NCBI RefSeq assembly: GCF_030551255.1
Contig: NZ_CP130630.1
Coordinates: 12,027,001-12,091,000 of the forward strand
Source of the DNA: Streptomyces sp. NL15-2K
GTDB taxonomy: Bacteria; Actinomycetota; Actinomycetes; Streptomycetales; Streptomycetaceae
Reading direction: 5' to 3'
DNA length: 64,000 nt
Position 1 is the first letter of the stretch. The number at the start of each line of letters is the position of its first letter. Shown one piece after another: positions 1-64,000 of the stretch. The notes under the pieces are model-generated. The model saw only the letters and a list, made by a program, of their open reading frames with translations. It was not told where the DNA came from and made no database searches. A program made the position numbers and the translations under genes.

Positions 1-543
1 CGCCGCGTGATCGGTTCGTTCCTGCACGGCACCATGGCCAACGCTCTCCCGCACGCCATCGGTGCCCAGTTCGCCCACCCCGGCCGTCAGGTGATCTCGA
101 TGTCGGGGGACGGCGGACTAGGCATGCTCATGGGCGAGTTGCTCACCGTCAAACTGCACAACCTGCCGGTGAAGACGATCGTCTTCAACAACTCCTCCCT
201 CGGCATGGTCAAGCTGGAGATGATGGTCGACGGCCTGCCCGACTACCAGACCGACCACGAGCCGGTGGACTACGCCGCCATCGCCGCAGGGGTCGGAATC
301 CACGCCATCCGCATCGAGAAGCCCGCGCAGATCCGCGAAGGCCTGCGGGAGGCACTCTCGTACGACGGGCCGTGCCTGGTGGACCTCGTCACCGACCCCA
401 ACGCACTGTCGATCCCGCCGCACATCTCCGGCGAACAGGTGAAGGGATTCGCCTTCTCGGCAGGCAGGACGGTGCTCAACGGCGGCGTGGGCAAGATGCT
501 CGATCTGGCCAGGGCCAATCTGCGCAACGTTCCGAGGCCCTGA
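1..543 (+). CDS. poxB: Pyruvate oxidase / pyruvate dehydrogenase (quinone), C-terminal part
   Basis: This is the C-terminal third of a thiamine-diphosphate enzyme; the frame is already open at base 1, so the true start lies upstream of the window. The sequence carries the TPP/Mg motif (SGDGG near residue 38, then NNSSLG about 27 residues later) and the C-terminal IPPHI...QVKGF pattern seen in E. coli PoxB. The family oxidatively decarboxylates pyruvate to acetate and CO2 and passes electrons to membrane quinone. No motif for acetolactate synthase specificity is visible, and the tail matches PoxB better than AlsS or IlvB. It is followed at once by a decayed transporter gene. Substrate specificity is inferred from similarity. 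Confidence 0.85.
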   Translation, partial: RRVIGSFLHGTMANALPHAIGAQFAHPGRQVISMSGDGGLGMLMGELLTVKLHNLPVKTIVFNNSSLGMVKLEMMVDGLPDYQTDHEPVDYAAIAAGVGIHAIRIEKPAQIREGLREALSYDGPCLVDLVTDPNALSIPPHISGEQVKGFAFSAGRTVLNGGVGKMLDLARANLRNVPRP

Positions 544-674
544 ACCTCCAGTGGCAGCAGCTCGCGGGTGTCCTCCAGCGCCGACCACACCACGCGCTGG
601 AGCCTCACCGGTCGGCGACACCTCCAGGGGTCTTCGAAGCCGGCACCGGACGCGCGGCATCCCGGGAGGGGCGC

Positions 675-1225
675 GTGGGGTATCGGCAGCTGTACGTGCA
701 GGTGCTGGTGGCGATCGTCATCGGGATCGTGCTCGCGTGGCAGCGGCCGGATCTGGCCACGTCGACGGAGCCGATCGGCACCACGTTCATCACGGCGATG
801 AAGATGCTCATCGGGCCGATCGTGTTCCTGACCATCATCGGAGGCGTCGCCGGTGTCGCGGACCTGAAGAAGGCGGGCCGCAGGTGATCTTCGGGATCGC
901 GTTGAAGTCCGTCGGCAAGGCCGGTGAGCCGATCATCGCCGGAGTCGACCGCCTGACCACAGTGGTGTTCAAGGTGCTGTCGTTCGTCATGAAGGTGGCT
1001 CTGCTGGGCACCTCCACCGCCGAGCCGGCCCTGCCGGGCCTGATGCGCAAGCTGGAGTTCATGGGTGCCGAGAAGCCCACGGTCCGCGGCCTCGATCTGA
1101 CACGGGCCCGCCAGGTGCTGTCCGGCGAGATCCGGGAAGACGCACTCGCGACAGACGAAGACACCCTCGCACGGAGACGGACCCCACCGCGCCGGGGGAG
1201 GAGGCAGGTCACGGCCTCGGCCTGA
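675..1225 (+). pseudogene. Decayed C4-dicarboxylate/proton symporter (DctA type)
   Basis: Fragments of a DctA-like symporter are readable in two frames. The first, from a GTG at 675 behind a GGGAGGGG ribosome site, gives an N-terminal membrane segment containing FITAMKMLIGPIVFLTI. The frame is lost near 885, and a second frame gives FGIALKSVGKAGEPI, a short LLGTSTAEPALPGLM block and a charged DctA-like tail. An intact family member has about 440 residues; these pieces total about 180, so several internal segments, including the central membrane region, have been deleted. Intact proteins take up succinate, fumarate or malate. This copy cannot make a working transporter. Confidence 0.8.
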
Positions 1226-2143
1226 TCAAGCCTTGCCGCCGAGAACGCTCATGACCTGGGGAACCGTGGCCCGCAGTTCCCGCACCAAGGCGCGCACGAC
1301 GGCCGATCCGGCCAGTTCGGAAGTGGTGACGTAGCCGACCTGGCGTGTCGGGCGCTTCGGTCCGAGATCGGTGATCCCCACCGAGTTCGGGGCTCCGACC
1401 AAGGAGAGCGCGGGCATGATCGCCATTCCGTGACCTCCGCTCACCAAGGAGAGCACCGCTCCGTCGTCCTCGGCCTCGACGGTCGCCTTCGGGATCCAGT
1501 CCTGCGCGGCCCACCAGTCACGCGTGTACGAGGAACAGTTCTCGGCCCAGTCGACCAGCGGCAGCGAGCGCGGGGCGGCGTGGCCCGCCGTGTGCACCAG
1601 GGCATACGGCTCCACAAGAAGTGCGCTCGCGACCAGACCCGGTGGAAGCGGCACGGAGCCGCCGAGTGTGGCGATGCCGATGTCGGCTTTCCCGTCGGCG
1701 ACTTCGCCCGCGGTGCCACGCCCCACCTCGCGCACGATCCGCACCTGCGGCTCGATCCCGGGGTGCTCGGCGCGCAGCCGCTGCAGGACCTGCGGCAGCA
1801 GGTGAAGGGCCGCGCTGCGGAAGGCCGCGATCCGCAGCGGCCCCGCCGCCGAGTCGGACCGGGCCGCGCCGCGCGCCTCGGCGGTCAGGACGTCCAGCAG
1901 GCGCAGGATGCGGCGGGCGTGTGCGACGGCCTGCTCTCCGGCGGGGGTGGGGTGGGCGCCGGTGCGGCCGCGTGCGAAGAGGACGGCACCGATTTTGCGC
2001 TCGCTGCCACGCACCGAGTGGGAGACCGCGGACTGGGTGAGACCGAGCGTGCCGGCCGCGGCCGAGAAGCCGCCGGTGTCCGCGACCGCCACCAGGACGC
2101 GCAGTTCGTGCGGGGCGAGATCGGAGTCGGTCGTACGGGCCAT
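1226..2143 (-). CDS. LysR-family transcriptional regulator
   Basis: A 305-residue protein with the usual LysR layout. An N-terminal winged helix-turn-helix (ELRVLVAVADTGGFSAAA and LTQSAVSHSVR, residues 13-50) is followed by a periplasmic-binding-type effector domain from about residue 95. It is transcribed away from the NADPH-dependent oxidoreductase at 2246, and a T-N11-A palindrome lies between the two, so it most likely controls that gene and itself. The downstream end abuts the dctA remnant with no room for another gene. The inducer cannot be read from the sequence. Confidence 0.9.
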   Translation of the reverse strand: MARTTDSDLAPHELRVLVAVADTGGFSAAAGTLGLTQSAVSHSVRGSERKIGAVLFARGRTGAHPTPAGEQAVAHARRILRLLDVLTAEARGAARSDSAAGPLRIAAFRSAALHLLPQVLQRLRAEHPGIEPQVRIVREVGRGTAGEVADGKADIGIATLGGSVPLPPGLVASALLVEPYALVHTAGHAAPRSLPLVDWAENCSSYTRDWWAAQDWIPKATVEAEDDGAVLSLVSGGHGMAIMPALSLVGAPNSVGITDLGPKRPTRQVGYVTTSELAGSAVVRALVRELRATVPQVMSVLGGKA

Positions 2144-2162
2144 GGTGCGCTCACTTCGACGT

Positions 2163-2177
2163 ATGAGAGTTGCTCAT
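2163..2177. promoter_or_regulatory. LysR-type operator in divergent promoter
   Basis: ATGAG-AGTTG-CTCAT is a perfect 5-base inverted repeat and fits the LysR T-N11-A consensus (T2164, A2176). It lies 20 bases upstream of the LysR start and about 70 bases upstream of the oxidoreductase. This is the standard position for autoregulation plus divergent activation. Binding is inferred. Confidence 0.6.
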
Positions 2178-2245
2178 GGAACGGTGTGTCGCATGAGCCC
2201 AACCGGCTGCCGAAAAGAGGCATTCCCGCCCTACGGTGCCTGCTC

Positions 2246-3268
2246 ATGAACGAGACCGCGCTCACCGTGCATCAGACCGCCCGCCCCCACGGCTTTCCCA
2301 CCGCCGAGCACTTCGCCTTCGTCGAGTCCAAGCTTCCCGAACCCGCGCCCGGCAGCGCGCTGGTGGAAAACCTCTACTGGTCCGTCGACCCCTATCACCG
2401 CGAGATGATGGACGACGTGCCCGGCGGCTTCGTGCTCGGCGCACCGCTGGAGGGCCGCACCATCGGGCGGGTCATCGCCTCGCGCACGCCTCGCCTGTCC
2501 GAGGGTGAGATCGTCTTCCACCGGCAGGGCTGGCGCACGCACGCGGTGGTCACTCCCGAGGAGATCCGGCAGTTGCCCCGCTTCGACGGGGTGCCCCTGA
2601 CCGCGTACCTGAGCCTCCTCGGCGGCACCGGCCTGACCGCCTACGTGGGCTTGACCCGGATCGCCCGGCTCCAGGAGGGCGAGGACCTGTTCGTGTCGGC
2701 CGCCGCGGGTGGGGTCGGCACGGCGACCGGGCGATTCGCCGGACTGCTCGGGGCCGGGCGGCTCGTGGGCAGCGCGGGCTCGGCAGCGAAGGCCGACCAC
2801 CTCACGCGGGAAGTGGGCTATGACGCCGTCTTCGACTACCACGACGGGCCCGCAGCCGATCTGCTCGCCAAGGTCGCGCCGGACGGCATCGACGTGTTCG
2901 TCGACAATGTCGGCGGTGAGCAACTGGCCGCGGCGGTGGGAGCATTGCGCGAGTTCGGGCGCATCGTCCGCATCGGCACGATCAGCCAGTACAACACCCT
3001 CGACGCGCCACCGCCGCGCTTCAACCAGGCGGACATCGTGGAGAAGAGCATCCGCATGGAGGGCTTCCTGGTCCGCAACTACCGTGATGTGCAGGAGGAG
3101 TTGTACGAGTTCGCGGTACCGCATCTGCAGAGCGGCCGGCTCAGGCTGGACGAGACGGTGGTCGACGGGTTCGAGTACATCGTGGACGCGTTCCTGGGAA
3201 TGCTGCGCGGTGAGAACACCGGCAAGATCATCGTGCGGGACCGCACGCAGGCCCCGTCCGCGAACTGA
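2246..3268 (+). CDS. Zinc-independent NADP-dependent oxidoreductase (CurA / prostaglandin reductase-like)
   Basis: A 340-residue medium-chain dehydrogenase/reductase without zinc-ligand cysteines. The N-terminal part has LYWSVDPYHREMM, typical of leukotriene B4 12-hydroxydehydrogenase/CurA-type alkenal/one reductases. The Rossmann signature AAAGGVGTATGRFA lies near residue 155 and NVGGEQL near residue 220. These enzymes reduce the double bond of alpha,beta-unsaturated ketones or aldehydes with NADPH in the cytosol. The ATG at 2246 was chosen because the family N-terminus starts there, although the frame is open upstream. The divergent LysR gene is the likely regulator. Confidence 0.85.
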   Translation: MNETALTVHQTARPHGFPTAEHFAFVESKLPEPAPGSALVENLYWSVDPYHREMMDDVPGGFVLGAPLEGRTIGRVIASRTPRLSEGEIVFHRQGWRTHAVVTPEEIRQLPRFDGVPLTAYLSLLGGTGLTAYVGLTRIARLQEGEDLFVSAAAGGVGTATGRFAGLLGAGRLVGSAGSAAKADHLTREVGYDAVFDYHDGPAADLLAKVAPDGIDVFVDNVGGEQLAAAVGALREFGRIVRIGTISQYNTLDAPPPRFNQADIVEKSIRMEGFLVRNYRDVQEELYEFAVPHLQSGRLRLDETVVDGFEYIVDAFLGMLRGENTGKIIVRDRTQAPSAN

Positions 3269-3414
3269 GCCGCCGGCCCGGCGCGCCACGCGAGCCTGCG
3301 CCGGGCTCAGCGGTGCCCTGTGTGACGCAGTGATCACTCCGGGGAGGCATTCCGCCGCCCGACCTTGGGCGTGCATCGGCCGCAAGCACCCCCACTCGAG
3401 GAGTGCCAAGCGCC

Positions 3415-5065
3415 GTGAACGCCTCGCCTGCCACAGCCGCCTCCACCCCCACTGCTCCGGGAGCCCTCCCTCTCATCGGCCACGCCACCGGCTCACCCGC
3501 GACCCGTTGCCTTCATCACCTCGCTGCGCCGGCATGGCAGCGTGGTGCGGATACGCATAGGTCCCACTCCCGCGTATGTCGTGACCGACCCCGCCCTGAC
3601 CCGCCGAGTCCTCGTCACGGACGCCGTGCACTTCGCCAAGGGCGGCAAGATCATCGACGCGCTGCGGGTCTTCTTCGGCGACGGACTCGCCACCGTCGCC
3701 GACGGCGACACTCATCTGCGCAACCGCCGCCTGATGCAGCCGATGTTCAACAAGGCGCATATCGCCACCCGCGGCACCGCCATGATCGAGCAGGTCAGAG
3801 CGATGATCAGCGCATGGGACGAAGCCGAACCCCGTGACGTGTACGCCGACATGAACGACATCACGCTCGCCGCGTTCCTCGTCGCCCTGTTCGACACGGA
3901 CCTCCCCGCGCACCTCCAGGGCGAGTTCACCGCCCTCATGCCCGCGATCATGAAGGGGACGATCCGTCAGACCGTCCTTCCCCCCTGGGTCACCCGTCTG
4001 CCCTTGCCCGCCAACCGCGCCCACGCGGAGCGCGTCGCCCGGTTGCGTGCCCTCATCGACCAGGCCATCGACCATCACACCAGCCGGGCACCGTATCCGC
4101 CCTCCGAATCCGCGGACACCCCGACCGAGCCTGTGGGCTGCCCGCACGCCGCACCGGCGCAGGAACGCGAGGGGCTGTTCACCACCCTGCTGACCGCCGA
4201 GGACCCGCTGACGCGGCAGCAGTTGCAGGACGAGGTCATCACGCTGCTGACCGGCGCGATCGAGACAACCGGCACCACGCTGGCCTGGACCCTGTACGAG
4301 ATCGCCGGCAACCCCTAGTGCCCCAGCAGGCAACGTTTGCCCCGTCGCGACGCCCGGCACGTACTCTCGCCGCACCGGCCGAAAGCCCAAGTACGTCCAG
4401 TACGAGGGCTTCCGGCCGGCACGCCGAGAGCACGCACCGGACGCCGCTCCTTAACGGGCAAACGTTGCCTGCTGGGGCACTGGATCGAACAACGCCTGCG
4501 CGACGAACTGGCCTCGGTCTGCCCGGATCGCCCCTTGCGCTACGCCGACCTGGACCAACTCCCGTACGTCCGCAAGGTGCTCCAGGAGGCCGTCCGCAAG
4601 TACGGACCGGCGTGGATGGTGACGAGGACCGCCACCCAGGACGTCGACCTGGGCGGCCACCGCATACCCGAAGGGGCCGACGTCGTCTGGAGCCCATACC
4701 TCCACCAGCACGACGCCGACTACTTCCCGCAGCCCGGGCTCTTCGACCCGGACCGCTGGACGCCCGAGCGCGCCCCGGCCACCCGCGGTTCCTTCCTGGC
4801 GTTCGGCGACGGACGCCGCAAGTGCATCGGCGAGAACTTCGCCTGGAGCGAGTTGCACATCATCCTGGCGACCGTCCTGCAACTCTGGCCCCGCCTCGAA
4901 CTCACCTCCCGCCCTCCCCGCGCGAAAGCCGTCGTCACCGTCAAGCCCGACACCATGACCATGGCGTTCCACCGGATGCCCACACCGGCGGCGGACAACA
5001 CCACCACACCAGCCCGCCGACCCCAACCGCCGGCACCGGACGAGCCGGCAGCGGCCTCGGGCTGA
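3415..5065 (+). pseudogene. Cytochrome P450, frameshifted and interrupted by a hairpin element
   Basis: P450 sequence runs from a GTG at 3415 (GAGGAG 11 bases upstream; proline-rich GALPLIGHATG start) to 5065. The N-terminus is out of frame with the rest: the frame changes near 3490-3515, where TTGCCTTC probably replaces TTGGCCTTC, after which FITSLRRHGSVVRIRIG continues. The I-helix region ends at LYEIAGNP and is cut at 4316 by an in-frame TAG supplied by an inserted 165-base element. The coding sequence resumes in the same frame at IEQRLRDEL and contains the heme-binding FLAFGDGRRKCIGENF near 4795-4850. Apart from these lesions all P450 landmarks are present. The architecture resembles terpene-modifying CYP170-like enzymes, but the substrate is unknown. 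Confidence 0.85.
4315..4483. mobile_element. MITE-like hairpin element 1, inserted in the P450 gene
   Basis: A non-coding element of about 165 bases with perfect 26-base terminal inverted repeats (4317-4342 and 4456-4481; outermost AGTGCCCCAGCAGGCAACG). The left end is preceded by CTAG and the right end is followed by CTGG. The interior is a 41-base imperfect hairpin (arms 4348-4388 and 4406-4446, 17-base loop). Of 41 positions 32 pair, 8 are A-C type on the plus strand (all become G-U in a minus-strand RNA) and one is C-C. Blocks CTCTCGCCGCACCGG, AAGTACGTCCAGTACG and CGCCGAGAGCACGCACC recur in the element at 30911 despite different ends. It has no transposase, so movement in trans by an IS5-type enzyme is inferred. 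Confidence 0.8.
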
Positions 5066-5097
5066 CCGCCGAGCGCTCCGCACAAGCGTCCGGGCTG

Positions 5098-6780
5098 CTA
5101 CAGCGCGAGCCAGGCCGCGTGGTCCGGTGCCAGTACACCGCCTTCCACGGGGCCGCTGGAGAGCAGGAGGGAGGTGTGCCCGGGCAGAGGGTGCGCCTCG
5201 GCCGAGAGGTTGACGACGCAGGCGAAGCCCGGTGCGCGACGGAAGGCGAGGACCCCGTCAGGGGCTTCCAGCCAGGTCAGGGTGCCATCGCCGAGCGCGG
5301 GGAGCTCACGGCGCAGCCGCAGGGCGGCGCGGTACAGCTCCAGCATCGATGTCTCGTCACCGGTCTGTGCCTGAACGCTGAACTCGCCCCAGTTCGCCGG
5401 TTGCGGCAGCCAGGGCGCCGCGGCGGCACCCGCCGGGCTGAAGCCGTACGGCTCGCTCCGCCCGGACCAGGGGAGCGGCACCCGGCAGCCGTCGCGTCCG
5501 CGGTCGGTGTGCCCGGACCGTTCCCAGATCGGGTCCTGGAGCACGGCCTCGGGCAGGTCCTCGACCTCCGGCAGGCCGAGCTCCTCGCCCTGGTAGATGT
5601 AGGCGCCGCCGGGCAGGGCGAGCATCAGCAGGGCGGCCGCACGGGCGCGTCGCCGGCCCAGTTCCAGATCCGGTGGACCTTCGGGCCGGTACGGCTCGTT
5701 GGCCACCCACCGCTTGACGGTTTTGCGGCCGTAGCGGCTGGGGTGGCGCATGACGTCGTGGTTGGAGAGCACCCAGGTGGCCGGCGCCCCCACCGCACCG
5801 AGCATCGCGAGCGAGTCGTCGATGACCGAACGCAGGTCCTTCGCGTCCCAACTCGCCATCAGGAAATCGAAGTTGAACGCTGTGTGCAGCCCGTCCCGGC
5901 GGACGTAGGCGGCGAGCCGCTCGGGGGTGTCCGCCCAGGCCTCGGCCACGAAGGACCGGTCGCCGGGGAACTCGTCGGCCACCTTGCGCCACGCGCGGTA
6001 GATGTCGTGCACTTCGTCGCGGTCCCAGTGCGGGTGGTCGAGATGCCGCCGTATCCGGTTCGCGGCGTCCGCCTCGTCCCGGCGGGAGAGCGGCCCCAGC
6101 ACCCCCGCCGGCTCCTCACGGGGCGGCAGGTCGGGCAACTCGGGGTCCTTGACGAGGCCATGGGCGACGTCGATGCGGAACCCGTCCACGCCCCGGCCGA
6201 ACCAGAACCGCAGGATCGACTCGAACTCCGCCCGCACCTCGGGGTGTTCCCAGTTGAGGTCCGGCTGCTGAGGGGCGAACAGATGCAGATACCACTGCCC
6301 GTCGGGCAGCCGCGTCCAGGCCGGACCGCCGAAGCAGGAGACCCAGTCGTTGGGCGGTTCGCCGCCGCCCGGTCCACGGCCGGGGCGGAAGACGTAGCGT
6401 TCCCGCTCCGGGCTGCCCGGTCCGGCCGCCAGCGCCGCCCGAAACCACGCGTGCTGGTCGGAGGTGTGGTTGGGCACGATGTCGGGGATGACGCGGATCC
6501 CGTGCCGGTGCGCCTCCTCGATGAGCTGTTCCGCCTCCGCCAGGCTGCCGAACAGCGGGTCGATCTCACGGAAGTCCGCCACGTCGTAACCGTGGTCCGC
6601 CATCGGCGACTTGTACCACGGGTTGATCCAGAGGGCGTCGACGCCGAGCGACTTGAGATACGGCAGACGGGAGCGGATGCCGGCGATGTCGCCGACGCCG
6701 TCACCGTCCCCGTCGGCGAAACTGCGGATGTAGACCTGGTAGATGACGGCGCTTCGCCACCACGGTGCGGTGCTGGGCAT
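5098..6780 (-). CDS. GH13 alpha-glucosidase / oligo-1,6-glucosidase
   Basis: A 560-residue cytosolic glycoside hydrolase of family 13 with no signal peptide. The four conserved regions are in order: DIVPNHTSD (residues 100-108), GFRIDVAHG with the nucleophile Asp204, EAWAD with the general acid Glu280, and LSNHD with the transition-state Asp342. QGEELG follows near the end of the barrel, then a small C-terminal beta domain. The start at 6780 has AAGGAG close upstream. It follows two sugar-permease genes and a binding-protein gene on the same strand, so it probably hydrolyses the imported alpha-glucoside (maltose, trehalose, isomaltose or similar) to glucose. The exact linkage preference is not readable. 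Confidence 0.9.
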   Translation of the reverse strand: MPSTAPWWRSAVIYQVYIRSFADGDGDGVGDIAGIRSRLPYLKSLGVDALWINPWYKSPMADHGYDVADFREIDPLFGSLAEAEQLIEEAHRHGIRVIPDIVPNHTSDQHAWFRAALAAGPGSPERERYVFRPGRGPGGGEPPNDWVSCFGGPAWTRLPDGQWYLHLFAPQQPDLNWEHPEVRAEFESILRFWFGRGVDGFRIDVAHGLVKDPELPDLPPREEPAGVLGPLSRRDEADAANRIRRHLDHPHWDRDEVHDIYRAWRKVADEFPGDRSFVAEAWADTPERLAAYVRRDGLHTAFNFDFLMASWDAKDLRSVIDDSLAMLGAVGAPATWVLSNHDVMRHPSRYGRKTVKRWVANEPYRPEGPPDLELGRRRARAAALLMLALPGGAYIYQGEELGLPEVEDLPEAVLQDPIWERSGHTDRGRDGCRVPLPWSGRSEPYGFSPAGAAAAPWLPQPANWGEFSVQAQTGDETSMLELYRAALRLRRELPALGDGTLTWLEAPDGVLAFRRAPGFACVVNLSAEAHPLPGHTSLLLSSGPVEGGVLAPDHAAWLAL

Positions 6781-6815
6781 ATTGCTGTGGTTCTCCTTGG
6801 GCCTTGGACGGGTGG

Positions 6816-7649
6816 CTACTTGGCCGCGCCCGAGGTGAGTCCGGCGACGATGCGGCGCTGGAAGACGAGCACCATGATCACCAGGGGGACGGTGACCAGG
6901 ACGCCCGCCGCCATCTGGCTGCCGTACGGGGTCTGGTACGACGTGGCGCCGCTGAACTTCGAAATGGCGACCGTCGCGGTCTGCATGCCGGGCTTGTTGG
7001 TCATCGACAGGGCGATGAGGAACTCGTTCCAGGCGGCGATGAAGACGATGATCGCGGTGGTGAAGATGCCCGGGGCGGCGAGCGGGATGATGATCTTGCG
7101 GAACGCCTGGCCGCGGGTGCAGCCGTCGACCATGGCTGCGTGCTCCAACTCTTCCGGCATCTGCCGGAAGAACGTGGTCAGGTTCCACACCGCCAGCGGC
7201 AGCGTGAAGGACATGCTGGGCACGATCATGGACTGATAGGTGTTGATCCAGCCGATGTTCGTGAACAGCTTCAGCAGCGGCACCACGATCGACACCACCG
7301 GGAACATCGAGGTGGCGATGATCAACGTGAGGATCAGTCGCTTGAACCGGAACTCCAGCCGGGCCATCGCGTATGCCGTGAACGTGGCCAGCAGCAGCGA
7401 CAGCGCGGTGGTGACGCCGGCGACGATCAGGCTGTTGAGCAGCGCGCGCGAGAACCCCTGGGACGGGCTGAACACCGCACGGTAGTTCTCGAACGACAGC
7501 GGATGGGGAAACAGCGAGGTGCTGAAGATGTCGGTGCTGCGCCGCAGACTGGAGACCAGCATCCAGTAGAAGGGGGCCAGGCAGTAGGCCACCACGGCGG
7601 CGACACCCACGTAGGGCAGCCACTGACGCCACTTGGCCGTGAGGGTCAT
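6816..7649 (-). CDS. Sugar ABC transporter permease (MalG family)
   Basis: A 277-residue inner-membrane protein with about six transmembrane segments and the cytoplasmic EAA loop (EELEHAAMVDGCTRGQAFRK, residues 170-190), which docks the ATPase. The N-terminus has MLVSSLRRSTDIF, typical of the MalG/AglG group. It overlaps the upstream permease gene by 4 bases (ATGA), showing translational coupling, and precedes the glucosidase gene by 35 bases. No ATPase gene lies in the cluster. In actinomycetes a shared MsiK-type ATPase encoded elsewhere usually serves such systems. Confidence 0.9.
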   Translation of the reverse strand: MTLTAKWRQWLPYVGVAAVVAYCLAPFYWMLVSSLRRSTDIFSTSLFPHPLSFENYRAVFSPSQGFSRALLNSLIVAGVTTALSLLLATFTAYAMARLEFRFKRLILTLIIATSMFPVVSIVVPLLKLFTNIGWINTYQSMIVPSMSFTLPLAVWNLTTFFRQMPEELEHAAMVDGCTRGQAFRKIIIPLAAPGIFTTAIIVFIAAWNEFLIALSMTNKPGMQTATVAISKFSGATSYQTPYGSQMAAGVLVTVPLVIMVLVFQRRIVAGLTSGAAK

Positions 7650-8728
7650 GCCGTCACCTCCGCACGGCGCGGCGCCGGAAGGGCTCGGCGCCTGCCCCGG
7701 GCCGCGCGTCGGCGCTTGGCGCCGCCTGCATCGCCGGCTTCGCCGACGAGATCGGCGCCCAGCAGCCGGACGAAGGCGAGCGCGATGAGGAAGACGTAGA
7801 GGAAGAGGAGCACCGCGTAGGCGGAGGCCGGTCCGAAGCGGACGTTGGAGGCTTCGTTCTGCGCGAGCATCGACAGGGTTTCCACCGAGCCTTTCTGCGC
7901 GCCGATGAGGATGTACGGCAGGTCGAACATCCGCAGTGCGTCCAGGCACCGGAACAGCACCGCCACCAGCAGCGCGGGCTTCACCAGCGGCAGGGTGATG
8001 CGCCAGAACCGGGCCAGGGCACCGGCCCCGTCGATCCGGGCGGCCTCGTAGACCTCCTTCGGGATCACCTGGAGGCCGGCCAGGACCAGCAGCCCGATGA
8101 AGGGGGAGGTCTTCCACACTTCGGCGATGATGACCGCGATCTTGGCCTGGAAGCCGTCGGCGGTCCACAGGACCTGATGTCCGATGAGGACGTTGGCGAT
8201 TCCGTCGGCGTTGAAGATCCACCGCCACAGCAGGCCGGAGATGGCCGTGGGAATCGCCCAGGGCACGAGGATGCCGGCCCGCACCAGGGCCCGGCCCCGG
8301 AACGCCTTGGCCATGATCAGTGCCATGGCCACACCGATCACCGTCTCCAGCGACACCGTGACGACGGTGAAGAGCGTGGTGTTCCAGAAGGCGTTCCAGA
8401 ATCGGTCCCCGGCCTGGGTGAAGATGTCGGTGTAGTTCCTCAGTCCGACGAACGGCTCGGTGTTGCTGATGAAACCGGTCTTCGGGTCCAGCCCCTTCGG
8501 CCCGTACAGCGACTCGTTCAGCGCCATGATCGTCGGATAGATCACGACGATCGTCAGCACCAGGAGCGTAGGGGAGACGAGCAGCGCGGCCAGCCGCCCC
8601 GTGCCCGCGGTCGCACGGGCTCGTGTGCGGCCGGCCTTCGGCGGCGAGGAGGGCCGCCCGGTACGGCTGCCGGGCGCGCTGCCGGAGTCGGGTGCGGCGG
8701 TTCCGGGCGGGACCTTGGTGTCGGCCAT
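7646..8728 (-). CDS. Sugar ABC transporter permease (MalF family)
   Basis: A 360-residue permease partner. A long proline- and arginine-rich cytoplasmic N-terminus (residues 1-45) precedes six predicted membrane segments. The EAA loop is EVYEAARIDGAGALARFWRI near residue 245. The start at 8728 was chosen as the ATG preceding the charged leader and following the end of the binding-protein gene by 11 bases. The arginine-rich C-terminus is unusually long and GC-rich. Together with the next gene it forms the membrane channel for the sugar captured by the lipoprotein encoded upstream. Confidence 0.9.
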   Translation of the reverse strand: MADTKVPPGTAAPDSGSAPGSRTGRPSSPPKAGRTRARATAGTGRLAALLVSPTLLVLTIVVIYPTIMALNESLYGPKGLDPKTGFISNTEPFVGLRNYTDIFTQAGDRFWNAFWNTTLFTVVTVSLETVIGVAMALIMAKAFRGRALVRAGILVPWAIPTAISGLLWRWIFNADGIANVLIGHQVLWTADGFQAKIAVIIAEVWKTSPFIGLLVLAGLQVIPKEVYEAARIDGAGALARFWRITLPLVKPALLVAVLFRCLDALRMFDLPYILIGAQKGSVETLSMLAQNEASNVRFGPASAYAVLLFLYVFLIALAFVRLLGADLVGEAGDAGGAKRRRAARGRRRALPAPRRAEVTA

Positions 8729-8739
8729 CACCCCACTCC

Positions 8740-10041
8740 TCACTGCGCCGTCAGCTTCTGCAGGTCCGCCTGCAGATCCTTCAGCGCCTGGGCGCTGCTC
8801 TTCTTTCCGGTCAGCGCGGCGTAGACCTCCTGCTGGATCGCCGACGTCACATCGCCGTACTGCACGACCCGCGGGCGCGGCACGGCATGCGTGATGGACT
8901 GCTTGAGGACGGGCAGGTACGGATACTGCTTGTCCAGCGCCGTGTCGTTGTAGAGGTCCGCGTACGGCGGGGCGAGGGAAGCGTTCTTCAGGAAGTAGCT
9001 CGCGCTCTGCTCGCTGCTGAAGAACTTCATGAAGTCCAGGGCCGTCGCCTTGTTCTTGGCGAAGGACGACAGGGCCAGGTTGGAACCGCCGAGGCTGGAT
9101 GTGCCGGGCCCGTTCAGGCCGGGCAGCGGTGCGACCGCGAACTTGCCCGCGATCTCGCTCTTCTGCGCCAGGGCGTACACGTACGGCCAGTTGTTCAGGA
9201 ATACCAGTTTTTTGGCCTGGAACGCCTGACGGCCGTCCTCCTCCTGGTAGGTGATGGCCTCCTTCGGGATCGTCTTGTCCTTGAAGGAGTTGACGAGGAA
9301 GTCCAGGCCCTTCTTCGCCTGCGGGGTGTCGACGTCCGGCTTGCCGTTCGCGTCGGTGATCTGACCGCCCGCGGAGTTCACGGCCTCGGCGAAGTTCACC
9401 GTCAGGCCCTCGTACTTCTGGAACTGCCCGGCGTAGCAGGACATGTTCTTGGCCTCGGGCAGCTTCTCCACCTTGGCGCAGTCGGCCGTCATCTCCGCCC
9501 AGGTGGAGGGGGGCTGGGTGATGCCGGCCTGCTTCAGCAGGTCGCTGCGGTAGAACAGCATGCCGCCGTTCGAACTGGCCGGGACCGCGTACAGATTGCC
9601 GCGGTACTTCGCCGTCTCCACCACCGGCTGCAGCATCTTCCGCAGCGGGAACTGGTTCGCGGGCAGGGGCTCGATCCACTGGTGGGCGGCGAACTCCGAC
9701 GTCCACACGACATCGGTGGCGAGCACCGTGTAGGCGTCGGACTTCGTCTCCGCGTTCTGGATCATCTGCTGTCGCTGCGAGTCGGCATCCGTCGGCAGCT
9801 GGATGAAGGTGACCTTCTCCTTCGGGTGCAGCTTGTTCCAGCGGTTGATGATCGTCTGCACGGTGCCGGTGGTGTCCTTGCCGGCCACGTACGTGATGGG
9901 CCCACGTCCCTTGAAGGACGTGTTCTGGGCCGGCGCCGCGGAGCTGCTGCCGCCGGACGAGCCGCAGGCGGTGAGCAACAGCCCGGCGGCGACGAGCGTT
10001 GCCGAACACTGAAGGACTCTGGTGGTCCTGATCTTCTGCAC
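8740..10041 (-). CDS. Extracellular sugar-binding lipoprotein of ABC transporter
   Basis: A 433-residue solute-binding protein of the maltose-binding type. The GTG start at 10041 has AGGAGAG just upstream and gives a proper lipoprotein signal peptide (KIRTTR, a hydrophobic stretch, then lipobox LTAC at about residues 21-24). An upstream ATG at 10140 is open but would place the signal sequence internally, so it was rejected. The mature domain contains family features such as GNLYAVPASSNGGMLFYRSDLL. It delivers an alpha-glucoside to the two permeases downstream. The promoter region carries a LacI-type operator, matching the divergent regulator. Confidence 0.9.
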   Translation of the reverse strand: MQKIRTTRVLQCSATLVAAGLLLTACGSSGGSSSAAPAQNTSFKGRGPITYVAGKDTTGTVQTIINRWNKLHPKEKVTFIQLPTDADSQRQQMIQNAETKSDAYTVLATDVVWTSEFAAHQWIEPLPANQFPLRKMLQPVVETAKYRGNLYAVPASSNGGMLFYRSDLLKQAGITQPPSTWAEMTADCAKVEKLPEAKNMSCYAGQFQKYEGLTVNFAEAVNSAGGQITDANGKPDVDTPQAKKGLDFLVNSFKDKTIPKEAITYQEEDGRQAFQAKKLVFLNNWPYVYALAQKSEIAGKFAVAPLPGLNGPGTSSLGGSNLALSSFAKNKATALDFMKFFSSEQSASYFLKNASLAPPYADLYNDTALDKQYPYLPVLKQSITHAVPRPRVVQYGDVTSAIQQEVYAALTGKKSSAQALKDLQADLQKLTAQ

Positions 10042-10362
10042 GGTCTCTCTCCTGGTCGTGCGGAACCGGAGCCGTGACTGTGTCGTCACGGGGTTCTGTG
10101 GAAGAAAGCGCAGGTCAAAGCCCTGAATGGAAGACTTCATGGGGACGGCTTCGACTCCGCCGTGGCAACGTTTGCATGACAGGCGTGCAACCTGGGGAAA
10201 ACAATCCGCAAATTCCCGGTAATGCGGGCAAGGATTAATCGAATACTGTGCCCTTTATGCGGCTTTTGCTGCGGTATTCGGCTCTCATGTCTTCGGAGGG
10301 GGCGATGACAGCGCTGTCACAGCCGCGCCTCTGAGAAGGGTCAGCCGTGTTAGCGTCCGCTC
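10042..10362. promoter_or_regulatory. Divergent promoter region of the alpha-glucoside cluster
   Basis: This 321-base gap separates the binding-protein gene (minus) from the LacI regulator (plus). It holds the operator-like palindrome at 10163-10176 and an AT-richer stretch near 10195-10275. Only spurious short frames are present. Confidence 0.5.
10163..10176. promoter_or_regulatory. LacI-family operator TGGCAACGTTTGCA
   Basis: The sequence TGGCAACGTTTGCA fits the LacI/CcpA-type consensus TGNNANCGNTNNCA, with a central CG and near-perfect dyad symmetry. It is 122 bases upstream of the binding-protein start and 187 bases upstream of the regulator gene. The adjacent LacI protein is the obvious candidate to bind it. 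Confidence 0.6.
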
Positions 10363-11430
10363 ATGCCTCCAGCTCAGCGGCACCCCACGATGACTGATGT
10401 CGCCGAACGGGCCGGGGTCTCCCCGTCCACCGTCTCGCGCACCCTGCGCGGCCTGCCGACCGTCTCACCGGAGGTCCGTGCCCGGGTCGAACAGGCCGCC
10501 CGTGAACTGAACTTCGCGGTCTCGCGGCAGGCCGCGAGTCTGGTCACCGGCAGGACCGGGGTGGTGGCAGTGCTCGTGCCCACGCTCACCTCGTGGTTCA
10601 TGGGCTCGGCGCTGTCCAGCCTGGGTCCGCTGCTGCGCGCGGCCGACATGCAGCTGTCCGTCTACGTCATCCCCGACCTGGCCGAGCGCGCCTCGTTCTT
10701 CGAGCATCTCCCCGCCCGCCGGAACGCCGACGCCCTGCTCGTGTTCTCCTTCGACCTCACCGAAGAGGAGAGCGCGCGCCTGGATGACCTCGGGATGCCG
10801 GTCATCTACGTCAGCCAGCACGTCGAGGGCCGCCCCAGCGTGTACGTCGACGACGTGGCCGGAGCCTGCGAGGGCACCCGGTATCTGCTGAACCTCGGGC
10901 ACCGGCGGATCGCCTTCATCACGACGGTGGGCGCCAGCGGCTTCACCTTCAGCTCGCACGAGCGGCTGCTCGGCTACCGCCAGGCGCTCACCGAGGCGGG
11001 CATCCCCCCGGACGACGACCTGGTGGTGTCGGCCCAGGCTCAGGACAGGCGCGCCACACTGGAGGCGGTCGGGAAGCTGCTGAGCCTGCGGGAACCGCCC
11101 ACCGCCCTCTTCGCCGAGCAGGACGAACTGGCCGTCTCCGTCATCTCTACCTTGCTCCGAACGCAGATCGAGGTACCCGGGCGGATGTCCGTCCTCGGCT
11201 TCGACGACCAGCCCATGGCCGAGTGGGCCGACCTGTCCACGGTGGCCCAACTGCCCTCGACCATGGGGCACGTGGCCGGCGAACTTGCCCTGAAGCTCAT
11301 CAACGACGCGGCCGCGGACCACAAGCGGCACATCGTCCTGCCCACCCAGGTGATCCCCCGGGCCACGACCGCTCCGCCGCCGGCCCCTCAGCAGGAGCAA
11401 ACCGCCGGCGGCGAACGGCCGTACGGGTGA
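10363..11430 (+). CDS. LacI-family repressor of the alpha-glucoside cluster
   Basis: A 355-residue regulator. The LacI helix-turn-helix TMTDVAERAGVSPSTVSRTLRG is at residues 8-30, followed by the hinge helix (VRARVEQAARELNF), and the periplasmic-binding-type effector core starts near residue 60. It is transcribed divergently from the transporter operon with a matching operator between them. It is likely to repress the operon until the imported disaccharide or a derivative binds. The frame and domain length are normal. Confidence 0.92.
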   Translation: MPPAQRHPTMTDVAERAGVSPSTVSRTLRGLPTVSPEVRARVEQAARELNFAVSRQAASLVTGRTGVVAVLVPTLTSWFMGSALSSLGPLLRAADMQLSVYVIPDLAERASFFEHLPARRNADALLVFSFDLTEEESARLDDLGMPVIYVSQHVEGRPSVYVDDVAGACEGTRYLLNLGHRRIAFITTVGASGFTFSSHERLLGYRQALTEAGIPPDDDLVVSAQAQDRRATLEAVGKLLSLREPPTALFAEQDELAVSVISTLLRTQIEVPGRMSVLGFDDQPMAEWADLSTVAQLPSTMGHVAGELALKLINDAAADHKRHIVLPTQVIPRATTAPPPAPQQEQTAGGERPYG

Positions 11431-11487
11431 CGGACCCGCGGCGGCACGGGGCGAGGTGAGCACCGCCGGCCCGGAGGCCCACGGCGT

Positions 11488-12006
11488 TCACATCTGCCCG
11501 GATCCGTCACCGAATCTGGCTGCTGCCATGCGCTGTGCGGCGGCGGCCGCGTCGCCGACGTCCGTCCAGTCCTTGGGTCGGCATCCCTGGAAGATGCGCT
11601 CGACCGGTGCCCATCCGATCCAGCGGGGGGAGTCCCAGCCCGAAGGCGCCACCAGGTTCTGAATCTCCAGACAGTGGTCGATCCTTACTCGGTCCCAGGC
11701 ACGGATGACCTGGCCATCACCGATGCACAGCCCCACATGGCCCCAGTTCTGCCGTCGGCCGAGCAACTCGCCGGTGTTGTCGTAGAAGACGAAGGCACCG
11801 GTCGGAGGCGTGCCGGAGCTGTTCCGCGCCCCGTAGAGCTCAGCGGACTCGCGGGCGAAGTCGCCACCGAAGATCTCCAAGTGGTTGGGTCGTTCGTAGG
11901 CGTCCTCCACAAAAGCCAGACACAGCGAGGTGTAAGCGGTCGTTCCCAGACCTCGCCGTGCCCATGCGATGGCGTTGTCCGCATAGACCTGCCAGTCGTG
12001 TTCCAT
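11488..12006 (-). CDS. NlpC/P60-like cysteine hydrolase domain protein
   Basis: A 172-residue protein made of a single domain. SLCLAFVEDAY (Cys near residue 29) and NWGHVGLCIGDGQVIRA (His near residue 90) are spaced like the catalytic Cys and His of NlpC/P60 or CHAP peptidoglycan hydrolases. No signal peptide is seen, which is unusual for a wall hydrolase and suggests an intracellular, toxin-like or orphan function. An AGGGGGG ribosome site is close to the start. The neighbours are a regulator and gene debris, so context gives no help. Confidence 0.6.
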   Translation of the reverse strand: MEHDWQVYADNAIAWARRGLGTTAYTSLCLAFVEDAYERPNHLEIFGGDFARESAELYGARNSSGTPPTGAFVFYDNTGELLGRRQNWGHVGLCIGDGQVIRAWDRVRIDHCLEIQNLVAPSGWDSPRWIGWAPVERIFQGCRPKDWTDVGDAAAAAQRMAAARFGDGSGQM

Positions 12007-12042
12007 GGCCCCCCTAGCTGGTTCAACAAACGGTCTCGCATG

Positions 12043-12530
12043 CTAAAGGCGCGTCGGCGTGCAGCAGGACAGGATTTTCCCGGGAGCAGCGTGCGACAGC
12101 GGGTGCGCGGCATCACCGAGCAAGGTCAGCCGGTCCGTTGACCACCTGTGCAGCGGTTCGCGGTCGTGCAGCGCCCAGTGACGGACACGGTCGGCGGCGT
12201 GAACGGAGTGAATGCCGTCGGCGCCCACCACGACGTCGGCCTCATGGGCGGTGCCGTCCTCGAACACCAAGCGCACCCGGTCCCCGGATTCCTCCGCCCG
12301 CAGCAGCCGGTGGCTCAGCCGGAGTCCGGCGGGCTCGGAGCGTTCCAGCAGCGACGCGTGCAGATGCGCCCGGTGCACGCTCTAGCACGGAGCACCGAAA
12401 AGCCGTGCACAGTCGGCCCCAACTCGGTGCGGGCGATCGAAGTGCCCTGCCAGCTCTGGAATTCGATCGCCTCCAGCCGTGCAGCGCGTTCCTTGAGGGC
12501 GGGACCGAGTCCGCGCACCGGACCGGCCTC
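12043..12530 (-). pseudogene. FAD-dependent aromatic monooxygenase remnant
   Basis: Fragments of a salicylate-hydroxylase-type flavoprotein can be read on the minus strand. One frame gives GLGPALKERAARLEAIEFQSW (about 12440-12510). After a frameshift near 12380 comes HRAHLHASLLER, then ADVVVGADGIHS, and directly afterwards RLTLLGDAAHP, which carries the second FAD motif. The N-terminal GxGxxG segment is missing, and about 100 residues are deleted between the GADG and GDAAH motifs. An intact family member has about 390 residues. This copy is non-functional. Confidence 0.75.
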
Positions 12531-12551
12531 GAACGCGCTGGGGAGTTTTCG

Positions 12552-13622
12552 CCCAACGGGATTTCCGTCTGCTCTGGACGGGCGAGACCGTGAGCGGATT
12601 GGGGAACAGCATCACCGCGGTCGCCCTGCCGCTGATCGCGGTCGCGGAGTTGGACGCCACCTCCACCGCCGTCGGTCTGCTCGCCGCGGCCGTGTGACTG
12701 CCCTGGCTCCTGGTGGGCCTGCCAGTGGGCGCATGGGTGGACCGGACCCGCAAACGGCCACTCATGATCGCCTGCGACCTGCTGTCCGGCGCGGCACTGC
12801 TGAGCATTCCTCTGGCGGCGTGGCTCGACGTGCTCACACTCCGGCACCTGGTCGTCGTCGCGCTGATCTGCGGCACCGCGGCGGTGTGCTTCAACGCCGC
12901 CTACCACTCGTACATCCGGATCGTGCTCGACGGCCGCGACCTGTTGGAGGGAAACGCCAAGCTGCAGGGCGGCGAGGCCGCCACCCAGGTCGCCGGGCCC
13001 GGGGGCGGCGGGACTGCTCGCCCAGGCGTTGGGCCCGGTCACCGGGCTCGTGGCCGACGCGGTGACGTTCCCGGTCTCAGCGGTCTGTCTGAAGCGGATC
13101 GGGGTGGTCGAGCCGAACCGCCTTTCCGACGAGGAACCAGCGCCCCTGCGACGCCAGATCATCGAAGGGCTCCGCTTCGTGGGCCGGGACCGGTACCTGC
13201 GGGCGATGGTCACGTGGGGTGCCGTCATCAACATGGCGTTGATGGGCTACCAGGCGGTGCAGGTCGTGTTCCTGGTGCGCACCGTCGGGTTGAACCCGGC
13301 CATGGTGGGGCTGCTGCTGACCAGCGGCAGCGTCGGCGGCATCGTGGGCGCGCTGGTGGCCACCAGGGTCAGCCGGCGGTTCGGCACCGCGCGCGGGCTG
13401 CTTCTCCTGCAGGTCGCCACCGCGCCGTTCGCGCTGCTCCTACCGATGACCACGGCGGGGCCGGGGCTGCTGCTGTTCGCGATGGGCGCCTTCCTCGTCG
13501 GGGTCGGCATCTTCGTGGCCAACGTCGTGGTCGGAAGCTTCCGGCAGACCTACTGCCCGCCGCACATGCTCGGCCGGGTCGTGGCCACGGCCATGATGAT
13601 CAACCACAGCACCATCCCGGAG
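12552..13622 (+). pseudogene. MFS exporter remnant (EntS-like)
   Basis: Readable MFS sequence begins with FRLLWTGETVSGLGNS, where TM1 of EntS-like exporters would be. An in-frame TGA at 12695-12697 (probably a former TGG codon) breaks it, it continues through LPWLLVGLPVGAWVDR (the motif A loop), and it changes frame near 13000-13030. It then runs as GLVADAVTFPVSAVCL to NHSTIP at 13622, where homology stops. One nonsense codon, one frameshift and loss of the C-terminal helices make it a clear pseudogene. It lies against an FAD-monooxygenase remnant on the other strand. Confidence 0.8.
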
Positions 13623-13709
13623 GGATGCAGGCGCCGAGCGCGACGACCGGGATGTCGTTGAGTGGCAGGGGTTCCCCCACATGCTGGAGTTGCGGTTCAC
13701 CAACGACAC

Positions 13710-14714
13710 TTACATCCGCCTGGGCAGGCTCGGGGTGCCCGGGAGAGGCGTGGGCGCCGGGTGGCCGTGCAGAACTGCCTCTACGTTGCGGGCGGCGAGG
13801 TCCACCATGGCCGCGCGGGTCGCCTCGGTTGCCGAGCCCACGTGCGGCAGCACCACCAGGTGCGGTTCGGCGAGCAGGGGGTCGGACGGGTCCGTACGCG
13901 GCTCGTCGGTCATGACGTCCAGCCCTGCCGAGTGGAGCTCCCCGCGGCGTAGTGCCGTCAGGAGGGCCTCCTCGTCGACGACCCCTCCGCGGCCGGTGTT
14001 GACCAGGGTCGCGGTCGGTTTCATCAGGGCCAGTTCGGCCGTGCCGATCATGCCCTTGGTCTCCTCCGTCAAAGGTGTGTGCACGGACACCACGTCGCTG
14101 GTCCGCAGCAGTTCGTCGAACGGCACCCAGCGGGACAGCTCGTCGTCCTCCCTGCGCCGGGGGTGGTGGTGCTGTACCCGCATGCCGAATCCGGCAGCTC
14201 TGCGGGCAACGGCGCGGGCGATCTGGCCGTAGCCGATCAGCCCGAGGGTGGCGCCGTGTACGTCGAGGCCGAGGAAGGCGTCCATGCGGAAGGCGCCCCA
14301 CTCCCCGCGGCGCAGCGCGTCCATGGCGGCGGGCAGGCGGCGCCGGGCCATCAGGATCAGCGCCATCGCCACGTCGGCGGTGGTGTCCGCCAGCACGTCG
14401 GGCGTGTGGGTGACGACGACGCCGCGCTCCGCGGCGGCCGCCACGTCGACGGCGTCGTAGCCCATCGACGCGAGGGCCACGACCCGCAGATCCGGTCCTG
14501 CCGCGTCGAGCAGCGCGGCGTCGACGCGGTCGCTGCCGAGGACGAGCAGTCCCTCACAGCCCTGGACGAGCCCGGCCAGCTCGGCGGGTGCCGGTGGCCG
14601 CGTGCCCGTCCAGGCGGTGACGTCGAAGCGGGTGGCGAGGCGCTCGACGCCGCCTCCCGGCAGGGCGGTACGGCTGACCGCGACGCGGGGGCGGCGGGCG
14701 GGTGGGCCGGACAT
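13710..14714 (-). CDS. D-isomer-specific 2-hydroxyacid dehydrogenase (2-ketogluconate/glyoxylate reductase-like)
   Basis: A 334-residue NAD(P)-dependent reductase. The nucleotide-binding glycine motif LGLIGYGQIARAVARR is near residue 150, the catalytic Arg lies in VNTGRGGVVDEEAL near residue 235, the Glu in DVMTDEPR, and the His in LPHVGSATEATR near residue 285. The start at 14714 has AAGGAG upstream. It precedes IdnD- and IdnO-like genes on the same strand, so a role in reducing 2-keto- or 2,5-diketo-gluconate is plausible; glyoxylate or hydroxypyruvate is the alternative substrate. Confidence 0.88.
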   Translation of the reverse strand: MSGPPARRPRVAVSRTALPGGGVERLATRFDVTAWTGTRPPAPAELAGLVQGCEGLLVLGSDRVDAALLDAAGPDLRVVALASMGYDAVDVAAAAERGVVVTHTPDVLADTTADVAMALILMARRRLPAAMDALRRGEWGAFRMDAFLGLDVHGATLGLIGYGQIARAVARRAAGFGMRVQHHHPRRREDDELSRWVPFDELLRTSDVVSVHTPLTEETKGMIGTAELALMKPTATLVNTGRGGVVDEEALLTALRRGELHSAGLDVMTDEPRTDPSDPLLAEPHLVVLPHVGSATEATRAAMVDLAARNVEAVLHGHPAPTPLPGTPSLPRRM

Positions 14715-14794
14715 GTTGAGCTCCTTACGACGTGGGGGATGGGGACGAAACCGGGGACCGGGCGATGGGCCGGCCCGGTGCTGCGCGGCGGTTG

Positions 14795-15859
14795 TCAGTC
14801 GCTCATCTCGCCGAAGTCCAGCAGTACCTTGCAGGAGCGGGCGGGGTCGGCCGCGAGCTCGAAGGCCTCCTGCGTATGGGCCACCGGCAGTACTGAGGTG
14901 ACCACCGGCTCCACCGGGAGACGGCCGTCGGCCAATGCCGGAAGGACCTCGCTGAGTTCGTCGTCGAAGCGGAAGGAGCCGACGAGTCGCAGCTCCCGTG
15001 TGATCAGGGCGTTGGCGGCCACCGGCGTGTCCCCGGGCGGCAGCAGACCGAGGCCCACCACCAGGCCGCCCCGGTCGACTCCGTACACGCAGGTGCGCAG
15101 TCCGGCCGGGTTGCCCGAGGACTCGATCGCGATGTCCGCGGCGAGTTCGTCCAGCCCGTCGGCGGAGCCGGCGCCGACCCGCACGGTCGACGTGGCGCCC
15201 ACCTGTTCGGCGACGGCCAGCGGAGCCTCGTGCACGTCGGTCACGGTGATCTCGGCCGCGCCGGCGGCCCGCAGCGCCGCGACCACCAGGCAGCCGATGG
15301 GCCCCGCGCCGGTGACCAGTACCCGCTTGCCGCGTACCTCGCCGGCCTGCCGTACGGCGTGCCACGCGACCGCGGCCGGCTCGGCCACCGCGGCCAGCCT
15401 CAGGTCCAGCCCCGCGGGCAGCTCAAGCACCCGCTCGGCGGGCACCACGAGGACGTCCGCGAAGCCGCCTTGTACGTGGGGGTTCCGGGCCGCGCTGCCG
15501 AGGTAGCCGGTGTCGAGGCAGGTGTTGCGCCGCCCGGCGAGGCACTGCCGGCAGCTGCCGCAGGATGCCAGCGGGTGAACGGCCACCGGTGTTCCCGGCG
15601 GTGGTGCCTGGGTGGCGGGGCCCGTCTCCCGGACCCGGCCCACGATCTCGTGGCCCAGCACCAGCGGTTCGCGCAGCCGGAACTCCCCGACCGCTCCGTG
15701 GCGCCAGTAGTGCAGGTCCGAGCCGCAGATGCCGCCGTACCGGATCTCGACCGCGACCTCGCCGGGGCCCGGCGCCGGTACCGGGCGCTCCTCCAGGCGC
15801 AGGTCGCCCGCGCCGTGCGCCACCACGGCCCGCATCGTCGCTGAGTCCCTGTCGTTCAT
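14795..15859 (-). CDS. idnD: Zinc-dependent alcohol dehydrogenase, L-idonate 5-dehydrogenase-like
   Basis: A 354-residue medium-chain dehydrogenase. Catalytic-zinc ligands are visible in YGGICGSDLHYW (Cys near residue 44) and GHEIVGRV (His-Glu near residue 69). The structural-zinc cluster is CGSCRQCLAGRRNTC near residues 100-114, and the NAD motif is VTGAGPIGCLV near residue 180. IdnD enzymes oxidise L-idonate to 5-ketogluconate. The next gene upstream encodes an IdnO-like 5-ketogluconate reductase and a gluconokinase lies nearby, matching the E. coli idonate route. Specificity is inferred from that context. Confidence 0.8.
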   Translation of the reverse strand: MNDRDSATMRAVVAHGAGDLRLEERPVPAPGPGEVAVEIRYGGICGSDLHYWRHGAVGEFRLREPLVLGHEIVGRVRETGPATQAPPPGTPVAVHPLASCGSCRQCLAGRRNTCLDTGYLGSAARNPHVQGGFADVLVVPAERVLELPAGLDLRLAAVAEPAAVAWHAVRQAGEVRGKRVLVTGAGPIGCLVVAALRAAGAAEITVTDVHEAPLAVAEQVGATSTVRVGAGSADGLDELAADIAIESSGNPAGLRTCVYGVDRGGLVVGLGLLPPGDTPVAANALITRELRLVGSFRFDDELSEVLPALADGRLPVEPVVTSVLPVAHTQEAFELAADPARSCKVLLDFGEMSD

Positions 15860-15929
15860 GTCCTCGTCCCGCTCTCCGCCGAACGGCTTCGGCTGCTTCG
15901 ATTGGTTGCGTGCAGTGGGTGACGGTGAT

Positions 15930-16703
15930 TCAGACGACCGCGGTCAGCCCGCCGTCGACGGCGATCACCTGACCGTTGACGAAGTCCGACGCCGGAGCGG
16001 CGAGCCACACCAGCGTGCCGACGAGGTCCTCGACCGAGGCCCAGCGGCCGGCCGGGGTGCGGCCCCGGATCCACGAGTCGAAGGCGACGTCCTCCACCAA
16101 CGGGCGGGTCAGCTCGGTGACCACGTACCCGGGAGCGAGGGCGTTGACGGTGAGCCCCGAACCGGCCCACTCCGCGCACATGCTGCGCGTCAGCATCGCC
16201 AGGCCACCCTTGGACGCCGCGTACGCGGCGATGCCGGGCCTGGCCAGCCAGGTCTGTACGGAACAGATGTTGACGATCTTTCCGTGGCCGCGCTCCACCA
16301 TCCCGGCGGCGACCGTGCGGCCGACGAGGAAGGCGCTGGTGAGGTTGGTGTGCAGCACCCGCTCGAAGGTCTCCGCCGAGACCTCCAGCATCGGCTCGCG
16401 GTGCTGCACGCCGGTGTTGTTGACGAGGATGTCCAACGGGCCGATGCCGTCCTCGATCTCCCGGACCGCCCGCCGTACGGCACTCTCGTCGGTGACGTCG
16501 AAGGCCGCCGCGTGCACCTTGGCCCCGGTGCGTTCGGCCAGTTCCTCCCGGGCGCGCTCCAGTGCCCCGGTGTCACGACCGTTGAGGACCAGTTCGGCAC
16601 CCGCCTCGGCCAGGCCGGCGGCGAGGGCGGCACCGATGCCTTTGCTGGAGCCGGTCACCAGGGCCCGGCGCCCGGCGAGATCGAACAGGGCGGGAGCCTT
16701 CAC
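15930..16703 (-). CDS. idnO: Short-chain dehydrogenase, gluconate 5-dehydrogenase-like
   Basis: A 257-residue classical SDR. It has the cofactor motif TGSSKGIG at residues 17-24, NNTG near residue 92, the Ser...YAASKGG catalytic group (Tyr near residue 156, Lys four later) and a C-terminal VDGG. The phrase FDLAGRRALVTGSSKGIG is typical of IdnO, which interconverts 5-ketogluconate and D-gluconate. Its start overlaps the end of the upstream dehydrogenase gene by 4 bases (ATGA), so the two are translationally coupled. Confidence 0.85.
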   Translation of the reverse strand: MKAPALFDLAGRRALVTGSSKGIGAALAAGLAEAGAELVLNGRDTGALERAREELAERTGAKVHAAAFDVTDESAVRRAVREIEDGIGPLDILVNNTGVQHREPMLEVSAETFERVLHTNLTSAFLVGRTVAAGMVERGHGKIVNICSVQTWLARPGIAAYAASKGGLAMLTRSMCAEWAGSGLTVNALAPGYVVTELTRPLVEDVAFDSWIRGRTPAGRWASVEDLVGTLVWLAAPASDFVNGQVIAVDGGLTAVV

Positions 16704-17584
16704 GGCCGTACCTCCAGGGGAGCGTAGTAGTGCATCAGCGCGGCGTTGTCGGCGTCGCCGTGCCCGGCCGCGGTGAGCCAGCGGTGCAATTCGGCGACGG
16801 CTGTCGTGACCGGCAGCGGCACACCGGCCGAGCGCGCGTAGTCGCGGGCGGCCTCCAGGTCCTTGACCATGTTGCTCACGCGTCCGGTGGGGGAGAGGTC
16901 GGCGTCGGCGAACTTCACGAAGAACTCCTGCACAAGCGCCGAGTCGGCCCTGCCCCCGCTGAGCGCGGTGAGCACCTGCCGGGGCGGCAGTCCGGCCGCC
17001 CGCACCAGCGCGGCCGCCTCGGCGAGCGCGGCGAATCCGCAGCCGACCAGTACCTGGTTCACGGACTTCACCAGCTGACCGGAACCGGCCGGGCCGAGAT
17101 GCGTCAGCCGGGAGGCCAGGGCGCCGAGGACGGGCAGCGCGCGTTCGACGTGCTCCTCGTCGCCGCCGAGCATCAGGGTCAGCTCGCCGCGCTCGGTGGC
17201 CGGGGCACCGCCCGACAGCGGGGCGTCGACCCAGCCCGCGCCCAGCTTTGCGGCACGCTCGGCGAACTCGTGGGTGCGTCCCGGGTCGATACTCGACATG
17301 TCGATCACCAGCACGCCGTCCGGTGCCGCGCTCAGCACTCCGTCGGGTCCGAAGACCACCTGGTCCACGACCTCGGCGGTGTTGAGGGAGAGGATCACCA
17401 CTTCCGACGTGGCGAGCAGGGCGGGCGACTCGGCCGTGGTGGCCCCGTCCTGAGTGAGTTCTGCGACGGCCTCCGGCCGGATGTCGTAGACGCGCACCGC
17501 GCGTTCACGCCCGAGCAGTCGACGAGCGATCGCGGAGCCCATGACCCCGAGCCCTGCGATGCCTACTTCCGGTTGTCCTGACAC
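16700..17584 (-). CDS. Beta-hydroxyacid dehydrogenase (3-hydroxyisobutyrate/tartronate-semialdehyde reductase family)
   Basis: A 294-residue protein with GIAGLGVMGSAIARRLL (NAD(P) motif) at the N-terminus, DAPLSGGAPATERGELTLMLGG (substrate region, near residue 115) and GSGQLVKSVNQ with the catalytic Lys near residue 165. The GTG start at 17584 is preceded by AGGAGGT. The family reduces or oxidises small beta-hydroxy acids such as tartronate semialdehyde, hydroxyisobutyrate or L-threonate. It is the first gene of a four-gene minus-strand operon with IdnO-, IdnD- and 2-hydroxyacid dehydrogenases, and its promoter holds repeated ACARCATNYTGG motifs. Confidence 0.88.
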   Translation of the reverse strand: MSGQPEVGIAGLGVMGSAIARRLLGRERAVRVYDIRPEAVAELTQDGATTAESPALLATSEVVILSLNTAEVVDQVVFGPDGVLSAAPDGVLVIDMSSIDPGRTHEFAERAAKLGAGWVDAPLSGGAPATERGELTLMLGGDEEHVERALPVLGALASRLTHLGPAGSGQLVKSVNQVLVGCGFAALAEAAALVRAAGLPPRQVLTALSGGRADSALVQEFFVKFADADLSPTGRVSNMVKDLEAARDYARSAGVPLPVTTAVAELHRWLTAAGHGDADNAALMHYYAPLEVRP

Positions 17585-17597
17585 CTGACCTCCTGAA

Positions 17598-17720
17598 CCA
17601 AATGCTGTACTGAGAACAACATACTGGACCGAAGGGTTGTTGATCGGCAACCTTGGTGACGTCAAGAGGAAACTCGACGTCAGTTCCGGACAGCATATTG
17701 GCTTCGGTGCCACATGCTGT
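17598..17720. promoter_or_regulatory. Cluster of four ACARCATNYTGG-type regulator sites
   Basis: Four related 11-12-base motifs lie in this divergent promoter. CCAAATGCTGT (17598-17608) faces ACAACATACTGG (17616-17627), and ACAGCATATTGG (17690-17701) faces CCACATGCTGT (17710-17720). They form two inverted pairs with 7- and 8-base spacers, one near each divergent gene (starts at 17584 and 17786). Related copies occur upstream of the IclR gene (27529) and the sugar ABC operon (31203). Binding by that IclR protein is inferred. Confidence 0.6.
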
Positions 17721-17785
17721 TACGGTCCCCGTCGTCCCCAGATGAACGGCGTATGACACGTCCGTGAGACGGAAGGGCGGCATCC

Positions 17786-19129
17786 ATGACGGTGCCAACG
17801 ACGACATCCTCCCGGCCCGCCGAAGGTGATGACACCCGCAAAGATCCGGGGCTCCGCCGCGCGCTCTTCACGAGTTCGGTGGGCAGCGCCCTCGAGTACT
17901 ACGACTTCGCCATCTACGGCACCGCCTCGGCGCTGGTGTTCAAGCACCTCTTCTTCCCGGGGCTCGGTGACGCGGTCGGGCTCGTGGCCATCTTCGCCAC
18001 CTATGCTGTCGGCTTCTTCGCCCGCCCCCTCGGCGGTCTGTTCTTCGGCTCGCTCGGCGACCGGCACGGCCGCAAGACGGTGCTGGTCGTCACCGTCGCG
18101 CTGATGGGCGGGTCGTCCTTCGCCATCGGGCTGCTGCCCACCCACCAGACCGCAGGGATATGGAGCCCCGTCCTGCTGATGCTGCTGCGGCTGTTGCAGG
18201 GCTTCGGTGCCGGAGCCGAACAGGCGGGCGCCTCCACCCTGATGGCCGAGTACGCCCCGCCCCACAGACGGGGTTACTACGCCGCCCTCCCGTTCGTCGG
18301 GATCCAGGTCGGCATGCTGCTCGCCACCGCCCTGTTCGTCCCCCTCGCGCGGCTGGACGAGGACGTCCTGCTCGGCTGGGTGTGGCGGGTGCCGTTCCTG
18401 CTGAGCGCGGTACTGATCGTGGTCGCGGTCTACATCCGGCTGAAGCTGGAGGAGAGCCCCGCCTTCGCGCAGCTGGAAGAAAACGGAGAGGTCAGCAAGC
18501 GTCCGCTGCGCGACCTCATGGTCAACAGCCGCCGGAACCTGTTCGTCACCTTCGGCCTGCGAATGGCTGAGAACGGCACCTCCTACCTGTACTCCACCTT
18601 CAGCATCAGCTACGTGACCGCCGTGGTCGGCGTCTCCGCCTCGGTCGGCCCGCTCGCGGTGGCCTGCGCCTCGCTCGCCGGTGTCATCACCATCCCGCTG
18701 TTCGGCATGCTGTCCGACCGCATCGGCCGCGTCCCGCTGTACCGCTGGGCCGCGCTCTTCCAGGCCCTGTTCGCCATCCCCGCCTTCGCGCTGATGAGCA
18801 CCGGCAACACGGTGCTGATCTGCGCCGTGATCACCGTCGGCATCGGCGTCGGCGTGAACGGCATGCTCGGCTCCCAATGCGCCCTGCTGGCCGAGCTGTT
18901 CGGCGCGCGGCACCGCTACACGGGCGTGGCCATCGGCCGGGAGGTCAGCGCGATCATCGCCGGCGGTGTCGCTCCGCTGCTGGGAGCCACCCTGCTCCTC
19001 GCTTTCAACGACTCCTGGTGGCCACTTGCCGGCTACGTGATCGTGCTGTCCCTCATCACCTTCCTGACGACCTTCGCCACCCCGGAGACGCGCGGGCGGG
19101 ACCTCACCGACCCCGCCGACGCCCGCTGA
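17786..19129 (+). CDS. MHS-family organic-acid/proton symporter (MFS)
   Basis: A 447-residue, 12-helix transporter of the metabolite:H+ symporter group. The N-terminus has SSVGSALEYYDFAIYGTASALVF and the loop 2-3 signature FFGSLGDRHGRKTVL, both diagnostic of the group (KgtP, ProP, ShiA and relatives). It is transcribed away from the dehydrogenase operon and shares its promoter motifs, with gluconokinase downstream, so it is a good candidate for gluconate, ketogluconate or idonate uptake. That substrate is inferred from context only. A strong hairpin follows the gene. Confidence 0.88.
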   Translation: MTVPTTTSSRPAEGDDTRKDPGLRRALFTSSVGSALEYYDFAIYGTASALVFKHLFFPGLGDAVGLVAIFATYAVGFFARPLGGLFFGSLGDRHGRKTVLVVTVALMGGSSFAIGLLPTHQTAGIWSPVLLMLLRLLQGFGAGAEQAGASTLMAEYAPPHRRGYYAALPFVGIQVGMLLATALFVPLARLDEDVLLGWVWRVPFLLSAVLIVVAVYIRLKLEESPAFAQLEENGEVSKRPLRDLMVNSRRNLFVTFGLRMAENGTSYLYSTFSISYVTAVVGVSASVGPLAVACASLAGVITIPLFGMLSDRIGRVPLYRWAALFQALFAIPAFALMSTGNTVLICAVITVGIGVGVNGMLGSQCALLAELFGARHRYTGVAIGREVSAIIAGGVAPLLGATLLLAFNDSWWPLAGYVIVLSLITFLTTFATPETRGRDLTDPADAR

Positions 19130-19146
19130 CCTTCCGGGCCCGCGCC

Positions 19147-19194
19147 GCCCGTCCCGCGCCCCCCTTTGTCCCTGCTGCCAGGCGCGGGACGGGC
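19147..19194 (+). terminator. Hairpin after the MHS transporter gene
   Basis: GCCCGTCCCGCGCC (19147-19160) pairs perfectly with GGCGCGGGACGGGC (19181-19194) across a 20-base loop, 17 bases after the stop codon. A third copy of the left arm recurs near 19230, so an alternative pairing is possible. No U tract follows, as is usual in actinomycetes. It could end the message or reduce read-through into gluconokinase. Confidence 0.6.
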
Positions 19195-19321
19195 ACCTCA
19201 AGGTCGGCCACGCGGCCATCCGCCCCCTCAGCCGCCCGTCCCGCGCCCCGTGTTCCCCGGCCGGAGGCGCCGGGCGGGCACCGCGGCCAATCCCCTGCCG
19301 AGCCACCCGACGGGCGTGCCC

Positions 19322-19384
19322 GGAACCAAGCCGAACCGGAACCAAGCCGAACCGGCACCAGCGAAACGGAACCAAGCCGAAACG
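19322..19384 (+). repeat. Short tandem repeat upstream of gluconokinase
   Basis: About four imperfect copies of a 14-16-base unit, GAACCAAGCCGAACCG and variants, stand head to tail and end about 10 bases before the gluconokinase ATG. The repeat occupies the place of the ribosome-binding region and no strong GGAGG is present. Copy-number change here could alter translation of the kinase; that is speculation. Confidence 0.6.
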
Positions 19385-19393
19385 GAGACCGCG

Positions 19394-20875
19394 ATGAACG
19401 ACGTCGGCGAGGTGGTGCTCGGCATCGACCTGGGCACCACGGCCACCAAAGTGGTCGCGGTGGACGCCGCGTACCGCCCGGTGTCGACCGTCGAACGCCC
19501 CGCCCCCCTGCGCACCGGGCGGGACGGCGCAGCCGTCCACGACCCAGCCACCGTGCTGGCCGGGGTGGTCGACGCGGTGCGGGAGAGTGCCGAACACTGC
19601 GCACACCTGGGCCTGGCCGTGCGGGGCCTGTCCTTCAGCGCGGCCCTGCACACCCTGCTCGCCCTCGACTCCTCCGTCGAACCGCTGACTCCTGCCCTGA
19701 GTTGGGCCGACACTCGCTCGGCCGACGTGGCCCGCCGGTTGCGGGCCGCGGGCGGGGACGCACTCCACCGGGCGACCGGCACCCCGGTGCACCCCATGGC
19801 GCCCATGACCAAACTCGCCTGGTTCGCCGCACACGAACCGGACCTCTGCCGGCGTACGGCCGTGTGGTGCGGGATGAAGGACTACGTGCTGGCCCGGTTC
19901 ACCGGCCGTCTGGTCACCGACCACTCCTGTGCCTCCGCCACCGGGCTGATGGACCTCCGCACCACCGACTGGCACGGTCCCGCACTGGAGGCCGCCGGGG
20001 TGGCCGGCGAGCGGCTGCCGGACCTCGTACGGCCCACCGCCACCTTCCCGCTGCTGCCCGAGCCGGCCGCCGCGCTGGGCCTGCCCGCCGGGCTGCCCGT
20101 GGTCGCGGGCGCCGGAGACGGGCCACTCGCCAACCTCGCGGTCGGCGCCATCACCCCCGGCACGGCCGCGCTGTCGCTGGGTACCAGCGGCGCGCTCCGC
20201 GTCCTACGCGACCGGCCGGGCGTGGACGACAGGTGCCGCGTCTTCTGCTATCACCTCGCCGACGGACTGTGGGTGCTCGGTGGGGCGGTCAGCAACGCCG
20301 GAGTCGTCGCCCAGTGGGCCGCCGAGGCCTTCGGCGGTATCGACGTGGCCGACCTGTTGAAGGAGGCTGCCGAGGTCGAGCCCGGCTCCGAGGCCCTCAT
20401 CGCGCTGCCGCACCTCCTCGGCGAACGCGCCCCCTGGTGGGACCCCGATGCCCGGGGCGCCCTGATCGGGCTGCGGCGCGGGCACGACAGGGCCCATATG
20501 ACACGGGCCATGATCGAGGGTGTCGGGCAGCAACTGGCCCTGGTCCGGGACTCGGTGGTCGCTGCCGGGGCGCCGGTCGGCTCCGTGCGGGCCACGGGGG
20601 GAGCGCTGCGATCGTCGCTGTGGGCGGAGATCGTCGCGGCGGCGCTCGACATGCCGCTGGGGATCACGGACGACACCGCCGGCTCCGGATTCGGCGCCGG
20701 GCTTCTCGGCTGGCGCGCGCTCGGCGCTGTGGCCGACCTGTCCGCCTTGCCCGCCGACGTCTGGTCCCGTCCACACCGAACCGTCCTGCCGGACCCGGTG
20801 GCCGTCCGGCGCATGGCCGACGCCCGGCCCCGGGTCGAGCGGCTGTACGCCGTGCTGCGGGACTTCTCCGCGTAG
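19394..20875 (+). CDS. gntK: FGGY-family gluconokinase
   Basis: A 493-residue sugar kinase of the FGGY superfamily. The N-terminal phosphate loop is VLGIDLGTTATKVVAVD, the substrate region LSWADTRS lies near residue 95, GAGDGPLANLAVGAITPGTAALSLGTSGA near residue 240 is typical of gluconate kinases, and ATGGALRSSLW lies near residue 400. It phosphorylates D-gluconate to 6-phosphogluconate, which a 6-phosphogluconate dehydrogenase encoded at 23506 can use. The ATG at 19394 was chosen because the conserved N-terminus begins there. Xylulose- or glycerol-kinase specificity is less likely from these motifs. Confidence 0.85.
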   Translation: MNDVGEVVLGIDLGTTATKVVAVDAAYRPVSTVERPAPLRTGRDGAAVHDPATVLAGVVDAVRESAEHCAHLGLAVRGLSFSAALHTLLALDSSVEPLTPALSWADTRSADVARRLRAAGGDALHRATGTPVHPMAPMTKLAWFAAHEPDLCRRTAVWCGMKDYVLARFTGRLVTDHSCASATGLMDLRTTDWHGPALEAAGVAGERLPDLVRPTATFPLLPEPAAALGLPAGLPVVAGAGDGPLANLAVGAITPGTAALSLGTSGALRVLRDRPGVDDRCRVFCYHLADGLWVLGGAVSNAGVVAQWAAEAFGGIDVADLLKEAAEVEPGSEALIALPHLLGERAPWWDPDARGALIGLRRGHDRAHMTRAMIEGVGQQLALVRDSVVAAGAPVGSVRATGGALRSSLWAEIVAAALDMPLGITDDTAGSGFGAGLLGWRALGAVADLSALPADVWSRPHRTVLPDPVAVRRMADARPRVERLYAVLRDFSA

Positions 20876-21183
20876 CGCCAGTGGCTTTGGGAGCGCCCGC
20901 TCCGTACCGCCGCGTTCCACAGCGGACGGTCATGTCAACGCCGCGGCGGGGCAGGCGCGGCTCGCTGCCCGGGTCGGACGACCGCCGCAGGTTCGGCGGA
21001 CGCTGCTCCCGGCGCTTGGGGATCCACTGGCCGGCCGGGCCGGACGGGGGACTTGCCGCCCCTTGCCCGCGAGGGCCGGCGCGCGAGTCGTGTTCGCCGC
21101 GGTCCGTGCCTGCTCGCCGCGGAACCAACGGCTTCTCCGGTCCGGACGGACCGTGTTCGCCGTGGTCCCGGGGGCCCGCCCGG
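20876..21183. other. Intergenic region with no recognised feature
   Basis: This 308-base stretch lies between converging genes (gluconokinase and a DHA2 exporter). It is GC-rich with several short inverted repeats, including a TCCGGTCCGGACGGACC stretch near 21138. No protein family, RNA gene or clear terminator could be recognised. Confidence 0.4.
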
Positions 21184-22641
21184 TCACTTGGCCGACCGCC
21201 CGGACCGGGACGACGGGGCGGCAGGGCGTCCCGCGCGTGGGGGAACCGGCCCGGTGACCACCGCCCCCGCGTCCCTCGGCAGCCGCAACGCCTCCACGAC
21301 GCAGGCCAGCGGCAGCACGGCGAGGATCCCGAACGCCAGCGCGTATGCCGCCGTAGGTCCGTCCAGGTCGAGCAGCGAGGCGAGGGGACCCGCCGCGCGC
21401 AGACCCAGCGCGGCCAGGGCGATCCCCAGCCCGGTGGCCAGCTGCTGCACCGTGCTCGACAGGGCGTTGGCGTCCGCGGTCCGCTCCGGCTCGATGTCCG
21501 CGAAGACGATCGTGGCGTACGCGCTGAGCGAGACGGACCGGCACACCCCGCTGACGAACAGGGCGGCGACCACCAGGGCCAGGGGCGTGCGGGGGTCCAG
21601 CAGGCCGCACAGCAAGAACGTCACGGCCGTCGCCGCGCCGTTGACCACGAGCACCGTGCGGAAGCCGAAGCGGCGCAGCAGCGGCGTGGTGAACGGTTTG
21701 ACGGCGATGTTTCCCGCGAACACCGAGACCAGCACCAGTCCGGCCCGCGCCGCGCTCCAGCCGAGGGCCTGCTGGAACATCAGCGGCAGCAGGAAGGGCA
21801 CGGCGCTGATCGCGGCACGGAACAAGGCGCCGCCCGAGTTCGACACCCGGAAGGTGACCACCCGGAACGTGGCCAGGTCCAGCAGCGGTCGGCGCGACCG
21901 CAGCAGGTGGCGGACCGCCAGCCCGGAGGCGAGCAGCCCGGCACCGAGCCAGAGGGCCGCCGCGCCCCAGCCGGCCGGCGGGCCGCCCAGCAGTTCCAGA
22001 CCGAGGACCAGTGCGGCCAGCCCCGTCCCCGCGAGGACGAACCCCACCAGGTCGAGCCTCCGCTGCCCCCGCCCGTCCTCCCGCCGCAGATCGGGGAGCA
22101 GCCACAGCGTGGCGGGCAGTGCCGCCACGCCCAGCGGCACGTTCACCAGGAAGATCCAGCGCCAGGAGGCGTACGTGGTGAACAGACCGCCGAGCGCGGG
22201 CGCGAGCACCGGCGCGAGCAGGCCCGGCCAGGTGAGCCAGGCGATCGCCCGCAACAGGTCCGGTTTGCTGGTGGTGCGCAGGACGGTCAGGCGCCCGACG
22301 GGCACCATCATGGCCCCGCCGATGCCCTGCAGCACCCGCGTCAGGACCAGTTCGGTCAAGCCATCGGCTGCGGCGCACAGGGCGGAGGCGACGGTGAACA
22401 CCGCGATCGCCCAGGCGAAGACCCGGCGGGTGCCCCAGCGGTCGGCGGCCCAGCCGCTCACGGGGATGAACACGGCCAGCGCGACGAGATACGCCGTCAT
22501 GGTGACGCCGACGGCCTCCGGCCGCGTCCCGAAGGACGCGGCCATGTCGGGGGCGGCCGTCGAGATGATCGTGGCGTCCAGGTTCTCCATGAAGAACGCC
22601 CCGGCCACCAGCAGCGCCGGCCCCCGGCCCCGCCCGGTCAC
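21184..22641 (-). CDS. DHA2-family MFS drug exporter (EmrB/QacA-like)
   Basis: A 485-residue, 14-helix-type exporter. It has ENLDATIISTAAPDMAASFG in TM1 (the conserved D1 motif), WAADRWGTRRVFAWA (motif A) and VLQGIGGAMMVPVGR (motif B). The GTG start at 22641 overlaps the TGA of the upstream multicopper-oxidase fragment by 4 bases, so the pair is transcribed and translated together. Substrates are unknown. It sits inside the gluconate region but shows no functional link to it. Confidence 0.85.
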   Translation of the reverse strand: MTGRGRGPALLVAGAFFMENLDATIISTAAPDMAASFGTRPEAVGVTMTAYLVALAVFIPVSGWAADRWGTRRVFAWAIAVFTVASALCAAADGLTELVLTRVLQGIGGAMMVPVGRLTVLRTTSKPDLLRAIAWLTWPGLLAPVLAPALGGLFTTYASWRWIFLVNVPLGVAALPATLWLLPDLRREDGRGQRRLDLVGFVLAGTGLAALVLGLELLGGPPAGWGAAALWLGAGLLASGLAVRHLLRSRRPLLDLATFRVVTFRVSNSGGALFRAAISAVPFLLPLMFQQALGWSAARAGLVLVSVFAGNIAVKPFTTPLLRRFGFRTVLVVNGAATAVTFLLCGLLDPRTPLALVVAALFVSGVCRSVSLSAYATIVFADIEPERTADANALSSTVQQLATGLGIALAALGLRAAGPLASLLDLDGPTAAYALAFGILAVLPLACVVEALRLPRDAGAVVTGPVPPRAGRPAAPSSRSGRSAK

Positions 22642-23243
22642 CCGTGCGTCTCCGCCTGCGTTCCCATGCCACCGTCGCCGGGAGCGGACGGCATGTCCAT
22701 CGGCGCTCCCAGCCGCGTGATCTGCTCGGGGAGGACCACGAACTGCCGCATCATGCCCATGTCCTCGTGTTCGAGCATGTGGCAGTGGTAGACGAACTTC
22801 CCGGCCGCGTCGCCGAAGTATCCGTCGACCGTGACGAGTTCCCCGGCGCCGACGCGTACGGTGTCCTTCCAGCCGCGCTCGCCCGGCGGAACCCCGGCCG
22901 CTCCGGTCCGGCGCAGCGGGTTGGTGGTGCCGCAGCCGATGGCGCCGCCGGGCAGGTTGAACGAGGTGAAGCCGCCGACGTCGTACGTCTGCCGGCTCCG
23001 CACCCGGAAGCTGGTGGCGTGGATGTGCATGGGGTGCGGCCGGCCCGAGGGGGTCTGCACGATGCCGTCGGCGGGCAGTTCGCCCGCGGGTGCGTCCGTG
23101 CGCTCCCTTTCCCAGCACAGGGCCTGGCCGGGACCAGGGCCAGGGGCCCGGGTCGGGAGCCGGGTCAGTGACGAGCCGCCGTCAGGTACCTCATCGGTGC
23201 CGTGTCCGCTGTCAGCCCGGTTGCCGTGCATGTAGTCAGTCAT
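22638..23243 (-). CDS. Truncated multicopper oxidase (C-terminal cupredoxin domain only)
   Basis: A 201-residue frame that encodes only the third cupredoxin domain of a CotA/bilirubin-oxidase-type multicopper oxidase. The copper ligands HPMHIHATSF (residues 70-79) and HCHMLEHEDMGMM (type 1/type 3 Cys-His cluster, near residue 163) are intact. The first two domains, with the other half of the trinuclear site, are missing upstream. A full enzyme has about 500-600 residues. The first 60 residues (MTDYMHGNRADSGHG and following) look like non-homologous filler. It is either a 5'-truncated remnant or a small copper-binding protein; its coupling to the exporter gene explains why the frame is still open. 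Confidence 0.65.
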   Translation of the reverse strand: MTDYMHGNRADSGHGTDEVPDGGSSLTRLPTRAPGPGPGQALCWERERTDAPAGELPADGIVQTPSGRPHPMHIHATSFRVRSRQTYDVGGFTSFNLPGGAIGCGTTNPLRRTGAAGVPPGERGWKDTVRVGAGELVTVDGYFGDAAGKFVYHCHMLEHEDMGMMRQFVVLPEQITRLGAPMDMPSAPGDGGMGTQAETHG

Positions 23244-23505
23244 GTCCTTCGCTCCGCGTCGTCGGCGGCCCGCGCCGCGGCGGCCGTCACGGCGGGTCTG
23301 CTCGCGGGGTGGTCCTTGAGGCTTTCCGGCACGCCGGCACATGTGGTCGGACGGGGACGAGGGGCTTCCCACCCCCATCGTGGGGCACCCGCCGTACCAT
23401 CGAGCGGTCGCCGGGCCGCCGGTGGGGGGGCGAGCGCACAAGCCCGCCCCCTTGCCGGAACGCCGCTGCACCACCGCTCTCAGGCGGTCCCCGGACGGGC
23501 CTCGC

Positions 23506-24402
23506 TCAGCCGTTGCCGCCGGAGGCGGCCGGAGCGGCGTGCACGGCGTGCCCACCGAACTGCTGCCGCATCGCGGCGAGTGCTTTCAGCTGGGCGGCGT
23601 CCGGCTTGCGGGAGGCGAAGCGGGCGAACAGCGCGCCGGTCATGGCGGGGGCGGAGACCGCCAGGCGTACGGCCTCCTCGACGGTCCAGCGGCCCTCGCC
23701 CGAGTCGTCGACCCGGCCGGACAGACCGGCCAGCTCGGAGTCCTGCTCCAGGGCACGCACGAGGAGGTCGAGCAGCCATGACCGTACGACCGTGCCGTGC
23801 CGCCAGGAGGCGAGCACCTTGGGCACGTCGGGAACGTACTCGCTGGCCTCCAGCAGTTCGTAGCCCTCTGCGAGGGACTGCATCATGCCGTACTCGATGC
23901 CGTTGTGGACCATCTTGGCGTAGTGGCCGGCGCCCACCGGACCGGCGTGGCAGATGCCGTCCTGCTCCGGGGCGAGTGACTCCAGCAGCGGCCACACGCG
24001 CCGGACGTGCTCGTCCGCGCCGCCGCACATCACCGCATAGCCGTTCTCCCGGCCCCAAATGCCGCCGCTGACACCGCAGTCGACGTATCCGATGCCGTGC
24101 TCGGCGAGCATCCGGGCGTGCTCGGTGTCGTCGCTGAAGCGGGAGTTGCCGCCCTCGACGATCACATCGCCGGGGGAGAGGAGGCCGGCCAGCTGCCGCA
24201 GCGCTTCGTGGGTGGGGTCCCCCGCGGGCAGCATCAGCCACATCACACGCGGGGCGGCGAGCTTGCCGACCAGTTCCTCCAGGGAGTTGACGTCACGGTC
24301 GGGGGAGGTGCGGCTGTAGCCGACCACCTCGTGGCTCTGGTCGCGCCAGCGGGCAGCCATGTTGCCGCCCATGCGTCCGAGACCGACGATTCCTACCTGC
24401 AT
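23506..24402 (-). CDS. gnd: 6-phosphogluconate dehydrogenase, decarboxylating (short form)
   Basis: A 298-residue protein of the short 6PGDH group. It has the dinucleotide motif VGIVGLGRMGGNMAARW at residues 3-19, EGGNSRFSDD near residue 82, DCGVSGG near residue 112 and KMVHNGIEYGMMQ, with the catalytic Lys and the HNGIEY substrate block, near residue 166. The enzyme converts 6-phosphogluconate to ribulose 5-phosphate and CO2 and is often NAD-linked in this subgroup. It is the last gene of the minus-strand operon starting at 27391 and completes the route begun by gluconokinase. Confidence 0.9.
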   Translation of the reverse strand: MQVGIVGLGRMGGNMAARWRDQSHEVVGYSRTSPDRDVNSLEELVGKLAAPRVMWLMLPAGDPTHEALRQLAGLLSPGDVIVEGGNSRFSDDTEHARMLAEHGIGYVDCGVSGGIWGRENGYAVMCGGADEHVRRVWPLLESLAPEQDGICHAGPVGAGHYAKMVHNGIEYGMMQSLAEGYELLEASEYVPDVPKVLASWRHGTVVRSWLLDLLVRALEQDSELAGLSGRVDDSGEGRWTVEEAVRLAVSAPAMTGALFARFASRKPDAAQLKALAAMRQQFGGHAVHAAPAASGGNG

Positions 24403-24405
24403 GGT

Positions 24406-25344
24406 TCAGTCCTTCGTGGTGGTGTGGTGCGGGTGAGGGCGGTGGCCGCCGAACCCGTGGCCGTCGCGGAGCAGTTGGAGGACGACGCTGTTGTCCAGCT
24501 CGCCGAGGCCCCGGGCGTCGACCGCCGCGTACAGCCGCGCGACGGTGGCGGACAGCGGCAGCGTGACGCGCGCGTCGGCGGCGCTGTGCAGGACGAAGCC
24601 GAGGTCCTTGTGGAGGTAGCGCGCGGGCCCGGAGGGAGTGAAGTCGCTGTCGGCGAGGTGGTGGTGTTTCTGCGCGAGCACTTCGGACGAGGCGAGGCCG
24701 CCTGCCAGCACTTCCAGCAGCGCGGCCGGTTCGAGTCCGCCGCGTTCGCCGAGCACGACGGCCTCGGCGAGGGCCACCAGGGTTGCGGCGACGACGAGTT
24801 GGTTGCACGCCTTGGCGAGCGACCCGGCTCCGGTGTCGCCCATACGGCGGACGGTCGAGCCCATCGCGGCCAGGTACGGGCGGACGTGTGCGACGGCGTC
24901 CTCCGCCCCGCCCGCCATGATCGACAAAGTGGCGTCGCGCGCGCCGGTCACCCCGCCGCTGACGGGGGCGTCGACGACTGTGATGCCGCGGGGACGCAGC
25001 TCCGCTGCCAGGGCGCGGACGGCGACCGGCGAGACGGTCCCCATCACGACGAGGGTGTCCATGGCCGCGTCCGGTCCCGTCAGCAGTCCGTCCGAGCCGT
25101 CCAGCACGTCCCGGACCTGGGGCAGGTCGGGGAGCATGGTCAGTACGACAGGGGCGGTGGCCACCTGGGCGGGACGCTCCGCGGCACGGCAGCCGGCGGC
25201 GACGGCGGCATCGAGGGGCGGGCGGCGGCGGTTCCAGGCCAGGACGTCGAAGCCGGCTTTCGCGAGGTTGGTGGCCATCGGCAGGCCCATCGCGCCGAGC
25301 CCTATGAAGCCGACGGTTGCGGACCGGGTGGTCGGGGAGCTCAC
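24406..25344 (-). CDS. Beta-hydroxyacid dehydrogenase (second paralogue)
   Basis: A 312-residue relative of the 16700 gene, with VGFIGLGAMGLPMATNLAKAG at the N-terminus, DAPVSGGVTGARDATLSIMAGG near residue 125 and GAGSLAKACNQL with the catalytic Lys near residue 175. The GTG start at 25344 overlaps the stop of the upstream gene (GTGA). The C-terminus is His-rich (HRPHPHHTTTKD), which is atypical. It probably handles a small beta-hydroxy acid such as tartronate semialdehyde, threonate or hydroxyisobutyrate; the precise substrate is unknown. Confidence 0.87.
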   Translation of the reverse strand: MSSPTTRSATVGFIGLGAMGLPMATNLAKAGFDVLAWNRRRPPLDAAVAAGCRAAERPAQVATAPVVLTMLPDLPQVRDVLDGSDGLLTGPDAAMDTLVVMGTVSPVAVRALAAELRPRGITVVDAPVSGGVTGARDATLSIMAGGAEDAVAHVRPYLAAMGSTVRRMGDTGAGSLAKACNQLVVAATLVALAEAVVLGERGGLEPAALLEVLAGGLASSEVLAQKHHHLADSDFTPSGPARYLHKDLGFVLHSAADARVTLPLSATVARLYAAVDARGLGELDNSVVLQLLRDGHGFGGHRPHPHHTTTKD

Positions 25345-26420
25345 GTGCCGACCTCCGCACGTCCATGCCGCGCCAGCGCGCCCAGCCGCTCGGCGAGGTA
25401 CGCGTGACCCAGCACATCCCGGTTGACGACGAAGCGCGGCAGCCGCCCCGTCGCCACGTCCACGATGGCCCGTACGGCACTGCCGCCGTTTCCGGCGGAC
25501 ATCTCGTCGGTCCACGCGAGACTGTGCGGGGCGAGGACCACGTTGTCCATGCTCAGCAGCGGGTTGCCGGGGTCGGGCGGCTCGGTCTCGAACACGTCCA
25601 GTCCCGCCCCGCGGATCCGGTCGGCACGCAGCGCCTCGATCAGCGCCGTCTCGTCGACGATCGGACCGCGCGCGACGTTGAGCAGCACGGCCGAGGGCTT
25701 CATCAGGGACAACCGCCGCGCATCGACGAGATGGCGGGTCTCCTCCGTCAGCACGCACATCACGATCACGGCGTCGGCCTCGGCCATCACGGTGTCGGCG
25801 TCGGCGAGACGCACGCCGAGTTCCCGGGCGGTCTCCGGCGGGCAGTACGGGTCGTAGGCGAGGACCTCGGCCTCGAACGGCCGCAGTAGTACGACCAGAT
25901 CGCGTGCGGTGTTGCCCAGCCCGAGCAGGCCGACGCGGCGGCCGGTGAGCCCGAGCCCCATCCACTGCTCCCTCTCGCTCCAGCGTCCCTCCCGCACCAG
26001 CCGGTCCTTGGCCGTGACGTTGTGCAGGACGGCCAGCAGCAGGGTGAGGGCGGCGGTGGCGACGGGGCGCCGGGCGCCGTCCGGGGTGATGGTCACCAGG
26101 GCGCCGTGCCGTGTGCAGGCGTCGAGGTCGACGCTGTCGTAGCCGACTCCGAAGCGGGCGAAGAGCAGTGGGGGTCTGGCGAGGCCCGCGAAGGTGCGGG
26201 CGGTGACGGCGGGGGCGGCGAACAGGACGGCGTCCAGGCCGTCGACGTCCGGGGCGAGGAGTTCGCCGGTGTCACGTGGCAGGTAGTGCCAGTCGATTCC
26301 GGCGGCGTCCAGCTCGCCGAGCCGGATGTCCCCCCAGACGTTGCGTCCGTCCGCGTCGAGGAAGTCGCGGCTGACGCCGACGGTGAACCGGCCGTCGGCC
26401 GGCTGGAGGTTCGTCATCAC
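25341..26420 (-). CDS. D-isomer-specific 2-hydroxyacid dehydrogenase
   Basis: A 359-residue NAD-dependent enzyme. GRRVGLLGLGNTARDLVVL is near residue 160, LNVARGPIVDETAL (catalytic Arg) near residue 245, DVFETEPP (Glu) near residue 274, and LAPHSLAWTDE (His) near residue 300. The catalytic-loop Gly-Gly is replaced by the HSLAW variant seen in some family members. Both gene ends overlap neighbours by 4 bases, so it is part of a tightly coupled operon (cyclase - 2-hydroxyacid dehydrogenase - beta-hydroxyacid dehydrogenase - gnd). It is likely a sugar-acid or keto-acid reductase. Confidence 0.88.
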   Translation of the reverse strand: MMTNLQPADGRFTVGVSRDFLDADGRNVWGDIRLGELDAAGIDWHYLPRDTGELLAPDVDGLDAVLFAAPAVTARTFAGLARPPLLFARFGVGYDSVDLDACTRHGALVTITPDGARRPVATAALTLLLAVLHNVTAKDRLVREGRWSEREQWMGLGLTGRRVGLLGLGNTARDLVVLLRPFEAEVLAYDPYCPPETARELGVRLADADTVMAEADAVIVMCVLTEETRHLVDARRLSLMKPSAVLLNVARGPIVDETALIEALRADRIRGAGLDVFETEPPDPGNPLLSMDNVVLAPHSLAWTDEMSAGNGGSAVRAIVDVATGRLPRFVVNRDVLGHAYLAERLGALARHGRAEVGT

Positions 26421-27391
26421 AGCACCGCGACCGGGTTGACGGGCGAGCCGGTGCCGCCGGGGACGTTCAGCGGTGCCACGACGAGCAGGAACTCGTAGCG
26501 GCCCTCGGCGGCGCAGGCGGTGGACAGTGCCTCCAGGTCGAGGTTGTCCAGCAGCGGTACACCCATGGCGGTGAGGGCGAGGGCGTGCACGGGGGAGTGC
26601 AGTCCCTCGACGGGGGAGGGACGTACGTCGCTGTCGCCGTCGCCACCCAGCAGGGCGATCCCGCGCTCGGCCAGCAGGGGGACGGCGTCGACGTGGAAGC
26701 CGGCGCTGGCGTTGTCGGGGTTCCAGGCGCCGAGTTCGGCGCGGCGCCGGAAGTGACCGGAGCGCAGCAGGACCGCGTCTGCCTCGCCGATGGTCACGCC
26801 GAGCGCCTTCTCGGCGGCGAGGACGTCCTCGGCGTGCACCGCGGTGCCGGGCTCCAGCCAGTCGGTGCCGAGGACGGCGGGCAGATCGATCAGGACGCCC
26901 CTGGTGACGAGCGGACCGAGGGCGGAGACGGCGCCGAAGTGGGCGCCGGCCGCGTCGACGACCTCGCGGGCGGTGCGGCCGTCGTAGAGCTGCCCGCGGT
27001 AGGCGATGTGCGAGAGCGCGTCGAGATGGCTGACGCCCTTGCCGTGGTAGTCGACGGCGATGAAGTCCTTGTGGCAGGACGGCTCGGGAGCCTCCACGTC
27101 ACCGAGGTCGGACATGTAGTGCAGGGCGGGCTTGCCGTTGTCCGGGCCGGGCACCGTGTTCCAGGGCAGGGCCATCGGGACGGTGGTGCCGCTGCGGACC
27201 AGGGCGGTGGCACGCTGGACGTGTGCCGGGGTGACCCGGTTCCACGCGCCGCGGTCGGCGGGGGTCCAGCGGCCCCAGGTGCGCACCGCGTCGAAGAGCG
27301 CGTCGAACTCCTCCCGCGACAGGCGGGGTCCGTTGTCGGGGAGGGGAGGGGAAGGCTGGGGATGCGGGGAATCGGTAGGGCTGCTGGTCAT
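26417..27391 (-). CDS. Cyclase-family (kynurenine formamidase-like) metal-dependent hydrolase
   Basis: A 324-residue protein of the cyclase/kynurenine-formamidase fold. The metal-binding HYHGKGVSHLDALSHIAYRG region (the HxGTHxDxPxH equivalent, here HGKGVSHLDALSH) is near residue 135, and a C-terminal EGLHSPVHALALTAMGVPLLDNLDLEAL block near residue 268 is diagnostic. Members open or close amide or lactone rings. In a sugar-acid operon a lactonase-like role is attractive but unproven. The start at 27391 was chosen as the last ATG before the conserved region; an earlier in-frame ATG near 27535 would run into the IclR promoter. Confidence 0.8.
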   Translation of the reverse strand: MTSSPTDSPHPQPSPPLPDNGPRLSREEFDALFDAVRTWGRWTPADRGAWNRVTPAHVQRATALVRSGTTVPMALPWNTVPGPDNGKPALHYMSDLGDVEAPEPSCHKDFIAVDYHGKGVSHLDALSHIAYRGQLYDGRTAREVVDAAGAHFGAVSALGPLVTRGVLIDLPAVLGTDWLEPGTAVHAEDVLAAEKALGVTIGEADAVLLRSGHFRRRAELGAWNPDNASAGFHVDAVPLLAERGIALLGGDGDSDVRPSPVEGLHSPVHALALTAMGVPLLDNLDLEALSTACAAEGRYEFLLVVAPLNVPGGTGSPVNPVAVL

Positions 27392-27528
27392 GTGCTGCTC
27401 AGCGCTCCAAGGCTCGGAGGGTGCCGTCGGCCGGCCCGAAGGCGCGCTACGGTCGGGAATCTCGGCGAGACTCGACGGCAAAGCGTGCGCCGACGGCATT
27501 GTCGTTCGGGGACACACGAGGGACAATA

Positions 27529-27540
27529 ACAACATGCTGA
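27529..27540. promoter_or_regulatory. ACARCATNYTGG-type site upstream of the IclR gene
   Basis: ACAACATGCTGA lies 32-43 bases upstream of the probable IclR start and matches 11 of 12 positions of the motif repeated at 17598-17720 and 31203. GTCGTTC and GAACGAC near 27501 and 27539 also form an inverted repeat around it. This position suits autoregulation and control of the divergent cyclase operon. Confidence 0.5.
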
Positions 27541-27571
27541 ACGACGAACAGAATGATGGGTGGAGTTGACG

Positions 27572-28366
27572 GTGAGCGCAAGCGACCCGGGAAGTCTTGT
27601 CCCGGCGGTGACGCGGGCCGTGGCGATCCTGGACACGCTCGGTGAGGCGGAGGGCCGCCCGCTGTCGGTCAGTGAGATCGCACGTGCCCTGGGCCTGCCG
27701 AAGTCCTCGACGGGGAACCTCTGTGCCTCACTGGAGGCGGCGGGCATGATCACGCGCAACGGAACCGGCTTCGGCCTGGGGCGCAAGCTGGTGGAGCTGG
27801 GTGGGCGTTATCTGTCCACGGTGGACCAGCTGCGCGACTTCTACGAGCTGTGCCGGCGCAGCGCGCACATCTCCCGGGAGACCGCCCGGGTCGCCGTCCT
27901 GGACGGCCTGGATGTGCTCTACCTGGCCAGGTACGACGGCACCCAGCCGCTGCGGCTCACCGCCAACATCGGCGACCGCTTCCCCGCGAACTGCACGGCG
28001 ACCGGGAAGGCCATCCTGTCCACCCTGGACCCGGCGGTGGCCGAGGACCGGCTGCGCGGCCGCACCCTGCCCGCGCTCAGCGACCGGTCCATCACCTCGG
28101 TGCCGGCGTTGCTGGCGGATCTGGCGGCGAGCCGGGAGCGGGGCTACGCCATCGACGACGAGGAGGCCGGGGCCGGCATCGTCTGCCTGGCCGTGCCGGT
28201 CAGGGGGTTCCGTACCGACTCCTCGCCCTTCGCGATCAGCGTCACCGTGCTCAAGGCGCGCCTGGACGACGAGTTCCGCGAGGCGCTGCTGAAGGATCTG
28301 CGTGCCATCGCGGCGGGGCTGGAGAACCCCATGCTCCCGCAGGGGGTGTCCACCGGCAGCGGATGA
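27572..28366 (+). CDS. IclR-family transcriptional regulator
   Basis: A 264-residue regulator with a winged helix-turn-helix (PLSVSEIARALGLPKSSTGNLCASLEAAGMI, residues 30-60) and the IclR effector domain. The GTG at 27572 is preferred because GGTGGAG lies 6 bases upstream; an in-frame GTG at 27560 adds four residues. It is divergent from the cyclase-gnd operon. Its likely targets are the genes carrying the ACARCATNYTGG motif, which include both gluconate operons and the sugar transporter plus pentose-phosphate genes. The effector is probably a sugar acid, by inference from these targets. Confidence 0.9.
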   Translation: MSASDPGSLVPAVTRAVAILDTLGEAEGRPLSVSEIARALGLPKSSTGNLCASLEAAGMITRNGTGFGLGRKLVELGGRYLSTVDQLRDFYELCRRSAHISRETARVAVLDGLDVLYLARYDGTQPLRLTANIGDRFPANCTATGKAILSTLDPAVAEDRLRGRTLPALSDRSITSVPALLADLAASRERGYAIDDEEAGAGIVCLAVPVRGFRTDSSPFAISVTVLKARLDDEFREALLKDLRAIAAGLENPMLPQGVSTGSG

Positions 28367-28371
28367 GGCCG

Positions 28372-28381
28372 CGCGGGGGCT
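28372..28381 (+). terminator. Left arm of the IclR terminator, split by insertion elements
   Basis: If the 2.7-kb insertion array is removed, 28372-28381 pairs with 31106-31115 (10 bp) and GGTCC-ACGC-GGACC (31091-31104) forms the apex, giving a compact hairpin 6 bases after the IclR stop codon. The CTAG target (28380-28383) is in the stem. The arms are now 2.7 kb apart, so the hairpin can no longer fold in the message. Confidence 0.55.
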
Positions 28382-29483
28382 AGGGCCTGTGTGACGTTGT
28401 GATCAATCTTGCCGATCCGGATCCCTCTGGAAGGCAGATCCGGTAGGAAGACGATCGTGACGCGAAGGCAACTCACCGACGAGCAGTGGCAGTTGATCGA
28501 ACCGTTCCTGCCGATAGGCGAGTGCGGTCCGTACCCTGAGCGGCTGCGTGAGCAGTTCGAGGGGGTGATCTGGCGGTTCCGCACCAGCAGTCAGTGGCGG
28601 GAAATGCCGGGCGGGTTCGGCCCGTGGCCGACGGTCTACGGCCGTTTCCGGGTCTGGCGGGACGCCGGCGTCTTCACCGCACTGCTGGAAGGTGTGATCG
28701 CTGAGGCCGCCCGCCAGGGGAAGACGGACTTGTCCCTGGTCAGCGTGGACTCCACCACCGCCCGGGCCCACCACGACGCCGCCGGGATGTGCATCGGCAA
28801 GGAGGTCATGGACGCCCTGGAGGAAGCCGCCGCCGACCAGGAACGGGCCTGGCAAAAGGGGGCGGCCCGCCGGAACAGAACGGACAGGACGGAAGCGACA
28901 CGCCCGGGCGGGAAGAGCGGCGGCACGTCAGGCGACGGCGCAAGCTCCGTCTGAAGGAAGCCCTGCTCGGCAGGTCCCGTGGCGGGCTGACGAGCAAGGT
29001 TCATCTCGCCGCGGACCGCAAGTGCCGTCCGTTGTCGTTCGTCCTGACCGCAGGACAGGCCGCCGACAGCCCGCAGTTCGTCCCCGTGCTGCAGAAGGTG
29101 CGGGTCCGTCTGCCTGTCGGCCGTCCCCGGACCCGGCCTGGCGCTGTCGCTGCGGACAAGGCCTACTCATCCCGCGCCAACCGTTCCTACTTGCGAAAAC
29201 GCAACATCAAGGCCGTCATCCCGGAGAAGAGGGACCAGGCTGCCAACCGAAAGAAGAAAGGCAGCCGGGGCGGCCGGCCCACAGGTCACGACACCGGTCT
29301 CTACAAGGAGCGGAACACCGTCGAGCGCCTGATCAACAAGCTGAAGGCCTGGCGGGGCATCGCGACTCGATACGACAAGACGCCCGAGAGCTACCTCGCC
29401 GGCCTCTACCTCCGCGCCTCGATGATCTGGATCAACGATCTACTGAAGGCGACAGGTTGATCACAACGTCACACAGGCCCTAG
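28380..29483 (+). mobile_element. IS5-family (IS427-like) insertion sequence
   Basis: This 1.1-kb element is bounded by perfect 27-base inverted repeats (28380-28406 and 29457-29483; the outer bases start CTAGGGCCTGTGTGACGTTG). The repeats include CTAG at both ends, so the target is CTAG or the TA within it. It encodes a two-frame IS5-type transposase on the plus strand. Both ends and all visible motifs are intact, so the element may be active. Its right CTAG is also the left CTAG of the next element. Confidence 0.9.
28457..29460 (+). CDS. IS5-family transposase made by -1 frameshifting
   Basis: The first frame (GTG 28457, RBS AGGAAG) encodes TRRQLTDEQWQLIEPFLP, typical of IS5-group enzymes, and the first catalytic Asp in SVDSTTARAHHDA. 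The second frame carries the second Asp (AADKAYSS) and the Glu (ERNTVERLINKLKAWRGIATRYDK) and ends at 29460. The frames overlap between 28789 and 28954 and are related by -1. The run CAAAAGGGGG at 28852-28861, read AAG GGG in frame 1, is a credible slippery site. This arrangement is common in the IS427 group and need not mean decay. Confidence 0.85.
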
Positions 29484-30914
29484 TAGGACTCCGTTAGGTC
29501 TTCCGGTCGGGCCTGTTCGGGAGCATGTTGGGTTGGGTGGATGCACATGAAGTGAACCGTGTGCGGGCGAAGTTGGCGCTGTTCGTGGCGGATGTGTTCG
29601 CCTCGGTGCCGCGGAAGGACCAGCGGGCCAAGGGCGACTGCTACTTGCGCGGACTGATGCTGGACGGTCGGCGCAAGTCCATCCAGGCCATGGCCTCGCG
29701 ATTACCGGACGGCAACGAGCAGAACCTGCAGCAGTTCGTGAACCAGTCCACGTGGGATCCGGTGCCGGTGCAGCGCAGGATCTGCGAACGGATGCTGCCG
29801 CTGATCGGTCCGGCGGCGTGGGTGATCGACGATGTGTCGGTGCCCAAGGACGGCCGGATGTCGGCCGGGGTGGCTCCGCAGTACTGCGGAGCGTTGGGAA
29901 AGAGAGCAAACTGCCAGGTCGCGGTCAGTATTCACGCCGCCACCGACACCGCCTCCTGCCCGCTGCAATGGCGTCTGTTCCTGCCTGAGGAGTGGGTATC
30001 GGACACCGTCCGCCGGGACCTCGCGCGGATCCCGGCGGACGTCACGCACCGCGAGAAGTGGCGCCTGGCCCTGGACATGCTCGACACGCTCGCCGGCTGG
30101 GGCATGAGGCCGCCGGCTGTGGTGGCTGACGCCGCCTACGGCACCAACGCGCATCTGCGAGCCGCATTGTCCGACCGCCAAGTCGCCTACGTGCTGGCCG
30201 TCCGCGGCGATGTGACCGCCCATCCGTTGGACGCGGAGCCTGAGGCCCCAGCCCGCAACGGGCATGTCGGCTGCTGGCCACAGCCCCGCTACCGGCATCC
30301 AGCACCGTCCTTGGCGGCCCTTGCCGCCGGCCTTGATCAAGACGCATTCACCCCGCTCACCTGGCGGCACGGCTCGAGAGGGGAGTTACGTTCCCGCTTC
30401 GCCGCCGTGCGTGTCCGTCCCGCCGGCAAGGCCGTCGAGCGCCCGATCAAAGCTGCGGCCTCGGCCGGACAGGGCTGGTGGGACGGGATCCTGCCCGACT
30501 GCTGGCTGCTGGTCGAATGGCCCTCCGGCGCCGAGGCGCCGACCGATTACTGGCTGTCCAACCTGCCGGCCGACACTCCGATCGCCGACCTGGTCCGTCT
30601 GGCGAAGGTCCGCTGGCGCATCGAGCACGACTACCGCGAACTCAAGCACGGCCTGGGCCTGGACCACTTCGAAGGGCGTTCCTGGCCGGGCTGGCACCAC
30701 CACGTCACCCTCGTGACCGCCGCCCACGCCTTCCTCACCGAACAGCGCCTGGCCCCAAAAGTGCCCGGGCCGGTCTCACCCTCTACCAAGTCCTCGAGAC
30801 CCTCCAGGACGTCTTGAGGTGCTGGACCGGCATCTGCACCACCTGCCACCAAACCCTGCCCACCAGGACCTACACAACGCCAAGATCGAGAAAGACCTAA
30901 CGGAGTCCTACTAG
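29480..30914 (+). mobile_element. IS701-family insertion sequence
   Basis: This 1.43-kb element has perfect 19-base inverted repeats (29484-29502 and 30892-30910; TAGGACTCCGTTAGGTCTT) flanked by a direct CTAG on each side (29480-29483 and 30911-30914). This matches the 4-base CTAG/YTAR target duplication of the IS701 family. One transposase gene fills it. The left CTAG belongs to the IS5-type element and the right CTAG to the following hairpin element. Confidence 0.9.
29525..30817 (+). CDS. IS701-family DDE transposase
   Basis: A 430-residue transposase. Motifs include WVIDDVSVPKDGRMSAGVAPQYCG with the first Asp near residue 102, VVADAAYGTNAHLR with the second Asp near residue 201, and the Y-R-E-K-like block VRWRIEHDYRELKHGLGLDHFEGRSWPGWHHH near residue 365, which carries the Glu. 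This layout is characteristic of IS701. One TTA leucine codon occurs at 29702-29704, so in a Streptomyces host its translation could depend on the bldA tRNA. The C-terminus changes to a low-complexity tail after FLTEQRLAPK, hinting at a small C-terminal frameshift. Confidence 0.9.
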   Translation: MLGWVDAHEVNRVRAKLALFVADVFASVPRKDQRAKGDCYLRGLMLDGRRKSIQAMASRLPDGNEQNLQQFVNQSTWDPVPVQRRICERMLPLIGPAAWVIDDVSVPKDGRMSAGVAPQYCGALGKRANCQVAVSIHAATDTASCPLQWRLFLPEEWVSDTVRRDLARIPADVTHREKWRLALDMLDTLAGWGMRPPAVVADAAYGTNAHLRAALSDRQVAYVLAVRGDVTAHPLDAEPEAPARNGHVGCWPQPRYRHPAPSLAALAAGLDQDAFTPLTWRHGSRGELRSRFAAVRVRPAGKAVERPIKAAASAGQGWWDGILPDCWLLVEWPSGAEAPTDYWLSNLPADTPIADLVRLAKVRWRIEHDYRELKHGLGLDHFEGRSWPGWHHHVTLVTAAHAFLTEQRLAPKVPGPVSPSTKSSRPSRTS

Positions 30915-31091
30915 GCCCTGTCGTCAAATTCCCGCCTGCCGCGCGACGCCATGCACGCACTCTCGCCGCACCGGGCCCTGACCCAAGTACATCCAGTACG
31001 TGGGTCAGGGCCCGGCGCGCCGAGAGCACGCACCTGACGCCGCGCGGCCCGCCCTTCGGGCGGACGACGGGAATTTGACGACAGGGCCTAG
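30911..31091. mobile_element. MITE-like hairpin element 2
   Basis: A 181-base non-coding element flanked by CTAG on both sides, with perfect 24-base inverted repeats that include the CTAG (30911-30934 and 31068-31091; CTAGGCCCTGTCGTCAAATT outermost). Inside is a 46-base imperfect hairpin (30939-30984 with 31002-31047): 37 pairs, 7 A-C type mismatches that become G-U on the minus strand, and 2 others. Its loop AAGTACATCCAGTACG and the blocks CTCTCGCCGCACCGG and CGCCGAGAGCACGCACC match element 1 (4315), while the terminal repeats and the inner stem are different in sequence. The ends resemble IS5-type ends, so mobilisation in trans is inferred. Confidence 0.8.
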
Positions 31092-31130
31092 GTCCACGCG
31101 GACCGAGCCCCCGCGGGCGATCGCGGTGTG

Positions 31131-31167
31131 ACGGCGGCCGTACGGAACCTTTCCGTACGGCCGCCGT
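31131..31167. repeat. Perfect 17-bp hairpin upstream of the sugar ABC operon
   Basis: ACGGCGGCCGTACGGAA (31131-31147) and its exact complement (31151-31167) are separated by CCT. It stands 115 bases before the ABC gene start and may be a terminator for leftward or rightward transcription or a leader hairpin. A weaker GGCA-N5-TGCC repeat follows at 31176-31188. Confidence 0.6.
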
Positions 31168-31202
31168 AACTTTGGGGCAATAAATGCCAGCGGGAGTATT
31201 GA

Positions 31203-31214
31203 CCAGCATGCTGT
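31203..31214 (-). promoter_or_regulatory. ACARCATNYTGG-type site upstream of the sugar ABC operon
   Basis: Read on the minus strand this is ACAGCATGCTGG, an exact match to the motif repeated at 17598-17720. It lies about 70 bases upstream of the probable GTG start at 31282. It links the transporter, transketolase and transaldolase genes to the proposed IclR regulon. Confidence 0.5.
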
Positions 31215-31281
31215 GAGGAGTTCAGGATTCTGGTCGAGCCGATGGAGTGGTCCTCGGCCTGCAGATCCCCCGGAGAAGTCC

Positions 31282-32850
31282 GTGAAAGACACTCCCGACG
31301 ACACAGCTCCCAGCCCCTCGCCGCCCGACGGCCTCGCGGCTTCCCGCCCGCTGGTGACGATCCGCGGACTGCGCAAGCGGTTCGGAGGCACCCTCGCCCT
31401 CAGTGACGTCGACCTTGACGTCCACGCCGGCAGTGTCCTCGCCCTATTGGGGCACAACGGTGCCGGAAAATCCACACTTATCAAGATCCTCGCCGGGGTC
31501 TACCGCGCCGACGAAGGCCAGGTCACCGTCGCCGGCCACCCCCTCGGCAGCGACGCCGCGTCCACCGAGATGTCCTTCATCCACCAGGACCTGGGCCTGG
31601 TCGAGTGGATGACGGTGGCCGAGAACGTCGCCCTGGGCACCGGCTACCCCCGCCGCGGCGGCCTCGTCTCCTGGCGGCAGGTACGCCGGCGCTGCACCGA
31701 GGCCCTGGACATCGTCGCCGGTCACCTCGACCCCGACGCGGCCGTCGCCGACCTCACCCGCGCCGAACGCTCCCTCGTCGCCATCGCCCGCGCGCTGTCC
31801 ACCCGCGCCCGCCTCATCGTCCTCGACGAACCCACCGCCAGCCTGCCCGCCGCGGACTGCGCGCGGCTCTTCGAGGTCCTGCACACCCTGCGCGACCGCG
31901 GCCACGCCATCGTCTACGTCAGCCACCGCCTCGACGAGGTCTACCAGGTCGCCGACCGCTTCGCCGTCCTGCGCGACGGCCACCTCATCAGCCAGGGCCT
32001 CCTCGCCGACCACGGCCCCGACCGCATCGTGCACGACATCGTCGGCCACGAACCGGAGAGCCACCGCCCGCCCGCCCCCCGGACCACGGACGTCCCGGCC
32101 TCCACCGTGCTGCACCTGACCGGCGTGACCACCGAGGGCGCCGGCCCCGTCGACCTCGAACTGCCCGCCGGGGAAGTCCTCGGCATGGTCGGCCTCACCG
32201 GCGCCGGCCACATGGACCTCGGCCGGGCCCTCGCCGGGGCCCGGCCCTTCACCGGCGGCGAGGTGCGGCTCGACGGCAGGCCGTACCGCCCAGGATCGGT
32301 CGCCGCCGCCGTCGACGCCGGGATCGGCTTCGTCACCAGCAACCGCCAGGAGGAGGGCTGCGCCCTCGAACTCACCGTGCGCGAGAACTTCCTGGCCAAC
32401 CCCCGCGCCGACGCCCGCTCTCCGTGGCGCTGGATCAGCCCGGCGCGCGAACGCGCCGAAGCCACGTCACTCGTCGAGCGCTTCGGAGTACGCCCCACCG
32501 ACCCCGAGGCACCGATCGCCACCCTGTCCGGCGGCAACCAGCAGAAGGTGATGATCGGCCGCTGGCTGCGCCTGAGCCGCCGCGTGGTGATCCTCGAGGA
32601 ACCGACCGCCGGAGTCGACGTCGGCGCCAAGGCCGAGATCTACCGGCTCCTCGACGACGCCCTCGCCGAAGGACTCGCCGTCCTGCTCATCTCCACCGAC
32701 TTCGAGGAGGTCGCCGACGTCTGCCACCGCGCCCTGGTCTTCGTACGGGGCGGAGTGACGGCGGAACTGTCCGGCGAAGCCCTCACCGTCACCGAACTCA
32801 CCCACGCCGCGTCGGCCATGCCGGCGCTGACCGGAACGGGTACCCACTGA
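31282..32850 (+). CDS. Sugar ABC transporter ATP-binding protein (RbsA/XylG type)
   Basis: A 522-residue double ATPase. The first nucleotide-binding domain has Walker A GHNGAGKST (near residue 62) and Walker B LIVLDEPTA. The second half has a degenerate Walker A (GLTGAGHMDLG) but a good signature LSGGNQQKVMIGRWL, as in RbsA. The GTG at 31282 is preferred over 31213 because CGGAGAAG lies just upstream and the conserved region starts soon after. The stop overlaps the permease ATG by one base (TGATG). It powers uptake of a pentose or similar sugar. Confidence 0.9.
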   Translation: MKDTPDDTAPSPSPPDGLAASRPLVTIRGLRKRFGGTLALSDVDLDVHAGSVLALLGHNGAGKSTLIKILAGVYRADEGQVTVAGHPLGSDAASTEMSFIHQDLGLVEWMTVAENVALGTGYPRRGGLVSWRQVRRRCTEALDIVAGHLDPDAAVADLTRAERSLVAIARALSTRARLIVLDEPTASLPAADCARLFEVLHTLRDRGHAIVYVSHRLDEVYQVADRFAVLRDGHLISQGLLADHGPDRIVHDIVGHEPESHRPPAPRTTDVPASTVLHLTGVTTEGAGPVDLELPAGEVLGMVGLTGAGHMDLGRALAGARPFTGGEVRLDGRPYRPGSVAAAVDAGIGFVTSNRQEEGCALELTVRENFLANPRADARSPWRWISPARERAEATSLVERFGVRPTDPEAPIATLSGGNQQKVMIGRWLRLSRRVVILEEPTAGVDVGAKAEIYRLLDDALAEGLAVLLISTDFEEVADVCHRALVFVRGGVTAELSGEALTVTELTHAASAMPALTGTGTH

Positions 32851-34076
32851 TGGCCACCGAGACCGAATCCTCCCGCCGCGCACAGCGGTCCACGACCGGG
32901 GGCGACGCCGAAGCGAGCAGGAACGACGACACGAACGCCGGCGCCTCCGTCGCCCCGCCCCGCCCTGGCACCCGCAAGGACGCGCCTCACAACGGCGGCG
33001 GCCGACTGCGCGGCCACCTGATAGGCACCTACGGCCTGCTCGCCCTCGCCGTCCTGCTGTTCCTGATCTTCTCCTTCGCCCTCCCGGACACCTTCCCGAC
33101 CCTGGACAACGCCTCCTCGATCCTGTCCAACCAGTCGATCCCGGCGATGCTCGCGCTCGGCGCGATGATCCCCATCGTCACCGGCAAGTTCGACCTGTCC
33201 GTCGGCTACGGCCTCGGCTTCGCCCACGTGCTGGCGATGCAGCTCATCGTGAACAACGGCTGGCCCTGGCCGCTGGCCTGCGTGGTCGTCATCGTCGGCG
33301 GCGGCCTCATCGGCGTGTTCAACGGCCTGCTGGTCGAGTTCGCCCGGATCGACTCCTTCATCGCCACGCTCGGCACCGGCAGCGTGCTGTACGCCTTCAC
33401 CGGCTGGATCACCGACGGCGCCCGCATCGTCCCCGGCCCGCACGGACTGCCCCCGGCCTTCACCGACCTGTACGACTCGAAGTTCCTCGGTCTGCCCGTG
33501 CCCGCCTTCTACGTCCTCGGTCTGGCCGTCGTGCTGTGGCTGCTGCTGGAACGGCTGCCGCTGGGCCGCTACCTGTACGTCATCGGCTCCAACGCCCGGG
33601 CCGCGGACCTGGTCGGCATTCCCGCCCGCCGCTACGGCGTCTACGCCTTCGCCGGCTCCGGGCTCGTGGTCGGCTGCGCCGGCGTCCTGCTCGCCGCCCA
33701 GCAGCAGATCGGCAACCCCAGCGTCGGCATGGACTACCTGCTGCCCGCCTTCGTGGGCGCGCTGCTCGGTTCCACCGCCATCAAGCCCGGCCGCGCCAAC
33801 GCCGCCGGCACCGTCGTCGCCGTCGCCATCCTCGCCATTGGCCTCGCGGGCATCCAGCAACTCGGAGCCGAGTTCTGGGCCACGTCCCTGTTCAACGGCG
33901 GAACCCTCCTCCTCGCGGTCGGCCTGGCCGGCTACTCCGCCCGCCGCAGGCTGCGCGCCGGCGCCACCGCCACGCGCAGGTCACTGTCCGAGCCGCCGAC
34001 GTCTCCCACGCCGCCCCTCGCCTCCGACGGGGAATCCGAACCCCGGCCGCCGTCCGCGACAGCGGACCAGGTCTGA
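32850..34076 (+). CDS. Sugar ABC transporter permease (RbsC/XylH type)
   Basis: A 408-residue inner-membrane protein with about nine or ten hydrophobic segments from residue 58 onward. NQSIPAMLALGAMIPIVTGKFDLSVGYGLGFA and GTVVAVAILAIGLAGIQQLG are characteristic of the ribose/xylose permease family. About 55 hydrophilic residues precede the first helix and a proline-rich tail of about 40 residues follows the last, both longer than in RbsC. It is translationally coupled to the ATPase gene. Confidence 0.9.
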   Translation: MATETESSRRAQRSTTGGDAEASRNDDTNAGASVAPPRPGTRKDAPHNGGGRLRGHLIGTYGLLALAVLLFLIFSFALPDTFPTLDNASSILSNQSIPAMLALGAMIPIVTGKFDLSVGYGLGFAHVLAMQLIVNNGWPWPLACVVVIVGGGLIGVFNGLLVEFARIDSFIATLGTGSVLYAFTGWITDGARIVPGPHGLPPAFTDLYDSKFLGLPVPAFYVLGLAVVLWLLLERLPLGRYLYVIGSNARAADLVGIPARRYGVYAFAGSGLVVGCAGVLLAAQQQIGNPSVGMDYLLPAFVGALLGSTAIKPGRANAAGTVVAVAILAIGLAGIQQLGAEFWATSLFNGGTLLLAVGLAGYSARRRLRAGATATRRSLSEPPTSPTPPLASDGESEPRPPSATADQV

Positions 34077-34232
34077 GAGCTGCCGGCCATCGCACCCCGT
34101 TCGCCGGCGACCAGCCCCCACCCCGCCACCGGTGCGGTCAGCCCTGCCGGTCCGGACGCCCCGGCCGCCCAGTCCCGAAGAGCATCCGCCATCCCTCGCC
34201 GCCTTCCCCGTACGTCAGCAAGGAGCCTGCTC

Positions 34233-35387
34233 GTGTCGTACCACCTCACCCGCAAGGTGCCCGTGAGAGCCATCGCCGCCCTCGCCCTGGTCACCGCCTT
34301 CGCCTCAGGCTGCACCCGTGGCTCGGAGGCCGGCTCCGCCGGCACGGTCACGTCCTCGAAGGCCGGCTGCCCGGCGGTCCTCGCCAAGGCCAAGCAAGCG
34401 GTCAAGGCGGCCGAGGACGTCAACGCGCCTTGGAGCGGCCCGACCACCGGCCCCAAGGCGGTCCCCGGCAAGACCATCGTCTACGTCGCCCAGAGCATGA
34501 CCAACCCGGGAGTGGCCGGCGCCGCCGAGGGGGTCAAGGAGGCTGCCAAGGCCATCGGCTGGAAGGTGCGGATCATCGACGGCCAGGGCACCCCGGCCGG
34601 CATCCAGGCCGCGCTCAGCCAGGCCGTCGCCGTCAAGCCCGACGGCATCGTGCTGTCCGGCTTCGACCCGAAGTCGACCGCGCAGCAGGTCGCGCAGGCC
34701 AACGCAGCCGGTATCCCGCTCATCGGCTGGCACGCCGTGGACGCCCCGGGCCCCAGCACGAACCCGAAGCTCTTCAGCAACGTCACCACGAGGGTCCAGG
34801 ACGTCGCGAAGGTCAGCGCCGACTGGGTGATCAGCCAGTCCAACGGCCGGGCGGGCGTGGTGGTCTTCACCGACGCATCCATCCCGTTCGCCAAGGGCAA
34901 ATCGGACCTGATCGAGAAGGAACTCGCCACCTGCTCCGACGTCAAGGTCCTGACGACGTCCAACATCCCCATCGCCGACGCCAGCAACCGCACCCCGCAA
35001 GAGGTGTCCGCCCTCATCTCCCGCTATGGCACCAAGTGGACGAACTCCGTCGCCATCAACGACCTCTACTTCGCCGACGCCGCCCCGTCGCTGCGAGCAG
35101 CGGGCAAACAGGGCAACGGAGCGCCGTTCAGCATCGGCGCGGGCGACGGCGACCCGTCCGCCTTCCAGCGCATCAACAGCAGGCAGTTCCAGGCGGCGAC
35201 GGTTCCCGAGCCGCTGTCCGAGCAGGGCTGGCAGATCGTCGACGAGTTCAACCGCGCCTTCGCCGACAAGCCCGCCAGCGGCTACGTCGCCCCGGTCCAC
35301 ATCACCACGGCAGACAACAGCGGCGGCAAGTCCTCCTGGGACCCCCAGGGGTACCGCGAGGCCTACCGGAAGCTCTGGGGGAAGTAA
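34233..35387 (+). CDS. Sugar-binding lipoprotein of ABC transporter (RbsB-like fold)
   Basis: A 384-residue protein with a lipoprotein signal (RKVPVRAIAALALVTAFASGC; lipid-modified Cys near residue 28) and a type 1 periplasmic-binding fold (VYVAQSMTNPGVAGAAEGVKEAA near residue 83, QGTPAGIQAALSQAVAVKPDGIVLSG near residue 120). The GTG at 34233 has AAGGAG 11 bases upstream. The low similarity to ordinary RbsB means the ligand could be a sugar, sugar acid or nucleoside. A terminator-like hairpin follows, before the transketolase gene. Confidence 0.88.
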   Translation: MSYHLTRKVPVRAIAALALVTAFASGCTRGSEAGSAGTVTSSKAGCPAVLAKAKQAVKAAEDVNAPWSGPTTGPKAVPGKTIVYVAQSMTNPGVAGAAEGVKEAAKAIGWKVRIIDGQGTPAGIQAALSQAVAVKPDGIVLSGFDPKSTAQQVAQANAAGIPLIGWHAVDAPGPSTNPKLFSNVTTRVQDVAKVSADWVISQSNGRAGVVVFTDASIPFAKGKSDLIEKELATCSDVKVLTTSNIPIADASNRTPQEVSALISRYGTKWTNSVAINDLYFADAAPSLRAAGKQGNGAPFSIGAGDGDPSAFQRINSRQFQAATVPEPLSEQGWQIVDEFNRAFADKPASGYVAPVHITTADNSGGKSSWDPQGYREAYRKLWGK

Positions 35388-35408
35388 TCCGCGCCCGGTG
35401 GCAGACCA

Positions 35409-35436
35409 TCCCTCCCGCGCCGCCCGGCGGGAGGGA
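35409..35436 (+). terminator. Hairpin between sugar transporter and transketolase genes
   Basis: TCCCTCCCGC (35409-35418) pairs with GCGGGAGGGA (35427-35436) across an 8-base loop, 21 bases after the binding-protein stop. It would reduce, perhaps not abolish, read-through into the transketolase gene. Confidence 0.6.
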
Positions 35437-35494
35437 CACCGCCGTGCCTTCCCTCTCCCTCGCCCGCCTGTCCCTCACACCCTGGAGATCCCTC

Positions 35495-37612
35495 GTGAAC
35501 CCGTCCTCGCCGGTGGACGCGGCCGGCCTCGCGCCCGTCGGCCCCTTCTCGTGGACCGCGTTGGACCAGCGGGCCGTCGACACCGCCCGCGTCCTGGCCG
35601 CCGATGCCGTACAGAAGGTCGGCAACGGCCATCCGGGTACGGCGATGAGCCTGGCGCCTGCCGCCTACACCCTCTTCCAGAAGGTGATGCGGCACGATCC
35701 AGCGGACGCCGACTGGGTGGGCCGCGACCGTTTCGTACTGTCCGCGGGCCACTCGTCCCTGACGCTGTACACCCAGCTGTACCTGGCCGGCTTCGGCCTG
35801 GAGCTGGACGATCTGAAGGCGTTCCGCACGTGGGGTTCGAAGACCCCCGGTCACCCCGAGTACGGCCACACCAGGGGCGTGGAGACGACGACCGGCCCGC
35901 TGGGCCAGGGTGTCGCCAACGCGGTGGGCATGGCGATGGCCGCCCGCTACGAGCGCGGCCTGTTCGACCCTCAGGCTCCTGAGGGCACCTCCCCCTTCGA
36001 CCACTTCGTCTACTGCATCGCCGGTGACGGCTGCCTGCAGGAGGGCATCTCCGCGGAGGCGTCCTCCATGGCCGGGCACCAAAAGCTCGGCAACCTGATC
36101 CTGCTGTGGGACGACAACCACATCTCCATCGAGGGCGACACCGAGACGGCCGTCTCCGAGGACACCGCCAAGCGGTACGAGGCGTACGGCTGGCACGTGC
36201 AGCGCGTCGAGCCGCAGGCCAACGGCGACCTCGACCCGCAGGCCATCCACGCGGCGATCGAGGCGGCGAAGCAGGTCACGGACAAGCCGTCGTTCATCGC
36301 GATGCGCTCGATCATCGCCTGGCCGGCCCCGAACGCGCAGAACACCGAGGCCGCGCACGGCTCGGCGCTCGGCGACGACGAGGTCGCGGCCACCAAGCGC
36401 GTCCTGGGCTTCGACCCGGACCAGTCCTTCGAGGTCTCCGACGAGGTCATCACCCACACCCGCAAGGCGCTGGAGCGGGGCCGTCAGGCCAAGGCCGTGT
36501 GGGAGAAGTCCTTCCAGGAGTGGCGCAACAACAACCCCGAGCGCGCGGCCGAGTTCGACCGCATCGCCGCCGGTGAGCTGCCCACGGGCTGGCAGGAGAA
36601 GATCCCGGTCTTCGAGGCGGGCAAGGCTGTCGCCACACGCGCCGCCTCCGGCAAGGTGCTCCAGGCACTGGGTGCGGTCGTCCCGGAGCTGTGGGGCGGC
36701 TCGGCCGACCTGGCCGGCTCCAACAACACCACCATCGACAAGACGTCCTCGTTCCTCCCGGCGGACAACCCGCTGCCCGAGGCCGATCCCTACGGCCGGA
36801 CGATCCACTTCGGCATCCGCGAGCACTCCATGGCCGCGGAGATGAACGGCATCGCCCTGCACGGCAACACCCGCATCTACGGCGGCACCTTCCTCGTCTT
36901 CTCCGACTACATGCGCAACGCCGTACGCCTGTCCGCGCTGATGCACCTGCCGGTGACATACGTGTGGACACACGACTCCATCGGCCTGGGCGAGGACGGC
37001 CCCACCCACCAGCCCATCGAACACATCGCCTCGCTGCGCGCCATCCCCGGCCTGAACGTCGTGCGCCCGGCGGACGCGAACGAGACCGCGATCGCCTGGC
37101 GCGAGATCCTCAAGCGGCACGCCACCGACCCGGCCCCGCACGGCCTCGCGCTCACCCGCCAGGGCGTGCCGACGTACGAGCCCAACGACGATGCCGCGCG
37201 CGGTGGTTACGTCCTGGTCGAGGCCGTGGGCGGAGAGCCGCAGGTCGTCCTCATCGCCACCGGCTCCGAGGTGCACGTCGCCGTCGAGGCGCGCGAGCAA
37301 CTGGAAGCCGCGGGCGTGCCGACGCGGGTCGTGTCGATGCCGTCCGTCGAGTGGTTCGAGGAGCAGGACCAGGACTACCGGGACAGCGTCCTGCCGCCCG
37401 CCGTGAAGGCGCGTGTCGCGGTGGAGGCCGGTATCGGACTGACCTGGCACAAGTACGTGGGGGACGCCGGTCGCATCGTTTCCCTGGAGCACTTCGGTGC
37501 TTCGGCCGACGGCAAGGTCCTCTTCCGCGAGTACGGCCTCACCGCCGAGAACGTGGCCGCCGCCGCCCACGAATCCCTCACGACTGAGAATGAGGAGACG
37601 CACCTCCCATGA
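35495..37612 (+). CDS. tkt: Transketolase
   Basis: A 705-residue full-length transketolase. [22 protein letters not shown] near residue 38, GHGPLGQG equivalent [16 protein letters not shown] near residue 133, the TPP motif [13 protein letters not shown] near residue 175, and the pyrimidine-domain block [19 protein letters not shown] with [13 protein letters not shown] near residue 447 are all present. It moves two-carbon ketol units between pentose phosphates and other sugars. The GTG at 35495 has GGAG 8 bases upstream. The gene overlaps transaldolase by 4 bases, so the non-oxidative pentose-phosphate enzymes are made together. This is probably a second, catabolic copy beside a housekeeping one. 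Confidence 0.93.
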
Positions 37613-38790
37613 CTGCCGACGCACTCAAGCGCCTCTCCGAGGAAGGCGTCGCGATCTGGCTGGACGACCTGTCCCGCGAGCGGATCACGTCCGGCAACCT
37701 CGCTGAACTCATCGACCACCGGTACGTGACGGGCGTGACCACGAACCCGACGATCTTTCAGCAGGCGATCGGCGACGGCGACGACTACGCGGACCGGCTC
37801 CACGACATGGCCCTGCGCGGGATCACGGTGGCCGAGGCCGTACGGATGATCACCGCAGCGGACGTGCGGGACGCGGCGGACATCCTGCGCCCGGTCTTCG
37901 ACGCCACCGACGGCGAGGACGGGTGGGTCTCCATCGAGGTCGACCCCCGGCTCGCACACGGCACGGACGCGACGACAGCCGAGGCCAGGCATCTCGCCTG
38001 GCTGATCGACCGTCCCAACACCCTCATCAAGATCCCGGCCACTCGGGCGGGCCTGCCCGCGATCACCGAGGTCATCGCCACCGGAATCAGCGTCAACGTG
38101 ACGCTGATCTTCTCTCTGGACCGCTACCGCGAGGTCATGGACGCCTACATCACAGGTCTGGAGAAGGCACGCGAGAAGGGCCTGGACCTCTCGAGGATCC
38201 ACTCGGTGGCGTCCTTCTTCGTCTCCCGGGTGGACACCGAGATCGACAAGCGGCTGGACGCCCTGGGCACCGCGGAGGCCAAGGCGTTGCGCGGAAAGGC
38301 CGCCGTCGCCAACGCCCGCCTCGCCTACCAGGCGTACGAGGAGGTGTTCGGCTCGGTCGACGGGGCGAGGGAGCCCTCCGCCCGCTGGAATGCCCTGGAC
38401 AAGGCGGGTCCCAACAAGCAGCGCCCGTTGTGGGCCTCCACGGGCGTGAAGGACCCGGGCCACCCGGACACCCATTACGTCACCGCGTTGGTCGCGCCCG
38501 GCACCGTCAACACCATGCCCGAGGCCACGCTGCGGGCCACCGCCGATCACGGTGAGATCACCGGCAACACCGTCGCGGGCACCTACGCGCAGGCCGGTGC
38601 CGACCTCGACGCGATCAAGGAGCTGGGCATCTCGTATGCGGGCGTAGTGCAGCTCCTGGAAACCGAGGGCATCGAGAAGTTCCAGCAGTCCTGGGACGGC
38701 CTGCTGAGCGCCGTCCGCGGGCCGCGGGCACGCCGTGGTGAGTCCCCGGTGCGACGGGCGGCAGGCGTTGACGGCCGGGTGACGGGCTGA
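37609..38790 (+). CDS. tal: Transaldolase
   Basis: A 393-residue actinobacterial-type transaldolase. It has [13 protein letters not shown] near residue 41, the motif around the Schiff-base Lys ([16 protein letters not shown], near residue 145) and [25 protein letters not shown] near residue 260. It exchanges dihydroxyacetone units between sedoheptulose 7-phosphate and glyceraldehyde 3-phosphate. Its ATG overlaps the transketolase stop (ATGA). The extra C-terminal 20 residues are Arg-rich and not part of the family fold. Confidence 0.92.
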
Positions 38791-38891
38791 CGGGCGTACT
38801 TCGCGACTTCGTACATACGAGCCCTCGATGGGCTCCAACTCAGCGGACACATGGCCACTTGGCGAATCGCCTACACACAACGCTCCTGCGT

Positions 38892-39206
38892 TCAGCTGGC
38901 CGGCGGCAGCAGGGTCCCCAGCGGTCCCAGGTCCAGGTTCAAGTCCTCCAGGCGCAGGTCGTAACGGGCGCAGAGTTCTTCCATACGGTCGTGGAGGAGC
39001 ATCAGCGTCAGGCCGATGCGTTCTTCCTGCTCCTCCGTGAGGTCGTCGTTGTCCACGCGGTGGAGGGCCTGGCGTTCCATGAGCTGGCGGAGGAGTTCGA
39101 CGACGGTCAGGACGAGTTTGACCAGGTCGCGCTCGACGGTGTCCGGGTCGGTGGACAGACGGTGGACGGTACGGGTGTCCGGGGGCGGGGATGTGTGCGG
39201 GAGCAT
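38892..39206 (-). CDS. gvpK: Gas vesicle protein GvpK
   Basis: A 104-residue protein with TVERDLVKLVLTVVELLRQLMERQALHRVDNDDLTEEQEERIGLTLMLLHDRMEEL, the signature GvpK sequence, over residues 22-78. It is the last gene of the minus-strand gas-vesicle operon and follows gvpS by 7 bases. GvpK is an accessory protein needed for assembly of the protein shell. The start at 39206 was chosen because the upstream frame reads through gvpS-coupled sequence with no homology. Confidence 0.9.
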   Translation of the reverse strand: MLPHTSPPPDTRTVHRLSTDPDTVERDLVKLVLTVVELLRQLMERQALHRVDNDDLTEEQEERIGLTLMLLHDRMEELCARYDLRLEDLNLDLGPLGTLLPPAS

Positions 39207-39213
39207 GGGGACC

Positions 39214-39423
39214 TCACAGCGGCGGAGCGGGGTGGGCCGCGGCGACGTTGTCCACGGCCGCAGCGGCAACGGGGGCTATGACGGCGCGGAGGTCGATGCG
39301 GACGAGGTCGACGTCGGCGATGGACAGGACGAGGTCGCCGGTGATGACGACGCCGCCCTGGAGGAGGCGGTCGAGAAGGTCGATGAGGGCGATCGGGCGG
39401 TCGGCAAGGGAGTTGACGGTCAC
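39214..39423 (-). CDS. gvpS: Gas vesicle protein GvpS (GvpA-family)
   Basis: A small 69-residue member of the GvpA/J fold with LIDLLDRLLQGGVVITGDLVLSIADVDLVRIDLRAVIAPV. The GTG start at 39423 overlaps the gvpL stop (GTGA). The position between gvpL and gvpK is the one held by gvpS in Streptomyces clusters. It is likely a minor shell component. Confidence 0.85.
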   Translation of the reverse strand: MTVNSLADRPIALIDLLDRLLQGGVVITGDLVLSIADVDLVRIDLRAVIAPVAAAAVDNVAAAHPAPPL

Positions 39424-40226
39424 CGGGCGGGCTCCGGGGGAAGGGCGAAGGAGTAGGGGGCCCAAGGACCGGTCACTTCCACGTGGACACCGGGGAAGCC
39501 CTCGGCGACTGCCAGGACACGGGTGCGGAAGTCGTCGACCCGGTCGGCGGGGACGAGGTAGGTGTCGTTGCTGACGTTGGTGCCGGAAGCCGGGCCGGCG
39601 AGGTCCCCTCGTTGGGGGCGGTGGGCGACGTGGTCGACGGCGAGGGCGGCGGCCGTGTCGGTGAGGCGGGCAGCGGCCCGGGTGGCCGCGTGCCAGGCGT
39701 CCTCGGCGGTGCGGCGCCTGCGGCGGCGTCCGGCGAGGTAGGCGCGGCCGGGGTGGAGGTCCGGGGCCGGGTCGGTGTCGGACGGGGTGGCGTCCTGGGT
39801 CTCGGGGGCGGCGTAGATCTTGACGCCGAGTTCCACGTGGCCCGTCAGGCGGTCCAGCAGGGGCAGGAAGTCGTCGCGGCGGGCGTCGAAGGTCTGCCGG
39901 ACGCGGTCCTCGTCGCGGTAGACGGTGGCCAGGCGCAACGGCAGGACGGCGTCCCCGAGCCCGGCGAGGGCCGCTACGACGCCGTGATGGGCGCGGGCCG
40001 TGGCTTCCAGCCAGCTCAGGTCCTCCAGATGGGCTTTGAGGGGTGCCTCGTCGAAGTCCGCGGCCGGGACGGGGCCCACGGCCGCGGCCAGCTGCGGAGC
40101 ACGGTCGGCACACTCCACGAGGCGTATCGGCTCGCCGGCGACGCCACGCAGGTCGGCGACCGTCTGCTCGGCCTCCGGCGTGCGGCGCAACACCGCGTAG
40201 GCGTAGACGATGTCCGTGTCGGTCAT
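39420..40226 (-). CDS. gvpL: Gas vesicle protein GvpL/GvpF family
   Basis: A 268-residue GvpL/F-family protein. It begins with IVYAYAVLRRT and contains VLPLRLATVYRDEDRVRQTFDARRDDFLPLLDRLTGHVELGVKIYA (residues 95-140) and a C-terminal VTGPWAPYSFAL, all typical. A basic insertion (GRRRRRRTAEDAW) near residue 165 is a Streptomyces feature. It overlaps gvpJ upstream and gvpS downstream by 4 bases each. It is likely a minor structural or nucleation protein of the vesicle. Confidence 0.9.
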   Translation of the reverse strand: MTDTDIVYAYAVLRRTPEAEQTVADLRGVAGEPIRLVECADRAPQLAAAVGPVPAADFDEAPLKAHLEDLSWLEATARAHHGVVAALAGLGDAVLPLRLATVYRDEDRVRQTFDARRDDFLPLLDRLTGHVELGVKIYAAPETQDATPSDTDPAPDLHPGRAYLAGRRRRRRTAEDAWHAATRAAARLTDTAAALAVDHVAHRPQRGDLAGPASGTNVSNDTYLVPADRVDDFRTRVLAVAEGFPGVHVEVTGPWAPYSFALPPEPAR

Positions 40227-40585
40227 GGGTTCCGGCTCCTGTCGGCCGCCCGCAGCGCAGCGATCTCGGCGTGCAGACGTTCGTTCTCCTCCTCGAGCGA
40301 CCGGTCCGGGCGGGAGGCCCGGGAGGAGAGGGTGGGGTCGTTCTCCCACCAGTCGATGCCCATCTCCTTGGCCTTGTCGACGGAGGCGACGACGAGTCGC
40401 AGTTTGATGGTGAGCAGCTCGATGTCGAGCAGGTTGATCCGGATGTCGCCCGCGATCACCACACCCTTGTCGAGGACACGTTCGAGGATGTCGGCGAGAT
40501 TGGCGGACTGGCCGCCGGGTCCCTGGGCGTACGGGGACGGAAGGCGGGGAGGTCCGCCGAGTCCGCCTGCTGCCGGTTGGGTCAT
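40223..40585 (-). CDS. gvpJ: Gas vesicle protein GvpJ (GvpA-family)
   Basis: A 120-residue protein with a proline/glycine-rich leader and the conserved core LADILERVLDKGVVIAGDIRINLLDIELLTIKLRLVVASVDKAKEMGIDWW (residues 31-82), then a short coiled-coil segment LEEENERLHAEIAAL. It is coupled to gvpG by ATGA. GvpJ-type proteins are minor shell proteins thought to set cap shape. Confidence 0.88.
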   Translation of the reverse strand: MTQPAAGGLGGPPRLPSPYAQGPGGQSANLADILERVLDKGVVIAGDIRINLLDIELLTIKLRLVVASVDKAKEMGIDWWENDPTLSSRASRPDRSLEEENERLHAEIAALRAADRSRNP

Positions 40586-40833
40586 GGTCGGGGGGCTCGT
40601 CTCCACGCGGTGATTTCGTCGAGTCGGTCCAGCAGTTCGTCCTCGCGGCGGTCGTACTCGGCCTCGTCGATCCGTCCGTCCAGCAGGGCGCGTTCCAGTT
40701 CGACGAGGGCCTGCTGGACGGGGGCCGGGTCGTAGTACTCCGCTTCGGCGGCGTTCAGTACCTGCTCGGCGGCCCAGAGGGTGGTGCGCAGGGGCGCGAG
40801 CGGGAGGGCGAGGATGCCGGTCAGCAGGCCCAT
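40582..40833 (-). CDS. gvpG: Gas vesicle protein GvpG
   Basis: An 83-residue protein with MGLLTGILALPLAPLRTTLWAAEQVL followed by an acidic helical segment (ELERALLDGRIDEAEYDRREDELLDRLDE), the standard GvpG pattern. It lies 3 bases after gvpF and overlaps gvpJ by 4 bases. Its role in vesicle assembly is accessory and not well defined. Confidence 0.88.
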   Translation of the reverse strand: MGLLTGILALPLAPLRTTLWAAEQVLNAAEAEYYDPAPVQQALVELERALLDGRIDEAEYDRREDELLDRLDEITAWRRAPRP

Positions 40834-40836
40834 GGG

Positions 40837-41601
40837 TCAGGCGGCGAAGCTGTACGGGGGCAGGGGCCCGCGCAGCCGGAAGTCGTAGGCCTCGCCGTAG
40901 TCGCGCGCCAGGCGCCGTCCGGCTTCGGTGAACTCGTGGGCACGGGCGCGTTCGACGAGGAACGAGACGTTGAGGAAGTCGTCCTGCGCCGGGGCCGCCT
41001 CGACCTTGGCGCGGGCCAGGCCGGACAGCTGCTCGACGACCTGGTCGGCCAGCAGCCGCTGCCGGGCGTCGACCTGCCGGGCCACCACCTCTCCGAGGGC
41101 GACGCGCTCCTCGTAGGTGCCGTTGCCGTCGCGGGTGCGCTCGTTGAGACGGCGGGCCTCGTTGGACTCGTCGAGTACTTCGCGCAGCAGGTCCTCCTGG
41201 GCGCGTGCGGCCTTGAGGTTGAACTCGGTGGTGCCCTGCAGCTCGGTGAGTCTGCGGGTGTACTCCTCGCCCTTCTGCTCCAGGGCGGTCCTGACGGCCG
41301 CGTCGTCCGGGGCGAGCATGCCGAACCTCATGGGGAGGACCGCTCCGTCGGCCATCAGCCGTTCCTGCAGCTCCTGGTGGGCGACGAGGTCACGGCGTTT
41401 CGGACGCAGCTGAGGTGGTGCGGGGCTGACGACGGCGGCGAGCCCGCCGTGGACCACCGTGCCGAAGGAGCCGGCGCCGCCGCCGACGGTCCGCAGTCCG
41501 TCGAGCCGAAGGGGGTGGTCGGAACTCGTGATCGCGTAGACGTAACGGGCCGGGTCCGGCGTCGGTTCCGCCGCGGATTCGGTCGGCGTGGCGCTGCTCA
41601 C
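40837..41601 (-). CDS. gvpF: Gas vesicle protein GvpF
   Basis: A 254-residue GvpF/L-family protein with RYVYAITSS near the start, VLPMRFGMLAPDDAAVRTALEQKGEEYTRRLTELQGTTEFNLKAARAQEDLLREVLDES over residues 86-150, and a terminal LRGPLPPYSFAA. The GTG at 41601 overlaps the gvpA stop (GTGA). GvpF is thought to bind GvpA and start shell formation. Confidence 0.9.
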   Translation of the reverse strand: MSSATPTESAAEPTPDPARYVYAITSSDHPLRLDGLRTVGGGAGSFGTVVHGGLAAVVSPAPPQLRPKRRDLVAHQELQERLMADGAVLPMRFGMLAPDDAAVRTALEQKGEEYTRRLTELQGTTEFNLKAARAQEDLLREVLDESNEARRLNERTRDGNGTYEERVALGEVVARQVDARQRLLADQVVEQLSGLARAKVEAAPAQDDFLNVSFLVERARAHEFTEAGRRLARDYGEAYDFRLRGPLPPYSFAA

Positions 41602-41972
41602 CGCTCCTCCTTGTCGTCGCGGTCGAATACGTCGCTGATCGCGTCGATGGCACCGCTGATCGCGCCGCCGGTCTTGCCCCTGGCGCCGCTCTCGACCATG
41701 TCGCCGACGATGTCGGTGAGCCGGGCGGGGGCCTTGCGGCCCGCCTCCAGATCGAGGCGGTTGCAGGCCTCGGCGAAGCGGAGGTACGTGTCGACGCTGG
41801 CGATGACGATCCGTACGTCGATCTTGAGGATCTCGATGCCCACCAGCGAGACACGGATGAACACGTCGATGACGAGCCCCCGGTCCAGGATGAGTTCGAG
41901 AATGTCGTAGAGGCCGGCGGTGCCCGAACCGCTCGAGGTGGCAGCGGGCTGCATTCCGCCGCTCTGCGTCAT
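41598..41972 (-). CDS. gvpA: Gas vesicle major structural protein GvpA
   Basis: A 124-residue GvpA with the conserved core LYDILELILDRGLVIDVFIRVSLVGIEILKIDVRIVIASVDTYLRFAEACNRLD (residues 24-78). The tail after residue 85 is longer than in cyanobacterial or haloarchaeal GvpA, as is usual in Streptomyces. The ATG at 41972 was preferred to an upstream in-frame ATG at 42017 because the MTQSGGMQ start suits the family. It is preceded by a 255-base gap after gvpO, which probably holds its own promoter. Confidence 0.88.
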   Translation of the reverse strand: MTQSGGMQPAATSSGSGTAGLYDILELILDRGLVIDVFIRVSLVGIEILKIDVRIVIASVDTYLRFAEACNRLDLEAGRKAPARLTDIVGDMVESGARGKTGGAISGAIDAISDVFDRDDKEER

Positions 41973-42227
41973 GACGGTCACGGTTCGGTTCCTCTCGCTG
42001 GGCTCCGCTCTTGCCACTGGGAGGTACGGGAGCGGCAGCGGCCGTGTTCACGGCGAAGCCGAAATGTCCCCGCGAGAGGACGCGACAGGCTGAGCTGGTG
42101 AGCGACGGGTGAAGTCCGGGGCGGGGTCGCCGAGTTGGAGACGGCATCCGCGTGAGTGGCGGACCGGCGTCTGCAGGACGCCGGTCCACCTGCCCCCACC
42201 TCACGTACATGAATGCTTGCTCGAGTG

Positions 42228-42578
42228 CTAACGCCCCCGGTCGAGTTGGCCGCGGGCGTAGCGGCGCACCCGCTCGTAGCCGAGGAGTTGGCCCTGTACG
42301 TCCAGGGTGACCCGGTAGCTCGCCATGATGGTCATGGTGTCGGGGACGCGTTCCAACTCGACGACCTCCACGTCGGCCGTCCAGCCGCCCTGCGCCGGCC
42401 GCAGGGCGGAGACGGACTCGGGGGTCGTGCCGAGGAGCTCGGCGAGCTGAGCCGCCGCGCCGCGCATGGCCTGGGCGGCGGTCACGCGGCCGGAACGGCC
42501 TGTCGTGTCGTCTGTCGTATTGCCTGTCGTGCCGGGGGAGTTCTGCGAGTCCGGGGCGTCCTGGTCGGTGCTTGTCAT
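42228..42578 (-). CDS. gvpO: Gas vesicle protein GvpO
   Basis: A 116-residue protein with a hydrophilic N-terminus and the GvpO core GGWTADVEVVELERVPDTMTIMASYRVTLDVQGQLLGYERVRRYARGQ (residues 65-112). It is the first gene of the cluster. GvpO may influence gvp expression or stability in other organisms; here its role is inferred from synteny. No sigma-factor consensus could be assigned with confidence upstream. Confidence 0.88.
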   Translation of the reverse strand: MTSTDQDAPDSQNSPGTTGNTTDDTTGRSGRVTAAQAMRGAAAQLAELLGTTPESVSALRPAQGGWTADVEVVELERVPDTMTIMASYRVTLDVQGQLLGYERVRRYARGQLDRGR

Positions 42579-42681
42579 GCTCCTACCGTGCCAAGTTCGC
42601 CGCCTGCGTGGGGAGCGGATCGCGCATGAATGAGGGCCCGTGTCGCTGTGAGGGTTTGTCTTCTACTACCCCCATCAGCCA

Positions 42682-42888
42682 TTAGCTACGACCGTTCCAC
42701 TCAGTGGACCCGCCGCCGCTGTCCGTTGGCCGGTGCGGCTGGTGGGCATGCTGTCCGCCCAGCAGTTCCGCTGCCTGGTGCTGCGTGTGCTGGGCGGCCA
42801 TCTGGGCCTCCGCCACAGCGTCACCGCGTTCCTGCACCAGGTCTTCATAGATCGGCAGGTGATCGATTTCACTGGAAGTGCGTGTCAC
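42682..42888 (-). CDS. Small hydrophilic protein of unknown function
   Basis: A 68-residue frame starting at GTG 42888 with a good GGAAGG site upstream. The sequence begins TRTSSEIDHLPIYEDLVQERGDAVAEAQMAAQHTQHQ and ends in a Gly/Ser-rich tail. It is acidic at the N-terminus and rich in His and Gln, with no membrane segment. The codon pattern looks coding. It lies just upstream of gvpO on the same strand and could be part of the gas-vesicle transcription unit. No family is recognised. Confidence 0.55.
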   Translation of the reverse strand: MTRTSSEIDHLPIYEDLVQERGDAVAEAQMAAQHTQHQAAELLGGQHAHQPHRPTDSGGGSTEWNGRS

Positions 42889-42929
42889 AAGCCCCGTTCC
42901 TTCCGCTTTCGTGCGTGCCCGTAATGCGG

Positions 42930-43283
42930 TCAGCTCCGGTTGAGCCGGGCAGCGATTCCATGACCTATCAGCAAATAGATAACGGCCGGGAGACCGTAAT
43001 TGAGGACAACTCGTAGTCCCTCTGTGTCCATAGTGAAAATGTCCTGTGCCCATCCGGCCAGCCAGTCCGCCGTCCCGTGCACGAACTCGACGAATGTGTT
43101 CCCGGGATTCGAGTCGAGCAGGAAGAGCAGGATCCACAGGCCCAGCAAACCGGCCGCGACATCGGCGATCGTGCAGATCACAAGGGCTGTCCGCCGTGCG
43201 GCGGCCTGGTTGCGCACGGAGCGGTCGGGCCTCGGGGGCTGGTCGTACGTCTGGTATCCGGAAACCGGGTCGGTGTTGCTCAC
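42930..43283 (-). CDS. Small membrane protein of unknown function
   Basis: A 117-residue protein with a cytoplasmic leader (SNTDPVSGYQTYDQPPRPDRSVRNQAAARR) and two hydrophobic helices (ALVICTIADVAAGLLGLWILLFLL, residues 35-58, and VVLNYGLPAVIYLLIGHGIAA near residue 93). The segment between them contains VHGTADWLAGWAQDIF. It resembles small actinobacterial YggT/TspO-sized integral proteins but no family is assigned. The GTG at 43283 gives this topology. Confidence 0.6.
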   Translation of the reverse strand: MSNTDPVSGYQTYDQPPRPDRSVRNQAAARRTALVICTIADVAAGLLGLWILLFLLDSNPGNTFVEFVHGTADWLAGWAQDIFTMDTEGLRVVLNYGLPAVIYLLIGHGIAARLNRS

Positions 43284-43689
43284 AAGAAATCCGATCTGAC
43301 GCGTTTGTTTTGTCGGCAGGGTCACCCGGCGTGCTGGAATCCGGCGTCGGGCGGTAACTCGTTCCTGCCTAGCTCAGCGTCTTGCAAGTACTGCCGCGTT
43401 ACACCTTCGACTGCGGCACCCCAAATATGGCCTCCTATTCAGGCACTTACCCAAATGTTCACCTGCGGGGCGACATTTGACGATCGAGCCGCGCCACGAA
43501 GACCTGCTCGGCTTCAGCCCCGTCCCCTCTCGTCAACCGCCACGGACCTGGCGTCACGCCGGAGTACCTGATCCACCGTCTTGCGGACGTTTCACCTGGT
43601 CGGAGCCGTGTCGATCATCTGCGGCGTCGTTAGACCCGGTGACCCCGGCCGACATGGTCGGGACCGATCCAGCGGAAGGAAACAAACAG
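43284..43689. other. Lower-GC intergenic region before the chaplin-like gene
   Basis: This 406-base gap is noticeably AT-richer around 43350-43480 than its surroundings, consistent with promoter DNA for the two outward-facing genes. No RNA gene or recognisable protein remnant could be identified; short frames here show no family signal. Confidence 0.4.
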
Positions 43690-44074
43690 ATGTACAGCGC
43701 GGCGTATCGCGGTGGTGGCCTCGATGGTGGGGATGCTCATGGCGGTTCCCGCCGGCATGACCACGGCCCATGCCGGTGACGGTGACGCGGGGACGGGCGG
43801 TGTCCTGTCCAACGTCTCCGGCAGGAACTCCTCCGGCCACGCCAACCTCTGCGGCACGGGCAAGCTGGCGCTCTTCAAGGAGCGTACCTGTGTGACCAAG
43901 GACAACGGCAAGGGCGGCGGGGACAAGGCGGGCCCCAGCGGCGGCGTCCTGTCCAACCTCCTGTTCGCCCGCAACGCCTCGGGCCACAGCAACAACTGCG
44001 GCAACGAGACGGTGGCGGTGTTCAGCCGGACCACCTGCGTCACCGTGGGCCTGGCAGGGACAAGTATCCGATGA
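43690..44074 (+). pseudogene. Chaplin-like secreted repeat protein with a frameshift in its signal sequence
   Basis: AAGGAA precedes an ATG at 43690, but the frame from that ATG ends quickly. One frame over, from the fifth codon, comes RRIAVVASMVGMLMAVPAGMTTAHA, a good twin-basic signal peptide. Two repeats follow: GGVLSNVSGRNSSGHANLCG with ERTCVT, and GGVLSNLLFARNASGHSNNCG with RTTCVT. Each repeat has two cysteines about 14 residues apart, like short chaplin domains on the Streptomyces surface. Adding one base near 43700 would fuse the start to the signal peptide as MYSARRIAVV. Either the gene carries a one-base deletion or it starts at GTG 43712 without the charged signal region. Confidence 0.6.
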
Positions 44075-44080
44075 AGGCGG

Positions 44081-45292
44081 ATGGTTCGGACTGATATGTC
44101 GTCAACTTCTCTGTGCATCGGCGTAGTAGCGCCACTGACGGGGCGACTGGCCCCCCTCGGGGCACCGCTGTCGTACGTCCTGCGCGCGCTGGGACCCCGG
44201 CTCGCGCACGTCCGCAACGGCGGCCGCCCCTACGACGTGAACGTCGCCGTACGCGACAGCCGCTCCGATCCGGGGGCCGCCCGGCAGGCCGTGCGCGACC
44301 TGGTCGACGTCGACGCGGCGCACATCGTGCTCACGATGGCCGGGACCCGCGTGCTGCCCGCCGTCACCGACGCCTGTGAGGCGACGGAGGTCCCTTGCGT
44401 GTCGACCACCTTTCCCTGGCAGGCGTACGTCCATACGCGCGGCGCCGATCCCGGGCACCGCTTCCGGTGGACGTACCACTTCGCCTGGGGACTGGACGAC
44501 ATCGCCACCGTCTTCGCCGACCTGTGGGAAGGGATCGACGGCCGGCGCGCCATCGGATGTCTCTGGAACGACGATCTGCAAGGCGGGTTGCTGCGCCACG
44601 ACCGGCACGGCTTCACACCGGCGGCGTCCGAGCGCGGACACACCCTGGTCGACCTCGGCGCCTACCGCGAACCCGCCGGTGACTTCCACGCACAGGTCGG
44701 CCGGATGCGGGAACACGGCGCGGACCTCGTCACCAGCGCCGCGACCGCCACCGACCTGGCCCTCTTCCACCGGCAGGCCCGCGAGGCGGGGCTGCGGCCC
44801 CGGCTGATCACCTGCTCGCGCTGGCTGACGTACCCCCACACCCACAACACTCCCGCCCCCGACGTCCACGGCGAACTCGCCGACGCGCGCGTGGCCACCC
44901 TGGTCTACTGGAGCCCCGACCATCCCTACCGCTCCAGCCTGGACGGCACCACCTGCGCCGAACTCGCCCGTGCCTACCAGCACGCCACAGGCTCCCCCTG
45001 GCTCCAGCCCCTCGGTCTGGCTCACGCCCTCCTGGAGACCGCCCACCAGGCCCTCGCCGTGGCGGCCGATCCCACCGACCGTGCGTCCGTCGCGCAGGCC
45101 ATCGCCGGCACGACCCTCGACACCATCGCCGGAACCCTCGTATGGACGCGCGGACCGACCCCCAACATCGCCCTCCTGCCCCTGGTCGGCGGCCAGTGGC
45201 ACCCCGGCCCGCGAGGCCCACGCCTCGCCATCGTCAGCAACGCCGCACACCCCGGCGTCCCCCTCACCGGGGACCTCACACCGGCACGGTGA
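44081..45292 (+). CDS. Type 1 periplasmic-binding-fold protein, AmiC/urea-receptor-like, without signal peptide
   Basis: A 403-residue protein with the receptor-family fold of branched-chain amino acid and amide-binding proteins (CIGVVAPLTGRLAPLGAPLSYVLRAL at the N-terminus, VRDSRSDPGAARQAVRDLVD near residue 57). It lacks a secretion signal and a lipobox, so it may be a cytosolic ligand sensor or the ligand-binding part of a lost regulator. It stands alone without permease or ATPase genes. The start at ATG 44081 is uncertain; ATG 44096 is an alternative. Confidence 0.65.
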   Translation: MVRTDMSSTSLCIGVVAPLTGRLAPLGAPLSYVLRALGPRLAHVRNGGRPYDVNVAVRDSRSDPGAARQAVRDLVDVDAAHIVLTMAGTRVLPAVTDACEATEVPCVSTTFPWQAYVHTRGADPGHRFRWTYHFAWGLDDIATVFADLWEGIDGRRAIGCLWNDDLQGGLLRHDRHGFTPAASERGHTLVDLGAYREPAGDFHAQVGRMREHGADLVTSAATATDLALFHRQAREAGLRPRLITCSRWLTYPHTHNTPAPDVHGELADARVATLVYWSPDHPYRSSLDGTTCAELARAYQHATGSPWLQPLGLAHALLETAHQALAVAADPTDRASVAQAIAGTTLDTIAGTLVWTRGPTPNIALLPLVGGQWHPGPRGPRLAIVSNAAHPGVPLTGDLTPAR

Positions 45293-45530
45293 CGCGGCCT
45301 CGATAAGGCAGCGGGCGGGCGCTGTGCCTGCCGCGCTGCGGCACAGCGCGTCCTCCACGGCGACCAGGCCGGCTGGTTCCGTACCGAGGTAGTGGTCAAC
45401 AACATCGAGGCCGCCGCACACCATCGCGTGACCCGGAACCCGGCCCAGCACGGCCTCTGAGACGTCTCCCTCGGACGGACACCATCGAGGCCCGCGGCCC
45501 CGGCGCGTGCTTCACCAACGTAGCCGCAGA

Positions 45531-46043
45531 TCAGGGCCCTGCTGTGGGACGCGTGGCGCGGGTCTGTGGCCGTGCCGTGACCAGTCCGGCTTCCACGGCC
45601 GTGAGCAGGGCGAGGGCCGCGTCGAGGTGTGTGGCGTCCCGGTCGGCGGCTGCCGATACGGCCGTAGCCCATTCCCGGCGGACGAGGGCGTAGTTGGTGC
45701 GGCCCTGTTCGGTGGTGTGGACGGTCACCCCGCGGCCGTCGCCGGGGTCACTGCGACGCTCGATGAGGCCCTTCTGTTCCAGGCCGCGCAGGACGGTGGA
45801 GAGGTTGGTGCGCTGCAGCCCGGTCGCGGTGGCGATACGGCTGGGCGGGGCGGCGGGGTCGTGCTGGAGATGGCGCATCACCATGCCCTCGGACGGTGAC
45901 AGGGGGATGGCCCGTTCGTCGCTGTACCCCCGGAACTGGATCTCCCGGCTGATGATCAGCACGAGGTCGGCGAGCTCGGCCCACCGCGGGTCGTCGTTCG
46001 GTGCGGCCGCCGGGGCTGTCGGGTGCGTTCGGTCCTCCATCAC
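45531..46043 (-). CDS. MarR-family repressor
   Basis: A 170-residue winged-helix regulator. LSPSEGMVMRHLQHDPAAPPSRIATATGLQRTNLSTVLRGLEQKGLIERRSDPGDGRGVTVHTTEQGR (residues 50-115) shows the recognition helix and the wing with the DxR signature. It is divergent from a DHA2 exporter gene and the gap holds two palindromes, so it most likely represses that exporter and itself until a toxic ligand binds. Confidence 0.92.
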   Translation of the reverse strand: MMEDRTHPTAPAAAPNDDPRWAELADLVLIISREIQFRGYSDERAIPLSPSEGMVMRHLQHDPAAPPSRIATATGLQRTNLSTVLRGLEQKGLIERRSDPGDGRGVTVHTTEQGRTNYALVRREWATAVSAAADRDATHLDAALALLTAVEAGLVTARPQTRATRPTAGP

Positions 46044-46073
46044 GGCTCCAGCGTACGGGGTTGCCAGGAAGTG

Positions 46074-46122
46074 GTTATGAGGTCATACTCCTTACTGAAC
46101 CTAATAGTTATGACCACATAAC
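46074..46122. promoter_or_regulatory. Two MarR-type operators
   Basis: GTTATGAGGTCATAC (46074-46088) and the perfect inverted repeat GTTATG-ACCA-CATAAC (46107-46122) lie 33 bases apart, centre to centre, about three helical turns, between the MarR and exporter genes. Both match the palindromic AT-rich sites bound by MarR dimers. Confidence 0.7.
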
Positions 46123-46142
46123 ATCAGCCTTTGGGGGCTGCC

Positions 46143-47621
46143 ATGACGACAACCTCTTCCTCCCGCCATGCCGGAACGGCGACGCTCTCGCCCCATGCCA
46201 CCGCCCGTGCGGGCGGACTGCACCCGGTCGGGGTGTTCCTCCTGCTGGCCGGCGCGTTCCTGCCGATCATGGACTTCTTCATCACCAACGTGGCCCTGCC
46301 CAGCATCGACGCCTCGCTGCACGCCTCCGCGTCGTCGCTGGAGCTGGTGATCGCCGGGTACGGCGTGGCATACGCGACCCTGCTGGTCCTCGGCGGCCGA
46401 CTGGGCGACCGCTACGGCCGCCGCCGCATCTTCCTCGGCGCGCTCGTGGGCTTCGTCCTGGCCTCGCTGGCCTGCGGTGTCGCCCCGACCGTGGGCACGC
46501 TGATCGCGGCCCGCATCGTCCAGGGCGCGACCGCCGCGCTGCTCATCCCGCAGGTGCTGGCGACCTTCCACCACGTCCTCGAAGGGGAACGCAGGGCCCG
46601 TGCCGTAGCCCTGTACGGCGCCACCTCCGGCATCGCGGCCGTCATCGGGCAGTTGGTGGGCGGACTGCTGGTCAGCGCCGACATCGCCGGTACCGCCTGG
46701 CGGCCGATCTTCCTGGTCAACGTGCCCATCGGGCTGGTGGTCCTGCTGCTGGCGGCCCGTATCGTCCCGGCCACCCGCTCGCACCACCCGGTCGGCATCG
46801 ACCTGCCCGGCACCCTCCTGTTCGCCGCCACCCTGACCGCCCTGCTCGTCCCGCTGACAGAGGGGCACTCGCTCGGCTGGCCGTGGTGGACCTGGCTGCT
46901 GCTCGTCGCCGCGGTCGTCCTCGGCGCCCTCACGTACGGCGTGGAAAAGCGCGCCGAGCAACGTGGTGAGGTGCCGCTGCTGCCGCCGTCCCTGCTGCGC
47001 CTGCCGTCGATGTCACGCGGCCTGGTGATGCTGTTCGCCTTCAGCATCGGCTTCGGGGCGTTCATGTTCGTCTTCGCCCTGACGGTCCAGAACGGCCTGC
47101 ACGCCGACGCCCTCCACGGCGGCCTGGCGATCCTGCCGATGGCCCTGCTCTTCTTCGCCGGCTCGCTGTTCGCGCCCCGCGCCATCAGCCGGTACGGAAG
47201 GGCCGCGCTGGCGGCGGGCGCGGTCGTCCAACTCGCCGGACTGGTCTCACTGGTGACCGTCCTGGTCGCGAAGTGGCCGGATGTCAACCTCTGGGCCATG
47301 GCGGTACCGCTGGCCCTGGTAGGAGCCGGACAGTCGATGCTGTTCGCCGGCCTGTTCCGCAGCGTGCTCGCCGACGTGCCCACCCACCTCGGCGGCATCG
47401 GCAGCGGCGTGCTGATCACCCTGCAGCAGAGCGGCCTCGCCCTCGGGGTGGCCACGCTCGGCACCCTCTACCTGACCCTGGCACCGCACAACATCGCCCA
47501 CGCCTTCGCCGGCATCGAGTACGTGCAGATGGGCATCGTCGCCCTCCTCGCGGTCGGCGCCGCCGCCCTGCCGCGCTTCACCGACGCCGCGTCGGCCTCC
47601 ACTCCGGTCATCGATGCGTGA
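46143..47621 (+). CDS. DHA2-family MFS drug exporter
   Basis: A 492-residue, 14-helix exporter. TM1 has FLPIMDFFITNVALPSIDASL (motif D1), the 2-3 loop GGRLGDRYGRRRIFLGALVG (motif A), and VQGATAALLIPQVLATF (motif B). It is paired with the divergent MarR regulator and its operators. Typical substrates are lipophilic drugs or antibiotics. The ATG at 46143 is close behind a GGGGG ribosome site. Confidence 0.9.
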   Translation: MTTTSSSRHAGTATLSPHATARAGGLHPVGVFLLLAGAFLPIMDFFITNVALPSIDASLHASASSLELVIAGYGVAYATLLVLGGRLGDRYGRRRIFLGALVGFVLASLACGVAPTVGTLIAARIVQGATAALLIPQVLATFHHVLEGERRARAVALYGATSGIAAVIGQLVGGLLVSADIAGTAWRPIFLVNVPIGLVVLLLAARIVPATRSHHPVGIDLPGTLLFAATLTALLVPLTEGHSLGWPWWTWLLLVAAVVLGALTYGVEKRAEQRGEVPLLPPSLLRLPSMSRGLVMLFAFSIGFGAFMFVFALTVQNGLHADALHGGLAILPMALLFFAGSLFAPRAISRYGRAALAAGAVVQLAGLVSLVTVLVAKWPDVNLWAMAVPLALVGAGQSMLFAGLFRSVLADVPTHLGGIGSGVLITLQQSGLALGVATLGTLYLTLAPHNIAHAFAGIEYVQMGIVALLAVGAAALPRFTDAASASTPVIDA

Positions 47622-47946
47622 TCCCGCCCCTGATGAACACCTGCCCGGCGCTCACCGTAGGACTGGCAGCGGGCCCGCGCCGCGTCGCACCGGTCGACGG
47701 GCCTGCGCTCCCGCCGAATCGGAGGCGTGCGACCGCCTGCCCGGTTGCGCGTGCTGCTGACTTCTTCGCGAACGTCACAGTAGCGCCGGGGAATCAGCTC
47801 TGACCTCAGTGAATGGAACGCGTTCCGCGCACAAAGATGCGTCAGCTCCTCGTTGACCGGCGATCCGCGACAGGGCCAGGGTGGGGGAGCCACATCGGAT
47901 TCCGATCGCCCGTTTCCGGTCACCGAACTGAGCGCAGGAGGCCGCG
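47622..47946. other. Intergenic region with no recognised feature
   Basis: This 325-base gap follows the exporter gene and precedes a small zinc-ribbon gene on the same strand. No convincing terminator, operator or coding remnant was identified in it. Confidence 0.4.
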
Positions 47947-48336
47947 ATGCTCCAGACAGACACCCGTGATCACACCGAGTTCCGGGAACAGGATGAAGGC
48001 GGCGGACTGATCTTCCAGCGCTGCCTGTGGTGCGGTTGCGGCACTCCGGCCTACCGCCGCTCGTACTGCCGGGCCTGCGGGTCCAGAGCCCTCAAGCGGG
48101 AGCGCAGCCCGGGCGCCGGCGTCGTCGTTCGCCGCAACGGACCCGTCCCGCACAACACGTGGTTCGTCGCGATGGACGAGGGATTCACCCTTGTCTGCCA
48201 GATCACCAGGACGGCGCCGATCGTGGTGTCCGTGGGGGCCAGGGTGAAGGTCGTGCAGGCCGTCGACCCGGACTGCCAAGGCCTCCCCGTGGTCGAACTC
48301 ACCCTACCGGCAGCGCCGTTGGAGCGCTGGTGGTGA
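47947..48336 (+). CDS. Zn-ribbon / OB-fold (DUF35-like) protein
   Basis: A 129-residue protein with a rubredoxin-like zinc ribbon (CLWCGCG...YCRACGS, residues 25-46) followed by an OB-fold-like beta domain. Such proteins accompany thiolases, acyl-CoA dehydrogenases and CoA-transferases as non-catalytic partners. The following genes encode a CoA-transferase remnant and an acyl-CoA dehydrogenase, which fits. The coding start at 47947 is preceded by AGGAGG. Confidence 0.75.
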   Translation: MLQTDTRDHTEFREQDEGGGLIFQRCLWCGCGTPAYRRSYCRACGSRALKRERSPGAGVVVRRNGPVPHNTWFVAMDEGFTLVCQITRTAPIVVSVGARVKVVQAVDPDCQGLPVVELTLPAAPLERWW

Positions 48337-48337
48337 C

Positions 48338-48649
48338 ATGACACGGTTCGGGCAGGGCCACGTGCGCGGGCACCCGGCACAACGCGCCGGACGTTCCGCG
48401 CATCGCCGGGTTCTCGCGGGGCCGCTGGTGGAGGACTTCCGTCCCGGCACGACGGAACGGCTCGGACCCGGTCACCGCATCCGCCTCCGGAGCAGAGTGC
48501 CCGCCCTCCCGCCCGGTCGCGAGCCCCATCGCGCCGAGCGGGACACCCGCGCGTACCGCCTGTCGCCGCCGAGCCTGAGCCGGCACACCGCGGAGATTCT
48601 CCACCGCCTCTCCGACCACGCCTCCGCACTGAAAGGAGCGGCGACATGA
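48338..48649 (+). pseudogene. Possible class III CoA-transferase remnant (C-terminal end)
   Basis: A 103-residue frame whose last 30 residues (LSPPSLSRHTAEILHRLSD and a short tail) resemble the C-terminal helix of CaiB/BaiF CoA-transferases. The rest is Arg/Pro-rich with no recognisable core. A CoA-transferase often pairs with glutaryl-CoA dehydrogenase. Its stop overlaps a 21-codon frame that itself overlaps the dehydrogenase ATG, which may keep translation coupled. Identification is weak. Confidence 0.3.
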
Positions 48650-48707
48650 CCGTCCCCGGCCCAGGCACCATGATCGAACCGACCACCGCAACCACCAGGA
48701 GCCCACG

Positions 48708-49886
48708 ATGAGCCGCAAGCCGATGAACGACCCTCTCGACCTGCTCGACATCTCCTCCACCCTCACCGACGAGGAACGCGAGATCCAGGCCACGGTCGCC
48801 AAGTTCCTCGCCGACCGGGTCCGCCCCCACATCGGCGAGTGGTTCGAAAACGCCCACTTCGCCCGCGAACTCGCCCCGGAACTCGGCAAGTTGGGCGTGC
48901 TCGGCATGCACCTCGAAGGGTACGGCTGCGCCGGGACGAACGCGGTCAGTTACGGCCTTGCCTGTCTGGAGCTGGAGGCGGCGGACTCCGGCTTCCGCAG
49001 CTTCGTCTCGGTGCAGGGCTCGCTGTCGATGTTCTCCATCTGGAAGTGGGGCTCGGAGGAGCAGAAGCAGCAGTGGCTGCCCCGGCTCGCCGCCGGTGAG
49101 GCGATCGGCTGCTTCGGCCTGACCGAACCCGACTTCGGCAGCAACCCCGCCGGGATGCGCACCAGGGCCGTCCGCGACGGTGGGGGAGACTGGATCCTGA
49201 ACGGCTCCAAGATGTGGATCACCAACGGCGGCATCGCCGATGTGGCCACCGTCTGGGCGCAGACCGAGGACGGCGTCCAGGGCTTCCTCGTGCCGCGCGG
49301 GACGCCCGGTTTCACCACCCAGGACATCAAGCAGAAGATGTCGCTGCGCGCGTCCATCACCTCGGAGCTGTACTTCGACAACGTACGGTTGCCCGACTCG
49401 GCGCGGCTGCCGCACGTCCAGGGCCTGCGCGGACCGCTGTCCTGCCTGAACGAGGCCCGCTTCGGCATCCTGTTCGGCGCGGTCGGCGCGGCCCGCGACT
49501 CGCTTCAGACGGCCATCGAGTACGCCGACTCCCGCGTGCAGTTCGACAAGCCGATCAGCGCCTTCCAGCTCACCCAGAAGAAGCTCGCCGACATGAGCGT
49601 GTCCCTGGGGAGCGCCGCCCTGCTCGCCGTGCACCTGGGCCGTCTCAAGGACCAGGGCCGCATCCGCCCCGAGCAGATCAGCGTCGGCAAGCTCAACAAC
49701 GTCCGCGAAGCGATCGCCATCGCCCGCGAGTGCCGCACCATCCTCGGCGCCAACGGCATCTCGCTGGAGTACTCACCGCTGCGCCACGCCAACAACCTGG
49801 AATCCGTGCTGACCTACGAAGGCACCAGTGAGATGCACACGTTGGTCGTCGGGCAGGCGATCACCGGCCAGGCGGCGTTCCGCTGA
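48708..49886 (+). CDS. gcdH: Glutaryl-CoA dehydrogenase-like acyl-CoA dehydrogenase
   Basis: A 392-residue flavoprotein. CFGLTEPDFGSNPAGM near residue 137, WILNGSKMWITNGGIADVATVWA near residue 163, the catalytic Glu in LESVLTYEGTSEMHTLVVGQAITG near residue 366, and RFGILFGAVGAARDSLQTAIEYADSRVQFDKPI near residue 252 are typical of the glutaryl-CoA branch. It oxidises and decarboxylates glutaryl-CoA to crotonyl-CoA in lysine and aromatic degradation. A long bidirectional terminator follows at 50001. Confidence 0.85.
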   Translation: MSRKPMNDPLDLLDISSTLTDEEREIQATVAKFLADRVRPHIGEWFENAHFARELAPELGKLGVLGMHLEGYGCAGTNAVSYGLACLELEAADSGFRSFVSVQGSLSMFSIWKWGSEEQKQQWLPRLAAGEAIGCFGLTEPDFGSNPAGMRTRAVRDGGGDWILNGSKMWITNGGIADVATVWAQTEDGVQGFLVPRGTPGFTTQDIKQKMSLRASITSELYFDNVRLPDSARLPHVQGLRGPLSCLNEARFGILFGAVGAARDSLQTAIEYADSRVQFDKPISAFQLTQKKLADMSVSLGSAALLAVHLGRLKDQGRIRPEQISVGKLNNVREAIAIARECRTILGANGISLEYSPLRHANNLESVLTYEGTSEMHTLVVGQAITGQAAFR

Positions 49887-50000
49887 TCACCCGGCTGGGC
49901 CGACCACCAGTTCCTCCGCGACGGTAGAACACCCCGCGACGGCGTCAGGGCAGAACAGGACCGCCGCGGGGTGAGACGGGGCGCCAGGGGCATGGCCGGC

Positions 50001-50046
50001 CGAGGAGCGGACCCGGGCGCGCAGCCACGCCCGGGTCCGCTCCTCG
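50001..50046. terminator. Strong bidirectional terminator
   Basis: A perfect 19-bp stem (CGAGGAGCGGACCCGGGCG at 50001-50019 with its complement at 50028-50046) and an 8-base loop sit between the converging dehydrogenase genes, 115 bases after one stop codon and 11 after the other. Confidence 0.85.
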
Positions 50047-50056
50047 GGACCTGCCT

Positions 50057-51163
50057 TCAGGGGATGACGACGTAGTTGCTGAACCCGCCGTCGCGGTCCT
50101 CGAGGCCCGAGATCGCCTCGTTGACCCTGGACAGCGGGAACGGCTTGGCCTGCAGGTAGGACAGGTCCAAGGCGCCCGTGGCCACCATGTCGGCGAGTTC
50201 CTGACCCTGCGCGGTGCTGAACCAGTTGGAGCCGATCAGCTGGACCTGCTCGTCCATGAGCCACTTCACGTCCACGGGCAACCGGTCGGCCACGCCGCCG
50301 ACGTTGACGACCCTGCCGCCCCTGCGCACGCCCTGCATCGAGTCGAGCATCGTCTCCACGGGTGCCTTGGCGCCCAGGGCGCTGATCACGTAGTCCACGC
50401 CCTCGCCGCCGGTGCGGGACTTCGCCCACTCGCCGGTGGAGCCGTCACCCAGCCGGAAGACCTCGACCCGGTCCGGGGCCAGTTCCTCGACGCGCTTCAG
50501 GAGCTCCTCGTTGCGGCCGGTCCCGAGGATCCGGGAGGCGCCGGAGGCCAGCGCGAGCACCGTCGCCGCGACCCCGAGGGTGCCCGTGACACCGTCGATG
50601 AGCGCGACCTGGCCGGGGCCTGCCGCGGCGTTCTTGAGGGCCCCGTAGGACGTGCCGATGTAGCCCAGCTTGCCGGCCTGCTCGAACGTCATGCTGTCAG
50701 GGATGTTGACGATCGAGTACTGCGGCGCCGTCATGTACTCCGCGAAACCGCCGTACGGATAGAGGTCGAAGATCCGCTGGCCGTCACGGGAGGTACTGAA
50801 GTAGCCGTTCAGCGTGAAGTAGCGGCACCGGCTCAGTTCACCGCCCCGGCACACTTGGCAACTTCCGCATCCACGCAGGGGGTTCACGTACACCCGGTCA
50901 CCGGGCTTGGTGTTGAGCACCGCCTCGCCGACGGCTTCGACCACCCCGGCGGCGTCCAGGCCGAAGATGGCGGGGAACTTGGGCAACGGCTGGTGCGGGA
51001 ACCACGTCGGCCAGTTGTTGATCACGTTGGCCATGTTCGGCACGATCCCGCATGCCTTGACCCGCACCAGGACATCGGTCGGCCGCGGGGTGGGCACGTC
51101 GATGGTGTCCACCGACATCGGCTCACCGAGCGCGTGCAGTCGTGCAGCGAGCATTTTCGCCAT
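50057..51163 (-). CDS. Medium-chain alcohol dehydrogenase family protein
   Basis: A 368-residue MDR enzyme. The structural-zinc loop CGSCQVCRGGELSRC (residues 99-113) is intact and Cys38 is present, but the usual GHE catalytic-zinc motif reads GLDAAG (residues 68-73), so the active-site metal may be absent. The dinucleotide site is LIDGVTGTLGVAATVLALASG near residue 188. It is the last gene of the minus-strand operon beginning with the enolase paralogue, and acts on an unknown alcohol or aldehyde. Confidence 0.8.
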   Translation of the reverse strand: MAKMLAARLHALGEPMSVDTIDVPTPRPTDVLVRVKACGIVPNMANVINNWPTWFPHQPLPKFPAIFGLDAAGVVEAVGEAVLNTKPGDRVYVNPLRGCGSCQVCRGGELSRCRYFTLNGYFSTSRDGQRIFDLYPYGGFAEYMTAPQYSIVNIPDSMTFEQAGKLGYIGTSYGALKNAAAGPGQVALIDGVTGTLGVAATVLALASGASRILGTGRNEELLKRVEELAPDRVEVFRLGDGSTGEWAKSRTGGEGVDYVISALGAKAPVETMLDSMQGVRRGGRVVNVGGVADRLPVDVKWLMDEQVQLIGSNWFSTAQGQELADMVATGALDLSYLQAKPFPLSRVNEAISGLEDRDGGFSNYVVIP

Positions 51164-51215
51164 TGAAATACTCCTTGGAATTCCCTGCGGAAGTGCGCAG
51201 GACCGTTCAGAAAAT

Positions 51216-51758
51216 TCAGAAGGGGTTTGCGTAACCGCTCTCGAGGTCGATGTCCAGCATTCCCATGATGCGGACGCCGGAGTTGTACCAGGCGATGGAC
51301 AAAGACAGTTCGACCATCTGCCGGTCCGTCAGTCGGTCGGCGGCGGCACGCCATGTCTCCTTGGAGACGTCGACCTGGAGCGTGGACTCCTTGGCGAGGC
51401 GCATCACCGCCTTCTCCGTCTCGTCGAACAGGTCGGACGACTCGAAGTCGGCCACCGCCGCGAGTTGTTCCTCGCTCAGCCCGGCCTTGAGGCCGTGCGA
51501 CTGGTGGTGCGCGACCTCGTACGCCGACCGGGTGGCGTGGCCCACGGTCAGGATCGCCAGCTCCCGCAGCCTGGGGCTGAGGTCGGCGGCTCGCAGCGAG
51601 TTGGCGTAGGTCAGGAAGGCGTCCAGCTGGGTCGGCGCGCCCGCGAGGGCGAGGAAGATGTTCGCCGTCGGTACTTTGCGCTCGGCCTCCAGGCGGTCGT
51701 ACAGGGGCTTGTGTGCCTCGTCCGCGTCCTCGCGGCGCAGGTAGGGGATTCGTGCCAT
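51216..51758 (-). CDS. Carboxymuconolactone decarboxylase / AhpD-like protein
   Basis: A 180-residue protein of the AhpD fold. RELAILTVGHATRSAYEVAHHQSHGLKAGLSEEQLAAV (residues 65-102) carries the conserved EVxHH. The CxxC of true AhpD peroxidases is absent, so it is closer to the decarboxylase-like branch. Many such proteins sit beside aromatic ring-cleavage genes, as here. Function remains unproven. Confidence 0.8.
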   Translation of the reverse strand: MARIPYLRREDADEAHKPLYDRLEAERKVPTANIFLALAGAPTQLDAFLTYANSLRAADLSPRLRELAILTVGHATRSAYEVAHHQSHGLKAGLSEEQLAAVADFESSDLFDETEKAVMRLAKESTLQVDVSKETWRAAADRLTDRQMVELSLSIAWYNSGVRIMGMLDIDLESGYANPF

Positions 51759-51806
51759 GGTGTCTCCTCGGGGGACGTGATCGTGCGAAAGGTCAGTGGC
51801 CGGCTG

Positions 51807-52811
51807 TCAGTGCGCGGACTGCTCGAGCAGGAACCGCTCCAGCGACATCGGCTTCGGCAGCTCGGCCGGCGGGATCTGCGGCGCGCCGACGAAGGGCGAC
51901 GCCTCGAAGTACCACTTCTCCAGGGCCGGCAGGCCCCAGCGGGCGTTGGTGCTCAGCGATCCCGCGTCCCAGCGCACGGGCTCGACCTCGGTGTCGATCG
52001 TCTGGTAGTGGCTGTTGAAGACCTCCACCCGGTGGCCGTCGGGGTCGCGGAGGTAGACGAAGAGCATCCCGCCCGGACCGTGCCGTCCCGGGCCCCGCTC
52101 CACGCCGTCGCCGTAGCCGAGGATGCCCGCCCAGTCGCAGGCGGTGAAGATGTCACGGCTCTCGGAGACGGTGTAGGCGAAGTGGTGCAGCGCGGGTCCG
52201 GTGTTCTCGATGATCGCGAGATCCAGGCAGGTGCCCTTGCGGTACATGAACGCGCCCAGCAGCTTGTCGCCGTGCTCCAGGTACTCCGAGTTGCGGAAGC
52301 CGAGCTCGCTGTAGAACGCGCACAGCTCGTAGGTGTCGGGCGCGAAGATCTGGTAGTGGTCCAGCCGCTGCGCGTGGGCACCCTTGTAGGACTGGAAGTC
52401 GATGTGCAGCCGCGGCCGCGTCTCCATGTGCGCGCACAGTTCGAGCGGCGTGCCGATGGGGTCGCTGACGTGCAGGGTGCGGCCCTGGTACGGGACGTCG
52501 ACCCACTCGGCGGGCAGTCCCCGCTCACGGAACCAGGCGTACGCGAGGTCGAGGTCCTCGTCGAAGAAGACCCGATAGCCGACCCTCTTGCAGGTGCCCG
52601 CCCTGTCTTCGTCCAGCTCCAGGACGAGGCTGTGGTGGCAGGCCTCGGCCAGGCCGCGGAGGTAGCAGGTGCGCTCGTCCTCGTCGCTGACGACGAGCCC
52701 CAGCGCGTTCACGTAGAAATTCTTGCTCTCGGTCAGGTCGGCCACGGTGAGACGCACATGGCTGGAGCGGGTGATGTTGAAACTCGGGCGCAGATTGACG
52801 GGAGGCAGCAT
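51807..52811 (-). CDS. Type I extradiol dioxygenase (VOC family), homoprotocatechuate 2,3-dioxygenase-like
   Basis: A 334-residue protein with two glyoxalase/extradiol domains (residues 15-130 and 145-270). The metal ligands are visible as LDHYQIF (His near residue 150), LHHFAYTV (His near residue 210) and GHRVEVFN (Glu near residue 262). The general pattern SNDTYL-free, single-His TM and length match HpaD/MndD-type ring-cleaving enzymes. It would open a catechol such as 3,4-dihydroxyphenylacetate next to its hydroxyls. The neighbouring FAH-family gene would suit the next steps. Confidence 0.8.
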   Translation of the reverse strand: MLPPVNLRPSFNITRSSHVRLTVADLTESKNFYVNALGLVVSDEDERTCYLRGLAEACHHSLVLELDEDRAGTCKRVGYRVFFDEDLDLAYAWFRERGLPAEWVDVPYQGRTLHVSDPIGTPLELCAHMETRPRLHIDFQSYKGAHAQRLDHYQIFAPDTYELCAFYSELGFRNSEYLEHGDKLLGAFMYRKGTCLDLAIIENTGPALHHFAYTVSESRDIFTACDWAGILGYGDGVERGPGRHGPGGMLFVYLRDPDGHRVEVFNSHYQTIDTEVEPVRWDAGSLSTNARWGLPALEKWYFEASPFVGAPQIPPAELPKPMSLERFLLEQSAH

Positions 52812-52871
52812 GGTGGTCTCCGTGCTCCGATCGGCTCTGGATTTGAATGACTTTAATAGTTCGATGCCGTT

Positions 52872-54218
52872 TTACGGCTCGGTCGTGGAAGACGTTTGAG
52901 TCGCGGAAGAAGCTTCAGTCGAGGAAGACGCGGACTGGGCGAATGTGAAGGCGGACCATCCGCTGAATTCCGCGGATTCGCCGAGGGACTCCTCGATCCG
53001 CAGAACCTCGTTCCACTTGGCCATTCGCTCGGAGCGGGTGAACGAGCCCACCTTCAGCTGACCCGCGTCCCAGCCGACGCTGAGATGGGCGATCGTGACG
53101 TCCTCTGTTTCCCCGGACCTGGCCGAGACGATCGTGCCGAAACCGGCGTCCTTTCCGGCGCGCAGGGCCTGGAAGGACTCCGTGACGGTACCGGCCTGGT
53201 TCGGCTTGACGAGCACGGCGTTCGCCGCCCCGCTGGTGGCCGCGGCCTCCACCCGCTTGGCGTTGGTGACCAGGTAGTCGTCGCCGATCACCTGGCAGCG
53301 CCGGCCGTACCGCCGGGTGAACTCCACCATGCCTTCGTGGTCGTCCTCACCCACCGGGTCCTCGACGGAGAGGATCGGATACTGCTCGATCCAGCCGCCC
53401 AGCATGTCGACCAGCGCTTCGGTGTCCAGCGTGCGGTCGTCCAGAGCCAGCGTGTACTGCCCGCCGCTGCCGAACTGCGAGGCAGCCACGTCCAGCGAGA
53501 TGCCCACCTGGGACGAGGGCGTGAAACCCGCGCTCTCGATGGCCAGCGTCAGCGTCTCCAGCGCCTCCTCGTTGGAGTCGAACGCCGGCCAGAACCCGCC
53601 CTCGTCGGCCACGCCCTGCGCCTTGCCGGCCTTCCGCATCAGACTGCCGGCGGCCCGGTAGATCTCCGCCGTCCAGTCCAGGGCCTCGGAGAAGCGCCGG
53701 GCCGCGGGGCAGACCACCATGAAGTCCTGGACGTCCACGCGACGGTCCGCGTGGGCGCCGCCGCCGAAGATCTGGATCTCCGGCAGCGGGATGCGCACCG
53801 GTCGCCCGCCCGCCAGGTGCTGCCACAGGGGTACGCCCGCCGACGCGGCGGTGGCGTGCAGGACCGCCATGGACGTGGCCACGATCGCGTTGCCGCCGAG
53901 ACGACCGCGGTCGGGGGTACCGTCCAGGTTCACCAGAAGCCGGTCGACGGCCTCCTGGTCGCCCGCGTCACGGCCGGCGAGGGCGGGGGCGATCTCGTGG
54001 TTCACCGAGCCCACCGCGCGCCGGACGTCGAGCCCGCCGAAGCGGCTGCCGCCGTCGCGCAGGTCGAGGGCCTCTCCCTGGCCCGTCGAGGCGCCCGCCG
54101 GAGCGATCGCCCGCCCCACCGCACCGTCCGTGAGGTGGGCCTCGACCTCGACGGTCGGCCGACCGCGGGAGTCCCACACCCTGCGGCCGTAGAGCTTGGC
54201 GATCCGCGCGTCTGTCAT
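52872..54218 (-). CDS. Divergent enolase paralogue
   Basis: A 448-residue enolase-family protein. Most catalytic groups are kept: ASTGQGEALDLRD, GGGAHADRRVD, ADEGGFWP, LSVEDPVGEDD, GDDYLVTN, VLVKPNQAGT, GQLKVGSF. But the SHRSGETED motif reads SARSGETED, so the active-site His is Ala (codon 53121-53123, residue 366), and the IQEFM Glu is Asp (VQDFM). A Ser/Thr-rich tail of about 24 residues is added at the C-terminus. Housekeeping enolase is very conserved, so these changes point to a different substrate. Enolase relatives are known in phosphonate biosynthesis (carboxyphosphonoenolpyruvate synthase). It heads an operon with a ring-cleaving dioxygenase and is under a LacI-type site. Confidence 0.8.
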   Translation of the reverse strand: MTDARIAKLYGRRVWDSRGRPTVEVEAHLTDGAVGRAIAPAGASTGQGEALDLRDGGSRFGGLDVRRAVGSVNHEIAPALAGRDAGDQEAVDRLLVNLDGTPDRGRLGGNAIVATSMAVLHATAASAGVPLWQHLAGGRPVRIPLPEIQIFGGGAHADRRVDVQDFMVVCPAARRFSEALDWTAEIYRAAGSLMRKAGKAQGVADEGGFWPAFDSNEEALETLTLAIESAGFTPSSQVGISLDVAASQFGSGGQYTLALDDRTLDTEALVDMLGGWIEQYPILSVEDPVGEDDHEGMVEFTRRYGRRCQVIGDDYLVTNAKRVEAAATSGAANAVLVKPNQAGTVTESFQALRAGKDAGFGTIVSARSGETEDVTIAHLSVGWDAGQLKVGSFTRSERMAKWNEVLRIEESLGESAEFSGWSAFTFAQSASSSTEASSATQTSSTTEP

Positions 54219-54423
54219 TGCGGTGCAACCTTTCGGAGTTCGGACGATCGGAGTGATGAGCAGGGCTCGTGTCCGTGCCTGTGGCCTGTCATCGAGGGGC
54301 GGAGGTTCCCGCGGCCAGAGTCACCCCGTGGGTCGGCACTCGGATCGATGCGGCGGCGCCGGGCGCGAGCAGTGTCGTACGGCTCTCTTCGTGGCAAGGG
54401 TTGTCCGCTCGCCGTATCCTGAT

Positions 54424-54439
54424 GTGCTAACGATAGCGC
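54424..54439. promoter_or_regulatory. LacI-family operator (enolase promoter)
   Basis: GTGCTAACGATAGCGC is a 16-base imperfect palindrome centred on CG, matching the TGCTAWCGWTAGCA sites found four more times in this region. It lies about 206 bases upstream of the enolase start. Confidence 0.6.
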
Positions 54440-54540
54440 AATCGTGCGAAGCGTCGGCGGCTGTGTCAAGAGGCAGGTGGCGCTCCGTCTTGATGGGCTC
54501 GCCGTTCACTGCCGGCATGTTGGGTCATCGGAGAGACTGG

Positions 54541-54554
54541 TGCTATCGTTCGCA
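54541..54554. promoter_or_regulatory. LacI-family operator (FMN-reductase remnant promoter)
   Basis: TGCTATCGTTCGCA matches the regional motif at 13 of 14 positions (C for A at position 10). It stands about 120 bases upstream of the decayed reductase ATG at 54673. Confidence 0.55.
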
Positions 54555-54672
54555 CAATCCGTCACCCCGGCAGGGACTCCGGCGGACCCGCGCCCTTCCT
54601 GGACGGACGGACAGCACAGGCGGGCGCGGGTCCGCCGGGCTGGATCGCGGCCGAAAGGAAAGCGAGCTCGCC

Positions 54673-54996
54673 ATGGCGTCCGAGCCCTTCGCGGCACCGA
54701 TGACCCTCACCGCCGTTGCGGCTGGCACTTGTCACGGACGCGTGGGCAGATCCGTCGCGGACCGGTTCACCGCCCGGGCGGCGGAGTGCGACCAGTTCGC
54801 GTAGCACACCGTCGACCTGCGGGAACTCGCCCTTCTCTGCCTGGACATGCCGCGTCAGCCCGCCCTGGGCATCAATGACCTCATCGAGGACGGCGATTTC
54901 CGGCCCGGCAGGATTCACGAGACCGCTGCCGAGCAGCTCGACGAACTCGCGCGCACCGCCCGCGTCATGCGTCGGCTGGGCAGTCGAACGTACTGA
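54673..54996 (+). pseudogene. NADPH-dependent FMN reductase remnant
   Basis: The frame begins ASEPFAAPMTLTAVAAG and then CHGRVGRSVADRF, which fits the N-terminus and flavin loop of NADPH-dependent FMN reductases. A TAG at 54802-54804 stops it in frame. The same frame continues as TVDLRELALLCLDMPRQPALG and jumps directly to a C-terminal-type helix (HETAAEQLDELARTARVM), so the central FMN/NADPH-binding part is deleted. The remnant still has its LacI-type operator. Confidence 0.65.
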
Positions 54997-55012
54997 CCTG
55001 GTACCCGGACAC

Positions 55013-55048
55013 TCGAAGGGCCCGGAGCGCATTGCTCCGGGCCCCTTC
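55013..55048. terminator. Bidirectional hairpin terminator
   Basis: GGGCCCGGAGC (55018-55028) and GCTCCGGGCCC (55034-55044) pair perfectly around GCATT, extended by GAA/TTC flanks with one bulge. It separates the reductase remnant from the converging LacI gene. Confidence 0.75.
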
Positions 55049-55105
55049 GCGCGTCTGCGGCACCGCGCGGCCGACCGGACAGGCTGAGGCTGGGCCGCCC
55101 ATGGC

Positions 55106-56137
55106 TCAGCCGGACACGGACGGAGCCCTCCCGCCGGGCGGCGCCGTGCTCCCGCGCAGAACCAGGGATCCGGGAGAGACTGACGTGTACGGGCCGTCGT
55201 TGCTCGGCTTGGTCTTGAGCCGGCGCATCAGCCACAGTGCGCAGCCGGTGGCCATCTCCTGGATCGGCAGGCCGATCGTGGTGAGTCCGGGGCCCCACCA
55301 GGAAAACCCGGGCTCGTCTCCGAACCCGACCACGGACAGTTCCCCGGGCACCTTCACCCCCTGCTCGGACAACTCCTCCAAGGCCCCCCGGGTGAGCTGG
55401 ATCGATCCCAGCACGAGCGCCGTGGGCGCGTCCGGGCACTGCAGCAGCCGCCGGATCGCCCGGCGGCCGTGATCCACGGACGACGGCGGTCCCAGCTCCG
55501 TGAGCCCGGCGTCGTCCGGCAGGCCGCCTTCGCGCAGGGCGCTGCGGAAACCCTCCAAGCGCTCCGCGCCGGTGGGCAGCTCGACCGGGCCGCCCAGGTA
55601 GGCGATGCGGGTGTGTCCCCGCGTCACCAGGTGGGCCGTGGCCCGACGCAGTGCCTCACGGTCGTCCACGCCGAACCACTGGGAACCGAGCGACGGGTGC
55701 TTGCGCAGCAGTTGCAGGTGCGGCACGGTGCGCAGGAGCTTGACGGACTCGCTGTGCGGGCGCGCGGTGGGCACGATGATGACGCCCGCCACGCGGTTCG
55801 AGGACAACTCCCGCAGGTGGCGCAGCTCCACCATCCGGTCGTCGTCGGTCTCCGACAGCATCAGCTGGAAGCCTTCGGTCTCCATGTTCTTGGACAGTTC
55901 GTGCGCGATGGTCGAGTAGAAGCTGTTGCGGATGTCCGGGATCACCAGCGCGACCACGTTGCTGGACGCGCCGCGCATCATCCGCGCCGCGCGGTTGCCG
56001 ACGTACCCCATCTCGGAAGCGGCCTGGCGGACCCGGAACTTGGTTTCCTCGCTGATGCGGGGATCGTCGGAGAGTGCCCGGCCGACCGTCGAGACGGAGA
56101 TTCCGAGGCGTTCGGCGATGTCCCTGGTCGTGATCAC
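55106..56137 (-). CDS. LacI-family repressor of the enolase/FAH region
   Basis: A 343-residue regulator. The DNA-binding domain TTRDIAERLGISVSTVGRALSDDPRISEETKFRVRQAASEMGY (residues 3-45) has the LacI helix-turn-helix and hinge helix, and a periplasmic-binding-type core begins near residue 55 (VVALVIPDIRNSFYSTIAHELSKNME). GTG 56137 was chosen because the HTH starts there; the frame is open further upstream without homology. Two operators precede the gene, so it probably regulates itself, the divergent FAH gene, and the other genes carrying the same motif. Confidence 0.9.
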   Translation of the reverse strand: MITTRDIAERLGISVSTVGRALSDDPRISEETKFRVRQAASEMGYVGNRAARMMRGASSNVVALVIPDIRNSFYSTIAHELSKNMETEGFQLMLSETDDDRMVELRHLRELSSNRVAGVIIVPTARPHSESVKLLRTVPHLQLLRKHPSLGSQWFGVDDREALRRATAHLVTRGHTRIAYLGGPVELPTGAERLEGFRSALREGGLPDDAGLTELGPPSSVDHGRRAIRRLLQCPDAPTALVLGSIQLTRGALEELSEQGVKVPGELSVVGFGDEPGFSWWGPGLTTIGLPIQEMATGCALWLMRRLKTKPSNDGPYTSVSPGSLVLRGSTAPPGGRAPSVSG

Positions 56138-56186
56138 GTAGCGGGCCCCCTCGAGCTGACTGATCCCGTTGCCGTCACTTTCTGTA

Positions 56187-56200
56187 TGCCAACGATAGCG
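56187..56200. promoter_or_regulatory. LacI-family operator O3
   Basis: TGCCAACGATAGCG matches the regional motif at 12 of 14 positions. It is 50 bases upstream of the LacI start, well placed for autorepression. Confidence 0.55.
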
Positions 56201-56257
56201 CTCTCGTCGCACTCTGCGGTCGGAGAGGTGAGGTGTCGGGTTGATCGCCATCCTTGG

Positions 56258-56271
56258 TGCTAACGTTAGCA
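56258..56271. promoter_or_regulatory. LacI-family operator O4, perfect palindrome
   Basis: TGCTAACGTTAGCA is a perfect 14-base palindrome centred on CG. It lies 50 bases before the FAH-family gene and 121 bases before the LacI gene, and is the best copy of the motif. Confidence 0.7.
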
Positions 56272-56320
56272 TTCCTTTGGTCGTGCAGCCGCCCGCGGTT
56301 GCCTAGTTGCGGAGGTATCC

Positions 56321-57100
56321 GTGCGGATCGTCAGGTACACCGTCGACGGCGTGCATCACTACGGAGAACTGGAAAACGGTGACGCCAGGATCGCCAGATT
56401 CGAAGGTGATCCCTTCACCGGACTGTCCTCTGCGGGGCGCGTCGACGAAGTGGATGACGTGGTCGTTCTGCCGCCGATCGAGCGGCCCCGGATCTTCGGG
56501 TTCGCCTATAACTACGCCTCGCACATCGACGAGACCGACCGCGATGTTCCGGAGGTTCCCGTGTGCTTCATGAAGCCGAGCACGGCGGTCATAGGGCCGG
56601 ACGACGCCATCATCTATCCGGCGGATGGTGAACTTATCCATTTCGAAGGGGAGTTGGTCGTCGTCATCGGAAAGGAAGCCCGCCATGTGAAGCCCTCCGA
56701 GGCTCATGAGTACATCCTCGGCTATACGTGCGGCAACGACGTCAGTGACCGCATCGTTCAGCGTAAGGAAAGCAAATTCGGAACTCTTCTGATCGGTAAG
56801 GGGCAGGACACGTTCGCTCCCCTCGGGCCGGTCATCGCGACCGAACTCGACCCCGCCGCACTGTCGCTGACGACCCGTGTGAACGGCACCGTCATGCAGT
56901 CGGCGAGTACGGCGGACCTGCTGCTCGCCGTTCCCGACCTCGTCAGCTACCTCAGCCGTTACCTCACGCTGCTGCCCGGAGACGTGATCATGACCGGGAC
57001 ACCGTCCGGCGTCGGGCCGATCCGCCCCGGAGACGAGATCGAGGTGGAGATCGAGGGCATCGGCGTCCTGCGCAACCCGGTCGTGGCCGAGAGCCTCTGA
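56321..57100 (+). CDS. Fumarylacetoacetate hydrolase-family protein
   Basis: A 259-residue FAH-fold enzyme. The metal-binding Glu-x-Glu is in HFEGELVVVIGKEAR (residues 107-121), with the Asp in GYTCGNDVSDRIVQRK (near residue 142); RIFGFAYNYASHIDE and MTGTPSGVGPIRPGDEIEVEIEGIG are also typical. Members hydrolyse, isomerise or decarboxylate ring-cleavage products. With the dioxygenase at 51807 it could act in homoprotocatechuate-type degradation. The GTG start has CGGAGG upstream. Codon usage is less GC-rich than its neighbours in the first 500 bases, hinting at transfer. Confidence 0.87.
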   Translation: MRIVRYTVDGVHHYGELENGDARIARFEGDPFTGLSSAGRVDEVDDVVVLPPIERPRIFGFAYNYASHIDETDRDVPEVPVCFMKPSTAVIGPDDAIIYPADGELIHFEGELVVVIGKEARHVKPSEAHEYILGYTCGNDVSDRIVQRKESKFGTLLIGKGQDTFAPLGPVIATELDPAALSLTTRVNGTVMQSASTADLLLAVPDLVSYLSRYLTLLPGDVIMTGTPSGVGPIRPGDEIEVEIEGIGVLRNPVVAESL

Positions 57101-57116
57101 CTCCGGACGACCGCGC

Positions 57117-57159
57117 GTAACGGGCCTGCCCACCGCAGAGCGGTGGGCAGGCCCGTTAC
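57117..57159. terminator. Strong bidirectional terminator
   Basis: A perfect 20-bp stem (57117-57136 with 57140-57159) and a 3-base AGA loop follow the FAH gene by 17 bases and the converging transporter gene by 22. It is symmetrical and suits both. Confidence 0.9.
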
Positions 57160-57180
57160 ATGTCAGCCGTGTCCCGTTCG

Positions 57181-58448
57181 CTAGCGGACCGCGTTGTTGA
57201 ACTGCGAGGTGCGGACGAAGGCCAGGGCCACAACACCCACCAGCGGCAGCACCGTGACCTGAAGGAGCCCGGCCCGGTCCCAGCCGAATGAGTCCACCAG
57301 GGCGGCGAAGAGGAGCCCCGAGAACGCCGCCGGTCCGTAGTAGCTGGTGACGAAGAGGCCGGAGGCGCGTCCGATCTGCCCGGGGCGGACGGCCCGCTGC
57401 ATCGCGCTGTTGGTGTTGGGGTAGATGAAGCCCAGGCCGAAGGCGCCCATCAGGAAGGCGAACACGCACTGCGTGCCGACTCCGGCGTGCGTCTCGTAGA
57501 TGCCCACGCTGATCGCGGAGACGGCCAGCATGCTCAGGATCAGCAGGTTGCGCTGGTTGAAGCGGTCGCCGAGCCAGCCGCCGAACACGGCCGTCATGCC
57601 GCCGAAGCCGAGGAAGCTCATGGCCAGTGCGGCCTGCCCGGAGGTGTAGTGCAGCGAGGTGATGAGGAACGTCGGGTAGAGGCCGAGGAACCCGTAGATC
57701 GCCACACCGCTGATGACCGAATGGACGGCCAGAGCGACAGTGCTGCGGTTGTAGGCGGAGGCCGGCATGTACTCGAAGGTCCTGGTCGAGACGACCTTCT
57801 CGGCGGAGTGCTCGGTCAGACCGGTTTTCACGAGGAACAGGGAGGCGGCGGCGATCAGCAGCCCGGCCGTGCCGAACAGGTAGAAGGGCGAGTGCCACGT
57901 GCCGTGCGTGCGCATGAGCTCGACGCCGATGAGCGGGGCGATGAACACGCCGATGGAGTAGCCCATGCCGATGATGCCGAAGGCGAGGCCGCGCCGGTGG
58001 GCGAAGAAGGCGCCGATCGCCGCGAAGATGGCCGCGGACTGCATGCCCTCACCGAAGCCCGAGACGACCCGGTACAGGGTCATGTCGGCGAAACCGGTCG
58101 CCAATGGCGTGGCCATCGTGCCCAGGGAGTAGATCACGATGCTGACCAGCAGCACGGTCTTACGGCGGAAGCGGTCCAGGAGGTAGCCCGCCGGCAGTCC
58201 GGCCAGAGCCATGCCGAGGGTGAAGTTCGTCGCCAGCAGCCCGCCCTGCTCCAGGGAGACCCGTAGTCCTGACGGATGTTGGGCAGCAGGGGAGGAAAGA
58301 CCTGGCGGTCCATCGCGTTGACCATGTAGGAGAGGACCACCAGCAGGAAGCCCACGCCGATCATGAGGCGGGAGATGGGGGCGGGGCTCTTTTCCCGCGT
58401 TTCACCGGCGGGCACCGCACTGGTGTCGACTTGCGCTGCGTGAGTCAT
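57181..58448 (-). pseudogene. MFS transporter with a one-base frameshift
   Basis: The ATG at 58448 starts THAAQVDTSAVPAGETREKSPAPISRL, then TM1 (LMIGVGFLLVVLSYMVNAMD) and FPPLLPNIRQDYG. The frame then changes at the CCC run 58260-58262 (plus strand), and SLEQGGLLATNFTLGMALAGLPAGYLLDRFRRKTVLL continues in another frame to the stop at 57181. One added base there would give a 422-residue, 12-helix MFS protein of the organic-acid or hexuronate type. So the gene is either recently inactivated or carries a sequencing error in a G run. It lies convergent to the FAH gene, and a hairpin precedes its start. Confidence 0.8.
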
Positions 58449-58492
58449 AGCGGCTCCTGAGGAGAATGGGCCACGGCAGGCCGCGGCGGATC

Positions 58493-58522
58493 CATCGCCC
58501 GTACGGGGCCGTACGGGCGATG
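58493..58522. repeat. 12-bp hairpin upstream of the MFS gene
   Basis: CATCGCCCGTAC (58493-58504) pairs perfectly with GTACGGGCGATG (58511-58522) across GGGGCC. It would lie in the 5' leader of the MFS message, about 45 bases before the start codon, and might affect its translation or transcription. Confidence 0.55.
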
Positions 58523-58896
58523 ACGAGAAGCGGTGAGCTGAACACGGACTCGAGTCGGCGACGGTGATGCTGTCGCCGTCTGACGGAATGCGGGCACTGG
58601 CTGCCGCGCGGTCGGATGCCGCATGCGGAATTCAGCCGTATTTCGCCCGTCGGGGACGTCCGTGGCTATGGCGTCTTCGACAGCCGGAACTCGTGCGGAC
58701 GCTTATCGGTCACACGGTCGGCGCTTGGCAGAAACCATGGAGGGAAGTCCCTGGCGCGTCAAGATGTGAACAGCGTATTTCTTCGGCGGTCCTCGTTTTC
58801 CCTGTGGCGAGGGGTTCCTCGGCCCGTATGAGTCCTGCGGCGGACGGGCCGATGAGCGGGCGCGCCCAGCCCTCTTGACTTGACGAAGAGACTGAG

Positions 58897-58910
58897 TGCT
58901 ATCGTTAGCA
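58897..58910. promoter_or_regulatory. LacI-family operator O5
   Basis: TGCTATCGTTAGCA matches the regional motif at all positions (W = T). It lies 279 bases upstream of the dehydrogenase-kinase-cupin operon, with TTGACTTGACG closely upstream. Confidence 0.65.
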
Positions 58911-59188
58911 CCACGTGGCTGTGACAAAGTGATTCGACGTGCCCCGGCATCTCGTGACCCGTTCCAGGAGCGCACCGCGGTGCCCGCCCCGACCACAAGT
59001 CGGCGAGTGCCGGCGACACCCGACCCGAGCCCAGCGACCCTCTCCACCTCACCCGTGGCGGCCGCCGACCCCACCGGACCTTCCGACGGCCGCCCTTCCG
59101 CGTGATGATCAGACCTGCTGACCGGATGCGGCCGGGCGCGACGCCCGGCCGTCGCCGCGGCCGCACGATTCTGCGAGGACGACCTGCT

Positions 59189-60193
59189 ATGAAACCATCG
59201 AGCCGCCCGGGCACCGTGCTGCTCACCGACCACGCCTGGCCCGACGACTCCGTCGAGCGATCGGTCGTCGAGGAGGCCGGCCACACGCTCGTGACCGGCC
59301 CCGCCGAGCCCGCTTCCGCCGAGGCCATCGAGGAGCTGGTGGCCGAGCACCGGCCCGCCGGGATCCTCACCTGCTGGGCGCCCGTCTCCGCCACCGCGGT
59401 GGAGGCCTCTGCCAACCTGCGGATCGTGGCCCGGCTCGGGGTCGGCCTCGACAACATCGCCGTGGACGCCGCCACCGAGCGGGGCGTGTGGGTCACCAAC
59501 GTTCCGGACTACTGCGTCGAGGAGGTCTCCGATCACGCCGTCGGCATGGTGCTGGCCTGGACGAGGGGCCTTGCCGTGTTCGACCGGGAGGTCCGTGCGG
59601 GCCGCTGGGACCCCGCGAGCGCCCGGCTGCGCCGGCTGTCGACGCTGACGTGCGGCGTCGTCGGATACGGGCGGATCGGACGGGCCACCGTGCGCAAGCT
59701 CGGTGCGTTCGGCTGCCGGATCCTGGCCCACGACCCGCACCCGCCGAAGGACGTCCCCGGAGTGGAGATGGTGGGCCTGGAGGACCTGCTGCGCCGCAGC
59801 GACGTGGTGATCCTCCACGTGCCGCTCACACCCGGCACGCACCACATCATCGGAACCGAGCAACTATCGCTGATGCGGCCGGGCGGCCTGCTGGTCAACG
59901 TCAGCCGGGGCGGCCTGGTGGACACCGACGCGGTGATCAAGGCACTCGACAGCGGTCACCTGGGCGGAGCCGCCTTCGACGTACTGGAGACCGAACCGCA
60001 CGTCCCCGCCGGACTGCTGGACCGGCCCGGTGCCCTCCTCACCCCCCACGTCGCCTTCTCCTCCGACGCGTCCGTCATCGAACTGCGCCGCCGCGCCGCC
60101 GAGGAAGTCGTACGGATCCTGGCGGACGAGGCACCGGCCCACGCCTGCAACAGCCCCCGCGGCCTGCCCGCCGGGTCGGGTGGCCGTCGATGA
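59189..60193 (+). CDS. D-isomer-specific 2-hydroxyacid dehydrogenase
   Basis: A 334-residue enzyme of the SerA/hydroxypyruvate reductase branch. It has the motifs CGVVGYGRIGRATVRKLG near residue 155, VNVSRGGLVDTDAV (catalytic Arg) near residue 237, DVLETEPH (Glu) near residue 263 and LTPHVAFSSDASV (His) near residue 287. Its stop overlaps the kinase gene start (ATGA). The ATG at 59189 is chosen because GTVLLTDHAW lies immediately after it; an upstream frame is open but basic and without homology. Confidence 0.87.
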   Translation: MKPSSRPGTVLLTDHAWPDDSVERSVVEEAGHTLVTGPAEPASAEAIEELVAEHRPAGILTCWAPVSATAVEASANLRIVARLGVGLDNIAVDAATERGVWVTNVPDYCVEEVSDHAVGMVLAWTRGLAVFDREVRAGRWDPASARLRRLSTLTCGVVGYGRIGRATVRKLGAFGCRILAHDPHPPKDVPGVEMVGLEDLLRRSDVVILHVPLTPGTHHIIGTEQLSLMRPGGLLVNVSRGGLVDTDAVIKALDSGHLGGAAFDVLETEPHVPAGLLDRPGALLTPHVAFSSDASVIELRRRAAEEVVRILADEAPAHACNSPRGLPAGSGGRR

Positions 60194-61254
60194 GCCAGAC
60201 CTCCGCTCCGGTGGGCCCGGACCCCGTGCCGGACACCGCGCCGGCCGACTTCCTGCTCGCCCACGAGCTCGCACGACCCGGCGAAGCCACACGCTGGACG
60301 CCACTGGCCGGCGGCGTCTCGTCCGACCTGTGGCGAGTGGACCTGCCGGGACGCTCCCTCTGCGTCAAACGCGCCCTGGCCAGGCTGAAGGTCGCGGCCG
60401 ACTGGCAGGCACCGGTGTCGCGCAACGCCTACGAATGGGCGTGGATGCGGTTCGCGTCCCGGCACCGCCCGGACAGCGTGCCCGAACTGCTGGCCCACGA
60501 CCCCGAAGCCGGCCTCTTCGCGATGGCGTACCTGCCCCCCGAGCGGTACCCGATGTGGAAGGCCCAGCTGCTGCACGGCGAGGTGCGGGTGGCGACCGCG
60601 GCGGCCGTCGGCGAACTGCTCGGCAACCTGCACGCGGCGAGCGCGGGCGACGCGGCCCTCGCCGCGGAGTTCGCCACCGACGACAACTTCCACGCCCTGC
60701 GCGTCGAACCGTATCTGCTGGCCACCGCCGCCGCGCACCCCGGTCTGAGCGACATCCTCCAGGGCCTCGCCGACCGCACGGCCACCACCCACCTGGCCCT
60801 GGTGCACGGTGACGTCAGTCCCAAGAACATCCTCGTCGGCCCGTCGGGGCCCGTGCTGCTGGACGCCGAGTGCGCCTGGTACGGGGACCCGGCCTTCGAC
60901 CTGGCCTTCTGCGTCAACCACCTGCTCCTCAAGAGCTTGGTGGTGCCCGGGCGCCGAGCCGATCTCCTGCGGTCCGCCCGGGTGCTGGCCGAGGAGTACG
61001 TCCGGTGCGTCGACTGGGAACCCCGCTCGGCCCTCGAGACGCGGGCCGCGTCACTGCTGCCGGCGCTGCTGCTCGCGCGCGTGGACGGCAAGTCCCCGGT
61101 GGAGTACCTCACGGACGACCGCCACCGGTTGTTCGTACGCACGGTGGCATCGGCCCTGCTGCGGGCGCCCGCCCCCACGATGGCGGACTTCCTGGACGCC
61201 TGGGCGGCCGCGATCGAGGCGCCGACGGGGCCCGGCAGCGGCCGACCCGGCTGA
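60190..61254 (+). CDS. Phosphotransferase-fold kinase (APH/MTR-kinase-like)
   Basis: A 354-residue protein kinase-like phosphotransferase. The N-lobe Lys lies in SLCVKRALARLKV near residue 60, the catalytic loop LVHGDVSPKNIL (Asp near residue 201) and the Mg loop LLDAECAWYGDPAFDLAFCVNHLLLKSL (Asp near residue 219) are clear. Similar folds phosphorylate aminoglycosides, choline, homoserine and methylthioribose. It is coupled to a dehydrogenase and followed by a cupin, so a small hydroxy-acid or sugar substrate is more likely than an antibiotic. Confidence 0.82.
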   Translation: MSQTSAPVGPDPVPDTAPADFLLAHELARPGEATRWTPLAGGVSSDLWRVDLPGRSLCVKRALARLKVAADWQAPVSRNAYEWAWMRFASRHRPDSVPELLAHDPEAGLFAMAYLPPERYPMWKAQLLHGEVRVATAAAVGELLGNLHAASAGDAALAAEFATDDNFHALRVEPYLLATAAAHPGLSDILQGLADRTATTHLALVHGDVSPKNILVGPSGPVLLDAECAWYGDPAFDLAFCVNHLLLKSLVVPGRRADLLRSARVLAEEYVRCVDWEPRSALETRAASLLPALLLARVDGKSPVEYLTDDRHRLFVRTVASALLRAPAPTMADFLDAWAAAIEAPTGPGSGRPG

Positions 61255-61316
61255 CCCGACCGACACGACGGGTCCGGCTGCCTCTCGGATCCGAAGGTCC
61301 CGACCGAGGAGAGAAC

Positions 61317-61835
61317 ATGCGCAGAGTCGTCACCGGCCACGACGAGAACGGCAGATCGGTCGTCGTCAGCGACGGGCCCGTCCCGCGCAGCCGGGAGTTC
61401 ACCAGCCTGCCGGGCTGGGTGTCCCGCCTGCCGTGGGCCACCGAACCCGGCGAGCAGGTCAGCCGGACCGGGGAGGATCCCACGCCGAAAGTCACCAGCC
61501 TGCTCCCCGCGCCCGGTGGCACGCGGTTCATCGTCCTGACCTTTCCACCGGACACCGCGATGGCCGACCCGGCGTTCGACCCCGTCGCCTTCGACCGGGA
61601 GCAGCGGGCCGACTCGCCCGGCATCGCGGACCTCATGGAGCCCGACGGCATGCACACGGCGCCGACCGTGGACTACGGCATCGTGCTGCAGGGCGAGATC
61701 GTCCTCGAACTCGACGACGGCCTGTGCACGGGCCTGTCGGCAGGGGACATCGTGATCCAGAACGGCACCCGCCACGCCTGGCGCAACCGCAGCGACCAAC
61801 CGGTCACGATGGCCTTTGTCCTCGTCGGCGCGTAG
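61317..61835 (+). CDS. Cupin-domain protein
   Basis: A 172-residue protein with one cupin barrel. DYGIVLQGEIVLELDDG (first motif, near residue 118) and GDIVIQNGTRHAWRNRSDQPVTMAFVLVG (second motif, near residue 143) are present, but only one metal-type His (RHAW) is seen, and an upstream HTAPTVDYG might supply another. It follows the kinase gene after 62 bases. Cupins near ring-cleavage or sugar-acid genes include dioxygenases and isomerases; function not assigned. Confidence 0.8.
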   Translation: MRRVVTGHDENGRSVVVSDGPVPRSREFTSLPGWVSRLPWATEPGEQVSRTGEDPTPKVTSLLPAPGGTRFIVLTFPPDTAMADPAFDPVAFDREQRADSPGIADLMEPDGMHTAPTVDYGIVLQGEIVLELDDGLCTGLSAGDIVIQNGTRHAWRNRSDQPVTMAFVLVGA

Positions 61836-61903
61836 CGCGACGCCGCCCGAACCAGCCTCCGTCAGATGATCGAAAACCAGAGCAAAGGAGCCGCTTCGTC
61901 CAC

Positions 61904-61972
61904 ATGACCACCCGGCAGCCGGCACCTGCCCATACAAGCGTGACGGTCTTCCACACTCTCAGCTTCCACTGA
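61904..61972 (+). CDS. Very short peptide frame with good ribosome site (possible leader peptide)
   Basis: A 22-codon frame (MTTRQPAPAHTSVTVFHTLS, then Phe-His) preceded by AAAGGAG 14 bases upstream and followed directly by a hairpin. Its position before a transporter gene suggests a leader peptide; chance cannot be excluded. Confidence 0.3.
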   Translation: MTTRQPAPAHTSVTVFHTLSFH

Positions 61973-61982
61973 GCCGGACGGG

Positions 61983-62004
61983 GGTCCACCAGTCGGTGGA
62001 CCCG
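61983..62004 (+). terminator. Short hairpin before the MMPL gene
   Basis: GGGTCCACC (61983-61991) pairs perfectly with GGTGGACCC (61996-62004) around AGTC, 11 bases after the short peptide frame. It could be a terminator of the cupin operon or an attenuator for the transporter downstream. Confidence 0.55.
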
Positions 62005-62051
62005 AAGTTCAACCGGTCGCCGCTGTCGGCACCACACCCCCGGCAAAGAGC

Positions 62052-64000
62052 ATGGATGACATGAAGAATCTTCCCGTACACATGGCTCGTTGGAGCGCCG
62101 TCCATCCGTGGCGTGGCATCGTCGGCTGGTTCGTTTTCGTCGTCCTGTGCCTCGGTATCGGCATCTCCGTCGGCACCAATGCGGCGACCACCGAGGACTT
62201 CCGCATCGGCGAGGCGGGACGCGGCGAGGCGATCGCCGCGGAGGGCGCGTTACAGCAGCGCCCCGTCGAACACGTCCTGATCACCGCGAAGCCGGGCGCC
62301 GGAAAGCTCGACATCGCCGCGGCCGACTCGGCCGCCGCCGACGTCGCCGCCCGGATGCGCAAGCTGCCCGAGGTGCTCTCCGTCACCGACCCGGTGCGCG
62401 GCGCGGACAACACGGCGGTGCGGGTCACCGTCACCATGAAGGGCCCGGAGCTGGAGGGCAAGGAGCACGTCGACCCGCTGATCGAGCAGACCGCGGCCGT
62501 ACAGAAGGCCAACCCCGGGCTGCGCGTCGAGGAGACCGGATCGCCTTCCATCAGCAAGGGCGTCGACAAGCTGCGCGGCGACGACCTCGCGCGCACCGAG
62601 ATGATCGCCCTGCCGGTCACCCTCATCACCCTGCTGCTGGTCTTCAGCTCCGTGGCGATGGCCCTCGTACCGCTGCTGCTCGCCCTGTCCTCGATCGCCG
62701 CGGCCGTCGGCCTGACGATGGTGGCCTCGCACGTCTTCCCGGACAATGGCATCAGCACCAACATCATCCTGCTCATCGGCCTCGCGGTCGGCGTCGACTA
62801 CACGCTCTTCTACCTCAAGCGCGAACGTGAGGAACGAGCCCGCGCCGGCGGCAAACTGAGCCCGCAGGCCGTCGTCGAACTCGCCGCCGCCACGTCCGGC
62901 CGGGCCGTTGTCGTCTCCGGCCTCGCGGTCGCCGTCTCCAGCGCCACCCTCTACCTCGCCGACGACGTCATCTTCTCGTCCATCGCCACCGGCGCGGTCC
63001 TCGTCACCCTCGTCGCCGTCGTCAGCTCCCTGACCGTGCTGCCCGCCCTCCTCGCCAAACTGGGCATGCGCGCCGAGCGCCGTGCCGAGCGCAGGGCGGC
63101 CCGCGGGCTCGCGCCGAAGAAGCAGAAGACGCAACGGACCGGCCCCGGCCGCCTGACCGCCGCGGTGCTGCGCCCCGTCGCCAAACACCCCGTCGCCGCG
63201 CTCACCGTCACCGTTGTCGGGCTGCTCGCCCTCGCCGCTCCGGTCCTCGGCCTCAAGCTCACCGACATGGGCCGCGAGACACACTCCCGCTCCATCGAAG
63301 CCATGCAGGTCTACGACCGGCTGAACGCGGCCTACCCGGAACTGAAGTCCATGCACCAGGTCGTCGTCCGCGCCGACGCCGACCGTTCGCCCGAGGTGAC
63401 CGCCGCCCTGCGCGAACTCGCCGCCGACGTCAAGGATGACCCGCGCCTGAGCGGCACTTCCCAGCTGACCACGTCGCCCGACAAGCGGATCAGCATGCTC
63501 CAGCTACAGGTCCCGCACTACGTCAGCAGCGACAAGGCCCAGTCGTCGCTCAAGGACATCCGCGACACGTACCTCCCGGAGACCGTCGGCCAGGTGAAGG
63601 ATGCCGAGTTCGCGGTGACCGGTGACGTCGCCCGCTACACCGACTACCCGGCCCACCAGGAACAGAAGCTGCCCCTCATCATCGGGGCACTGCTCCTGGT
63701 CACCTTCGCCATGACCGTCTGGGCGTTCCGCTCCGTGGTCCTCGGCGTGGTCGGCATCCTGCTCAACCTCCTCTCCGCCGCCGCCTCGCTCGGTATCCTC
63801 GTCATGGTCTTCCAGCACACCTGGGCGGAAGGCCTGGTCGACTTCACCTCCACCGGTTCGATCGGCACCCGCGTCCCGCTGTTCCTCTTCGTGATCCTGT
63901 TCGGCCTGTCGATGGACTACCAGGTCTTCGTGATCAGCCGGATCCGGGAGGCAGCCCTGCGCGGAGTCCCGACCCGCAAGGCCGTGATCGAGGGCGTCGG
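62052..64000 (+). CDS. MMPL-family membrane transporter, 5' part
   Basis: An open frame of at least 649 residues that runs off the window. HPWRGIVGWFVFVVLCLGIGISVG is TM1, followed by an extracytoplasmic domain (residues 45-170) and five helices with GLAVGVDYTLFYLKRERE near residue 242, whose Asp-Tyr pair is the MMPL proton-relay signature. A second such motif, FGLSMDYQVFVISRIREA, occurs near residue 620. MMPL proteins export lipids and siderophores or drugs. A hairpin precedes the gene. The MDDMKN start at 62052 is one of two close ATGs. Confidence 0.9.
   Translation, partial: MDDMKNLPVHMARWSAVHPWRGIVGWFVFVVLCLGIGISVGTNAATTEDFRIGEAGRGEAIAAEGALQQRPVEHVLITAKPGAGKLDIAAADSAAADVAARMRKLPEVLSVTDPVRGADNTAVRVTVTMKGPELEGKEHVDPLIEQTAAVQKANPGLRVEETGSPSISKGVDKLRGDDLARTEMIALPVTLITLLLVFSSVAMALVPLLLALSSIAAAVGLTMVASHVFPDNGISTNIILLIGLAVGVDYTLFYLKREREERARAGGKLSPQAVVELAAATSGRAVVVSGLAVAVSSATLYLADDVIFSSIATGAVLVTLVAVVSSLTVLPALLAKLGMRAERRAERRAARGLAPKKQKTQRTGPGRLTAAVLRPVAKHPVAALTVTVVGLLALAAPVLGLKLTDMGRETHSRSIEAMQVYDRLNAAYPELKSMHQVVVRADADRSPEVTAALRELAADVKDDPRLSGTSQLTTSPDKRISMLQLQVPHYVSSDKAQSSLKDIRDTYLPETVGQVKDAEFAVTGDVARYTDYPAHQEQKLPLIIGALLLVTFAMTVWAFRSVVLGVVGILLNLLSAAASLGILVMVFQHTWAEGLVDFTSTGSIGTRVPLFLFVILFGLSMDYQVFVISRIREAALRGVPTRKAVIEGV

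Follow-up and report, generated by a model that had tools for sequence, protein, structure and literature searches.

A modular family of near-palindromic MITE-like elements with a one-sided hairpin core in Streptomyces

Results

Two Elements with Unrelated Ends Share a Whole Hairpin

Two hairpin elements in the window, the 64,000-nucleotide stretch of Streptomyces sp. NL15-2K that was analysed, carry the same core under unrelated ends, and the family to which their core leads is modular: a constant middle stem is combined with exchangeable ends and apical loops and with optional side hairpins. We give about even odds (probability about 0.5) to the reading, taken as a whole, that the two are members of one large modular, non-autonomous MITE-like family of Streptomyces, with a one-sided hairpin core whose exposed strand is the one that folds poorly and carries the A-C mismatches.

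An earlier note had placed the elements at 4315-4483 (CTAG..CTGG) and 30911-31091 (CTAG..CTAG), with unrelated ends around four common blocks, and both were found there. Re-checking by position showed that the blocks follow each other in identical order and spacing (Table 1), and the outer 26 nt of the two elements are identical at only 6 positions. The note was right about the inner blocks and too narrow about their extent, since the whole 97-nt hairpin is common to both: the two cores, aligned with no gap, are identical at 78 of their 97 positions, as compared with a maximum of 46 in 5000 shuffles. The better fold of this hairpin is on the minus strand of the window, as is that of the entire elements (−152.6 kcal/mol minus vs. 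−119.3 plus for element 1, RNA parameters; −167.9 vs. −135.7 for element 2).

Table 1. Features of the window; positions are those of the whole stretch, and the four common blocks are given by their starts.
Feature	Position	Strand	Details
P450 gene, 5′ part, split by element 1	3542..4315	+	next codon TAG, created at the junction
Element 1	4317..4481	− (well-folding strand)	AG..CT, 165 bp, end type A, loop type 1
Left terminal inverted repeat, type A	4317..4342	+	26 nt, 100% complementary to 4456-4481
97-nt hairpin core, element 1	4349..4445	−	model R1: 105.3 bits minus, 64.8 plus (one of the 26 cores that built R1)
Apical loop block AAGTACGTCCAGTACG	4389..4404	+	minus-strand reading CGTACTGGACGTACTT
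Right terminal inverted repeat, type A	4456..4481	+	pairs with 4317-4342
P450 gene, 3′ part	4482..5065	+	
IS5-family insertion sequence	28382..29481	+	ends AGGGCCTGTGTGACGTTGTG, flanked by CT and AG
IS701-family insertion sequence	29482..30912	+	NF033540, 423.5 bits
Left terminal inverted repeat, type B, with CTAG	30911..30946	+	36 nt, 89% complementary to 31056-31091
Element 2	30913..31089	− (well-folding strand)	AG..CT, 177 bp, end type B, loop type 1
97-nt hairpin core, element 2	30945..31041	−	model R1: 102.6 bits minus, 63.5 plus (one of the 26 cores that built R1)
Small side hairpin, one arm only	31049..31063	−	in printed folds of types B, C and D
Right terminal inverted repeat, type B, with CTAG	31056..31091	+	pairs with 30911-30946
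Block CTCTCGCCGCACCGG	4364; 30960		starts in elements 1; 2
Block AAGTAC[GA]TCCAGTACG	4389; 30985		starts in elements 1; 2
Block CGCCGAGAGCACGCACC	4422; 31018		starts in elements 1; 2
Block GACGCCG	4440; 31036		starts in elements 1; 2

Element 1 is inserted in frame within a cytochrome P450 gene, and a homologue of this gene (L342) aligns without a gap across the joined site. Beside element 2, an IS701 copy lies between it and an IS5-family copy, with a CTAG common to the IS701 copy and each neighbour. The second half of the IS5-family copy scored 144.6 bits with NF033580 (transpos_IS5_3, cut-off 110) and the first half 101.8, below the cut-off; elements with these ends were present in six copies (L262-L267) among the loci examined. 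Neither element lies inside a transposase gene, and the core is not a fragment of one: blastn of both elements against the two window IS copies gave no DNA match, and comparison of their reading frames gave only short peptide matches of chance size (E 0.004 or worse). A coding core was also considered, as one frame of the loop block of element 1 reads PKYVQYEGF by eye; it was dropped because type B has a TGA in frame and the lengths of several elements are out of frame.

A Constant Core under Many Ends

The core covariance model found 122 places in the own 12.4 Mb genome. A search of the whole genome with the 16-nt loop pattern, allowing at most 2 mismatches, gave 66 + 68 matches as compared with 13 + 10 for the reversed pattern. 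The core loop was found in 52 named Streptomyces genomes among the 80 loci listed, and a class-wide sample had matches in 13 of 28 genomes of the genus Streptomyces and in 0 of 268 others; one diverged copy was seen in Embleya. No match occurred among 50,697 phage records. The elements are mostly 140-280 bp long, with deletion forms down to 71-76 bp, and carry no transposase gene, as is characteristic of MITEs. A tRNA was suspected at one insertion site (L041), and none was found there.

The ends fall into about 16 groups, or 6 clusters under loose linkage. Both ends matched in all 103 typed elements of the own genome, and the apical loops were shuffled against the ends. Matched ends were likewise found in 94 of 111 rows from other genomes and plasmids; among the rest, one end was untyped in 10, both were untyped in 2, and two different end groups were present in 5. 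One of these five (L318) is a neighbouring fragment. An element with type A at one end and type G at the other (L077) was counted for recombination through the stem. The four-gamete rule was broken three times (ends A/C with loops 1/2, B/D with 1/3, and E/G with 5/6), which excludes strict descent with only two kinds of ends, the alternative that had been raised against the re-packaging of a conserved core. The combination of matched ends with loops shuffled against them indicates that the core has been re-packaged by recombination. These results thus support the earlier claim that the core is the conserved unit and its ends change: copies are many, ends diverse and the core constant, and it is far from being confined to two loci.

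Partial support was obtained for the claim that the ends are of the IS5 type. The ends of type D2 are those of another element (L319) at 20 of 20 bases on one side and 19 of 20 on the other, and that element carries IS5_3 transposase sequence, its frame being known as a 177-aa open piece only. The other AGGGCCTGT-headed types probably have IS5-type ends as well. For type A, the ends of element 1, no autonomous partner was found in 37 IS loci of the own genome (covering 30 of 66 PF01609 places and 7 of 7 PF13359 places) or in all collected loci longer than 2.5 kb. The junction sequence CTAG reads identically on both strands. Of the 172 junction pairs, 6 departed from it in inverted form (CC..GG) and none in the form of a direct repeat; the deviating junctions suggest a cut at CT^AG, with AG..CT being part of the element. 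A net gain of 165 bp agrees with the alignment of the P450 homologue under either junction model, and at another site the 12 relatives without an insert vary too much for such a reading.

The Core Pairs on One Strand

Where the core departs from Watson-Crick pairing, one strand mostly has G-T (G-U), and its complement then has A-C. We counted 524 G-T/U cells versus 2 A-C on one strand in 62 distinct cores, and 702 G-U pairs on one strand versus 26 on the other in 68 elements. The same strand folded better in all 122 places, with RNA and DNA parameters alike. In eight columns the wobble pair predominates and may go back to the ancestor; this would suit an ordinary recombining MITE, as would the small G-U excess among rare changes of the outer stem (14 G-U vs. 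5 A-C, with 24 of other kinds). Minority column variants in the core were nevertheless 19 G-U, 2 A-C and 11 other (p = 2 × 10⁻⁴), and rare core variants were still one-sided (14 G-U, 2 A-C; p = 0.004), which speaks against that reading.

Both sides had changed in 10 of 42 pairs, and covariation amounted to 52 cells as compared with 15.6 after shuffling, a value reached in none of 500 shuffles. The middle stem is nearly invariant and the adjoining helix varies freely with compensation. The apical GUAC..GUAC (GTAC/GTAC pairs) is invariant in the 62 distinct cores, and three tandem wobble motifs of the form GUGC/GUGC are conserved.

Orientation Follows Replication in the Own Genome

The well-folding strand was the leading-strand template in 91 of 122 own-genome places (p = 5 × 10⁻⁸). 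The best switch of orientation lies at 5.65-5.90 Mb, and dnaA at 5.767 Mb. No end type in the own genome had the reversed bias (A 43:17, B 10:3, C 15:5, D 4:1, E 6:1, G 6:0, D2 1:0, F 1:0, type not read 5:4). As a control, PF01609 transposase genes were co-directional in 37 of 66 cases (p = 0.39). At sites between convergent or divergent genes, where gene direction is neutral, the fork bias was 43:11 (p = 1.4 × 10⁻⁵), after a first pass on 45 places had given 17:7 (p = 0.06); transcription as the sole cause of orientation is thereby rejected. A separate gene effect appeared at tandem sites, where in 48 of 65 cases (48:17) the genes on either side had the well-folding strand as their antisense strand. 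Orientation in the own genome follows genes more weakly than it follows forks.

The bias is established in the own genome only, which counts against our explanation. Three other genomes pooled gave 21 of 33 (p = 0.16, not significant), composed of 17 of 27 in G261 (11 of 13 on the left arm and 6 of 14 on the right; all 7 places between 5.84 and 7.83 Mb were reversed), 4 of 5 in G304 and 0 of 1 in G057. A further genome, G302, was kept out of the pool, as its dnaA lies near the contig end and the count is 3 of 8 if the molecule is linear and 7 of 8 if it is a ring opened near dnaA.

Grouped by differences to the nearest copy, the bias was 6/8 (0 differences), 32/39 (1-2), 26/34 (3-5), 14/20 (6-10) and 13/21 (at least 11), with p = 0.13 for youngest versus oldest. 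Older copies are thus no more biased than young ones, as a slow purge would have made them. The bias was also nearly independent of strand inequality (30/43, 30/41 and 33/41 by tertile, ties being counted twice), and both results weigh against our explanation. A TAG stop codon stood at one junction only in 53 of 135 elements. Across all loci, the left neighbour gene ran into the element in 74 of 93 cases; at the one-junction stops the two orientations to the gene were equal (26 vs. 27), a further point against our explanation, and a stop-codon preference was discarded. Coding sequence entering the element in another frame was divided 15 versus 2.

The suggestion of the earlier note that the core may do something itself is supported only indirectly, through strand-specific folding and an orientation bias that tracks the core under different ends.

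Discussion

Long palindromes are usually unstable in bacteria, and the own genome holds about 120 near-palindromes, most of them 165-280 bp long. One-sided mismatches and an orientation set by replication suggest how such palindromes survive. In the explanation that we prefer, different IS5-type transposases would recognise the different ends, and homologous recombination between the constant stems of copies would swap ends and loops. The constant stem would be kept because it is a one-sided hairpin, retained as a hairpin on one strand; the other strand, which is exposed when it serves as lagging-strand template and when it is displaced in transcribed genes, would fold poorly and carry A-C mismatches. 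The actinobacterial mismatch endonuclease NucS is described in PMC8228993 as preferring G-T, G-G and T-T. The A-C mismatches of the exposed strand would hardly be cut by NucS, and insertions in the opposite orientation may be lost early or never formed. No orientation would be safe for a fully symmetric palindrome. The cause of the orientation may be hairpin or NucS cleavage, strand-specific insertion, or RNA. Safety alone does not explain why the other strand keeps its hairpin, and this counts against our explanation. A further step, which we consider doubtful, would make the core a selfish unit, a one-sided palindrome that borrows any active IS5-type ends and evades palindrome destruction at forks and transcribed genes through NucS-blind A-C mismatches.

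A somewhat unlikely alternative is an ordinary recombining MITE, its arms equalised by template switching, its wobbles ancestral, its bias made by the transposase and its core without function. Palindrome correction would likewise yield matched ends and double changes, and the lack of a significant bias in the other three genomes counted fits as well; against it stand, besides the rare core variants, the nearly invariant middle stem next to a freely varying, compensated helix and the lack of any end type with the opposite orientation. Strand-specific, replication-coupled insertion, in which a folded single strand enters the fork as in IS200/IS605 or the transposase reads fork polarity, would fix orientation at insertion. 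It agrees with a bias that is already present where the nearest copy differs at no more than 2 positions (38 of 47), with a target duplication that is not demonstrable and junctions suggesting CT^AG, and with the fork-set orientation that passages of PMC5371812 give for IS608/ISDra2, Tn7 TnsE and several IS families. We nevertheless regard it as unlikely, because the D2 ends are those of an IS5-family DDE transposon, IS200/IS605 moves the lagging template, here the worse-folding strand, and the genome yielded a single Y1 transposase gene, at 2.50 Mb and away from both window elements. Moreover, the outer 20-odd bases are alike at both ends, and end recognition alone therefore cannot set orientation.

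It is also improbable, in our estimate, that the core is a functional RNA, a long G-U rod transcribed from one strand and kept as an RNase III substrate, a terminator or a protein-binding site. One-strand G-U pairing, compensatory changes, the GUGC/GUGC motifs and the invariant apical GUAC..GUAC are what such an RNA would show, and the elements with a one-junction TAG would lie in 3′ UTRs. These stop-codon sites, however, had no preferred orientation, the well-folding strand was mostly antisense to its neighbours at tandem sites, and orientation followed the fork where gene direction is neutral. No Rfam family reached its gathering score in the window, and a relaxed threshold gave sub-threshold hairpin families only, chiefly microRNA.

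Our preferred reading, with its modular family and one-sided core, presents MITEs as shuffled modules of ends, stem, loop and side hairpins, and not as decayed copies of a single transposon. With this family, actinobacteria offer a natural system for testing the surveillance of hairpins and, by NucS, of mismatches, and if the core were a selfish unit, chromosomal orientation would be a readout of this surveillance in Streptomyces. Full-text searches on repeats in open-licence PMC papers, some with narrow term sets, listed no account of such Streptomyces elements. Among known systems, IS5-family insertion sequences and MITEs share the AGGGCCTGT-headed terminal inverted repeats, the CTAG junctions and the D2 ends; unlike them, the present elements have one core under many end groups, are near-palindromic throughout, show no demonstrable target duplication and had no autonomous partner with these ends in the 37 own-genome IS loci examined. 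IS608 and ISDra2 use a short target and are not known to make a target duplication. According to PMC5371812 and PMC6006769 their orientation tracks replication, as that of the present elements does in the own genome; in contrast, the known ends here come from a DDE transposon, and the strand moved would be the poorly folding one. Unlike IS200/IS605, a single hairpin spans the whole element in place of separate end hairpins, and the Y1 gene is adjacent to neither window element. The MITEs of Coxiella burnetii are considered a source of small RNAs in passages of PMC5896051 that mention neither a core kept constant while its ends change nor pairing confined to one side. REP/BIME sequences of TnpA_REP (RAYT), as portrayed in part of PMC6006769, are similarly high-copy, strand-specific imperfect hairpins with a link to replication. 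The present elements differ from these in having transposon-like inverted repeats with CTAG and their greater length, in lacking a GT[AG]G foot, and, for the two window elements, in having no flanking tnpA_REP gene. Pneumococcal BOX elements are modular hairpin repeats too, with optional internal units, constant ends and a variable middle; in the present family it is the middle stem that is constant and the ends that vary.

A Common Core in Two Window Elements and across Streptomyces

The two hairpin elements that the earlier note had located, together with all of their common blocks, were confirmed in the window sequence, as was its statement that different ends enclose a common interior. The 97-nt cores are alike at 78 positions without a gap, as against 46 for the best of 5000 shuffles, and the outer 26 nt are alike at 6. 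On folding, each element gave one long hairpin. Element 1 is inserted in frame within a P450 gene, and a P450 homologue from another genome aligns gap-free across the joined site. Element 2 adjoins an IS701 copy, which in turn adjoins an IS5 copy, with CTAG at every join. We observed that several IS families of this genome are flanked by CTAG, so that mobile elements pile up at one another's ends.

Coordinates of the elements and associated features
Feature	Position	Remark
Element 1	window 4317-4481	end type A, loop type 1
Element 2	window 30913-31089	end type B, loop type 1
Core hairpin	window 4349-4445 and 30945-31041	97 nt
Apical loop	window 4389-4404 and 30985-31000	
IS5-family and IS701-family copies in a row with element 2	window 28382-30912	one common CTAG at each boundary
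Mini-element	L227:117-187	71 bp, barely more than two ends
Mini-element	L228:103-178	76 bp, barely more than two ends

The core is not confined to the two window loci. The exact loop block occurs in 70 copies in the genome of NL15-2K, where a covariance model made from 26 diverse cores gave 135 matches, corresponding to 122 places after removal of the weaker opposite-strand match. Across 296 genomes sampled class-wide, the model matched 13 of the 28 Streptomyces genomes (NL15-2K included) and none of the 268 others; since this sample was searched with stricter filters and with 14 candidates scored per genome, its copy numbers are lower bounds and weak relatives may be missed. The many copies with a constant core that the earlier note had proposed to look for were thus found. 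A scan of named genomes gave at least 120 stretches, and the 80 matches listed were all from Streptomyces (52 genomes). Nine plasmid records also matched, eight from Streptomyces and one from Embleya, of the same family. The elements are MITE-like in size and ends; full-text searches, which covered open-licence PMC papers, showed no account of such Streptomyces elements. The constant core with exchangeable ends, the one-sided pairing and, in the genome of NL15-2K, the orientation set by the replication fork appear to be new.

Exchange of Ends and Interior

The terminal inverted repeats fall into 16 groups in our own division by nearest consensus with at most 4 mismatches (A, B, C, D, D2, E-K, M, N, P and Q). 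Under single linkage with a limit of 4 differences per 20 nt, 156 distinct elements formed 6 clusters (85, 57, 7, 4, 2 and 1, the two smallest appearing wrongly delimited), with one window element in each of the two largest; the clusters are few because end types headed AGGGCCTGT grade into each other. All 103 NL15-2K elements with a recognised loop, identical copies being counted once, had the same group at both ends (A 50, B 12, C 18, D 7, D2 4, E 6, F 1 and G 5). Among 111 typed rows from other genomes and plasmids, 94 had matched ends, 10 had one end untyped, 2 had both untyped and 5 had two different groups. These five include D/D2 and D/G, which combine groups close to each other, a neighbouring fragment at locus L318, and a plain hybrid at locus L077 that has one type A and one type G end. 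At L318, a type A end fragment (approximately 1940-1976) lies immediately next to a type B element; here one element may have inserted into the other.

Loops and ends are combined in the NL15-2K genome as A1, A2, C1 and C2; B1, B3, D1 and D3; and E5, E6, G5 and G6 (end letter, loop number). Each of the three sets breaks the four-gamete rule, which means that interiors have changed ends; recombination within the constant stem would be the simplest route. The suggestion that the core has been re-packaged with different ends was thereby supported. Elements of 140, 155, 76 and 71 bp retain the ends without the core or its apical part, and side hairpins of several kinds are inserted in either arm. 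At L003, L020, L024, L207, L280 and other loci, we noticed a second kind of repeat, with units TGGGGG..GGGGGAG (minus strand), inserted at several fixed arm positions and sometimes within the apical loop itself; this repeat may be a mobile hairpin in its own right.

Transposase Partners and Insertion Junctions

The IS5-type nature of the ends, as previously proposed, held for type D2, and no partner was found for type A. The ends of a plasmid IS (L319), AGGGCCTGTTGCGAAAGTGG and AGGGCCTGTTGCGAAAGTGC, agree with type D2 at 20/20 and 19/20 bases, and the IS5 copies of NL15-2K have ends AGGGCCTGTGTGACG; from this, IS5 transposases probably move the AGGGCCTGT-headed types. L319, whose junctions are CT and AG, scored 130.5 bits with the NCBIfam model IS5_3 (cut-off 110 bits), and the two halves of the window IS5 copy scored 101.8 (first, below the cut-off) and 144.6 (second). 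The search for a type A partner, which found none, covered 37 IS loci of NL15-2K (30 of 66 PF01609 places and 7 PF13359 places) and the examined loci longer than 2.5 kb.

At the junctions of 172 elements, the inner AG..CT bases deviate at 11 of 344 ends and the bases just outside at 29; six deviating pairs read CC..GG, an inverted pair, and none is a direct repeat. Because the deviating pairs are inverted, never direct, and the inner bases are steadier, we read the elements as probably inserting at CT^AG with no target duplication; CTAG is, however, a palindrome, and the empty sites identified would be compatible with insertion with or without duplication. A TAG codon occurred at one junction only in 53 of 135 elements (38 more had short flanks), the junction there providing the stop codon of the neighbouring gene in either orientation, with the two orientations equal. 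CTAG targeting would render insertion at gene ends harmless.

A Hairpin That Pairs on One Strand

In 68 elements, G-U pairs numbered 702 on the minus strand (relative to the window) versus 26 on the plus strand. The 62 distinct module-free cores, drawn from 87 of 200 detections (the rest having modules, other loops or wrong delimitation), comprised 2040 Watson-Crick, 524 G-U, 38 other and 2 A-C cells. With each column variant counted once, minority departures were 19 G-U, 11 other and 2 A-C (p = 2e-4), and variants occurring just once or twice were 14 G-U versus 2 A-C (p = 0.004). Nine of the 11 other departures place G-G or G-A on the G-U strand, so that its complement carries C-C or C-T. Three tandem GUGC/GUGC wobble steps have each of their pairs retained in 52 to 62 of the 62 cores, and both-sided changes occur at 10 of 42 pairs. 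Pairing cells amount to 97.8%, against 30-52% with the partner slid, the structure being taken from these cores' own consensus, which favours this result. The fold was better on the G-U strand at all 122 places with both RNA and DNA parameters. The outer 24 bp show a weaker asymmetry (187 G-U, 42 A-C and 123 other cells in 183 elements, some wrongly delimited; rare one-sided variants 14, 5 and 24, respectively).

The apical loop pairs GTAC/GTAC are invariant in the 62 cores, and the next helix varies freely. Read as RNA, this loop (GUAC-UGGAY-GUAC) resembles the GGA hairpins to which CsrA binds; CsrA is not known to us from Streptomyces.

Orientation to the Replication Fork and to Genes

In NL15-2K, dnaA lies at 5.767 Mb. 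The well-folding strand is plus in 45 and minus in 17 places to its left, and minus in 46 and plus in 14 to its right. Given replication from dnaA to both ends, it is therefore the leading-strand template in 91 of 122 places (p = 5e-8, tandem copies not being fully independent), and a free fit put the switch at 5.65-5.90 Mb. No end type showed a reversed bias; the 9 places of unread type were split 5:4. PF01609 transposase genes had no orientation bias (37/66). Neighbouring genes were co-directional in 140 of 238 cases. At convergent or divergent sites, where gene direction is uninformative, the fork bias was 43:11 (p = 1.4e-5), and 48 of 65 tandem-gene sites had the plus strand as sense strand (p = 1.5e-4). 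Both contribute in a joint model of 119 of the 122 places (fork, p = 6e-7; genes, p = 0.0015, with genes called by our codon-bias predictions). By rising distance to the nearest copy, the bias was 6/8, 32/39, 26/34, 14/20 and 13/21 (ends of the range compared, p = 0.13), so it already exists among the closest copies and does not increase with distance.

Among other genomes examined, the expected orientation was seen in 17 of 27 copies in G261, 4 of 5 in G304 and 0 of 1 in G057, together not significant (p = 0.16), and in 3 or 7 of 8 in G302, depending on the reading of its contig; G313 had no copy. On contig 1 of G261, all 7 copies at 5.84-7.83 Mb face the wrong way in one block, which could be an inversion or a misassembly.

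One rule would cover the fork and gene biases: the strand turning single, which would be the lagging template at the fork and the displaced strand at a gene, would be the one that folds poorly, with mismatches mainly A-C. Actinobacteria have a mismatch endonuclease, NucS, that favours G-T, G-G and T-T, A-C being especially poor, according to one report (PMC8228993). The rule would be consistent with NucS or hairpin nucleases being avoided, and just as consistent with the stability of the hairpin itself on the other strand. An element's two ends are alike, so whatever reads the asymmetry must do so in the core or in the adjoining side hairpins. Fork-dependent orientation is described for IS200/IS605, Tn7 and other IS in a published account (PMC5371812).
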